Shown here: positions 1 to 64,000 of the stretch, piece by piece
Position numbering within the stretch: position 1 is the stretch's first letter
Layout of the letters: every line of letters starts with the position of its first letter
Source: Atrina japonica
Taxonomy: Eukaryota; Mollusca; Bivalvia; Pterioida; Pinnidae
Assembly (NCBI GenBank): GCA_030159075.1
Contig: BROG01001181.1
Location: 1-64,000 of the forward strand
DNA: 64,000 nucleotides
Reading direction: 5' to 3'
The notes under the pieces: generated by a model
Databases searched by the model: none
Seen by the model: only the letters and a program-made list of their open reading frames with translations
What the model was told of the DNA's origin: nothing
Position numbers and translations under genes: made by a program

Positions 1-47
1 GAATATGAAATGTAAAACTTGTGACAAAAAGTATTGAGCAATAACGT

Positions 48-275
48 TAGTTCTACAGGTTACCGATGCTATCGGTTATAGGACAGTTGACCACTTTCAG
101 TGCGGTATAGCGTTCTACGGGTTACCGATGCTATCGGTTATAGAACAGTTGACCACTTTCAGTGCGGTATAGCGTTCTACAAGGTACCGATGCTCCCGGT
201 TATAGAACAGGTGACCGCTTGTAGTGTGGAACAGCGTTCTACAGGTTACCGATGCTACCGGTTATAGAACAGGTG
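48..275. repeat. tandem array, ~62-bp unit, 4 copies
   Basis: The unit carries GTTCTACAGGTTACCGATGC and a TATAGAACAGTTGACC segment. CTATCGGTTATAG and the preceding CCGATGCT give it some dyad symmetry. No coding content was recognised. Confidence 0.85.
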
Positions 276-381
276 AGCAGAAGGTCCCGGGTTTGATTAC
301 CGGTACGCGCGCAGCACACAATGTAAAAATGAAGAAGGACCAATAGATAATCGAAACTCAAGTGCATTAAAATACGATAAA

Positions 382-618
382 TTAGATATGTAAATAGTCT
401 CGACATGACAAACAATTGCAAATCCCAAATGGGTTAGGAACAGGTGTCCGGGAGGAGTCAGAGTCCTCTGCAGTCATGTCACACCCGTCGCAATAATTAC
501 ATGGACACCTCTCGAATTCAGTGAAAAGGTCAAGTTCGGTGTAATTGTCAGTTACTTTTATATTTGATTGGAGAAATGGAGTCACTGTCTGTGGTCGTGC
601 TTTTCTTGACAATTTCAA
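382..618 (-). other. unassigned 78-codon ORF with a Cys-rich patch
   Basis: The ORF includes a CPCNYCDGCD patch and ends CNCLSCRDYLHI before a stop. A usable acceptor (CCACAGACAG) lies at about 588, so it could be a terminal exon of an unrelated minus-strand gene. I do not recognise the family and it may be chance. Confidence 0.15.
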
Positions 619-948
619 ATTTTTGGCGCCATGTAAACGAGACAGATTCCCTATATTTGGGGACTTTGCATTAAAGATCTCGCTGTTTTCTGTTATACAA
701 TGTTGAGATCACCTGTCACAACATGGTCACATGGAGCGTTCGTGATGAGATGTAGAGCAGGTACAAGGTAAAAGGTTCTGTGAAAAGCTGGATATATTGA
801 GTTGCTGTAGACTACCTTTGTAATTGAAGATCTTAGAGGCAACTGAACGCGTGGAGCTATAGGAAATACATGGTGAATCTTTGTATTGGAAGTATGGCGG
901 GATCTTACTTTGGACAAATTTTGGTTCAAAATATTGCTTACATTCAAA

Positions 949-1056
949 GTCTCAGTTTTAAGAGCCGTGACTTTCACTTTGTATGCCAAGCGCTTGGCGA
1001 ATGAACAGACACTTCCAATTTTTAAAGTATTTGACATAACCTGGTTCTCTAAACCA
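949..1056 (-). mobile_element. SINE fragment, same family as 33329-34165
   Basis: On the minus strand this reads ATACTTTAAAAATTGG ... CATACAAAGTGAAAGTCAC ... AACTGAGACT. That matches the body of the SINE at 33900-34010 in order and orientation. Here the CTTTAAAAA segment occurs once, whereas at 33385-33945 it is expanded into an array. Confidence 0.55.
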
Positions 1057-1138
1057 CCGCATCAGTCTGTATACTGTAGAACATATTATTAAATACTAAG
1101 TACCTGTAAGTTGTTATAATGCTTAATTATCTCGTTCC

Positions 1139-1415
1139 CACGACTTAGTTATCCAGATATAAGATATCATTTTCCACGACTTAGTTATCCAGATATAACG
1201 ATATATCATTATCCACGACTTAGTTATCCAGATATAACGAAATATCATTTCCCACGACTTTGTTATCCAGATATAACAAGATATCATTTTCCACGACTTA
1301 GTTATGCAGATATAACGAGATATCATTTCCCACGACATAGTTATGCAGATATAACAATATATCAATTTCCACGACTTAGTTATGCAGATATAACGAGATA
1401 TCATTTTCCATCATC
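1139..1415. repeat. tandem array, ~39-bp unit, 7 copies
   Basis: The core is CACGACTTAGTTATCCAGAT followed by ATAACGAGATATCAT. Copies alternate TATCCAG and TATGCAG. An open frame on the minus strand is a by-product of the unit being 13 codons long. Confidence 0.85.
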
Positions 1416-2532
1416 AAGTTATCTCTTAATCATACCACACTTGACCATACCACACTTAATTATTCCATGTTCAATCAACCCACATTAAATTATATCATAA
1501 TCATCATACAATATTAAATTGCTGGACTTGCCGAATGAGAGTAAAAATCTCCGTCTTGTCATGTTATCATATCATACATTTATACTGGTCAAACAGATAT
1601 TTCCAGACAAAAGATAAATCTTAACTGTTTTCTATTGAGCCATTTAGAAGACATATCTACAAAAACGTATGTATTCTGATGACTTGTAAGCAAACAAAGT
1701 CCTAAAAGTCATTTTGGGTCCAGTTCTTTGTCATTTTCTACCCGCTGTTTTCTTCTTTTGTTTTCCCTTGCTGGTGAAAGTGAAAGTGTCAGTTAGTGAT
1801 ATAAACATGCTGGAACACGATCTGCTTAATTCATTTCCCCACTTTATTGGTTAAATAGTAATCTAGTGTGTTTGAATCATTTGGATTTACCTTTCCTACA
1901 TTGTAAAATCATGACTCGATGAACGGTGTTCCAGCCTCTTGAAATGGCATTTATAAATATATTATATACAATATTTACACCTAGAGTTTAGTAAATTATT
2001 TAAATGTCAAATTTCATTTAATTAAGTTGCATACTTCAGAGGTTATTACCTAAAAACTGCGAAAAAAGTTCGAAAATCCCTTGGCAACCAGTAGAGCTAC
2101 TCAGTTTAGAAAGGGCTGTAATGTAATGAACTAAGTAACTACATTCTTGATAAGAAATTCAATAACTACATGTACAACCTAAGTGATACACATTATTACT
2201 AATGCTTTTAGAATCCCTCTGAAGAAGGCTGAAGCTGAGGGAACAACTCAAAACCAATATTTATGCATTATTCCAGAGTCAATGTGTATTTTCAGTACTA
2301 TAATTCTTATTTTATTTGCGAGAATTTTACTAACTCGTAATCATGCCCCAAACGAAGTGGAGGACATTATGTCTCTTTTTCTTTCGCGAAATTGTCCGAA
2401 ACTTTGTTCTTGTTTTTATCATTATTATTGAAATTATTATTATCATTCTTGTATCTCTCCGTGATGAACTTGTTTGCACATCTACTTGATAGATTCCAAT
2501 GAAATTTCATATGCTTATTGGTTCGGATGTGT
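1416..2532. other. AT-rich intergenic stretch, nothing recognised
   Basis: No gene, RNA or repeat could be assigned. It contains only short low-complexity runs (TTATTATTG near 2420). Confidence 0.5.
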
Positions 2533-4690
2533 AGATGTGAACAAGAGGCCCATGGGACCTTAAGTCGCTCACCTGGCAAAATTGGTCAACGTTGCAGAAA
2601 ACATAAAAAATGTGTAAAAGATAAAATGGCTAATACACATGAAAAACAGTAGGCTTATTGGGGTCTTAATTATCACCTGAGTGAAATGTATTTTACTGAT
2701 ACTATACTTAAAAGCAACCAAAAGCTTGAAAAATTCATTGAAATGGAGAATTAACTTGCATAAGGGTTGACTTGCCTTGCCTATGTTTTTATAGATCTTT
2801 GAAGATAATGTGCAACAACAGTCGAAACATGCAAAATATTCCTTCAGTCCTTTCTGAGAAATAGTGGTAACAAACTTCCTTCGGTCAAACCCCCTGTCGG
2901 CAATGTTGGATTCCGCTCTCTCTGGAAATATAATATGCACAACTAGACCTCATGGGGAACCATGTCAACTTTCAAGGAGATCGTCCTTTCTGAGAAATAA
3001 TATTAACAAACTTCCTTTGGTCAAAATCCAAGATGGCCGCCTGTCGGCCATGTTGGATTCCGATGTCTCTGAAAATGTAATAGGCACAACTAGACCTCAA
3101 GGGGAATCTTCATGTCAAATTTCAAGGAGACGCCTTCAGTCGTTTCTGAGAAATAGCGGTAACAAGAATTGTTCAAATTTCAAGTAGATCCATTCAGTCT
3201 CATTGAAAATGTAATATGCACAACTATACCTCAAGGGGAACCTTCAGGTCGAGGTTAAAGTAGATCCCTTCAGTCCTTTCTGAGAAGTAGTGGTAACAAA
3301 CTTCCTTTGGTCAAAATCCAATATGGCCGCCTATCGGTCATGTTGAATTCCGATCTCTGAAAATATAATATGCATAACTAGACCTCAAGGGGAATCTTCA
3401 TGTCAAATTTCAAGGAGACGCCTTCAGTCGTTTCTGAGAAATAGCGGTAACAAGAATTGTTCAAATTTCGAGTAGATCCATTCAGTCTCATTGAAAATGT
3501 AATATGCACAACTATACCTCAAGGGGAACCTTCATGTCGAGGTTAAAGTAGATCCCTTCAGTCCTTTCTGAGAAGTAGCGGTAACAAACTTCCTTTGGTC
3601 AAAATCCAATATGGCCGCCTATCGGTCATGTTGAATTCCGATCTCTGAAAATATAATATGCATAACTAGACCTCAAGGGGAATCTTCATGTCAAATTTCA
3701 AGGAGACGCCTTCAGTCGTTTCTGAGAAATAGCGGTAACAAGAATTGTCCAGGACGGACCACGGATGGTGGGCTAAAAATCCACTTGAAAGGGGAAGTAA
3801 CTCCCATAAGAGGCAACCTGACAATTTCGACACTATTGACTGTTTTGTAGATTTTTTGTGATTGCTAAACATTTTTGCTTCTTTGACTTTTACTCTACCG
3901 ATTATACTTTTCAAGATAATGTCAAAAAACATCCAAAAACAATAAAAATTCACAAAAAGGGGGAAATAACTCAAATAAGGGTCGATCTGACAATTTCCAC
4001 CTAAATGAAATATTTGTAGACTTTTGCAAGCCGCTCATTTTAAGGTAACGGTTTTCTCTAGCTTTAATAATTTTGGAGATACATGTATTAAATAAAAAAT
4101 ATCTGCTGACTGATTCGTTCTATATTTAGCCATGGCAGCCATGTTTGGTCCTAGACCCTTTTCATCTGCAAACTTTATGCGGATTTACATGGTTACACTT
4201 CCTGTCAAATTTGGTTCAAATTGGTCCAATGACTCTGGAAAAGTAGTCAAAAATGTTGAAAATTTTACAAAAAAAGCATATATTTTCCATTTATTTAGGT
4301 GCCTGTGACCTTCACCTTTAATCCCATGGCCTTGAAACTTTGTCAAAATGATCCTCAGATAATTCCTAACAACTTTCTCGTATATCTTTGTATACAAAAA
4401 GTTGATCAAACAATTTGTAATACAAATATACCCTGTGTTACTGAAGCGCCCCCTAGTGGTTCGTTTATGGACATTTAGTCCTTTTAGGGCCCCAATTGGT
4501 CCTATCTCCTTTTCATTCGCAAACTTTATGCGACTTCACATGGGGATGCTATATGCCAAGTTAGGTTAAAACTGGCCCACTGGTTCTTGAGAAGATGATG
4601 TTTAAATGCGAAACTTAACAGACAGACAACGCCCGAGCTTTGGCTATAGCAATAGCTCACTTAGTACTTCATTCTCGGCGAGCTAAAAAA
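2533..4690. mobile_element. composite of a bivalve-type dispersed element
   Basis: It begins with GAACAAGAGGCCCATGGGAC...TCGCTCACCTGG and ends with a segment CATTCGCAAACTTTATGCGA...CTGGTTCTTGAGAAG...GGCGAGCTAAAAAA. The ending recurs at 63120-63260 and the beginning at 63078. The middle is an internal tandem array (2855-3745) plus unrelated filler, so this is probably several nested or related insertions and not one unit. No intact coding frame. Confidence 0.45.
2855..3745. repeat. tandem array, 288-bp unit, ~3 copies
   Basis: The unit contains TTTGGTCAAAATCCAATATG, GCCGCCTATCGG and CTTTCTGAGAAATAGCGG. The copies at 3309 and 3597 are spaced exactly 288 bp, and an older partial copy starts at about 2855. 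Confidence 0.8.
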
Positions 4691-4990
4691 TGGTGTCTAT
4701 GGCAAACCGAGGCTTCTGATTGGTCGAAATTTCAAAATTGTCTGATTTTGATGAAATTTGGAATTTAGAGGTATGAAAGGATTGCAGGATTGCAATTTTA
4801 ATCCTATGGGTTTTGTTTCCATCTATGGAAAACCGGGGCTTCTGATTGGTCGAAATTTCATAATTGTCTGATTTTGATGAAATTGGAATTTATTGGTTTC
4901 AAGGGATTGCAATTTCAATTGTATGAGTTTCATTGCCATGTATGGCAAACAGAGGCTTCTGATTGGTGAAAATTCTGATGTCGCATCTCG
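4690..4990. repeat. degenerate tandem repeat, ~120-bp unit, 3 copies
   Basis: GAGGCTTCTGATTGGTCGAA or a close variant recurs at about 4709, 4827 and 4952, each followed by AATTGTCTGATTTTGATGAA in the first two copies. Confidence 0.75.
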
Positions 4991-5026
4991 AAACTAACCA
5001 CAAAGGCAGAACTGCTCAAATATAGT

Positions 5027-5260
5027 TTGGGGGGCATCCAGGAGTGGCTGGTGTTACAATTACACCTCATTTCGCGCGAGCTCTCACTCGTAAAGATACA
5101 ACTCTCACTTAATTTTCTAATACTGAAAGTGAGGACAATTTTTGTAATGAAGTATGATAATAGTAAGACGAAACGGGCATTCAAAATTGCAAACATATCA
5201 TCTCATGAATAAATTTATAACATGTGTATCACAAAAATAAAGTCCTGCGAACATTTTCAG
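5027..5260. repeat. dispersed repeat shared with 45425-45615
   Basis: Both loci carry a GGGCATTCAAA segment, a CATATCATCTCATGAATAAA-like segment and CAAAAATAAAGTCC, in the same order. A more distant relative with CTCTCACGAAATTACGCATA lies near 62090. Confidence 0.55.
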
Positions 5261-5364
5261 ATTTACGATATACTGTCTGTCAAAGAAAGAAAACAAAAAT
5301 AAGATGAAGTGTAATATACTGCTATAATTTATTAAATTAGAAAACATCATTTCCAGATAATAAA

Positions 5365-6300
5365 ATATGTGAACAGCTGACTTAGCTAGAACTCAAGTCA
5401 TCTCTTATCATACCCAGCATCTTATGGCCACAAAATATTGTATCTTTCTAAGATAAGACCACTTACAATAGAGGCCACTACAAACATATGTCAACAGCTG
5501 ACTTCGCTAGAACTCAAGTCATCTCTCCTCATACCCAGTATCTTAAAAACACAAAATATTGTATCTTTCTTAGTACAGACAACTATAGTCTAAGTCACAT
5601 TAATTGTGTCCACTGGTTTTGGCTGATTACAACAAAATGGTTAGAACTTACCTCAACATTTTAACTTATTCTAAATATTCTGGGTAATTTTTCCATGACA
5701 ATGACATATTTCATTAATCCTTTCTCTTTGAGATGTTCACAATGAAATTACCCCTACGAGAATTTTGTATAAGTAATGACAGCTATTTGTTGAAGCTGGA
5801 GAAAGGGACCATTTATTGCTCAAACTGAATGCAAAATAAAATCATGTTTTTATGAGTACTCCGACTATTATCAAAATTATGTGTAAATATCTTATTATGT
5901 CATATAATACATTGGAAGTTATTCCCCTTCAAATCACTCTTTTGGCAGGTGTAACATAATGGTTACCAACATGACCCAATTTACTGACATCGTAGTAGGA
6001 AAAGTATTTTCACAAATTGAAGTGACGGAACAAAGAAAAAAGTTGTAGAAGGATAAACTTTTTCGTTTTTTTCATTTTTGAAATTAGCACATTTTATTTT
6101 TTTGGAATAGGACAACCAATTGCATTGTAAATTAAATTTTATATTTCCTATCTAATGCAACTTATAACACTAGCGGCCAATACATACACAGATGTCAACA
6201 GCTGACTTAGCTAGAATGCAACTCATCTCTCGTCATACCCATTATCTCATGAACACAAAATACTGCATCTCTCTTTGTACAGACCACTTTCAATAGTGGT
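5365..6300. repeat. ~120-bp repeat, two tandem copies and one at 6190
   Basis: CAGCTGACTTAGCTAGAACT starts copies at about 5373 and 5493, with a third at 6199. Each is followed by CATCTCT..TCATACCCA and CACAAAATATTG. The intervening 5610-6180 stretch is AT-rich and unassigned. Confidence 0.7.
6093..6098 (-). terminator. candidate NBAS polyadenylation signal AATAAA
   Basis: An AATAAA hexamer lies on the minus strand about 480 bases after the NBAS stop, in an A/T-rich stretch. Other AATAAA matches lie further left (for example 5812-5817), so the true 3' end is not decided by sequence alone. Confidence 0.25.
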
Positions 6301-6483
6301 CAACATGGGATATGTTCACTATCGACACGAGAGTTTAAATTCTTGTGACCTTTGCAAGTATTACTGAATGTTCTCCATAACCGAAACTTATCTTTAACAT
6401 CATCGATATAAAGCAACATGCCAAGTTTGGTTGAAATTTGAGTAAAAAGAGTCAAGTTATTGGACAGAAATAAAAATGCTGTA

Positions 6484-6484
6484 T

Positions 6485-6514
<30 letters not shown>
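6484..6514. repeat. GACA microsatellite in the NBAS 3' flank
   Basis: Seven or so CAGA units. It sits at the end of a dispersed element (TTCTTGTGACCTTTGCAAGT upstream), as is common for tails of invertebrate elements. Confidence 0.8.
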
Positions 6515-6517
<3 letters not shown>

Positions 6518-6575
6518 AATAATGGCCCATGATCTTTGATCTGAGGGACCAAAAGATTATTTGTAATGTTCAAAG

Positions 6576-6863
6576 CTATTTTTTCCTCCATCTTGAAAAA
6601 CTGTGTAAAGCAGCACTAAATGTTTGTAGCAAAGATGGTGTAGTTTTTGAGCGCATTAAAAGACTTCTGGCTTCTGCCTCATAGCCACTGTCATGTAGCC
6701 GTTCTGCCAATCTATCCACGGACATGAACTCAGGTGTGGTCTCTGAAGGTTCCTGTCTTGATAAAAGATAGTCAATAACAATTGGAAAGTACACCGTGTG
6801 TACTATACTGGAAACTAAATCAGTCTTCAACAGCAGGTAACTGAACTCATCATCTGCCTCTAC
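6576..6863 (-). CDS. NBAS: NBAS last coding exon W34 (95 codons plus TAG)
   Basis: Encodes VEADDEFSYLLLKTDLVSSI, TVYFPIVIDYLL, MSVDRLAERLHDSGYEAEAR, and SAALHSFSRWRKK before TAG at 6576-6578. It matches the family C-terminus (LGRHLREAGHEAEAGSLL...FSTALRA). The acceptor is TGTTTTAG|GTAGAG. The 3' UTR continues to the left. Confidence 0.96.
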   Translation of the reverse strand, partial: VEADDEFSYLLLKTDLVSSIVHTVYFPIVIDYLLSRQEPSETTPEFMSVDRLAERLHDSGYEAEARSLLMRSKTTPSLLQTFSAALHSFSRWRKK

Positions 6864-9800
6864 CTAAAACAAAAGAAAATATTCTGTTAGTATTGATGGA
6901 TCAATACATATCCCTTACCTGTGAAACTTTTAATGCATCTGTCCCTTACCTGTGAAACTTTTAATACATGTCCCTTACTTGTGAATCTTATACATGTCCT
7001 TTGGCTGTGAAACTTTTAATACATGACCCTTACCTGTGGAACTTTTAATACATGTCCTTTGGCTGTGAAACTTTTAATACATGACCCTTACCTGTGGAAC
7101 TTTTAATACATGACCCTTACCTGTGAAACTTTTAATACATGTCCTTTGACTGTGAAACTTTTAATACATGACCCTTACCTGTGAAACTTTTAATACATGT
7201 CCTTTGACTGTGAAACTTTTAATACATGTCCCTTACCTGTGAAACTTTTAATACATGTCCTTTGACTGTGAAACTTTCACTACACGTCCCTTACCTGTGA
7301 AACTTTTAATACATGTCCCTTACCTGTGAAACTTTTAATACATGTCCCTTACCTGTGAAACTTTTAATACATGTCCCTTACCTGTGAAACTTTTAATACA
7401 TGTCCCTTACCTGTGAAACTTTTAATACATGTCCCTTACCTGTGAAACTTATACATGTCCTTTGACTGTGAAACTTTAAATACGTGTCCCTTACCTGTGG
7501 AACTTTTAATGGTGATAAAAACTTTTACAAAAACCTGAACTGAGTGAACTGATGGACACAAAACCAATACACAGATAGGAAAGTAACAACTAAGCTATAT
7601 GAAAAACGTGATGATTTCAGCTTTCCCCATCATAAATTTTCCACATTTAAGTAGTAATATCCCACAATCACCTGCACATGGAGTTAATATTTCACAAATG
7701 ATCCGATATGCCAGGGCATGTTCAACATATGAACATTTTATATACAAAGGAATACTAATCACCGACAAATTATTGACACAGGGATATCGAAAATCTCGTT
7801 TGATGTTAATGTTCCGCAAATTTTACGGTCGATATAATAGTCTTGTTTGCGATTACTCTGTTTCACTGAGTGGATGCCTGTTTGATGGCGGCTGTTGAGG
7901 CGTCTGTACCTGTTGTGACCGAGATTCATTACTCACATATTCAATTTTGTTTTGACTGTGGACTCACAGTGGGTGTGACCGGTCAACAGGGAATGCTTAC
8001 TGCTCCATGGCACCTGATCCCACCGTCTGTGTTTGTCCAGTTGTACTAGATTTGTATCTACATCCTGGACATCATAAAGATTTACATTTTGCTATCTGTG
8101 ATTTTTTTATTAGCATTATAGTTTTTACAAAGTTATATTGTGTGACCATTACAGAGCCCATTGTATTCAATTAGGAGGAACCTTATCTACAAAGTTATAC
8201 TGTGTTGTCATTACAGAGCCCATTGTACTTCCGTAAGGAGGAACCAAATCTACAAAGTTATACTGTGTGACCATTACAGAGACCATGGTATTCAATTAGG
8301 AGGAACCATATCTACAAAGTTATAGTTTCCACAGCTAAAGATAATGTCTGAGCTTACCTCTCTCATTTTCTCCAATAGTTGAATAACCTCAGTATATAAC
8401 TCCTCCTGGTTAGCAAGTAGCACAACTTTGGCACCATCAATGACTAGACCAACATTAACAAGCTTCTCTGTGATGTATCTGATACACTGAAAATAATGAG
8501 AGATTTTGTATAAAATTTGACAGTGCGTACAGAAAGGCCACAGAAGAATCGTAATGAAAAATAATGAAATATATTATATAAAATTTCTGTATTACAGTCT
8601 GTATTACAAGGCCACAGAGGAACAGTAATGTGAAATTTAAACCCCGTTTATGATGACCATGTTTGTTTCTGGGATATTTTGTCGCAGTATTTAATTTGTA
8701 TTTACAACAAAACACATTGAAAGCTGCACATTATCTTACTGTGGCTAAAGATATAGATATACATACTGTTCTAAAAGACGAAACCTTTCTTAGACTTTAA
8801 AGTCCCATAACTGTGGTAAATATTGTCAAATGTTGCTCTTAAAGTCCTGTAACTTTGGTAAATATTACCAAATGTTGCCCTTAAAGTCTTGTAACTCTGG
8901 TAAATATTGTCAAATGTTGCTCTTAAAGTCTTGTAACTCTGGTAAATATTGCCAAATGGTGTCCTTTAAGTCCCATAACTCTGGTAAATATTGCCAAATG
9001 TAGCCCTTAAAGTCCCATAACTCTGGTAAATATTGTCAAATGTAGCAATTAATGTCCAATGACTCTGGTAAATATTGCCAAATGGTGTCCTTTAAGTCCC
9101 ATAACTCTGGTAAATATTGCCAAATGTAGTCTTTAAAGTCCCATAACTCTGGTAAATATTGTCAAATGTAGCAATTAATGTCCAATAACTCTGGTAAATA
9201 TTGCCAAATATAGAGTTTAAAGTCCCATTACTCTGGTAAATATTGCCAAATGTAGCCCTTAAAGTCCAATCTCATTCTAGATCTTATTGACAAAAAGCAA
9301 CAAAGTAGCTTTGGTTTAAATCTGAGAACAGAAACAAAAACAACCCCCTCTCCACCCCACATCCCTCCCGATCTTCAGTTTCAGAGGAATAAAATGACTG
9401 TGTGTGATTTGTGATGAATTTTTAGAAGACACCACACCAGAAACACGATCAGGATCTGTGAGTGAACAACTAAATTAGTGTCTGTTCAATACATGTACAA
9501 CAATCATGTATCCTGTTTAAACTTGGGAAGATTTCATTGGTTGTTCAAATTGTCATACAATAGATAGACTCGTGTTTTAATGAATTACTTACTGTTATTT
9601 CTATTTACAAGATGCAGTCTTACCTCAGTGCTAAATGAGTAGGTGTTCATAATTTCTTTAAATATTTCGTACACTTTCTTCTGACCATCTTTGTCTTCCA
9701 TCATAACAACTATGGTCTGTACCCATGTATTGGATCCTGGATCTCTGAAAAAAAATACAAGATGTCATTAACCCTTTCACCCTAAAATATCTACATGGAG

Positions 9801-12800
9801 AGCTCTATTCTATTGTTTAGACTAGTCTATTGTGGTCTGTAGGGTTGAAAGGGTTAAGTACTAGCTTTAGTATATACTTGATCACGAGAGCAGTGGTGTT
9901 GGATCCTGGATCACACCAAATAGCCTGAAGTACTAGCTTCAGTATCATGCAATATATACTTCCCAGTATACGATGACTGACAATGGCGGACATTGGGCTT
10001 AAGCAGTAGCTCATCTGGCTTGAAGTATGGAAAACAACAATTGCATCAATGATTGTGATGGCTAGAAATTCTGGAAACAAAAGATGGAGCCACTATCACA
10101 ATCATAAATGACCTCTGGGGTTAAAATATATTTACCTATTACACGATGCTTTTAAAGGCGGCCAAAGTTGCAGTAATTTACAGATGGATAAGAACTGTTC
10201 GCATGATGAACTTTGTGCCAATAACTTCTCCCATAAGCTGTGTCGTCTCATGTCCGAGTTTATATCGGTCTCTATCATCACCTGTAAAACAGATTACCTC
10301 CCTTTACTGGATCATCATAAAATATTTTGTCAATTACATAAGACATACATCATAAATTCTTCCCATTTCATTGGTCAATAACCAATAAGTATTTTCAATT
10401 GACTTGATATTCCTAGGGTGACATTGTTTGGCAGAGTGTTACTAAAAATATATCATTTCCAGAAATAATTGCATTCGTGATTTATTTTCATTTAGTGTGG
10501 TAACCTCTATTTATCACCAAAATACTTGAATGCCGACTGAAATGTAAAATTGAAATTATATCGAGGCAGGTGTAATATTTGCTGCCATTTTGAATTTCTT
10601 CTTGACTATAGTGAATTGGTATAATAAATTACAAATTCCTGAGAGGGTGGTAGTGGAAATTTTCATCCCTTGAAAATAGTTGTTGAGCTGGCCTGGCTCA
10701 GTCAGTAGCATGCTCAACTCTTGGTTGTGAGTTCGAGTTCAGCTGGTGGCAGGTCGGTCTCCTGTCCTTCGGATGAGAGAGTAAAATCTGAGGTCCCGTG
10801 TCAAAATAGGTGTCGGCACGTAAAAGAACCGTCATTGCTCAATGACTGTAAGTGCCAAGCATAGGCCAAAATTTGAAGCCCTTCACTGAAATTTGGTGAC
10901 CATATGAGTGAAAGATTCTTGAGTGGGATGTCAAACAACAATACAACAACAACAAAATGGCTTTGTCTCTGTTGACAGTATGTTTTTACGTGTCAATTTC
11001 CTTAATCACCCCAACTCAGGAATTCTAGATCTGTACGATAAACAAAACATTGTAAAACATAATTCATTTTGAACATGTTCAAAATAATAGATTGAATTTG
11101 AACAGACAGATTAATAAACAAATTGTCCTGCTTGACAAGTGATACTTTTGATGACCCCTGATATGTGTGATCTTCTACATAACAGAAAAAAATACTAGTG
11201 ACAAATAAACTGAATTTAACAAAACAATATCAAAAGACTTGTCAGCTTTGAAATCAATTTCATCTGTCAATGACCAGAATGAGAGTACATGATGATGCAA
11301 TTGATTGTTTAGCAGACAGATAATGAAGTCATTGGCAATATGCCAAGAAAATAAAGGTCACATGGCATGTAAGACAGAAATTTCTCACAAAAGACACCTG
11401 TATATTATATGTACCGATGTAAAAGTATCTATAATCTCACCTCCTCTGTCTTCCATGTTGACTTGACGATCGCCTCTGTTCTGTAGAGAACCAGCAAAAT
11501 CATATCTTCCTCTGACAGGCTGAAACTCTGCAGAATCATACAAATATTGACATAACTAGGGATTTTGTATAGAACTCAACAATTCAGTGAATACTCTCAA
11601 CATGCCCAAGTTTTGCCTATTTATTATTTTGTTTAGAAGTCCCCTCTAACACACCTAGATACATAATAACATATTTATTCATAATATGTAAATGAAGCAT
11701 TAATTATGCACATATTCATATAGATAAGTTCAACCAGTTCAACAAATGCATTTAAGGAGTTCTTCCACACAGAAGGTCGCAGGATCAAAACTAATTTCCA
11801 CATACAGTTCTCCCCCATTTACCACCAACTTTTGTTTACCTTAATTATAGCATTATAACAGGTTTGGCAATATATTGAGGTTTCATATTTTCGAGTTGTG
11901 CCGAGTGGTCGTTTTTCATGTTTTTAATTCCTGCTGTATATCATATCCTGTTTACAAACTCACTAACGTAAATTGGGATATTTTGGACAATATGGATCCG
12001 TTTCTATATTTAACCCAGAAACATTTTAAATGTTAACTTTCATGATTTCTGTTTAAAAAATACTTAGACAGGCCGGTAATACAAAGGCTTTAGGTTTATA
12101 TCTCCCATCATTTCTTGATGTGTGATAATTGCTATGTAAACACACAACATGACAACTTTTTCCAACTCTCCTGGAAGAGAGATTTGAAAATTGTGACAAT
12201 CGAGTTCGAGTTACCTCCCTTTACGGTCATTGTCTAGAGTCCTTTGTTGGAAATACGAAACATGAAAAAATATACAGTACATTGGAACCTGTCTTGAAAA
12301 ACCACCCTTACTGCCACTGACATGTGGTTTTAAAAGACAGGTGGTTTCTCAAAACCGGTTTTATTTGAAGGATTATTGAACCAAGTGGTTGTCAGAAAGT
12401 GGTCTCAATAGACAGGTGGTCTTCTACAACAGTGGTCTCTCAAGACAGGTTCCACTGTACCACTAAATCGAAATTAACAAATCCATACGATGAATAAGTA
12501 ACTAATTTTATCACATCATTATACTCGACAAAGTAATTTGGTCATAGATAAAGGTAAGAGCCAGCAAAAGTCAACATTTCATGTAGTTTCTGTCATTAAA
12601 ATGCTAATTTAAAAATGTGCAAGCATTAGAACAAACCATTTCACGGTTACGATAAAATTACCTCCCTTTAACACGCACTGCCCATGACAGTGAACCAAGA
12701 GCTGCATCCGGCTAGTCAACCAGCCGGAACTAAACAGTAAACAACACGCTTCATTGACACATCGCTACCTGTGTAAAGTAATAGTCTCTACATAGATTCC

Positions 12801-15800
12801 CTACAAACACAAAGATTTCTAGGATATGGGAACAACGAGTGAAATGCTTCAGAAAGAATTTTGTTCTGAAACCAGCAACACGACTATACAGTGGGCATTT
12901 TGAAGGGAAAGCCGGTCAAACAGAATCCTGTTAGCTACCCAGCATCTTTCCACATAAAATCTTCAAAACATTTCGGGTAATTTACTCTTAAATCTATTCA
13001 TGAATTAAAATATGATGTCGCAATGTTCCAACTTTGCATCCGACGCGGTGTAATAATTAGCAGGTTTAAAAATGTTTGTACAAATACAGTATAAATACAA
13101 TTGAGTATGGAAAAAAATTCTGTGCAGTACGAAGTGATCAGTAATTTTCAGGATGCATTCCAAAAAATGAAAAAAAATCCTAAAATATCAAAGGGAACAT
13201 GTTCCACTGATAAACCTTTTGGGGTCCAAACAACAAAATCACACCAGGAAGAATTTGTAATTGCCATATGTCCCTGAATTTGATTATGATAAGAATGGTG
13301 TTTCTTCACAACACCTGCAGTAATGTGGTGGTAAATATCACTGTTTGTTTCAGCACTTTGTGGTGTTTATCCCTTTATATAAAAGGACATTTTATTTCTA
13401 CGAGTCCTTTGTGTCCATCACATGATGTACAACTACAACACACAAATCCATCGGAGCTCGCTCCTACATAAGGAAACTCCTGTGAGATACACAATCCAAT
13501 GTCTTGAACATTCACATCACGATGACCACTCATCAACAAAAACTTAGTAAAAGATTTAAACGCTTGTACTTCATGGGTACATTTCCCATTCTTGTGCATC
13601 AGTGTAATTTTCTCTATAGTACTTCAAAACAGACTTCATGAAACTAATCGGTTTCCCATTCAGATTTCTTTTGGAAATGGCTCCCAAACAACAATGCACT
13701 TAATTGTCCAACACAGGCTTTTTTCCACATAGAATTGGATGTCTGTCCCTTGGTCAGAGTTTCAATAACATGGACAACAAAATTCAGACTAGAAATACAT
13801 CTGTCAAACTCTGTTACATATGACTCGAAATTGACATGGTCACAATAACTAAATATTGGTTCTGGCAAACAACACTATTTCAATGATTTCGGTGATATAT
13901 GATCCTCAGTTTTGGAAATAATTTGAGGTATCCAGAATTTGGACTGATTTCACTTAATTTCCTGTAAAAATCACTCCTATCACATGCAGATTGATTTCAA
14001 GATGGTCTGAACTCAACATAACCAGAATCTTTCAATTGCTCCAAGCGACCACTAACTCAGTTCAACCACTTTCATTGCGTCAATTGAATCGATAGTCGAA
14101 AGTGCGATATTCTCTATGGGTTCAGCCATTTTGAAATTTTAAAATGCGGCCGGGTGTACTATCCAGAAGTGTCTCAAGCAGCAGCGCCATCTGTTAAATG
14201 GCAGGGGCGGTAAGAACCGTGAATTGACCTATAGGGTTACCATGTGACTTGTTTACAAAAACTGACGAAGTATCTGCGATTCCCTTGTCAGAAAAATCTT
14301 TATCACCATGAGGTGTGAAGCTTTATTTCTGACGAGGGAATCACAGATACCCTGTCAGTTTTTGTAAAACAGTCACATGGTAACCCTTAATTCCCCTATC
14401 AGAAATATCAGTTTCACCAATTTTGATTTGGGGTATGTGATTTTGGGATGTTAATTTGGGGATGTGATTTGAAAAATGCTATTTTTTCATAAAGAACAAT
14501 GCAATGAATGATTTTTTCCCCGTGAACAGAAACATTATCTTATAAGTAAATAGAATTTGATGAAATTTGGAGAAAATGCACTTTAAAGTGATACAAGAAT
14601 TGTCACCTTTTCTAGAATGTGTAGAACATCAAGTCTTGGCTTAACTGGAACACTCTCATCTGAACAAAATGGCCGCAATAACATCATCACGTCTTCCTGT
14701 GAGGCCAGATTTCCTCTGTAAAATATAGATAATGTAGAAACCAGAGATACACTGATGTAACTTTAAGTTGAACATTTCTGTGTTATAGAAACCAGAGTCA
14801 CTTTGATGTAACTTTTGGTTGAACATTTCTGTGTTATAGAAACCAGAGTCACTTTGATGTAACTTTTGGTTGAACATTTCTGTGTTATAGAAACCAGAGT
14901 AACACTGATGTAACTTTTGGTTGAACATTTCTGTGTTATAGAAACCAGAGTCACTTTGATGTAACTTTTGGTTGAACATTTCTGTGTTATAGAAACCAGA
15001 GTCACTTTGATGTAACTTTTGGTTGAACATTTCTGTGTTATAGAAACCAGAGTCTCTTTGATGTAACTTTTGGTTGAACATTTCTGTGTAATAGAAATCA
15101 AACTTTGTTGGAACTTTGGGTTGAACATTTTTTTGTTTGTATTTATTTGTTGTGTTTATATTTGAGTTTGTTATCAACAGTAATACAGTATGAGATTAGA
15201 TAAATGGATGTGTGTGTTTGTATGTGTGTGTGTGTCTGTGTGTGTGTGAATGAGCATTGGTGTGCATGTGTATAAACATGTGTACATGTGTTTATGTGAG
15301 TGTATGTCTATAAACATATGTACATGTGTTTATGTGTGTATGTGTATTAACATGTGTACATGTGTTTATGTGTGTGTATGTCTATAAACATGTGTGCATG
15401 TGTTTATGTGTATTAACATGTGTACATGTGTTTATGTGCATATGTGTATATACATGTGTGCATGTCTATGTGTGAGCTTTGTATATACATGTGTACATGT
15501 GTTAAGGTGTATGTGTATAAACATGTGTACATGTGTTTATGTGTGTATGTGTATATACATGTGTGAGCATTGTATATACATGTATTAAGGTGTATGTGTA
15601 TAATCATGTGTACATGTGTTTATGTGTGTATGTGTATATACATGTGTGCATGTCTATGTGTGAGATTTGTATATATATATGTACATGTGTTAAGGTGTGT
15701 GTATGTGTTTAGGTGTGTGCATGTGTAGGTGAGTGTATAGGCCTGTATAGGTGTATAAGCATGTGTAGGTGAGTGTATAGGCTTGTATGGTAGTATAAGT

Positions 15801-18264
15801 ATGTGTAGGTGAGTGTATAGGCCTGTATGGTTGTATAAACATGTGTAGGTGAGTGTATAGGCTTGTATGGGTGTATAAACATGTGTAGGTGAGTGTATAG
15901 GCCTGTATGGTTGTATAAACATGTGTAGGTGAGTGTATAGGCCTGTATGGGTGTATAAACATGTGTAGGTGAGTGTAACATCATGAGATATAATTCCAAA
16001 TGATAATCTCTGCCAATACACACTTCTATACGACAGATTAAACAAAGACAAAAATCTCACAATAATGATGTCTCATTGCTCTGAAAGAGAATAAGATGGT
16101 CTGACCAGTTGACCACTGATACCTTTGATAGACCCCTCTACATCTTTTTCTCTAGAGATGAAATACCTCACAGTAATATCTCTCTCTTTATTCTTTTTTA
16201 AACCAAGATGGTCTGACCAGTTGACCACTGTTACCCCAAACACACCCCTCTACATCAATTTTCTAGAGATGAAATACCTCACACCAATATCTCTTTTTAT
16301 TCTAGTTTAAACCGAGATGGTCTGACCAGTTGACCGCTGATATCCTAATACACCCCTTACATCTTTTTTTTTCTCTAGAGATGAAATACCTCACACCAAT
16401 ATCTCTCTCTTTATTCTATTTTAAACCAAGCTGGTCTCACCAGTCGACCACTGATACCCTTAACACACCACTCTACAGATTTTTACAAGTAAACTAAAGG
16501 TAAAACTTATGTCACTGTACTGTTTAAAACATTGTTCTCCTCAGCTGACCACTAAGGCCATAACTTACTCTCCATTTTTCTAGAGTTGTTTCAACTCACC
16601 CTACTTCCTTGTGGTGCTGAACAGACTCTACTACGTCTTGTAAACACACCAACGCCGATCTCCCTAACACACCCAACTCTTCTGTAGCGGAACCCCTGTA
16701 TACAAAAAATACATACAATATACATAAATACATTGTAAACACACCAAGGCTGATCTCCCTAACACACCCAACTCTTCTGTAGTGGAACCCCTGTATACAA
16801 AAAATACATACAATATACATAAATACATTGTAAACACACCAACGATGATCTCCCTAACACACCCAACTCTTCTGTAGCGGAACCCCTGTATACAAAAAAT
16901 ATACATGAATATTTACTCTCCATACCAAAAAATGAAGAGTCATGTCAAATAATGAACACTGTCATGTCAAATAATGAACACTGCCATGTCAAATAATGAA
17001 CATTGTCATGTCAAATAATGAACACTGCCATGTCAAATAATGAACAGTCATGTCAAATAATGAACACTGCCATGTCAAATAATGAACATTGTCATGTCAA
17101 ATAATGAACACTGTCATGTCAAATAATGAATATTGTCATGTCAAATAATGAACACTGCCATGTCAAATAAACACTGCCATGTCAAATAATGAACACTGCC
17201 ATGTCAAATAATGAACAATGTCATGTCCAAAAAGTCAAGTCACATGAAAAGCTATTGTCGTGTCAATCAATGACCACCGACATATCAGACAAAGACCTCT
17301 GTCCAGTAAGACATTCCTACTGTCTCTCAAATGACCACTGACATATCAGACAAAGACCTCTGTCCAGTAAGACATTCCTACTGTCTCTCAAATGACCACT
17401 GACATATCAGACAAAGACCTCTGTCCAGTAAGACATTCCTACTGTCTCTCAAATGTCTTGTCATGTAAATTACTATTGTCATGTCAAATAATGACTCATT
17501 AACAAGTCTTAACATGCATGAGACATTTTAATCATTTGGCATAATTACAAACATTTTCTACCTAAAGGGAATCATTCCACGTCAGTCAGTATAGATTCAT
17601 AGCCTGCGGAAGAAGCCTAACTCACTTTGTGCCTGTTGTGGAAGTTCTTTTGCCTTGTATCTAATATTTAGTTTTTTAATTTTTGCAAAAATATATGAGC
17701 AATTCTTATTTTCTTCTCACTGTTTTCACAGACTAAGCTAATGGAGAATTCCTCACCTCAGTGACTTAGTTATACAAGTCATGGCATCTTTGATGACAGT
17801 ACTCAGGGCCGGAGACTCTTTCTCTGTCACCGACATAAGTCTCCAGACAATGTCAAGGTCAACGCCATCCAATATCATGTCCTTGAACAGCTGCAGCAAC
17901 TGCAATACAAATGTGTCAAGTTTTGGCAAATTCAAAATATGAATCAACAACAAGGTGCCATAACTCAGTAAATAGCCAGTGAGAAATTTTGGTTATTAAA
18001 CTTGCGAGCTTTCATCGCAATAAACCTTCTCATAAAGTTTCAAATTAATTCATTGAAAATTGCTCAAGTTATTGAGCAGAAACTGAAATGTGCCTGACGC
18101 CAACCTGGTGACATAACAACACTACCCGTCTTCGATGGGTGTATAAAAAAACTAATGTAATTCTTCAATGGCAATTCTGAATTAGAAACCATTCCTTGAC
18201 ATTCAGATAATTTCAGTTTTCATTAAAACATTTTCTGTATTTTCAAATTCACCTATTAATTTTG

Positions 18265-18356
<92 letters not shown>

Positions 18357-21300
18357 CAGACAGACAGAGGCAGACAGACAGACAGAGACAGACAAGACAG
18401 AGAGAGACAGAAAGACAGACAAACAGACAGACAGACAGCGACAGAGACAGAGAGAGACAGAGACAGATAAACAGACAGGAGTTCTGCAGTCAATGATTGA
18501 TGAATGATGGCTGGTCAAAGCTTGTCTAATAAGCTTACAGTTACATATATACACCATGTCCATGCAAAGCATACACTTCAAAGTTCAAAACATCAGACTG
18601 AAGTATGCAGGTGAAAAGAATCAGAGGACTAAATACTGCTTTAACTTTCCCAAGAGAATAGTTTTGATGGTGTTGTTACAAAGTCAACAGAATGGTACAT
18701 TGATATGTGTCAACTATATAAAAAATGAGTCACTAAAACAATCAAAGTACTCAAAGTACTGAAATGGGCTTGGAAAAATCGTTTTTTTAGAATGTATATA
18801 TGCAGGCTCCAGTTTTCATTGAACATTCTAAAAAACAATTTTTCCGAGCCCCTGTGTGCGATGTAGCAAAACGATCTATCACCAATTTTACTTATAGACA
18901 TCAACGCTTTCGACAAGAGTTAAAACTTTGTTTTTTGTTCAAGACATCGTTTCTGTTTGAAATCCATTTGAACAGATCGATTACACAAAAGTTTCGGTTT
19001 ATACACCAAATCTAACTGTGATTAACTTCGAAAGTTGTGTTAATTGTGTAAACAACCGAAAATGGACATGGACATGGATTTTCTCCAACTTCCGTGGAAA
19101 CGAGTAACATTCAATGCTTGAGTTACCTCCCTTTGCTATATCAATATACACACACTATACATTAACAAGACTGTCTGCTGAAATAGAGCAGTCGCTAGTT
19201 ATGTAAGTCATGTGATCACCATATAGGGTGCGTAAATAAAGGAAACATGCACGGGGAACCTCATTATGGCAGGTTATGTATAGCGATTAGTTGACAAACA
19301 TGTTAATTTGATAGTTTTCAAAATGGACAGGAACTTATTCCTAATGATTTTCAAGCGCCATTTGCATAACAAGCACCTCCTACTCGATACTATATCCTCT
19401 ACTCTGCTTTTATTTTCATTTTTCCATGGACTAGAAAACATACATATTCTTGAGAGTTCAAAAGAAATTGATTTAGCTTCATGTTGGTATCAGCGATATG
19501 CAATTATTTCTATTTACATCGCTGTATGCTTGTAGCTATCAATATAATGAATGGCGGAATAATACTGCAGTTTCTCAAGGCAGGCTCCACATTACTGGAA
19601 TCTTATATAGTGGAATTCCAAATTTATAAATATATCGATGACGTTTTGTTGAAACTAACTACAAATCGTATTGTTTAATTTCGAAAGGCAAAAGTAAAAG
19701 TTATGTGGTATTTCATTTAATATTTATTCAAACTAGATTTCATTTCATTTACACTAAAATATTTGACTTTTCTGTAGAATTTGAATTCTTGAGTTGGACT
19801 AGATTTTAAATGAAGTGCGGATGCAACCTCCATGACCTCTTTACTGCTAAAAGGATAACCCTCGATGAAAAATCGAAGTAAACCCATAATAGGTTGTTAT
19901 TACATAACAACCCATAAAAACAGACTACCTTTGTATCCAGGCCTTTAGATAGGTCATACTGCCTGATGTATACAGCCCCCTACCTTTGTATCCAAGCCTG
20001 TAGATAGGTCATACTGCCTGATGTATACAGCCCCCTACCTTTGTATCCAAGCCTGTAGATAGGTCATACTGCCTGATGTATACAGCCCCCTACCTTTGTA
20101 TCCAGGCCTTTATATGGTTGTATTGCCCGATATACACAGCGCCCTACCTTTGTATCCAGGCCTTTAGATAGGTCATACTGCCTGATGTATACAGCCCCCT
20201 ACCTTTGTATCCAGGCCATTATATGGTTTTATTGCCTGATATACACAGCGCCCTACCTTTGAATCCAAGCCTCTAGACAGGTCATACTGCCTGATGTACA
20301 AGGCGAGTGTCTTGTCCTGGGACAGTTCACACACGATGTCATGCCTCAGTGATTCTATATGACCCAGATACATCTGTAGTTTGTTGGATGTTTCTTCCCA
20401 TGTTGACTTTTGACTGAAAGAGAGAAATACACAACTGTGTAATTACACAGAATACAGGTGTACACTTATCATTGGCGTGATACATATACATGATATATCT
20501 TTCTCCCATTGTTCACAGAGTTGTCCTTCATTTCAATGCGAAATGATTTCCCTGTCAACGCCTAGGATATTGACAAGCTACACGCACTATGACATCACAA
20601 TACAGTTTACACTATGTAGGGTGTCTGTTGCATCTAGAATGCAGTGCGTAATGTCAGATTTCATTTGCGTAAATCTTCATATACATGCATGGGAGAAAAA
20701 TAATCAACCCCTACCTTGAGGGTATAACAAAGGAATCTCAATCCTCGGGATAAGATTCTTGAATGACAAAACCTCTGCCAGCCTGGGGTTTGTCATTATT
20801 CAAGAATCTTATCCTCCGATCGAGATTCCTCTGTCATACCCTCAACGTAGGGGTAGATTCTATTAATCACTTAAGAATCAGACACATGAACACTTGTTAT
20901 TGGCATGATATATATACATCACTTCAAAATCATACACATGTACACTAAATATTGTCGTGATACTTATATCAACCAATTCAGAACAGGACATATGTACACT
21001 AAATATTGCCGTGATACATATATCCACCACCTCAGAACTGGACATATGTACACTTCTTTCTGGAGTGGTTCACAGACATTTTTTTTTATTGTAAATCAAA
21101 ACGTGGTTGTGAAATTTTTTTTTGTATGTATAGTCATTTCTTGTAGGCTTAATCTATGGCAGAATTTATTTTATACAACAAGTATCATAAGACTATGCAT
21201 TACGGTAACAAAAGTGAGTATAATTTTTATTTTACTCTATAGATTTCATATAAAACCATGGTCATTTCATGTTCAATTTCAACAAAATTTTCAGCATTAA

Positions 21301-24300
21301 CAATTAATGCTTTCAAGTTTCTGTATTTCTTTTGATGTAAATTCCATTGTTTCGTCTTATAGTTCAGATGAATTTTGCAGGATACAAAATTTTAGTTTTG
21401 CAGAATACAAAATTTTAATGTCTCTTTTCAATATAAGTAAACAGGTAATTATGACATATTATGTATATGATATAGAATTTAATTTTAAATTTTAACTTTT
21501 GAATCTTGAAAACAGAAAATTTGAACATTATGAACTTATACAAAATCAAACTGGTAAATATTTGTTTTTGTTTTGTGGTATATGTTTTACCAAAATTGAT
21601 TTAGAAATGACTTAAAAGGAATGTTTTGAAAATTTATGGACTGATATGAAATATTTAGAGAAAACTAAAAATTTTACTCACCTTTGTTATTCTATTATCC
21701 TTCAGGTTCTCACTTCAACACTGAAGAGTGCTATTTATTTTAGTATAAACACAACAAAGGTCATAAGTTCAACTTTATTTTCTGTTTCATTTCTCACAAG
21801 AAAATGTGAATATAAACTTAAGATTGACTTTGTACCTTAAGGCCTCCATTTTCTTTTTTCCACCCTGCTGCCGACTGAACTTCAATGTCCGACGAATTAT
21901 CTCTTGTCGACAATCTAAATCAAGCTGAAAAATTAAAATCAAAATCCGAATTTACAGGGAGATAGGCTAATTAAAACATGTAAAAGTCAACAGTTATTAA
22001 ATGTATAAAATGTTGGTCCAGCCACAATTTATTTGGCAGGTTTCAACTTTAATGTGGACCCTGTTTTGATAACAGAAATTTGTCACAGCATGTTCAGCAG
22101 CAGTATAGAGGTCAGCTGAGGAGTAGAGTGTTTTAAAACCGGATAACAATATTACACAAAATATAGGCTGTGTCTGTAAAAGACCACGGCGTCAGTCTAT
22201 CTGAGGAGTAGAGTGTTTTAAAACCGGATAACAATATTACACAAAATATAGGCTGTGTCTGTAAAAGACCACGGCGTCAGTCTATCTGAGGAGTAGAGTG
22301 TTTTAAAACCGGATAACAATATTACACAAAATATAGGCTGTGTCTGTAAAAGACCACGGCGTCAGTCTATCTGAGGAGTAGAGTGTTTTAAAACAGGATA
22401 ATAATGTTACACAAAATATAGGCTGTGTCTGTAAAAGACCATATGTCAGTCTATCTGAGGAGTAGAATGTTTTAAAACAGGATAATAATGTTACACAAAA
22501 TATAGGCTGTGTCTGTAAAAGACCATATGTCAGTCTATCTGAGGAGTAGAGTGTTTTAAAACAGGATAATAATGTTACACAAAATATAGGCTGTGTCTGT
22601 AAAAGACCATATGTCAGTCTATCTGAGGAGTAGAGTGTTTTAAAACAGGATAATAATGTTACACAAAATATAGGCTGTGTCTGTAAAAGACCATATGTCA
22701 GTCTATCTGAGGAGTAGAATGTTTTAAAACAGGATAAAACAATGTTACACAAAATATAGACTGTCTGTAAAAGACCATATGTCAGTCTATCTGAGGAGTA
22801 GAGTGTTTTAAAACAGGATAAAACAATGTTACACAAAATATAGACTGTCTGTAAAAGACCATATGTCAGTCTATCTGAGGAGTAGAGTGTTTTAAAACCA
22901 GATAACAATATTACACAAAATATAGACTGTCTGTAAAAGACCATATGTCAGTCTATCTGAGGAGTAGAGTGTTTAACAGGATTACAAATATTAAATCAAA
23001 TACAGGCTGTACCTGTCCAGGACATGAGAGGCCTGTAAGACAGAAATTAAGTCACCGTCCTGTCATCCATGTCTATTTCAAACTTTAACTATAAACTAAA
23101 TATATTGGATTAAGATTTTAAGAGTTTGTAACAGTGACTGTGTAACGACATTTTTGTGTGAATGCTGATCTGATTAACATTCAAGATGGAAACTACAAAG
23201 TGGCCAATGCTAGGCGAGACAAAAATTGTAACATGTTTTTACCCAACTCAGTTGACAACGTTATAGCAAATATTGTGATTAAATAAAGACCTGAAGACAC
23301 GAAAAATTCTAAAAGAAGCTACACAAAAGCTTGACAAAAATAACTATGATGCCGATGAATTTAAACGAAGATGATCCCCTGAGTTTTACAACAGTCAGTT
23401 TACGGTCTGTACGTACAGTGTACATGTCTATCTTTCCTCTAGATCTTACCGTCTATAGGGACATGTCTGTAAATACTATATCATCTATAAAGCCAGTAAT
23501 ATCATCAGAACAGCCTGTACGTACAGAATATAGATCTTACCGTCTATAGGGACATGTCTGTAAATACTATAGCATCCATAAAGCTGATAACACCATCAGA
23601 ACAGCCTGTATGTACAGTGTAAAGATCTTACCGTCTATAGAGACATGTTTGTAAATACTATATCATCTATAAAGCCAGTAATATCATCAGAACAGCCTGT
23701 ACGTACAGAATATAGATCTTACCGTCTATAGGGACATGTCTGTAAATACTATATCATCTATAAAGCCAGCCATATCATCAGAACAGCCTGTACGTACAGC
23801 GTATAGATCTTACCGTCTATAGAGACATGTTTGTAAATACTATATCATCTATAAAGCCAGTAATATCATCAGAACAGCCTGTACGTACAGAATATAGATC
23901 TTACCGTCTATAGGGACATGTCTGTAAATACTATATCATCTATAAAGCCAGTAATATCATCAGAACAGCCTGTATGTACAGCGTATAGATCTTACCGTCT
24001 ATAGGGACATGTCTGTAAATAGTATAGCATCTATAAAGCTGATAACATCATCAGAACAGCCTGTATGTAGTGTATAGATCTTACCGTCTATAGGGACATG
24101 TCTTTAAATACTATAGCATCTATAAAGCCAGCCATATCATCAGAACAGCCTGTATGTACAGCGTATAGATCTTACCTTCTCTAGGGACATGTCTGTAAAT
24201 ACTATATCATCTATAAAGCCAGCCATATCATCAGAACAGCCTGTACGTACAGAGTATAGATCTTACCGTCTCTAGGGACATGTCTGTAAATACTATATCA

Positions 24301-27300
24301 TCTATAAAGCCGATCATATCATCAGAACAGCCTGTATGTAGTGTATAGATCCTACCTTCTCTAGGGACATGTCAGTAAATACTATAGCATCTATAAAGCT
24401 GATCACATCATCAGGTAAGAGTTTGTGCATTGTTTCTCCGCAGCTTTCAAATCTGTGTACCCAGGCAGTCTACAAACACAGTAAAGACTGGATAACAAAA
24501 ACAAATCTCCGGAAAAAATGTAGGTCATAGTCAGGGTCGTAACATCAAATATTTCCGGTGGAAAGTTTGCCACAAAGTATGAACATAAAAATATCAAGTG
24601 TAAAAAAATCAAATGTAAAAATATCAAATGTAAGAATATCAAATGTAAAAATATCAAACGTAAAAATATCAAATGTAAAAATATCAAATGTAAGAATATC
24701 AAATGTAAAAATATCAAATGTAAAAATATCAAACGTAAAAATATCAAATGTAAAAATATCAAATGTAAGAATATCAAATGTAAAAATATCAAATGTAAAA
24801 ATATCAAATGTAATATAAACATAAAAATATCAAATGTAAGAATATCAAATGTAAAAATATCAAATGTAAAAATATCAAATGCAACAGTATCAAATGTAAA
24901 ATTATAAACCTGAAAATATCAAATGTAAAAATATCAAATGTAAGAATATAAACATAAAAATATCAAATGTAAGATAAACTTGACTTTGATTTGATTTTGA
25001 ATGGTGTTTTATGCCACTTGCTTTACCCATTTGGCCACAGAAGTCCTGTGTAAGATTAAAAGAATTAAGACCAAATAGTTACAGGCACTTTTATCAGAGA
25101 GAACATGAACATAATGACGAAATAAGAATATGAAATATAACGTGTATAAAAAGCAGACAGAATGAAAACAATGTGATCCATATAATGTTTGTTGTTCTTG
25201 TCGCCCATCATTTGTTTACTTCTGCATCTTCAATGTTGTTTTGTTTTATTTGCTTGTTTATTTTATTGCTGTTTAACGCCCCATTCAAGAATCTTTCACT
25301 CATATGGAGACGTCACCAAATGCTGGTGAAGAGCTTCAAATTTTGGCCTATGCTCGGCACTTCATTGAGCAGTGGCGGTTCTTTCAACATGCCGACATGT
25401 GACACAGGCCTAGGTTTTTACTGTCTCAGACTAAAGGACAGGAAACCGACCTGCTGCCAGCTGGACTTGAACTCATGAACTCATAACTCATGACCTCATG
25501 ATCAAGAGTCCAGCGTGCTACCAACTGAGCCAGGCCGGTTTCAATGTTGTTTTGTGTCCTATCAGCTGTCGGTAAGGTCACATAAATTTTGACCTTCACT
25601 AAGGACTTAAGGCAGGATGCAGTCAAGATTCTGCAATATGTCACAACATAAAAATTAGGATTTCATGTGACGTCCAGACGCAAGATGACGTGTTTATTAT
25701 CATTATGCCAAGTATCTGTTGAAAATACAGCTTACACCCTTGTTTAAAATATTCTTATGTCTCTGCCTGGATTTGATCTTTGTACACTTAGCTTATGAGG
25801 TGATAAATCTTTCAGTCACTGCTGTAAGTTTGTATCATCATGAATATGTAAATACTAGATTATGTAAATATGTACAAAACAAAAACTTACAGAGGACTCT
25901 GGAACTTTTTTCCTATCAGAGTCCCAAAAGATTTTGACAGCCCATGCACACTGCACAGTACTGGAGTGTAGATAACCTCCATGCTGAAAAAAATACAAAA
26001 CATGGCATACAAAATGATATAAATTACCACAGTGTAATGATCTGATAATAACTTCAGGACTATGACAAGATATAAATTACTACATGTACAGTGTCATGGT
26101 CACTTTGATAATAACTTCACACCTATGACATGATATAAATTACTACAGTGCATGGTCACTTTGATAATAACTTCACACCTATGACATGATATAAATTACT
26201 ACAGTGTCATGGTCACTTTGATAATAACTTCACACCTATGACATGATATAAATTACTACAGTGCATGGTCACTTTGATAATAACTTCAGGACTATGACAT
26301 GATATAAATTACTACAGTGTCATGGTCACTTTGATAATAACTTCAGGACTATGACATGATATAAATTACTACAGTGTCATGGTCACTTTGATAATAACTT
26401 CACACCTATGACATGATATAAATTACTACAGTGTCATGGTCACTTTGATAATAACTGCAGGCATATGACATGATATAAATTACTACAGTGTCATGGTCAC
26501 TTTGATAATAACTTCAGGACTATGACATGATATGAATTATTACAGTGTAATGATTTGATAATAACTTAAGGAATATAACATGATATAAGTTAAAAGTTTC
26601 ATTGTCGCTTTGATAATAATCTAAGTGTAGGTGATATAGTCCAGGCCTATAGGAAAGAGCTGTCACTATCATAATATTATAACTCTAATAGAGTAACCCC
26701 TTAATAGTGGATTAAGAATCATTAAATTGCAGACACATTAAGAACATTAGCTGATAAACCACATTGAGCATTTGCTCAAACATTATACATGCTTTATTGT
26801 ATGTCTGTACTATATATGGCTACATATGTATATGTGATACTGACACGCCCCCATGCATTAAGTATTATTGTATGTCTGTACTATATATATGTGATACTGA
26901 CACGCCCCCATGCATTAAGTATTATTATATGTCTGTACTATATATGACTACATATGTATATGTGATACTGACACGCCCCCATGCATTAAGTATTATTGTA
27001 TGTCTGTACTATATATATGTGATACTGACACGCCCCCATGCATTAAGTATTATTGTACATCTGTACTATATATATGTGATACTGACACGCCCCCATCCAT
27101 TAAGTATTATTGTACGTCTGTACTATATATGGCTACATATGTATATGTGATACTGACACGCCCCAATGCATTAAGTATTATTGTATGTCTGTACTATATA
27201 TGACTACATATGTATGTGTGATACTGACACGCCCCCATCCATTAAGTATTATTGTATGTCTGTACTATATATATGTGATACTGACACGCCCCCATGCATT

Positions 27301-30300
27301 AAGTATTATTGTATGTCTGTACTATATATGACTACATATGTATATGTGATACTGACACGCCCCCATGCATTGTCTGTACTATATATGACTACATATGTAT
27401 GTGATACTGACACGCCCCCGTCCATTAAGTATTATTGTACGTCTGTACTATATATGACTACATATGTATATGTGATACTGACACGCCCCCATGCATTAAG
27501 TATTATTATATGTCTGTACTATATATGACTACATATGTATGTGTGATATTGACATGCCCCCATGCATTAAGTATTATTGTATGTCTGTACTATATATGAC
27601 TACATATGTATGTGTGATATTGACACGCCCCCATCCATTAAGTATTATTGTACGTCTGTACTATATATGACTACATATGTATATGTGATACTGACACGCC
27701 CCCATGCATTAAGTATTATTGTATGTCTGTACTATATATGACTACATATGTATGTGTGATATTGACACCCCCCATGCATTAAGTATTATTGTACGTCTGT
27801 ACTATATATGACTACATATGTATGTGTGATACTGACACGCCCCCATGCATTAAGTATTATTGTATGTCTGTACTATATATGACTACATATGTATGTGTGA
27901 TATTGACACCCCCCATGCATTAAGTATTATTGTACGTCTGTACTATATATGACTACATATGTATGTGTGATACTGACACGCCCCCCCATGCATTAAGTAT
28001 TATTGTATGTCTGTACTATATATGACTACATATGTATATGTGATATTGACATGCCCCCCCCATGCATTAAGTATTATTGTACGTCTGTACTATATATGAC
28101 TACATATGTATGTGTGATACTGACACGCCCCCCCCCATGCATTAAGTATTATTGTACGTCTGTACTATATATGACTACATATGTATGTGTGATACTGACA
28201 CGCCCCCATCCATTAAGTATTATTGTATGTCTGTACTATATATGACTACATATGTATGTGTGATATTGACACGCCCCCATGCATTAAGTATTATTGTATG
28301 TCTGTACTATATATGACTACATATGTATGTGTGATACTGACACGCCCCCCCATGCATTAAGTATTATTGTATGTCTGTACTATATATGACTACATATGTA
28401 TATGTGATATTGACACGCCCCCATGCATTAAGTATTATTGTATGTCTGTACTATATATGACTACATATGTATGTGTGATATTGACACCCCCCATGTATTA
28501 AGTATTATTGTACGTCTGTACTATATATGACTACATATGTATGTGTGATACTGACACGCCCCCATGTATTAAGTATTATTGTACGTCTGTACTATATATG
28601 ACTACATATATATATGTGATACTGACACGCCCCCCCATGCATTAAGTATTATTGTATGTCTGTACTATATATGACTACATATGTATATGTGATACTGACA
28701 CGCCCCCATGCATTAAGTATTATTGTATGTCTGTACTATATATGACTACATATGTATATGTGATATTGACACGCCCCCATGCATTAAGTATTATTGTAAT
28801 GCACCCCCATCCATTAATTAATCTCCTAATGGACCCCCTGTTGGGATCTTTTCTATTAATATTGCGATCAATGAAAAGAAAAAAGAATTTCGAGTGTTGT
28901 TTGTTTCAAGTACATTTCATTGTCGGTGTCATCCAAAATCATGAAACTGAACATGGTGGAAGGATTTTTAATTCTTTGTTGGCCAGAATATTGGAATTCA
29001 AAAGTATGTTGCTATTGTTGTATCTTGTTATAAATTGTAATTTAGACATGATCAAATATCAGGCTGATATTGGGAACCTTGGGCTGAGAAGGAGTATGAT
29101 ATCAAAATGGTGATGAGAGTCTGATATCGGGAACTTTGGGCTGAGGTGTATAATATCAAAATGGTGATGAGGGTCTGATATTGGAACATTGAGCAGAGGA
29201 GTATGATATCAAAATGGTGATGAGGGTCTGATATTGGAACATTGAGCAGAGGTGTATAATATCAAAATGGTGATGAGGGTCTGATATTGGAAACTTTGGG
29301 CTGAGGTGTATAATATCAAAATGGTGATGAGGGTCTGATATTGGAAACTTTGGGCTGAGGTGTATAATATCAAAATGGTGATGAGGGTCTGATATTGGGA
29401 ACTTTGGGCTGAGGTGTATAATATCAAAATGGTGATGAGGGTCTGATATTGGAAACTTTGGGCTGAGGTGTATAATATCAAAATGGTGATGAGGGTCTGA
29501 TATTGGGAACTTTGGGCTGAGGTGTATAATATCAAAATGGTGATGAGGGTCTGATATTGGAAACTTTGGGCTGAGGTGTATAATATCAAAATGGTGATGA
29601 GGGTCTGATATTGGGAACTTTGAGCAGAGGAGTATGATATCAAAATGGTGATGAAGGTCTGATATTGGGAACTTTGGGCTGAGGTGTATAATATCAAAAT
29701 GGTGATGAGGGTCTGATATTGGAAACTTTGGGCTGAGGTGTATAATATCAAAAGGGTGATGAGGGTCTGATATTGGAACATTGAGCAGAGGAGTATGATA
29801 TCAAAATGGTGATGAGGGTCTGATATTGGGAACTTTGGGCTGAGGTGTATAATATCAAAATGGTGATGAGGGTCTGATATTGGAAACTTTGGGCTGAGGT
29901 GTATAATATCAAAATGGTGATGAGGGTCTGATATTGGAAACTTTGGGCTGAGGTGTATAATATCAAAATGGTGATGAGGGTCTGATATTGGAAACTTTGG
30001 GCTGAGAGGTGTATAATATCAAAATGGTGATGAGGGTCTGATATTGGGAACTTTGGGCTGAGGTGTATAATATCAAAATGGTGATGAGGGTCTGATATTG
30101 GGAACTTTGAGCAGAGGAGTATGATATCAAAATGGTGATGAGGGTCTGATATTGGGAACTTTGGGCTGAGGTGTATAATATCAAAATGGTGATGAGGGTC
30201 TGATATTGGAAACTTTGGGCTGAGGTGTATAATTTCAAAATGGTGATGAGGGTCTGATATTGGAACATTCAGCAGAGGAGTATGATATCAAAATGGTGAT

Positions 30301-33300
30301 GAGGGTCTGATATTGGGAACTTTGGGCTGAGGTGTATAATATCAAAATGGTGATGAGGGTCTGATATTGGGAACTTTGGGCTGAGGTGTATAATATCAAA
30401 ATGGTGATGAGGGTCTGATATTGGGAACTTTGGGCTGAGGTGTATAATATCAAAATGGTGATGAGGGTCTGATATTGGGAACTTTGGGCTGAGGTGTATA
30501 ATATCAAAATGGTGATGAGGGTCTGATATTGGGAACTTTGGGCTGAGGTGTATATATATCAAAATGGTGATGAGGGTCTGATATTGGGAACTTTGGGCTG
30601 AGGTGTATAATATCAAAATGGTGATGAGGGTCTGATATTGGGAACTTTGGGCTGAGGTGTATGATATCAAAATGGTGATGAGGGTCTGATATTGGGAACT
30701 TTGGGCTGAGGTGTATGATATCAAAATGGTGATGAGGGTCTGATATTGGAACACTGAGCAGAGGAGTATAATATCAAAATGGTCATGAGGGCCTGATATC
30801 GGGAACTTTGGACTGAGAAGGAGTATAATGCATATTTCAATCATCGCATTGTGGCATTTTCTAACACAGAATATCCAACAATATCACATTGCATTTCTGA
30901 TTACTTCTGCCCTTTACTGGGAGATGTCTCCTGAGTTACACACTTAATCAGATTTGAAAATGTTCACCAAAAAACAAGGGTTCTATTGAGCAGACCAAAA
31001 ACATGTGTAGACCCTTGAGGGTAAACACACAAGTAATCATTATACAAGATGCGTTAGTGAAAAACAAATGCTTACAATCCCAACAAATTATTGCAATGTC
31101 CTAAATTTTGACCCCACCCAATCCCAGGAGCATGTGATGTCAGTGAAGTGTGTGCAACCCTTAGAGTAACTTGCAGTCTAAGTTTGGTTAACGTACGTAT
31201 CACAATCCAAACTTAAAATATTTCACTTTATATGTAAGTGGGACAGAATTACAGACAGACAGGTGGATGATCCAAACACTAGATGCCCCCAGCGGACGGT
31301 CCAGGGCGTAAAAAAATTACACAAACTGGCTAAAATGGAAAGTTTTAAAACTGAGTTGATGCATTTGTGTAGGTGTAGGTGCACTTGAGGTTGTGTGTAG
31401 TTAAGTCAACACAAGTGTCTGCAATTTGACATTTTTCAAACAACTGTTAAAAATATTGAAGTCATGGCAAGGACAATTTACTGTCAGTATGTACACATTT
31501 GTCAAATAATTTTGACAGAACCTGTATCAATGCTTTAACTTAGTGACCCACACTGTGTACAAAATACTGGAGACTTGCCCCGTCTGTGATTTTGAACGCC
31601 AACTCAACTATAATACTGATGTTTTTGTTACTAAGAACAAGCACTCTATTGGAGACTTGCCCCGTCTGTGATTTTGAACGCCAACTCCACTATAATACTG
31701 ATGTTTTTGTTACTTAGAACAAGCACTCTATTGGAGACTTGCCTTGTCTGGGATTTTGGATGTCAACTCCGCTATAATACTGATGTTTTTGTTTTTGAGC
31801 ACAGGAACTCTATTGGAGACTTACCTCGTCTGGGATTTTGGATGTCAACTTCGCTATAATACTGATGTTTTTGTTTTTTAGAACAGGAACTCTATTGGAC
31901 TTACCCGTCTGGGATTTTGGACGCCAACTTCGTTATAATACTATGTTTTTGTTACTTAGAACAAGAACTCTACTAAAGACTTAACCAATCTGGGATTTTT
32001 GATGCCAATTTAGTTATAATACTGTTGTTTTTGTTACTTAGTACAAGAACTCTATTGGAGACTTACCCAATCTGGGATTTTGGACGCCAATTTTGCTATA
32101 ATACTGATGTTTTTGTTTCTTAGAACAAGAACTCTATTGGAGACTTACCCCATCTGGGATTTTGGATGCCAACTTCTCTATAATACTGATGTTTTTGTTA
32201 CTTAGAACAAGAAGTCTATTGGAGACTTACCCCATCTGAGATTTTGGACGCCAACTTCGCTATAATACTGATGTTTTTGTTACTTAGAACAAGACGTCTA
32301 TTGGAGACTTACCCCATCTGGGATTTTGGATGCCAACTTCGCTATAATACTGATGTTTTTGTTACTTAGAACTGGAACTATCACAGCTACAGGGTTACAG
32401 CTGACATCCATCAGACTCTTGTAGTCCAGACCTGGCAAAACAAAAAAGTTGACAGAGCATTTAGTGACACCCTTTACAGCTCTACCAAGGTCAACTGTCA
32501 CATGTTTACAAATACAAGGAGTCTATTTTAAATTCTACATAGCAGGGTTGACAGGCGACTTGTAGACACAGAAAGACTAGAGCTTTGGTATGTATGATGT
32601 ACAAGGCAATGTGTTTTATCTGTATAACCTATTGGAAAATAAATCACATTGTTCTGGTTTTTGACAGAACCCGAGTGTGCCATTTTACCTTGGTAGAACT
32701 ATACATTTGCATTTCTGTGTAGGGGTACTACCCTAAAGTTACAAACCACTGATAGAAAAGGGTTTAATTTTCGCACTTTTAAATCCCACAGCCACACAGA
32801 ATGAACTAACATTCAACATGTTCATCACACCACCTTGACCAGCACAGGGTCACGACTCACTGGAACCCTGTGATTAGTTATCAAGTTCAGCCACACAGAA
32901 TGAACTAACATTCAACATGTTCGTCACACCACCTTGACCAGCATAAATTCATGACTCAATGGAACCCTGTAATTAGTTATCAAGTACAGCCACACAGAAC
33001 TAACATTCAACATGTTCATCACACCACCTTGACCAGCACAGGGTCACCACCTTGACCAGCACAGGGTCACCACTCACTGACATATGCTGTAGAGTCACAA
33101 CTTTTAAACAGGATCTACAATGTATATCTAATTTGAAATAATTTTTAAAATCCAATAATGAAACTCGCTGATAACAGTTATTTAAAATGCCTTAATATAC
33201 AGTCTGAATGCCTTACAACCACCTATGTTCTTCCAAGAATTTAACCTATAGATGGATTTTCTCCCCCAAAACAATGTACATAACATCACTCACCATTAAT

Positions 33301-36300
33301 CATGTTGATATACTTGAATGACACCACTTGCGGTGGTCTGGTGGTAGAGCATTCAACTCACAAGAGATAGGTCTGGGGTTCAATTCCCAAACTGGATCAT
33401 ACTAAAGACTTTAAAAATGGTAGTGACTGATTCCCGGACTGGGTCCTACCAAAGACTTTAAAAACGGTAGTGACTCATTCCCTGACTGGGTCATACCAAA
33501 GACTTTAAAAACGGTAGTGACTGATTCCCTGACAGGGTCGTACCAAAGACTTTAAAAACGGTAGTGACTGATTCCCGGACTGGGTCGTACCAAAGACTTT
33601 AAAAACGGTAGTGACTGATTCCCGGACTGGGTCGTACCAAAGACTTTAAAAACGGTAGTGACTGATTCCCTGACTGGGTGGTACCAAAGACTTTAAAAAC
33701 GGTAGTGACTGATTCCCTGACTGGGTCGTACCAAAGACTTTAAAAACGGTAGTGACTGATTCCCGGACTGGGTCGTACCAAAGACTTTAAAAATGGTAGT
33801 GACTGTTCTTGGACTGGGTCGTACCAAAGACTTTAAAAATGGTAGTGACTGATTCCCGGACTGGGTCGTACCAAAGACTTTAAAAATGGTAGTGACTGTT
33901 CTTGGACTGGGTCGTACCAAAGACTTTAAAAACGGTAGTGACTGTTTCTTGGCCAAAGACTCGCCATACAAAGTGAAAGTCACATGACTTTGAGATGAGA
34001 CTGAAAACTAAGGTTCCCAAGTCTCAGAAGGCAAGGCACATAAAAAAAAACCTTCACTGCATTGGCATCAGTCCATAGCACAGGTCAAAATTTGTGGCAC
34101 TTTACCTAAAGCTGGTGACATTAACATATAAGTGAAAAATTCTTGACTGGATGAAACAACAATCAAATAAAAGAAAAAATTAAATTAAAGAGACAATGAA
34201 AGACTCATCTCACCATAGGGGAGAAAAATAAAGTAATTTTCTGTCAAAATGTTCAAGAAAAAAATCCAAAATCTTAAGTTGTTTTGTTTCCTTTTCAGGG
34301 TGAATTTAATACAATGACAAAATGTCTGAAGAACGAACAATATCATTATACATGTAATTAGATTGTACTGTATCAGTGCATTGGTTCAGAACGAAACAGA
34401 GACAAAGACTTTGAATTTGGACAGAAATGTAAATCTTGTCTTTGTCCAGCATGTCTTTGACTGAAATATAAATCTTTTTTTTGCCCTGCATGTCCTGGAC
34501 ACAAAAATAAATCTTTTTCTGTGCCCTGCATGTCTTGGACAGAAATATAAATCTTGTCTTTGCCCTGCATATTCCGGACAGAAATATAAATCTTTTCTGT
34601 ACCCTGCATGTCTTGGACAGAAATATAAATCTTGTCTTTGTCCCACATGTTCCGGACAGAAATATAAATATTGTCTTTGCCCTGCATGTTCCGGACAGAG
34701 ATATAAATCTTTTCTGTACCCTGCATGTCTTGGACAGAAATATAAATCTTGTTTTTGCCCCACATGTTCCGGACAGAAATATAAATCTTGTTTTTGTCCA
34801 GCATGTTCTGGACAGAAATATAAATTTTGTTTTTGTCCAGCATGTTCCGGACAGAAATATAAATTTTGTTTTTGTCCAGCATGTTCCGGACAGAAATATA
34901 AATTTTGTTTTTGCTCAGCATGTTCCGGACAGAAATATAAATTTTGTTTTTGTCCAGCATGTTCCAGACAGAAATATAAATTTTGTTTTTGTCCAGCATG
35001 TTCCAGACAGAAATATAAATTTTGTTTTTGTCCAGCATGTCCTGGGTCATATGGCTTTTACCTTGAGCTACAGCTTTTAGTTTCTTCAGCAACTTCACAT
35101 GTGTGTCAGAAGTGATATTTGTTTTGTCCGCTCTGTCGGGAAGTAAAGTGTAGTAATACAACAGCCGATCGTGATCCGGTCCATCTATCGTCGGTAAGAC
35201 ATATGTATTCATCCGCTCTATAAACTGTTCTGGCTGAGACAGCAATGTAGGTAGGATTTTCATGTTGTTTACTTTCTGTTCTATTTCTTCTGTTGGAAGG
35301 CTGAAAAGTTTCGAAAAATGAAAGTAGAGAAATACCTGAACAAAATTACAGTAAAACCTATTTCAGTGACCACCTGTCTATTAAGACCACCTGGTTACAA
35401 AGACTGTTTTTTGCTGTAACCAATAGTACGATTTGTGTACAAATAAACCTTTATATAAGGACCACCTCTCTAAGGAAATCATTATATACAAGCTTCACTG
35501 TAATGGTTGAAACACATCAGAAAACTTACGAGACGAAAGTATGTTACAGTAAGAACAAGATAAACAAAACATTTTATATAATTCTGTATTAGCAAAATAA
35601 ATCAAAACACATCATCTTGTCCTGGTCAGCTAAAAAAATGTACCCCATGGCATTTTATATACACAAACATATAACACACACACGCACCAAACTTATAGCA
35701 CATAAATCAAGACATCACAACCACGCACAGATCAGAAACACATCAAACTTATAGCACACAAATCAAGACATCACAACCACACACAGATCACAAACACACA
35801 TCAAACTTAAAGCACATAAATCAAGATATCACAACCACACACAGATCACAAACACACATCAAACTTATAACACACAAATCAAGACATCACAACCACACAC
35901 AGATCACAAACACATCAAACTTATAACACACAAATCAAAAAATCACAACCACACACATATCACAAACACATCAAACTTATAACACACAAATCAAGACATC
36001 ACAACCACACACATATCACAAACACATCAAACTTATAACACACAAATCAAGACATCACAACCACGCACAGATCACAAACACACATCAAACTTATAACACA
36101 CAAATCAAGACATCACAACCACACACACATCACAAACACCTCAAACTTATAACACATCACAACCACACACAGATCACAAACACACATCAAACTTATAACA
36201 CATAAATCAAGACATATCATACATACACACATGTCACAAAACACATAACACACAAACACACATGCACACACACACTTTAAGTAGGTGGATATAAAACTTA

Positions 36301-39300
36301 AAATATATCTTACAGCAAAGTATACATTGCTCAAAATGGAACATCATACCTCTAAGTCAAGGTCACTGCCATACACGGTAGCATTCTGGCTTGGCAATTG
36401 CCAGTTTTGCCACACACACACACACCTACATGGTAGCATTCTGGCTTGGCAATTGCCAGTTTTGCCACACACACACACCTACACGGTAGCATTCTGGCTT
36501 GGCAATTGCCAGTTTTGCCACACACACACACACACCTACATGGTAGCATTCTGCCTTGGCAATTGCCAGTTTTGCCACACACACACCTTCACACTTTAGC
36601 ATTACTGTAATTGGGTGTGTATAATCTGCATTTATATATTATTCGCACCCCCCACCCCGCCTCAAGGAGTTTGTGCACTTAGACCTAATCCATATGGCCA
36701 TTCCTGGGACATTAGTATGAGCAAAAGCATCACAACCAAATCCCTAGATCGTTATTTAACAGAAATGGATAGATATTTATTAAATATTAAGAGAAAATGT
36801 GATAAAGTAAATGTGAAACTACATAACTGGTATCTGAAATATGAAACTAAATAACTGGTATCTGAAATGTGAAACTACATAACTGGTATCTGAAATGTGA
36901 AACTACATAACTGGTATCTGAAATGTGAAACTACATAACTGGTATCTGAAATGTGAAACTACATAACTGGTATCTGAAATGTGAAACTACATAACTGGTA
37001 TCTGAAATGTGAAACTACATAACTGGTATCTGAAATGTGAAACTACATAACTGGTATCTGAAATGTGAAACTACATAACTGGTATCTGAAATGTGAAACT
37101 ACATAACTGGTATCTGAAATGTGAAACTACATAACTGGTATCTGAAATGTGAAACTACATAACTGGTATCTGAAATGTGAAACTACATAACTGGTATCTG
37201 AAATGTGAAACTACATAACTGGTATCTGAAATGTGAAACTACATAACTGGTATCTGAAATGTGAACCTACAAGAGCTCTTCTGTTTAACTCCCTCAAGTA
37301 CAATTACATTATGGATGATCGCTTCAGCATTCACAAACTCAAAATAATCATTAGAATTCATGTTAAGATTATTCAAATTTTCAATAAAAGCATAAAAACT
37401 CTACAAGGAAGATAAACATCACAAACAGGGACTGTACTATTCCGTTTCCCATGGATATTCTACGCGTAAGGCCATGCCTGATTACCAATCGGCAATCGGA
37501 AAGTGTCACTCGTCAACCAATATCGCAATTTTTCGCAAAAATTTAGGCTACAAGTAAATTGAAATACATGCACAAGATTCATTTATCTAACAATTATTTG
37601 CCTTCCCCATACACATTACAAACCTACAGAAAACAATGATGAAATAAATAACTTTGTCAGTTTCACCCTCCAAGGCTGATCTCCAGTAGTAGTCCCTTGG
37701 AAAAAAAAATGCCCCAAGAAGCTATTAAACTGTATTATCCACACCCATATACTGAGATTAATTTTAGAGTTAAAAGAGTGTGGAATATATATGCCCAGTT
37801 ACAATACATACCCACTGTCTGTGAACAGAAACTCAAGATGAGTCCTATATTACAGTACAGACCCACTGTCTGTGATCAGAAACTCAAGATGAGTCCTATA
37901 TTACAGTACGTACCCACTGTCTGTGAACAGAAACTCAAGATGGGTCCTATATTACAGATCATACCCACTGTCTGTGAACAGAAACTCAAGATGAGTCCTA
38001 TATTACAGTACGTTCCCACTGTCTGTGAACAGAAAGACGAGTCCTATATTACAGTACATACCCACTGTCTGTGAACAGAAACTCAAGATGAGTCCTATAT
38101 TACAGTACGTACCCACTGTCTGTGAACAGAAAGACAAGATGAGTCCTATATTACAGTACATACCCACTGTCTGTGAACAGAAACTTAAGATGAGTCCTAT
38201 ATTACAGTACGTACCCACTGTCTGTGAACAGAAACTCAAGATGAGTCCCATATACATCCCACAACAGAATATTTATCAAGGTCACAGCAGTAATTGTAGC
38301 ATTCTGGTTTGGCAATTGACAGTTTTGCCACAAACATCTACACTTCAGTGTTACATACCCACTATCTGAGAACAGAAACTCAATATAAGTCCTAAATACA
38401 TCTCACAGCAGAATCTTGTATATCTTTATCTAGGCCACGACAATAAATTATAGCATTCTGGTGTGGCAATAGCCAGTTTTGCCACACAAACATTAATAAA
38501 ACTCTTTTATGTTACATACCCGCTATCTGAGAATAGGAACTCAAGATGAGCCATATAGACATCCCACAGCAGAATCTTGTATATCTTTATCTAGGCCATG
38601 ACAATAAATTATAGCATTCTGGTGTGGCAATAGCCAGTTTTGCCACACAAACATTAATAAAACTCTTTTATGTTACATACCCGCTATCTGAGAATAGGAA
38701 CTCAAGATGAGCCATATAGACATCCCACAGCGGGATCTCGTATCTCTCAGCCAAGGTCACAGCAATATTGTACATCTTGCTCTCCAGGTTCCTTAAATAA
38801 AAATATAAAAAAGATTTGGAATTATCTCCCTTTACAAAACTTGACTTGAAGTTACAATGGTCGTGTGACACTGCTGTTTGTTTTTTGTTTGAATGTCAAA
38901 ATATTCCAATTAAAATGCTTATCTTTTGTATTGTTAACAAAATAACTGGCTATCATTGGCACATGAAGAAAATAACTGGCTATCATTGGCACATAGTGTT
39001 AATGCCCTGGCATCAAAAACCCATGACGCTAGGGTAATACAGGTGTATATAAAAGCGCAAGTTAATTAAATGCTGGTACAGGCATAAATACAGGTATAGA
39101 TGATTAAAATAACAGGAAAACAAATACACGGGTATATAAATGGTTGATTTGTAGGTCATCTGTAAGGTAGACACAGATGGTCAATAAATGCTCAATAATA
39201 GACAGGTATATACAGGAATATATGAATTGTTCATAATATGGACATCTGCTCAGATATACCCAGGTGTACTTAAATATCCCATAATATACAGGTATACCCA

Positions 39301-42300
39301 GGTGTACACAAATAATCCATATAAATATACAGGTATACCCAGGTGTACTTAAATAGTCCATAATATACAGGTATACCCAGGTGTATATAAATAACCCATA
39401 ATATAGAGGTATACCCAGGTGTACTTGAATAATCAATAATATACAGGTATATCCAGGTGTACTTAAATAGTTCATAATATAGAGGTATAACCATGTGTAT
39501 ATAAATAGCCCATAATATACAAGTATACCAAGGTGTACATTAATAGCCCATAATATACAGGTATACCCATGTGTATATAAATAGTCTATAATATACAGGT
39601 ATACCCAGGTGTACTTAAATAGGCTATAATATACAGGTACACCCAGATGCATACAAATCATTCATTTATGAGATATATATATATAGGTATACCCAGGTAT
39701 ATGTGTACCAAGGTGAAGTGGCACAGCTGGGTAGAGTCAAAAACCAAAACGATTCCAAAAAAAGGTTGTACAGGTAAAACAAACTGCCTTACACAGACTC
39801 CATGCATTACTGAATCTCTAATACTTTAGTGAAGACAAGAGGCTGGTCACCTCTGTTATGATGTGATTCAGACTTGTTTTGTTTGTAAACATGTGTCAGT
39901 TTACCTTGGTATACTTGTACATACACACAAGATAAATTAAATATCTACTTACATGGCTAAGCCCAATATGGTTTCTGTTTTGTACTCATCATCGTCTATA
40001 AATCTGATGATGTCAATACCTGAAATGTACAAAATGTGAAACATGTAATAATGTTGACATCTAAAACATACAAAATGTGAAGCGTCTGGTAATGCTGATA
40101 CCTAAAACATACAAAATGTGAAGCATCTGGTAATGTCAATACCTAAAACATACAAAATGTGAAGCGTATGGTAATGCTGATACCTAAAACATACAAAATA
40201 TGAAGCATCTGGTAATGTCAATACCTAAAACATACAAAATGTGAAGTGTATGGTAATGCTGATACCTAAAACATACAAAATGTATAGCGTCTGATAATTT
40301 CAATACCTAAACCATACAGATGATGTTGATATGTACATAAAAAATGTGAAGCATCTGGTAATGTCGATATCTAAAACATACAAAATGTGAAGCGTCTGAT
40401 AATTTCAATGCCTAAAATATACAGAATTTGAAACAGTGCATATGTGATAATGTTGATATGTACATACAAAATGTGAAGCGTCTGGTAATGTCGATATCTC
40501 AAACATACAAAATGTGAATCATACGATGTTGAAATCTAAAACATACAAAATGTGAATCATGTGACGTTGGCCATAATCAACTTTCCCTAGAAGCCATTGA
40601 TATACCAATTTTTGGGAATTTTTTTAAGAAGAAAACTCTCAAATTTCAGAGAAAACAAATGTTACAAACAGATAAATTATTTAGTTGGACCAAAAACAAT
40701 CTGGAACATAAAAATGTAAACATATATTGAGTTTTTGAAGTTTAAGAATTTTGTAGGAAAACATGCAAACCTCTATCAAGGCTTTTCAGAGTTTGAGCCT
40801 GGATGTAGTCCTCCAGATCTTCACTGCAATGCTTCAACTGTGATACTAGACATGTGACATCCTCTGGCCAATCAAAATCTGGTCTCCCTCTCACAAAGTT
40901 CACAACCTTCTGAATGACCTTGATTGGTGGTTGTCTGTACAGAAATCCTAGATCTGAATCATTTAAATGTTTGACAGCTGTATACACTTGTAATGCGTAG
41001 TAATACAGAGCCAGATGCAGTGTTACAGACGTCTTGGGGAAGTTGTCAAAACACTTCTCTGCTTCAAGTGGCTAGAAAAGAAATGAAAATGTTAATGTGA
41101 TACTCCATCTAACATTAGGTGTGATGTCAACTTTTAACAGATCTTTTATTTAGAAAACAAAAAATAAGCAAAATGTTTTGAACCATCCTCAACATTTGTT
41201 ATTTCGAGTGTCTATCATGGTCTATAATGTTGTAGGAGTTTAAAAGATCACACCCAAACTACTGACTTAAATGTGTAATAAATTTAACATCCTTTGAAGC
41301 TCCAAAGACCTTTCAGGACCATAATTCGATGGCAGAGAGGATGTCCTCTAAAGACAAAATCATTGGAGGTATCACTCACCTGTGGTAAACTAAGAAGATA
41401 GGCTAGACCTAGTGTGCTGTCTTCTGCAAGTTTGGCGTTAGCAAGCTTTAGCAACACTGGAAAAAACAACCAGAAAAGACAATCAGGAAAGGACAATCAG
41501 AGAAAACTGTCAGACAAGACAGTCAGAAAAGAAGATATGGTTAGACAATAAGAAAAACAGTCAAAAAGGACAACTGGAAGAAAAATTCAGAAAAGACAAC
41601 CAAAGGAAACAGTCAGACAGGACAGTCAGAAGAGGCAATCAGAGAGACAATAAGAAAAAAAATCAGAAAAGACAACAAGAGGAAACAGTCAGACAGGACA
41701 GTCAGAAAACAAAATATGGGAAGACAATCAGAAAAACAGTCAGAATAGACTACAAGAAAAGACAATCAGAAAAACAGCCAGAAAAAAAGACAATCAGAAA
41801 AAGTCAGAAAGACTAACAGAAAAGACAATCAGAAAAAGTCAGAAAGACTAACAGAAAAGACAATCAGAAATAAAGCCAGAAATGACAATCAGAAAAGATT
41901 ACCAGAAAAAAGAGAGTCCGGCAAAAAACTCAGAAAAGTCAATCATGTTATACAAAAATCCAATTATTTCTCATGTTTCTATGGTAACATTTTCTTAAGA
42001 GTCTATCTAACCTTCTACTCCAGGTTGATTTTTTTCCCCGTCCGTCAACATTTCCTCTAGCTTGGCCGTCCTAAGAACAGTCTCACTAATCTCTATATCT
42101 GGGTCTTGTGAGAGTCTCATGTTCACATAATCTATGGATGACTACAAAACATAGCAAAGAAATCCTTGAATTTTTTTTTAATTTTGAATAGTTTTACGCC
42201 ACACTCACTCTCTCAAACATTCTAACAAAAATCAGCTGAGGTTCCAATGGGACTCAAACCTGCGCTGACAGGAAGTGAGAGTCTTCATGGTTTAAAGCGT

Positions 42301-45300
42301 GATACTGTAACCACTCGGCTACGAAAGATCATTGAAATACTGTCCGTTATGGCATGATCTGTTATTTTTTCATTTGATGGAAGTTTTTTATACAAATGTT
42401 CAAAAGCTCAATGACAATACATGCTTAACCCTTCCAACCCTAAATGTCTAGATAGTATGATCTTCAACTGTTTAGACCAGTCCATTATTGCCTGTAGGGT
42501 TTAAAGGGTTAACAAAATCTACATGATTTGATACTTTTCAGACTGTTTCACATCAAATACTTTACTTGATACTTGAGAGTTGGTGTCATGCACTTTCTTA
42601 TGATTTTCCAAATTTCAATTTTGTTGATTATATATCGTTATATTTCCATGGTAACATTTCTGGTAGATTGCACTGACTATATGATTTTATATCGTTATAT
42701 TTCCATGGTAACATTTCTGGTAGATTGCACTGACTATATGATTTTATATCGTTATATTTCCATGGTAACATTTCTGGTAGATTGCACTGATTATATGATT
42801 TCAAATCCCTATATCACTAATATCCTGACTCACTATTTAAATATTTATATTCATGACTCTGAAACTAGTGGTAGGATAAAAACATACAACAAAACATTAC
42901 AATGCATTACAACTACACATTACAACAAGATAAAACACATTGCAAAATATAACATATTACAACAACACAATACAAGACCACAATACAACAAATTACAACA
43001 ACACATTACAACAACATATAAGACATTACAACAACATATTACAACAACATATAACACATTACAACATAATGCAACATAACAATGCATTATAACAACACAT
43101 TATAACAAGATATAACACATTACAACATATAACACATTACACCAATATGGTACAACAACACATTACAACACAATACAACAACACATTACAAGTGCATTGG
43201 AACCTGTCTTTTGAGACCACTGCTATGAGACACCACCTGTCTTTTTGAGACCACATTCTGAAAACCACTGATTTACGTAATCCTTTAGTTTTAACCTCAC
43301 ATGAAATACCAGCTGTTTTGGGATACCACATTTTAGTGGTAGATGCAGTGGTCTCTCAAGACAGGGTCCACAATACATGAAGTAGCTAAATCAAGGTACC
43401 ACATCACAGTGACAAGGCTCTAGAAGTGATTCATAAAATGGATGGCATCCCTGATTTACAAACTTCTCATTTCTATCTTCAACCATCTCAGACACTTGTC
43501 TTTTTGTGGGCTGTTTCATTGCCTAAAAAAATCAAGAGAATTGTATAAAAATCATCTGTGAATGACAAAAAAAGTTCATCAGTGAATTATACAAGAAATC
43601 ATCAGTGAATTATACAAGAAATTATCAGTGAATGGTGATTCAGTGAAGGGATATTAAATATGACATGTACCAATACTGTAGACCTGTACTTAAAATGAGC
43701 AGGGCAAAAATAAAGAGGGTGAAAATAAGAGAGGCAAAAATAAGTAGGGTAAAAAATAAGCAGGTGTTAAAATAAGCAGGGGCAAAAAATAAACTGGGGC
43801 CAAAATTTCCAGACATACAGTACATCAATACTGTATACCTGTACAAAAAACAAAATACCAGGTGTGAAAATGAGCAGGGCAAAAACAAACAGGTCTAAAA
43901 ATGAGCAAGGCAAAAATAAACAGGTCTAAAAATGAGCAAGGCAAAAATAAACAGGTCTAAAAATGAGCAAGGCAAAAATAAACAGGTCTAAAAATGAGCA
44001 AGGCAAAAATAAACAGGTGTGAAAACAAGCAGGGCAAAAATAAACTGGGGTGAAAATGAGCAGGGCAAAAATAAACGGGTGAAAATGAGCAGGGCAAAAA
44101 TAAACAGGTCTGAAAATGAGCAGGGCAAAACTAAACAGGGGTGAAAATGAGCAGGGCAAAAATAAACAGGGGTGAAAATGAGCAAGGCAAAAATAAACAG
44201 GGGTGAAAATGAGCAGGGCAAAAATAAACAGGGGTGAAAATGAGCAGGGCAAAAATAAACAGGGGTGAAAATGAGCAGGGCAAAAATAAAGAGGGTGAAA
44301 ATAAGAAAAGACAAAAATAATTAGGGTAAAAAATAAGCAGGTGTTAAAATAAGCAGGGGCAAAAATAAGCACGGGCAAAAATAAGCTGGGACCAAAATTT
44401 CCAGACATACATTACATCAAAAACAAAATACCTTAATGGTGTCCTGCCACCATCTTGTATCAGCCACAGTGGAGAGGACAGATTTAGTTGTTTTTGTCGT
44501 TGATGAGAGGATCTGTTTTGTCTGTCTCAGAGCAGTTCCCGCGGAGAATGGGGTTTCCCGTGATTGATTTGTTTCGGCACTGTCTTCTGGTTCCAAACCT
44601 GTGTGAATTGTGTTATACATCATCTAAAAAGAAAATTAATCGGGTCATTTATTGATCACCATGACTACATGACAAACAATATATATACTCGCTAGTCATA
44701 AAAAATCTGCACAGTACTGCTCAAAAGTTGACATACAGTATATACAGATTATCTCAAAAATCTATACACTATCCCTACAAACTTTTCACTCAAAAACTTG
44801 TGAATTTTGAATGTTTTACTGTTTTTTTTTCACATACTGATACTTCCCTTACGAGGATGTTATATTTTATTCACTCAAAGTTATTTAACATACAATTTAC
44901 TCAAGATAATCACTATACATAAAAAATATGGACAGTACCCATCAAAAATATGTACTAAAGCTTTTCAAGTCATTTCAAAAACATCCAAAGGTTGGGAAGT
45001 TTGAGCCTAGACAAAATTTTATGAAGGATGGACCGACAAACAAATATGCCCCACCATGCATGAATAATGGGTATGTGGGTGGGGTGGGGTATTGTGGATG
45101 CATGATTAAAAAAGTAAAAAAAAAATTGATTTACATGCAAACAATCAATGATCAAAACTTTATTTCATATTAATTTAAGTTTAGCCAAATAACTCTTCTA
45201 TAAATCTTTAATAACAAATTCTATATCCATAAACTCATCAACACCTGAAAAACAATGGACTCTTCTGTAAATCAAAGACTTAGGCCTGTCCAAATGTTTC

Positions 45301-48300
45301 TTTGGGGGTGAATGGGATAAAATACACAACTCTGCCAGTGTGGGTACTAAAGTCTGTTTGGTACTGTATATGATATCATTTTATAAACTTTTTTGTTCAG
45401 TTGACGATAATTGCCAGATCCTACCGTAAATCCCCTTTTATTTGAGAGAATTTCATTTACACATAATTTCGCAATGTCTCTCGCTCCCGAAAATACAACT
45501 ATCGCATAATGAAATACAATGACAGTTGGACGGAATGGGCATTCAAATTTGTGAAAATATCATCTTTTGAATAAATTTAGAATTTGTAAATTGCCAAAAT
45601 AAAGTCCAACAAATTTTTTTTTATTTACAAAAGTCTGATTTCTTGAATCATCTAAGACTGTGAAACGAAACATTCTGGCATCTACATTATCTATAACATT
45701 TATATACTCATGGTACATGGGATAGTGATTCATCTCTATTTCTCTGTGACATGTCATGTATATTGTCTGACATGTGATATATCTACATCACCTATAATAT
45801 TTCTGTATACATGGTATATGGGAAAGTGATACATCTCTATTTCTCTGTGACATGTCATGTATATTGTCTTACACGTGTTATATCTACATCACCTATAATA
45901 TTTCTGTATACATGGTACATGGGAAAGTGATACATCTCTATTTCTCTGTGACATGTCATGTATATTGTCTTACACGTGTTATATCTACATCACCTATAAT
46001 ATTTCTGTATACATGGTACGGCGGGAACTCTGGGATATTTCTCTGTGGCATATCGTACGACATGTTTTATATTTATTCAATCTTCGTGAGCTTTGACGAT
46101 TCTTGGAAATCCAAAACATTTACTTGAAATTTATGACAATTCTTCCATGAGATATTTCAGATATTTGTGAGACATATGACATTTCTATGACATCTATATA
46201 TTTTTTGTGAAATGTATGATATTTCTATGAGACCAATGACATTTTTCTAAAATATATGACATTTCTTTGACATCTATGTAACATTTCAGAGATATCTGAC
46301 ATTTTCATGAGATGTACTACACTTTTATGACATTTTTCCAAGATATATGACATTTCTATGAAATTTTACTGAGATGTACTACATTTTTATGACATTTTTC
46401 TGAGATGTACGACATTTCTATGACATTTTATTTAGATGTACGACATTTCTATGACATTTTTCTATGATGTATAACATTTTATTACACCTATTTAACTTTT
46501 GTAAGATGTACGGCATTTCTATGAGATGTCTGATTTTTTCCATTAAACATTATTAGGTGAGAGATAGCACAGTTAAGAGTTATCAGTTACCTGGGATTCT
46601 AGTAAGGCTTTGGCTTGGAGAATTGGTTCAATCATGTCAGCTGTACAGTATGTTAATGAAAATGACAACAGCTCCATCCTGAAGAAATTATAAATGTAGG
46701 TCATATCAGAATAAATACTTAGAAATGTAGGTTATATCAGAATAAATAACTATAAATGTAGGTCTAACAGAATAAATGAATCATAAAAGTAGGTCATATC
46801 AGAATAAATAATTATAAATGTAGGTTATATCAGAATAAATAATTATAAATGTAGGTTATATCAGAATAAATAATTATGAATGTGGGTCATATCAGAATAA
46901 ATAATTATAAATGAAGGTCATATCAGAATAAATAATTATAAATGTAGGCCATAACAGAATGAATAAGTCAAAATGTAGGTCATATGAAAATAAATAAAAT
47001 TATATAAATGTAGGTTATATGAAAATAAACAGAAGTATAAATGTAGGTCATATGAAATAATGTAGGTCATATAAAAAATACAATTATAAATGTAGGCCAT
47101 GAGCTACTGATTGAAATAGACATTTTTCTGGTCATTCTGTTCTGTTTTGTTTTGTCAGAATAGTTTGTACTCAGACCACATGAGGTCAACCGAAAAGAAC
47201 TTCCAGTTTTGTAATATTTATATGTAGAAGATGGCCTGGCTCAGTCGGTAGCACACTCAACTTTTGATCACAAGGTCATGAATTCGAGTCCAGCAGGTGG
47301 CAGGTTGGTCCTTCAGAATGAGATGGTAAAACCTGGAGGTCCTGTATCACAGTAGGTGTCAGCACGTTAAAGTACCCTCTCTGCTCAATGGCCGTAAGTG
47401 CCAAGCATAGACCAAAATTTGAAGCCCTTCACAGACAATTGGCAACGTCTCCATATGAGTGAAAGATTTTTGAGTGGGACATTAAACAACAATACAACAA
47501 CAACATTCAGTGATATCTTGTTTCAGTTCATCTCCAAGAGTAAAAATCTAAGATAAATATTTTCTCGCAAAGAGGAAGTGTCATACTTTCTTGTAATCTA
47601 CCACATTTCCAAATCAAAGGCGTGAATGGCCACAATGATGTTAAAAATGTGGCCAATATTTATATATATACAAAGTAATAAATTAAAAAACAAAAACAAT
47701 ACTTTATAATAAAGTGTAAGAAATAGACACTTAGTGAGAAAAGAACCTTTGAACACTGGCCGAACGCAGTCTGGCTAACCACTGGAAATTTTTGTCGCGC
47801 GTTGTCTCCCACCCTGAAAATTTTCAAATCTTGGCAAGTATGGAATATCCAGTGAAGAGAATTGAAATATGATCAGATGATATCGTTAGATCTATGTAAA
47901 CAACATCAAGCCGCTTAAATTGTTATCAATTACATTTCAAAAGTTGTTAAATGTGAATGAGTTTTTTGACATGTACATGGATACGAAACAGTGGTAATGC
48001 TGGCTTTGTATCTCTTCGAATCTCTGTATTCATACAATAAAAGTAGACCCTAATAGTGAATAGTAAAACTAAAATATCAATTCCTTTATCAAAGTTATCA
48101 TAAAAGTTTAATTTGCCTACTAATATGATTAATAGCATGGCAGAAGTTACAACAAATGTATGAATAGAAAGAAGACACACTGAATAACCTTGTTGACAGC
48201 CTTAGTTTAAGTGCACTATATTGTGTTGAGGCGGCAGACAAAAACTGTGAAGAGTCCGAATCTGCATGATATCCATATGACCTTTGTCTCTGCTCAATGT

Positions 48301-48501
48301 CATAACAAAATCAGCTGAAGTTCCAAAGGGATACAGACTGACAGACAGAGTCAAGGAAAGATAGACTGATAGATAGGCACAGACAAGCAGGAAAACAGAT
48401 AAACAAAAACAGACAGACAGACACAGAGAGAGAGAGACACACAGACAGACAAACAGAAAGACAGCCTGACCCACAGATAGACAGAAGGTATGATATACAG
48501 A

Positions 48502-48548
<47 letters not shown>

Positions 48549-51500
48549 AAACACACACAGGCATACATACACACACAGAGACAAACACACATACAAAGAG
48601 ACAGACATACTTGTTCATCAACAACTTCAGAGTACTCACTTTCCCTTGATATCAGTAAAGTCTTCCTCCCATGCCAGATCTACACACACATTCCATGCAG
48701 GACCATAGTCACTGTCCATCAGTGTGGTGCAAATCTCAAAGCCAAACATGTAGTCACCATCCTGAAATACAGAATATAGCGTCACCATCCTGAAATACAG
48801 AACATGTAGCAACAATCCTGAAATACAGAAAAGAAAGTCACCATCCTGAACTACAAAATACACAGTCACCATCCTATAATACATAGCGTAGTCATCATTC
48901 TGTAATACAGGTCATGTAGTCACCATGCTATAATACAGAACATATAGTCACAATCCTGTATAACAGAACATAAAGTCAACATCCTGAACTACAGAATATA
49001 GTCACATTCCTGAAAAACAGAACATGTAGTCACCATCCTGAACTACAGAATATAGTCACAATCCTGTTATACATAACATAGCCATACATTCTGTTATACA
49101 GAAAAAGTAGTCACCATCCTATAATACAGAACATGTAGTCACCATCCGATAATACACAACCTGTAGTCACCATTCTGAAATAATTACCTTAAAAGCAGAA
49201 TCAGTGACTAGATGTAGTACTTATGATAATTACCTTGAAAGCAGTCTCAGCCACTAAATGCATCTTGTGATAATTACCTTGGCAGTGGCATGCCACCAGA
49301 TATAGCTTGTCTAATAATTACTTTGGCAGTGGCATACCACCAGATATATCTTGTCTAATAATTACCTTGGCAGTGGCATGCCACCAGTTGTATCTTGTCT
49401 TATAATTACTTTGGCAGTGGCATGCCACCATATGTATCTGGTCTAATAATTACCTTGACAGCAGCATCGGCAACAAGATGTAGTATTTTGCCTTCCCTGT
49501 CATCTCTGTCGTTACTGTCAACTCGTAGCAAATGACTAAGTCGCAGAATCTGTAATGTAACATTGTAACTTTGTCAGGTGTGAATGATACATAATAAGGT
49601 CACTTTAAGGTGTGAATGATGCCATATATGTCACTTTGTCAGGTGTCAATGATGTGTAGTAATGTCACTTTGTCACCTGTCAATGATGTGTAATAATGTC
49701 ACTTTGTCAACTGTCAATGATGCGTAATAATGTCATTTTGTCAGGTGTGACTGATGCATAATAATGTCACTTTGTCAGGTGTCAATGATGCATAATAATG
49801 TCACTGTCAGCTGTCAATGATGCATAATAATGTCACTTTGTCAGCTGTCAAATGATACATAATAATGTCAATTTGTCAGATATCAGTTATGAAATGAAAG
49901 CTAAAATGACTATAATCCGATTATCACTTGACTAATAATCGACTACCATATGTATGTAGCTACTATTACACAATTATTGACTGGGTCCGAGGGCAACAGC
50001 AATTTTCTTGGCATCTGAGGTCTTGACTATTGTGATTTTTGAAATTTGACATGCCACCTTGGTAACCACGCGAGGGCCGAGAGTAAAAATTATAAGACTT
50101 GGCAAGAAAAACTGTTTTTGTAGGCAATGTTTAATAGCAAGACTGTTACTAATTTTCTCCCAAAGTTTGAATAGGGACTATTAATTGACCACATGTAGCT
50201 ACTACTTTCTGCTGTTTGTAAGATCACAGAATGACAACTATCTGACTACTGTATATACTATTTAACCATATGTAGCTATGACCATTTTGTGCTATTTTTA
50301 AGATCTAAACTTACATGACTATTGCCTGGCTACTATTTGACTATTATTTGACTACAAACTACATTTTTGTGCTTTTATTAAGATCTAAGCTAAATGACTA
50401 TTGCCTATTATTTGACTATAACCTACATTTTATACCATTTTTAGATTTAAGCTAAATGACTATTGCCTGACTATCATATGACTATAAGCTACATTTTGTA
50501 CTCTTTCTAAGATCTAAGCTAAATGACTATTGCCTGACTATTATGTGAATATAAGCTACATTTTGTGCTACTTTTAGATCTAAGCTAAATGACTATTGCT
50601 TGACTATTATTTGACTATAAGCTAGATTTTGTACTTTTTCTAGATCTAAGCTAAATGACTATTGCCTGACTATTATTTGACTATAAGTGACATTTTGTGC
50701 TATTTTTAGATCTAAGCTAAATGACTATTGCTTGACTATTATTTGACTATAAGCTACATTGTTGTAAGATTTAAACTAACATGACTATTGCCTGGATACT
50801 ATTTGACTATTTATTGACTACAACTACATTTTTGTTTTTTTTTTTAAGATCTAAGCTAAATGACTATTGCCTGACTATTAAAGGGGCATTAGCCATGTTT
50901 TTTTTCAAAAAATTATCTTCCATTTTTACTTTTTAGATCTATAGCCTATAAGTCTGATTTTCTAGAGTAAATTTACAAACTCAAAAAGGGGTACTGACTT
51001 GTAGGCTAGTCCTAGTCTGTAGGCATGAAAGAGAGCTGACATCTTGTGAAAATTCAATGAATGAATGATTGAATGATTATAATTCTGAAAACTGCCGAGG
51101 TAATCCATTGGTTAAAACAGACTTAATGAATTGATAGATTAAAAATACTGTGTGTTTGTTTATTCATAAATGCCGCCTGGATTATTAAACAAAGGGGCAG
51201 TGTCACTTGAGTCTGTTTATCCAGTCAGACAGAACACCTGTGGTTGTATACACATGTCACTGATACTGAAGTAACAGCTAGTAACTATTAACACTTTCAG
51301 AGAACAACAGATCAAATGGGTCATGTCAATTGATTACTTTGTCTAAACAAATCGGGTCGCACAAGCTGAATATGTAGATAAGAGAGGCCTAATAAAAACT
51401 GCATAAACAATTCAGTCGTTCTGCCTGGATCGTTTCACTTTAACCCTTACAGTACATGAACATCACTTCTTGATTGGACACACACATGGGGTGCAAATTA

Positions 51501-54500
51501 ACGGGTGCCCGTTCGCCCGAGGCAACTGAAATTACAATCAGGCGTATTGTTTTACGTACAAAATCGCCTGTTTGGAGAAATGATTTCAGGAATTTTTTTG
51601 GCAACTTTTAGGGGCCGTTATTCGGTCCATTGATTGACTACAAGCTACCTTTTTGTGCTGTTTGTAAGAAGACTCTTTTTTGCTGATCGCCATCTTCACC
51701 AACTCTAGCCGATCTTTTGAAAGGCGTACTGAAAATGAAAGTTAGGCTGTGGTAAATCTGAACATTTTAAACAGAAACAATGAAACACCTTTGATAGATT
51801 TTTTCTGAGGATATATATTAATTTTTAAAAAAAAAAAAAAAAAAAATTTGACTATTTACAACATGGCAAGGACTAGATTTAGCAATGTAGACAGTGAAAC
51901 CTGTATATAGCAACTTCCTTAGGAACACAAAGAAAACCGGTCTTTATAGGGAGGTGGTCTTTATACAGAGGTTGATTTGTACAGAAACGGTACTATTGGG
52001 GACAGAAAAAAAAGTCTTTGTGATCAGGTGGTCTTTATACATAGGAGGTCGTTAGAGAAGGTTTCACTGTAGTTTAAACCTAGATAATTATCTAAAATCA
52101 ATTTCAGACTTGAAATAGAGAAAATTTACAATCAACAGCAACACAGGAAGAGAAAGGATGAAAATCAGAAGAATTATGATTTGTTTTTATTATATAATCA
52201 TTTTCATCCGATATAGGCCTGAAAAAATGAAAAACCAGAACTAAATCGAGAGGACTCAAAACTGGCATATACCCTGTAACGGCAGTAAAGTGACTCCAAA
52301 GTCATCCAGTAACGATAAGGAAGCGATCAAATCCAGCTCTTCTTGTATCTCCGGAGGAGGTGGGGAATCCAGGATCATATTTAGACAGGATCTGAAGTTT
52401 GCAATACAGAAATAACCATGACAACAGACAATGAATGGTGAGTGACATGGCTGCAAAAATAGGTCAAACTGATACTGAATTATACAGAATTTCATATATA
52501 TATAGAAATTCTTGAATAGAATTTCAAGCTTTTCAGGTGCGAGTAAATTAATCAAGGGCTACATCTGAGTTCATGATAGAAATAAGTTAGTCCCCGATGG
52601 GATGAATTAACATCCCAAACTCATTCTACTGCCTCAGTTGGGTTCTTGATCCATCCCAATCTCGACTGACATTTTCCTTTTTGGATGTGACAATGCATAA
52701 CAACTACAGGGGTTAGGGTCCTTACAGGGGTCTGTTATACTGGAGGAGGGGGGGGATTAGTGTGTATAAAGTTACCTTGCCAGATCTATACAGGGACTGT
52801 TATACTAGGGGAGGAATTAGTGTGTATAAAGTTACCTTGCCAGATCTATACAGGGGTCTGTTATACTGGGGGAGGAATTAGTGTGTATAAAGTTACCTTG
52901 CCAGATCTATACAAGGGTCTGTTATACTGGGGGGGATTAGTGTGTATAAAGTTACCTTGCCAGATCCATACAAGGGTCTATTATATTAGCGGAGGAATTG
53001 AAATATTCTTGTGCTGCAGAGACTACAAGCTGAATTGATCTCTTGAAGGGAACTTTATGATAACGTTGATAGGAGTGTACAGATGTCTTACTGTCCGCCA
53101 AACATCTTTCCAGATATTCTCCGGCCAGAGTTATGTTCTCTTTAGTACTGGAGCAAAGTAAGCTCTCTGTAAATATCTGAAACATGATAAGAGAAATGTT
53201 AGTCTCCATAAATATTTGAAATGCAACAGATCTCAGAAAATATCTGAAAGGCAACAAGAGCAAAGTCAGCTCTCTGCATGCTCTGCAAATGTCTAAATCG
53301 TGAAAGCTGTAAATATCTAAATCGTGAAAGCTGTAAATATCTAAATCGTGAAAGCTGTAAATATCAAAATCGTGAAAGCTGTCCATAAACATGATAAATA
53401 TCTGAAAAGTGATCAGGTTAGACTTTCAACCAGAAATAATTTTGAAAACATAAAGATTTATCATCAAAGAACACCTTCCGAGAATTTTTGTCTTGTATAA
53501 CAACACACCTATCACCATATAGACACACCTGTAATTACACTAACATCATGACACAGACCAGCTGATATACATGATATACACCTGTACACCTTGTCTAACA
53601 ACACACCTGTCATTATAGAGACACACCTGTATTTACACTCACCTCATGACACAGACCAGCTGATATACACCTGTACGTACACCTTGTCTAACAACACACC
53701 TGTCATTATATAGACACACCTGTAATTACACTCACCTCATGACACAGACCAGCTGATATACACCTGTACACCTTGTCTAACAACACACCTGTCATCATAT
53801 AGATACACCTGTAATCACTCACCTCATGACACAGACCAGCTGATATACACCTGTACACCTTGTCTAACAACACACCTGTCATTATATAGACACACCTGTA
53901 ATTACACTCACCTCATGACAAAGACCAGCTGATATACACCTGTACACCTTGTCTAACAACACACCTGTCATTATATAGACACACCTGTAATTACACTCAC
54001 CTCATGACACAGACCAGCTGATATACACCTGTACACCTTGTCTTGTAGTTCCAACACGTCTGTATGTAGCTTTTTCCAGTCCATTTGACTGTGTACCTTG
54101 CTGAGAAGTTTAAAAATAGTTGAATTACAATATATTACATTAATATGACAAACGTGATTGACAATGGACAGGTACTTATTAAAAACAGAGTGTATAATGT
54201 CGGTTGTAATTAAACAAAGACACAGCTTTGGGAATTCATCATGCGGATAATGAACAATAGAAATTATGTTTATTTGCAGAAATTTTTCACTTTTATGTAA
54301 TTATGAAGTAAGATAATCAATGTTAATTGTAAATTATACTTTGAACATTGTTTCATTTTACACAAATAGTGGCTTCTTGTGCTTTGGTTTGAAGCCATGA
54401 TTACTGATATCAACAATTGTTTTAGTGAGCATATTACATAGGAATAATCTTTTTTTCAAGATTTTCAGCCTCAAAAACAAGGTACGAACATTACATCGGT

Positions 54501-57500
54501 GCACAGATTACATGGGTGCACAGATTACATGGGTGTGCAGATTACATGGGTGCGCAGATTACATGTGCAGATTACATGGGTTGTGTAGATTACATGGGTG
54601 CGCAGATTACATGGGTTGTGTAGATTACATGGGTGCACAGATTACATGGGTTTTTATGGTAGTTACTAATAACACAGGAATGATTTACAGATTTGCTGGG
54701 AAAATATGTTTTCCAATTCTGAGATGTAGCATTAAATATTGTGGGACATTCTGTGTTCAACATTTATCTATTTTTCTGTCACCAAGTTTATCTGACTGAG
54801 GTAGGACTTGACCCTTTATGTGAAGGATGTTTAGTCATCATTTCCCTGTCTGCCCAAGGATCAGGAACAAGAATGTTTTACCTTCTTCCAGCTGTCCGTG
54901 TAAGTTTGACCATTAGACTTTTTGTTTCGTCTGCATTTGTCTGTAAATATTAAAACACAGATGTTACACTTTTCACAACAAGATTTATGATACATGACAA
55001 GAGACTCTACAAATTATCAAGCTTTCAAAAAACTGACGAAACACCACGGCAATCAAAGTTGACATAGAATCAAAAAGCATATATATGCATGAGAAGTTGC
55101 AGTGTGAAAAGTAGAGACAGATAGACATGACCTCAGTACCATACTCTTATATATTTAATATTCTTTATCTAAATATATCCAGAAATTATTTCTTTTTGAG
55201 TTATTTTGCATGATTTGTGGGCGGGTAGAAGTTTGAGGGGGCTAGTAGAATTTTTTATGCTGCTGGCCCTGGGGTCCACTTGGGAAATAATATTAAATTC
55301 AAACCCCGTAAAACCATTGCAGCATTTAATTTCAGCCCAAGGAATGGGAAAAAAGTAAGTATGGCTGCCACACTATTGATGGCAGGATAGATAAACACAT
55401 TGGTGAATGAGACAACTAGATAAAATAAATATGTCTCGGTTTTTTTATTGTTGGGGGGTGGGGGTAGGGGGGTTATGGCAGGGGAGATATTTTATAGATT
55501 AAACATCTGTGAGCTGGAACACTGACCTCAGAATCTCTGATGTAGAACAATGGTTTCTTCAGTCCGTACTCTTCCAGAATCTTAGCCGCACTGCAAATTA
55601 CGCACAAGAAGAGCATTAATTAGCTTACATCCACTGACAAACAAAAATCTTATAAATAAATTATTTGACGATACATGATATATTTCTTGATATCTGGTGG
55701 GATGGCGACTTGTGAACCCTTTCTTGACTAGAACGAGTTTGAATTTTAGGTAATAAAGCGTCACATCACAATTACACTGATTAGAGTAATCGTTCCTACT
55801 TGTCATCATACATAAGACAGTATCCAGTGAGGAATAAAAAAATTTTCTCTCCGTGCAACTTGTCATAACCTAAAAGTGAGTGGAATAATCCATATGATAT
55901 CAAACCCCACCAACTTATGTGAATTGGACAACAACAAAACTAAAAAATGGTATGTCAAAAAGTACAAGATTAATAGAATCTATGCCTAACATGAGGGTAT
56001 GACAAAAGAACCTCAATCCTAGGTTAAGATTCTTGAATGACAAACCTGAGGCTTTCGGAGAGTTTGTCATTGAAGAATCTTATCCTGAGGACTGAGATTT
56101 CTTTGGCATATCCTCAAAGTAGAGGTTGATTATTTTTCTCCCATTTCTTAAATATATGCCTATGTACATTTACACATAATATACAAGTCTATATAGATCT
56201 ATATATCTGAGTCATGTCTGACATAAATATATTTACCCGATACGCCTCTATATGTAGAAGTTTATATCACTTTATATATTACCCGATATGCCTCTACATG
56301 TCGCAGTTCATATCGCTATGTTACCTGATATGCCTCTACATGTAGCAGTCCATATCATTATATATTATCTGATATGCCTCTACATGTAGCAGTCCATATC
56401 ATATGTTATCTGATATGTCCTACATGTAACAGTCCATATCATTATATGTTATCTGATATGCCTCTACATGTCGCAGTTCATATCATTATGTTACCTGATA
56501 TGCCTCTACATGTAGCAGTCCATATCATTATATGTTATCTGATATGCCTCTACATGTAGCAGTCCATATCATTATATGTTACCTGATATGCCTCTACATG
56601 TAGCAGTCCATATCATTATATGTTATCTGATATGCCTCTACATGTCGCAGTTCATATCATTATGTTACCTGATATGCCTCTACATGTCGCAGTCCATATT
56701 ATTATGTTACCTGATATGCCTCTACATGTAGCAGTCCATATCGTTATGTTACCTTATATGCCTCTAAATGTTGCAGTCCATATCGTTATGTTACCTCTAC
56801 ATGTCGCAGTTCATATTGTTATGTTACCTGATATGCCTCTACATGTAGCAGTCCATATCATTATATTACCTGATATGTCTTTACATGTCGCAGTCCATAT
56901 TGTTATGTTACCTGATATGCCTCAAAATGTCGCAGTCCATATCACTATATTACCTGATATGTCTTTACATGTAGCAGTCCATATCGTTATGTCACCTGAT
57001 ATGTCTCTACATGTCGCAGTTCATATCGTTATGTTACCTTATATGCCCCTATATGTCGCAGTTCATGTCGTTATCTTACCTGATATGCCTCTACATGTAG
57101 CAGTTCATATCGTTGTTACCTGATATGCCTCTACATGTCCCAGTCCATATCATTATATTACCTGATATGTCTTTACATGTAGCAGTCCATATCATTATGT
57201 TACCTGATATGCCTCTACATGCAGCAGTCCATATCGTTATGTTACCTGACATACCTCTACATGTCGCAGTCCATATCGTTATATGTTACCTGATATGCCT
57301 CTAAATGTAGCAGTCCATATCGTTATATGTTACCTGATATGCCTCCACATGTAGCAGTCCATATCTTTATATTACCTGATATGTCTTTACATGTCGCAGT
57401 CCACATCGTTATATGTTACCTGATATGCCTCTACATGTAGCAGTCCATATCATTATATTACCTGATATGTCTTTACATGTTGCAGTTCATATCGTTATAT

Positions 57501-60500
57501 TTTACCTGATATGCCTCTACATGTAGCAGTCCATATCATTATATTACCTGATATGCCTTTACATGTCGCAGTCCATATCGTTATATGTTACCTGATATGC
57601 CTCTACATGTAGCAGTCCATATCATTATGTTACCTGATGTGCCTTTACATGTCGCAGTCCATATCGTTATATGTTACCTGATATGCCTCTACATGTAGCA
57701 GTCTATATCGTTATATGTTACCTGATATGCCTCCACATGTAGCAGTCCATATCATTATATTACCTAATATGTCTTTACATGTCGCAGTTCACATCGTTAT
57801 ATGTTACCTGATATGCCTCTACATGTAGCAGTCCATATCATTATATTACCTGATATGTCTTTACATGTCGCAGTTCATATCATTATATTTTACCTGATAT
57901 GCCTCTACATGTAGCAGTCCATATCATTATATCACCTGATATGCCTTTACATGTCGCAGTCCATATCGTTATATGTTACCTGATATGCCTTTACATGTCG
58001 CAGTCCATATCGTTATATGTTACCTAATATGCCTCTACATGTCGCAGTCCATATCGTTATATATTACCTGATATGCCTCTACATGTCGCAGTCCATATCA
58101 TTATATTACCTGATATGTCTTTACATGTCGCAGTCCACATCGTTGTATGTTACCTGATATGCCTCTACATGTAGCAGTCCATATCATTATATTACCTGAT
58201 ATGTCTTTACATGTTGCAGTTCATATCGTTATATTTTACCTGATATGCCTCTACATGTAGCAGTCCATATCATTATATTACCTGATATGCCTTTACATTG
58301 CGCAGTCCATATCGTTATATGTTACCTGATATGCCTCTACATGTAGCAGTCCATATCATTATGTTACCTGATATGCCTTTACATGTCGCAGTCCATATCA
58401 TTATATGTTACCTGATATGCCTCTACATGTAGCAGTCCATATCGTTATATGTTACCTGATATGCCTCCACATGTAGCAGTCCATATCATTATATTACCTG
58501 ATATGTCTTTACATGTCGCAGTCCACATCGTTATATGTTACCTGATATGCCTCTACATGTAGCAGTCCATATCATTATATTACCTGATATGTCTTTACAT
58601 GTCGCAGTTCATATCGTTATATTTTACCTGATAAGCCTCTACATGTAGCAGTCCATATCATTATATCACCTGATATGTCTTTACATGTCGCAGTCCATAT
58701 CGTTATATGTTACCTGATATGCCTTTACATGTCGCAGTCCATATCGTTATATGTTACCTGATATGCCTCTACATGTTGCAGTCCATATCGTTATATATTA
58801 CCTGATATGCCTCTACATGTCGCAGTCCATATCATTATATTACCTGATATGTCTTTACATGTCGCAGTCCACATCGTTATATGTTACCTGATATGCCTCT
58901 ACATGTAGCAGTCCATATCATTATATTACCTGATATGTCTTTACATGTCGCAGTTCATATCGTTATATTTTACCTGATATGCCTCTACATGTAGCAGTCC
59001 ATATCGTTATATCACCTGATATGCCTTTACATGTCGCAGTCCATATTGTTATATGTTACCTGATATGCCTTTACATGTCGCAGTCCATATCGTTATATGT
59101 TACCTGATATGCCTCTACATGTCGCAGTCCATATCGTTATATATTACCTGATATGCCTCTCCAGTATGTCTACTTGTTTATGCAGTTCTTGAGACTCAAG
59201 GGATTCTGTTCTGTAAAATAAGAAAATTCAAAATCTAAGAAAACAGTAAATTTATCCTCTTTCCACAAAATGAATACACAAATAAGAACATTAAGAACAA
59301 ATAGGTATTCTGAGAGAACAGAGAAATCCAAGTGTTCCCAGGGTATATGCACTCCCACACATGCATGATCTGGACAGATGTCAGCTGTTAGAGTGATTAC
59401 GTTTAGTCATCATATGTCAGTGATTACCCTAACTCAGCACCTGTTAGAGAGTAATTACTTTTACTCACCAGATGTCAGTGATTACCCTAACTCATCACCT
59501 GTTAGCCAGTGATTACTTTTACTCATCAGATGTCACAGTGATTACCCTTTCTCATCAGCTGTTAAAGTGTGATTACTTTTACTCATCACATGTTAATGAT
59601 TACTCACTAGGCTTATCACAGTGATTTTCATTACATCATAACCTGAACTGTATCATGCTGATGTCATCTATGCTTTACCTAGTTATCATGCTGATGTTAT
59701 CTATTATTTAGCCACAGTTATCATGCTGCTGTTATCTATTATTTAGCCACAGTTATCATGCTGATGTTATCTATTATTTAGCTAGTTATCATTCTGATGT
59801 TATCTATGCTTTAGCTACAGTTATCATGCTGATGTTATCTATGCTTTAACTAGTTATCATGCTGATGTTATCTATTATTTAGCAAGTTATCATGCTGATG
59901 TTATCTATTATTTAGCTACAGTTATCATGCTGATGTTATCTATTATTTAGCTAGTTATCATGCTGATGTTATCTATGCTTTAGCTACAGTTATCATGCTG
60001 ATGTTATCTATGCTTTAGCTAGTTATCATGCTGATGTTATCTATTATTTAGCAAGTTATCATGCTGATGTTATCTATTATTTAGCTACAGTTATCATGCT
60101 GATGTTATCTATTATTTAGCTAGTTATCATTCAGATGTTATCTATGCTTTAGCTAGTTATCATGCTGATGTTATCTATGCTTTAGCTACAGTTATCATGC
60201 TGATGTTATCTATGCTTTAGCTAGTTATCATGCTGATGTTATCTATGCTTTAGCTAGTTATCATGCTGATGTTATCTATTATTTAGCAAGTCATCATGCT
60301 GATGTTATCTATTATTTAGCTAGTTATCATTCTGATGTTATCTACGCTTTAGCTACAGTTATCATGCTGATGTTATCTATGCTTTAGCTAGTTATCATGC
60401 TGATGTTTATATTATTTAGCAAGTTATCATGCTGATGTTATCTATTATTTAGCTACAGTTATCATGCTGATGTTATCTATTATTTAGCTAGTTATCATGC

Positions 60501-63500
60501 TGATGTTATCTATGCTTTAGCTAGTTATCATGCTGATTTTATCTATGTTTTAGCTAGTTTTCATGCTGATGTTATCTATGCTTTAGCTAGTTATCATGCT
60601 GATGTTATCTATTATTTAGCAAGTCATCATGCTGATGTTATCTATTATTTAGCTAGTTATCATTCTGATGTTATCTACGCTTTAGCTACAGTTATCATGC
60701 TGATGTTATCTATGCTTTAGCTAGTTATCATGCTGATGTTATCTATTATTTAGCAAGTTATCATGCTGATGTTATCTATTATTTAGCTACAGTTATCATG
60801 CTGATGTTATCTATTATTTAGCTAGTTATCATGCTGATGTTATCTATGCTTTAGCTAGTTATCATGCTGATGTTATCTATGTTTTAGCTAGTTTTCATGC
60901 TGATGTTATCTATGCTTTAGCTAGTTATCATGCTGATGTTATCTATTATTTAGCAAGTTATCATGCTGATGTTATCTATTATTTAGCTACTGTTATCATG
61001 CTGATGTTATCTATTATTTAGCTAGTTATCATTCTGATGTTATCTATGCTTTAGCTACAGTTATCATGCTGATGTTATCTATGTTTTATCTAGTTATCAT
61101 GCTGATGTTATCTATGTTTTAGCTAGTTATCATGCTGATGTTATCTATTATTTAACAAGTTATCATGCTGATGTTATCTATTATTTAGCTACAGTTATCA
61201 TGATGTTATCTATTATTTAGCTAGTTATCATTCAGATGTTATCTATACTTTAGCTAGTTATCATGCTGATGTTATCTATGATTTATCTAGTTATCATGCT
61301 GATGTTATCTATGCTTTAGCTAGTTATCATGCTGATGTTATCTGTTTTAGCTAGTTATCATGCTGATGTTATCTATAATTTAGCTACAGTTATCATGCTG
61401 TTATCTATGCTTTAGCTACAGTTATCATGCTGATGTTATCTATGTTTTAGCTACAGTTATCATGCTGATGTTATCTATAATTTAGCTACAGTTATCATGC
61501 TGATGTTATCTATGCTTTAGCTACAGTTATCATGCTGATGTTATCAATGCTTTAACTACAGATATCATGCTAATGTTATCTATGCTTTAGCTACAGTTAT
61601 CATGCTGAAATTATCTATTATTTAGCTACAGTTATCATGCTAATGTTATCTATGCTTTAGCTACAGTTATCATGCTGAAATTATCTATTATTTAGCTACA
61701 GTTATCATGCTGTTTTCTATGCTTTAGCTGCAGTTATCATCCTGAGAGGTTTATTGTCATTTTGGGGGTTTTAAGGTTTTTTCTAAAAGGTTTGTTTAAC
61801 TGCTAAGTACATTGTTTTACATCTGCTTCTCACAAAATTATGTACAGTATGTGACAAAAATACTTACCCAAATCCTTTTTGTGGCAGACACTGTAGTATG
61901 TCACAGATCACGTTTAACTGGTCATCTCTGTAATAAAAAAAATATACAGTAAATACAAACATTTTTGTGGGGCTTTATTTTCATGCCACACAAATTCCAG
62001 TTTTATTTGTGAGATAATATTTTCGCGATAATTTATACCGTCTCGTCATACTATTATCATACTTTATAATTCTATTTTCATAAGCATGAGCTCTCACGAA
62101 ATTACGCATAAATAAAATTTTCCGTATGGACTTTTAATTAGGTGGCTAATACATACAGTATGTGTAATCTGCACTTTGCCCGTATTTTGAAATGGACAAC
62201 TGTTTCTGTTTAATCATTGAAATTACTGGCGGTATGAGTGAGGAATGAGGATAACAAATGTTTGCAGATAATTATACATCTAGGTCATCCAGCATTCCTG
62301 ATAATTTGAATATTTCTGTTAAATCCTACATCTAATTATGTTACGCTAATCAATAATCAGGGACTAATATTATCAACATGCGGGTCCCATAAAAGGCCCA
62401 ATTACCAATGCAAAATCACCTATATTTTCCCCAATTTTGAGCAAAACTTTCCCCACTGTATTCACCATCTAGCTCACTTTTGGTATACAGACAAGGGAAA
62501 TTTTAGAACTCAGAAGTATATCTACTTTTCAGTTAAAGTCTCCATGTCTTCATCTTCGTTGTGTTGTAACACAATATATATTTATACCTTTCACAGTTAT
62601 ACACAGCTTCTAAAGCCATGGACATCAAATCTTCTTGTCGTGGTATGACTGGCTTGACAAGCTGAAATCAGAAATGTACATTACAAAATTAATGACAGGC
62701 TTGACAAGCTGACAGGCCAGTAGATTTTTTCATCTCACTGTCCAGTAACTAATAAAACAGGCCAGTAGATTTTTTATCTTGCTCCACTGTCCAGTAAAAG
62801 ATATAAAGACAGAGTGTAAATGCTCTTTTTGATAATTGTTACATGTATGTAAAACTTACAAAAACACAAAATCTCATCTTTAAAATAAACAAAAAATATC
62901 TCTGCCCTGTCTTCACCTGTTACAGCTTGTTATTCATTATCTACATCTATCATAAAATTGTTTCTTTTGAGTTATTTGTTTGTGGGCCAGTAGAAATTTG
63001 AGGGAGCTGGTAGACTTTTTATGTTACTGGCCCTGTCAGCCACTTGGGAAATAAGATTAGATTTAAGCCATGATACATAACAAGAGGCCAAATGGGCCTT
63101 AACAGTCACCTGAGAAAAAAAAATTTTTTTGGACCCCTTTTGAGGCATTTATAGGTCCCAACCTCTTTTCATTCGCAAACTTTATGCGTCTTCAAATGGG
63201 GATGCTATATACCAAGTTTGGTTAAAATTGACCCACTGGTTCTTGGGAAGAAATTGAAAATGTTTAAATGTTAACTACACATGATGAACGACAGACGACG
63301 GACAACAATGGACAAAAGACGACAGCAACAGGTCACCCTGAGTCTTTGATCTAAAGAGAGTGAAATAAATAAAAAATAAAGATAATTGAAACAAAAGATA
63401 AATTTTCGGGGAAAACAAAAATGAAGACTGACACATGTCTGAAAAAAAAAATTGACCTCTATACAAGCTTGATGACCTACTGTAATTTTGGATGCCTCAA

Positions 63501-63654: not shown

Positions 63655-63718
63655 CTGAAAAAAAGTGTCAATAACCATGGTAACCAAACGAAGATGAAAC
63701 CTTGTTTTATCATGTTAG

Positions 63719-63855
63719 ATATGGATTTTCCACATATTTTCATGTGCTATATCCATATATTTCCAGTGGATTTTTCACATATTTTTTGTGCTATATCCAT
63801 ATATTTCCAGTGGATTTTTCACATATTTTTTGTGCCATATATTTCAGTGGATTTT
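63719..63855. repeat. tandem array, ~48-bp unit, ~3 copies
   Basis: ATATTTCCAGTGGATTTTTC and ACATATTTTTTGTGCTATAT recur. The array leads into a GACA run. Confidence 0.88.
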
Positions 63856-63857
63856 CC

Positions 63858-64000
63858 ACAGACAGACAGACAGGGGATGCTTACTCCTCCATGGCACCTG
63901 ATCCCACCTCTTGGTTTCCAGAGGTCCGTGTTTGTCCATTTTTTATCGGATTTGTATCTATGTCCTGGACATTCTATTGATTTACACTTTGGTATCTGAG
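63858..64000 (+). mobile_element. GGCACCTGATCCC-family element, cut by the window end
   Basis: GACAGACAGACAGGGGATGC, TTACTCCTCCATGGCACCTG, ATCCCACC and TTGTATCTATGTCCTGGACA, matching 7990-8100. Confidence 0.7.

What the first reader, a model, noticed from the sequence alone, without database searches (positions are those of the whole stretch)
16641..59160. Tandem arrays repeatedly seeded by NBAS splice junctions
In at least twelve cases the repeat unit of an intronic array contains the exon edge plus the adjoining splice site of the neighbouring NBAS exon. Eight are 5' splice-site type (W4, W7, W8, W11, W20, W22, W24, W26) and four are 3' splice-site type (W8, W12, W19, W28). Probable extra cases are W10, W14 and W2. 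The array always extends into the intron, leaving one intact exon. One explanation is that random tandem duplication across a junction is tolerated because the proximal junction still works. The number in a single gene also suggests something that favours amplification at transcribed exon edges. I know of no named class of minisatellite with this property.
Basis: seen in the sequence. Interest (0 to 1): 0.88.

Follow-up and report, generated by a model that had tools for sequence, protein, structure and literature searches.

The report
Splice-site "mirage" repeats in a bivalve
In one gene of a bivalve, many exon edges with their splice signals have been copied in tandem into the neighbouring intron, giving rows of duplicate splice sites; such arrays are already known from lancelets as "mirages", and they seem to be tolerated rather than used.

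Summary
The window holds the C-terminal 1416 codons of NBAS on the minus strand in 34 exons; the best listed relative is Pinctada imbricata, 59% identical. Tandem arrays make up about 25.9 of 52.8 kb of its intron DNA. Twelve of the 66 junctions of its 33 introns have been amplified: 9 donors and 3 acceptors. At eleven the array touches the exon; the exon-10 array lies about 0.8 kb away. Intron 11 consists entirely of two such arrays. Random placement gives 3.9-4.6 junction arrays against 11 seen (P 0.001-0.003; up to 0.025 in the strictest variant): a 2- to 3-fold excess, in one gene picked after the fact. "The array always extends into the intron" follows from geometry. A named class exists: amphioxus "mirages" (PMC3087553, PMC3902484; passages). 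Copied splice signals are about as conserved as the rest of the unit, 106 of 107 tested decoys would break the protein, and the protein is undisturbed at the array junctions. Best reading: neutral mirages, tolerated because the innermost acceptor-donor pair is used. New here are the phylum and the density.

The parts
6576..63654 (-). NBAS gene, C-terminal part: 34 exons, 1416 codons to the stop
   Evidence: Continuous frame, blastp 40-64% identity to Patiria, Elysia and Tegillarca NBAS; 59% to Pinctada imbricata over 100% of query; Pfam NBAS_11th
56228..59160 (-). Donor array of exon 4 (exon 59210-59148); 43-bp unit, about 68 copies, 13 exonic nt per unit by TRF
53492..54043 (-). Donor array of exon 7; 89-bp unit, 6 copies, 43 exonic nt
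52719..52999 (-). Donor array of exon 8; 61-bp unit, 4 copies, 44 exonic nt
50338..50880 (-). Detached array derived from the exon-10 donor (exon ends 51649), about 0.8 kb from the exon; 66-bp unit
   Evidence: Own-junction score 54 against at most 30 for 67 other exon-edge probes and at most 34 for 298 random probes
49179..49461 (-). Donor array of exon 11; 44-bp unit, 7 copies; with the next array fills intron 11. TRF gives 49270-49461; the low end is from blast copies
48745..49182 (-). Acceptor array of exon 12; 28-bp unit, about 16 copies, 17 exonic nt
40016..40562 (-). Acceptor array of exon 19; 41-bp unit, 13 copies (two TRF rows joined)
   Evidence: TRF overlap only 4 exonic nt, blast copies reach 17-19 exonic nt
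38292..38747 (-). Donor array of exon 20; 161-bp unit, 3 copies, 67 or more exonic nt
37799..38253 (-). Second array from the exon-20 donor; 51-bp unit, 8-9 copies
31568..32379 (-). Donor array of exon 22; 82-bp unit, 10 copies, 67 exonic nt
23440..24399 (-). Donor array of exon 24; 91-bp unit, 11 copies, 44 exonic nt by TRF; all 10 decoys tested would add a stop
19925..20298 (-). Donor array of exon 26; 55-bp unit, 7 copies, 42 exonic nt; its first decoy is the only protein-compatible one of 107 tested
16638..16901 (-). Acceptor array of exon 28; 95-bp unit, 3 copies, 58 exonic nt
48762..49453 (-). Intron 11, 692 bp, 100% covered by exon-11 donor copies followed by exon-12 acceptor copies

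Best explanation
These are mirage-type minisatellites: tandem duplications whose founding unit happened to span a splice junction, in a gene whose introns are about half tandem array. Shown: the copies, their place, their splice signals and the intact protein frame. Inferred: slippage or unequal exchange enlarged them; the transcript is spliced with the innermost acceptor-donor pair of each exon (exon definition), a rule that fits donor and acceptor arrays alike; the extra sites are neutral passengers. A modest excess at exon edges remains and may come from a mild initiation preference or from better survival of arrays anchored on a conserved exon edge.
For: 12 of 66 junctions amplified. The innermost reading gives one 1416-codon frame. 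Within 6 residues of the array junctions, 12 molluscan homologues (picked from 122 returned) show no insertion and a mean gap fraction of at most 0.03; exon-edge identity there is 0.536 (n=12) against 0.506 at 54 other edges, P 0.48. GT/AG kept in 134 of 145 scored copies, but splice columns are not clearly more or less conserved than other columns: mean mid-rank 0.42 for the dinucleotide and 0.54 for the motif in 9 of the 13 arrays, 0.5 being neutral. 106 of 107 motif-matched decoys would shift the frame or add a stop. 57 of 80 scorable decoy donors score at least as high as the true donor under a consensus matrix I recalled, so choice cannot rest on the motif alone. The same structure, with regular splicing by RT-PCR, is described in amphioxus (passages).
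Against: No transcript data: use of the innermost pair is inferred from the protein. The 2- to 3-fold excess, and 21 arrays spanning or within 50 bp of an edge against 10.2-11.7 expected (P 0.00015-0.00035), are not explained by uniform placement. Copies show no consistent similarity gradient away from the exon (4 of 9 correlations negative, one with P 0.017), so growth from the exon side is not supported. Exclusion of the exon copy from homogenisation is not settled: exonic identity is below intronic in 8 of 12 arrays, clearly so only for exons 8, 11 and 20. Splice columns vary between arrays: less conserved at exon 22, more at exons 11, 12 and 26 for the dinucleotide.
Confidence: 0.8

Rival explanations
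1. Exon edges are preferred initiation sites for tandem amplification, for example through transcription-linked breaks, RNA-DNA hybrids or exon-edge chromatin, so junction arrays are over-produced. (This and the coincidence rival concern the origin of the excess and do not exclude the mirage reading.)
For: 11 junction arrays against 3.9-4.6 expected; with GC-matched placement 11 against 4.2-5.4 at score cut-offs 50-300 and at least 4 exonic bases; 10 further arrays lie within 50 bp of an exon edge without containing it, 5.8-7.2 expected, P 0.05-0.17; both kinds together 21 against 10.2-11.7, P 0.00015-0.00035.
Against: One gene, chosen because the pattern stood out; the near-edge excess alone is not significant; a survival bias would give the same count.
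Confidence: 0.15
2. The multiplied splice sites are functional, giving regulated alternative or unproductive splicing of NBAS.
For: GT/AG kept in 134 of 145 copies; many decoys as strong as the true donor; one decoy (exon 26, +54 nt) is in frame without a stop; the human IFI6 repeat supplies used donor sites (sentence seen).
Against: Splice columns not more conserved than the rest on average; 106 of 107 tested decoys disrupt the protein; none of the 12 molluscan proteins aligned shows insertions at these junctions.
Confidence: 0.05
3. Assembly artefact: copies created or multiplied by misassembly.
For: In amphioxus the draft genome appears to misassemble one mirage (passage), so copy numbers may be off.
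Against: Most extra copies differ from the exon copy, by up to 30% in the listed blast hits, and 12 separate junctions carry 12 different units.
Confidence: 0.03
4. Pure coincidence: arrays fell on junctions only as often as their density predicts.
For: Array density is so high that about 4-5 junction arrays are expected by chance.
Against: 11 (12 with the exon-10 array) seen; P 0.0006-0.025 over the 60 tests, not corrected for the choice of this gene.
Confidence: 0.12

Closest known systems
Amphioxus mirages (Adh3, globins BflGb6 and BflGb9, TnC, PGBD5; PMC3087553 abstract and passages, PMC3902484 one passage; the original Adh paper of Canestro et al. 2002 is not held and was not read)
   Same: Minisatellite-like tandem repeats spanning exon-intron boundaries, at 5' and 3' boundaries, units 10-160 bp there and 28-161 bp here, many but not all copies with AG/GT, authentic exon at one end of the cluster
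   Different: Different phylum; 12 of 66 junctions in one gene part; one array of about 68 copies; one intron made of nothing else. Splicing and length variation were tested there and not here
IFI6 (6-16) human minisatellite with multiple splice donor sites (Turri et al. 1995; seen only as a citation and one sentence in PMC4526556)
   Same: Tandem repeat units that carry donor sites at an exon end
   Different: There repeat units are reported as used donors giving three mRNAs; here use is unknown and nearly all tested decoys would break the protein
[quoted passage not shown]
   Same: Tandem duplication of exon sequence with splice signals
   Different: Here existing introns are enlarged; no new intron shown

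Membership tests
Mirages (amphioxus) | Tandem repeats whose unit spans an exon-intron boundary | tested here: met
   12 junctions
Mirages (amphioxus) | Both 5' and 3' boundaries can be affected | tested here: met
   9 donors, 3 acceptors
Mirages (amphioxus) | Minisatellite-size units (10-160 bp in the passages seen) | tested here: met
   28-161 bp
Mirages (amphioxus) | Many but not all repeats keep AG/GT | tested here: met
   134 of 145 scored copies at 11 junctions; exon-10 array not scored
Mirages (amphioxus) | Homogenisation inside the cluster, boundary unit excluded | tested here: inconclusive
   Exonic identity to the exon copy below intronic in 8 of 12 arrays, clear only for exons 8, 11 and 20; no consistent gradient
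Mirages (amphioxus) | Regular mRNA splicing not disturbed | not testable with these tools
   Only indirect: intact frame and colinear protein
Mirages (amphioxus) | Length instability between haplotypes or somatic cells | not testable with these tools
   One haplotype, no reads
Minisatellite supplying used splice donors (IFI6 type) | Repeat units used as donors in mRNA | not testable with these tools
   No RNA; only one of 107 tested decoys is protein-compatible
Intron gain by tandem duplication | A new intron flanked by the duplicated proto-splice site | not tested
   Intron positions of relatives not available as DNA; intron 11 is the best candidate

The most novel reading that the evidence does not exclude
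In this lineage exon edges are true hot spots for tandem amplification, so that splice junctions across the genome are continually multiplied, introns grow from their ends inward (intron 11 is entirely such material), and the splicing machinery reliably picks the innermost pair among dozens of equal sites.
Probability: 0.15. Interest if true: 0.72.

Novelty: new member of a known kind. Interest (0 to 1): 0.45.

Why it matters
The passages I saw use the name mirage only for lancelets; this puts the same structure in a distant animal phylum and at high density in one gene. It gives a natural competition test of splice-site choice: exon 4 is followed by 62 extra copies that keep GT, and intron 11 offers 7 donors and 15 acceptors with intact GT or AG, so RNA reads would directly show whether the innermost acceptor-donor pair always wins. 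It also offers raw material for intron growth and gain.

Tried and rejected
Growth outward from the exon: not supported, 4 of 9 distance-identity correlations are negative, one of them (exon 22) with P 0.017; arrays with 3 or fewer extra copies were left out. Array-to-exon conversion damaging the protein: no sign, exon-edge identity 0.536 against 0.506, P 0.48. Composition as the cause: GC is 0.386 in junction arrays, 0.346 in other arrays, 0.343 in array-free intron and 0.427 in exons; GC-matched placement lowers but does not remove the excess. Junction arrays larger or richer in copies than others: length P 0.08, unit P 0.055, copies P 0.90. Donor preference: 9 against 3 gives a two-sided binomial of about 0.15, done by hand. 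Not counted though they beat all 65 foreign probes: 36809-37271 (34, exon-20 donor), 46686-47060 (34, exon-13 acceptor), 42943-43127 (28, exon-16 acceptor), 8126-8324 (26, exon-33 donor). Arrays at 6903-7510, 14735-15137 and 22116-23010 carry splice-like motifs but do not match their exon edges. First gene-finder pass chose several wrong exons and one donor was off by a base; corrected. fills empty columns of the exon-20 consensus from the exon copy, so its exon-20 exonic-intronic comparison is void; one search replaces it. A scan of prokaryote genome contigs with the Pinctada protein for stray bivalve DNA gave 13 pattern matches and no relative. No RNA family or tRNA in the window. Papers on such arrays in bivalves or molluscs: searches in the held open-access library, listings only, except that passages of two gastropod papers were checked and do not describe them (PMC7931591; PMC7084494); one search of ten was left unused and subscription papers are mostly not held.

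Full report
What the window is. The window carries the C-terminal 1416 codons of NBAS on the minus strand, from 63654 down to the stop at 6576, in 34 exons and 33 complete introns. Draft exons were found by splice and coding scores, identified by Pfam NBAS_11th and by homologues, and corrected by hand until all exons joined into one frame with only the final stop. Among the 120 best of 317 hits listed, the top one is Pinctada imbricata NBAS, 59% identical over 100% of the query; other bivalves with full coverage have 44-53%. The source is therefore most likely a bivalve, species not known to me. The assembly could not be searched.

Array load. TRF gave 148 rows for the window, reduced to 59 non-redundant arrays of score 100 or more, 55 inside the gene and 49 after merging neighbouring rows of the same family by eye. 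They cover about 25.9 of 52.8 kb of intron. This high density is the background against which junction arrays must be judged.

Junction arrays. At eleven junctions an array overlaps the exon edge in TRF coordinates. Independently, a blast of each of the 34 exons with 30-bp flanks against the gene strand found extra junction-spanning copies for 12 exons and none for the other 22. The twelfth, the exon-10 donor, matches an array about 0.8 kb into its intron with score 54, against at most 30 for 67 other exon-edge probes and at most 34 for 298 random probes. A scan of the 55 arrays against 67 exon-edge probes gives own-junction scores of 46-94 for 14 TRF rows from these 12 junctions and at most 40 for any foreign junction; four further arrays beat all foreign probes with low scores of 26-34 and were not counted. 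Result: 9 donors (exons 4, 7, 8, 10, 11, 20, 22, 24, 26) and 3 acceptors (exons 12, 19, 28). Exon 20 has two arrays of different unit (161 and 51 bp), and 41-44 nt of the 161-bp unit occur again in a third array at 36372-36586. Intron 11 (692 bp) is wholly covered by exon-11 donor copies followed by exon-12 acceptor copies.

Is it more than chance? Varying score cut-off, exonic minimum and merging (30 settings, 8-11 junction arrays), plain P runs from 0.0006 to 0.012 and GC-matched P from 0.0017 to 0.025. The exon-10 array was not counted in these tests. Arrays within 50 bp of an exon edge but not containing it number 10 against 5.8-7.2 expected, P 0.05-0.17; both kinds together 21 against 10.2-11.7, P 0.00015-0.00035. 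So there is a 2- to 3-fold excess, but in one gene that was brought forward because of this pattern; the P values are not corrected for that.

What is tautological. A tandem array containing a junction has exon body on one side and intron body on the other, so it must lie on the intron side of the exon and leave one complete exon. That part of the finding adds no evidence.

Do the copies do anything? GT or AG is intact in 134 of 145 scored copies at 11 junctions (the exon-10 array was not scored). But splice columns are on average not better or worse conserved than other columns of the same unit: mean mid-rank 0.42 and 0.54 in the 9 arrays tested of 13, with spread in both directions. Of 107 decoys located by array-specific motifs (a part of all copies, for instance 3 of 15 at exon 12), one (exon 26, first copy, +54 nt) would keep frame without a stop; the other 106 would shift the frame or add a stop. 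Of 116 extra donor copies 80 could be scored, and 57 of these score at least as well as the true donor under a recalled matrix. In 12 molluscan homologues there is no insertion and a mean gap fraction of at most 0.03 within 6 residues of the array junctions, and exon-edge conservation there does not differ from that of other edges. The simplest account is that the innermost acceptor-donor pair is used and the rest are neutral passengers. The innermost-pair rule is an inference from the protein, not from RNA.

How the copies relate to the exon. Extra copies match the exon copy less well in the exonic than in the intronic part in 8 of 12 arrays, clearly at exons 8, 11 and 20. That would fit arrays homogenising among themselves while selection holds the real exon edge, but 4 arrays do not show it. 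There is no consistent decline of similarity with distance from the exon.

Known class. Amphioxus has tandem repeats spanning exon-intron boundaries, called mirages, in Adh3, globin, TnC and PGBD5 genes, with units of 10-160 bp, many but not all with AG/GT, regular splicing by RT-PCR, and length instability (PMC3087553, abstract and passages; PMC3902484, one passage). The structures here meet the four mirage features I could test clearly; one was inconclusive and two could not be tested. A human case with used donor sites, IFI6, was reported in 1995 (cited in PMC4526556), and human tandem repeats at exon-intron boundaries are described in PMC2812944 (passages). I found no report in bivalves or other molluscs in the searches named (passages), which cover only the held open-access library.

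Verdict. Real, better than chance by a modest margin, and a member of a known but little-known kind, in a new phylum and at unusual density. The claim of a new class is not supported; the claim of preferential amplification at exon edges stays open and is directly testable genome-wide.

Noticed in passing
48762-49453: Intron 11 is covered entirely by two junction arrays back to back, a candidate for an intron grown from both its ends.
   Followed up: partly
20690-20880 and 55968-56143: Palindromic, MITE-like element in two copies, 83% identical, matching each other in both orientations.
   Followed up: partly
25240-25580, 10728-10958, 47233-47500, part at 34077-34184: Dispersed repeat (73-78% identical) that by eye has a tRNA-like promoter (SINE-like, from recall); no tRNA called there.
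   Followed up: partly
13378-13623, minus strand: Open stretch with a match to the YqaJ recombinase domain just under Pfam's cut-off (21.9 against 22 bits), inside intron 29.
   Followed up: partly
14230-14420: Long inverted repeat, 82% self-complementary.
   Followed up: no
6903-7510: 21 copies of a 29-bp unit, most by eye with a 5' splice motif (CAG|GTAAGG), that does not match its neighbouring exon edges.
   Followed up: partly
36372-36586: Array whose unit shares 41-44 nt (88-93%) with the intronic part of the exon-20 donor unit 1.7 kb away: the same intron fragment amplified twice.
   Followed up: partly
2983-3748: 288-bp unit repeated 2.7 times beyond the 3' end of the gene.
   Followed up: no
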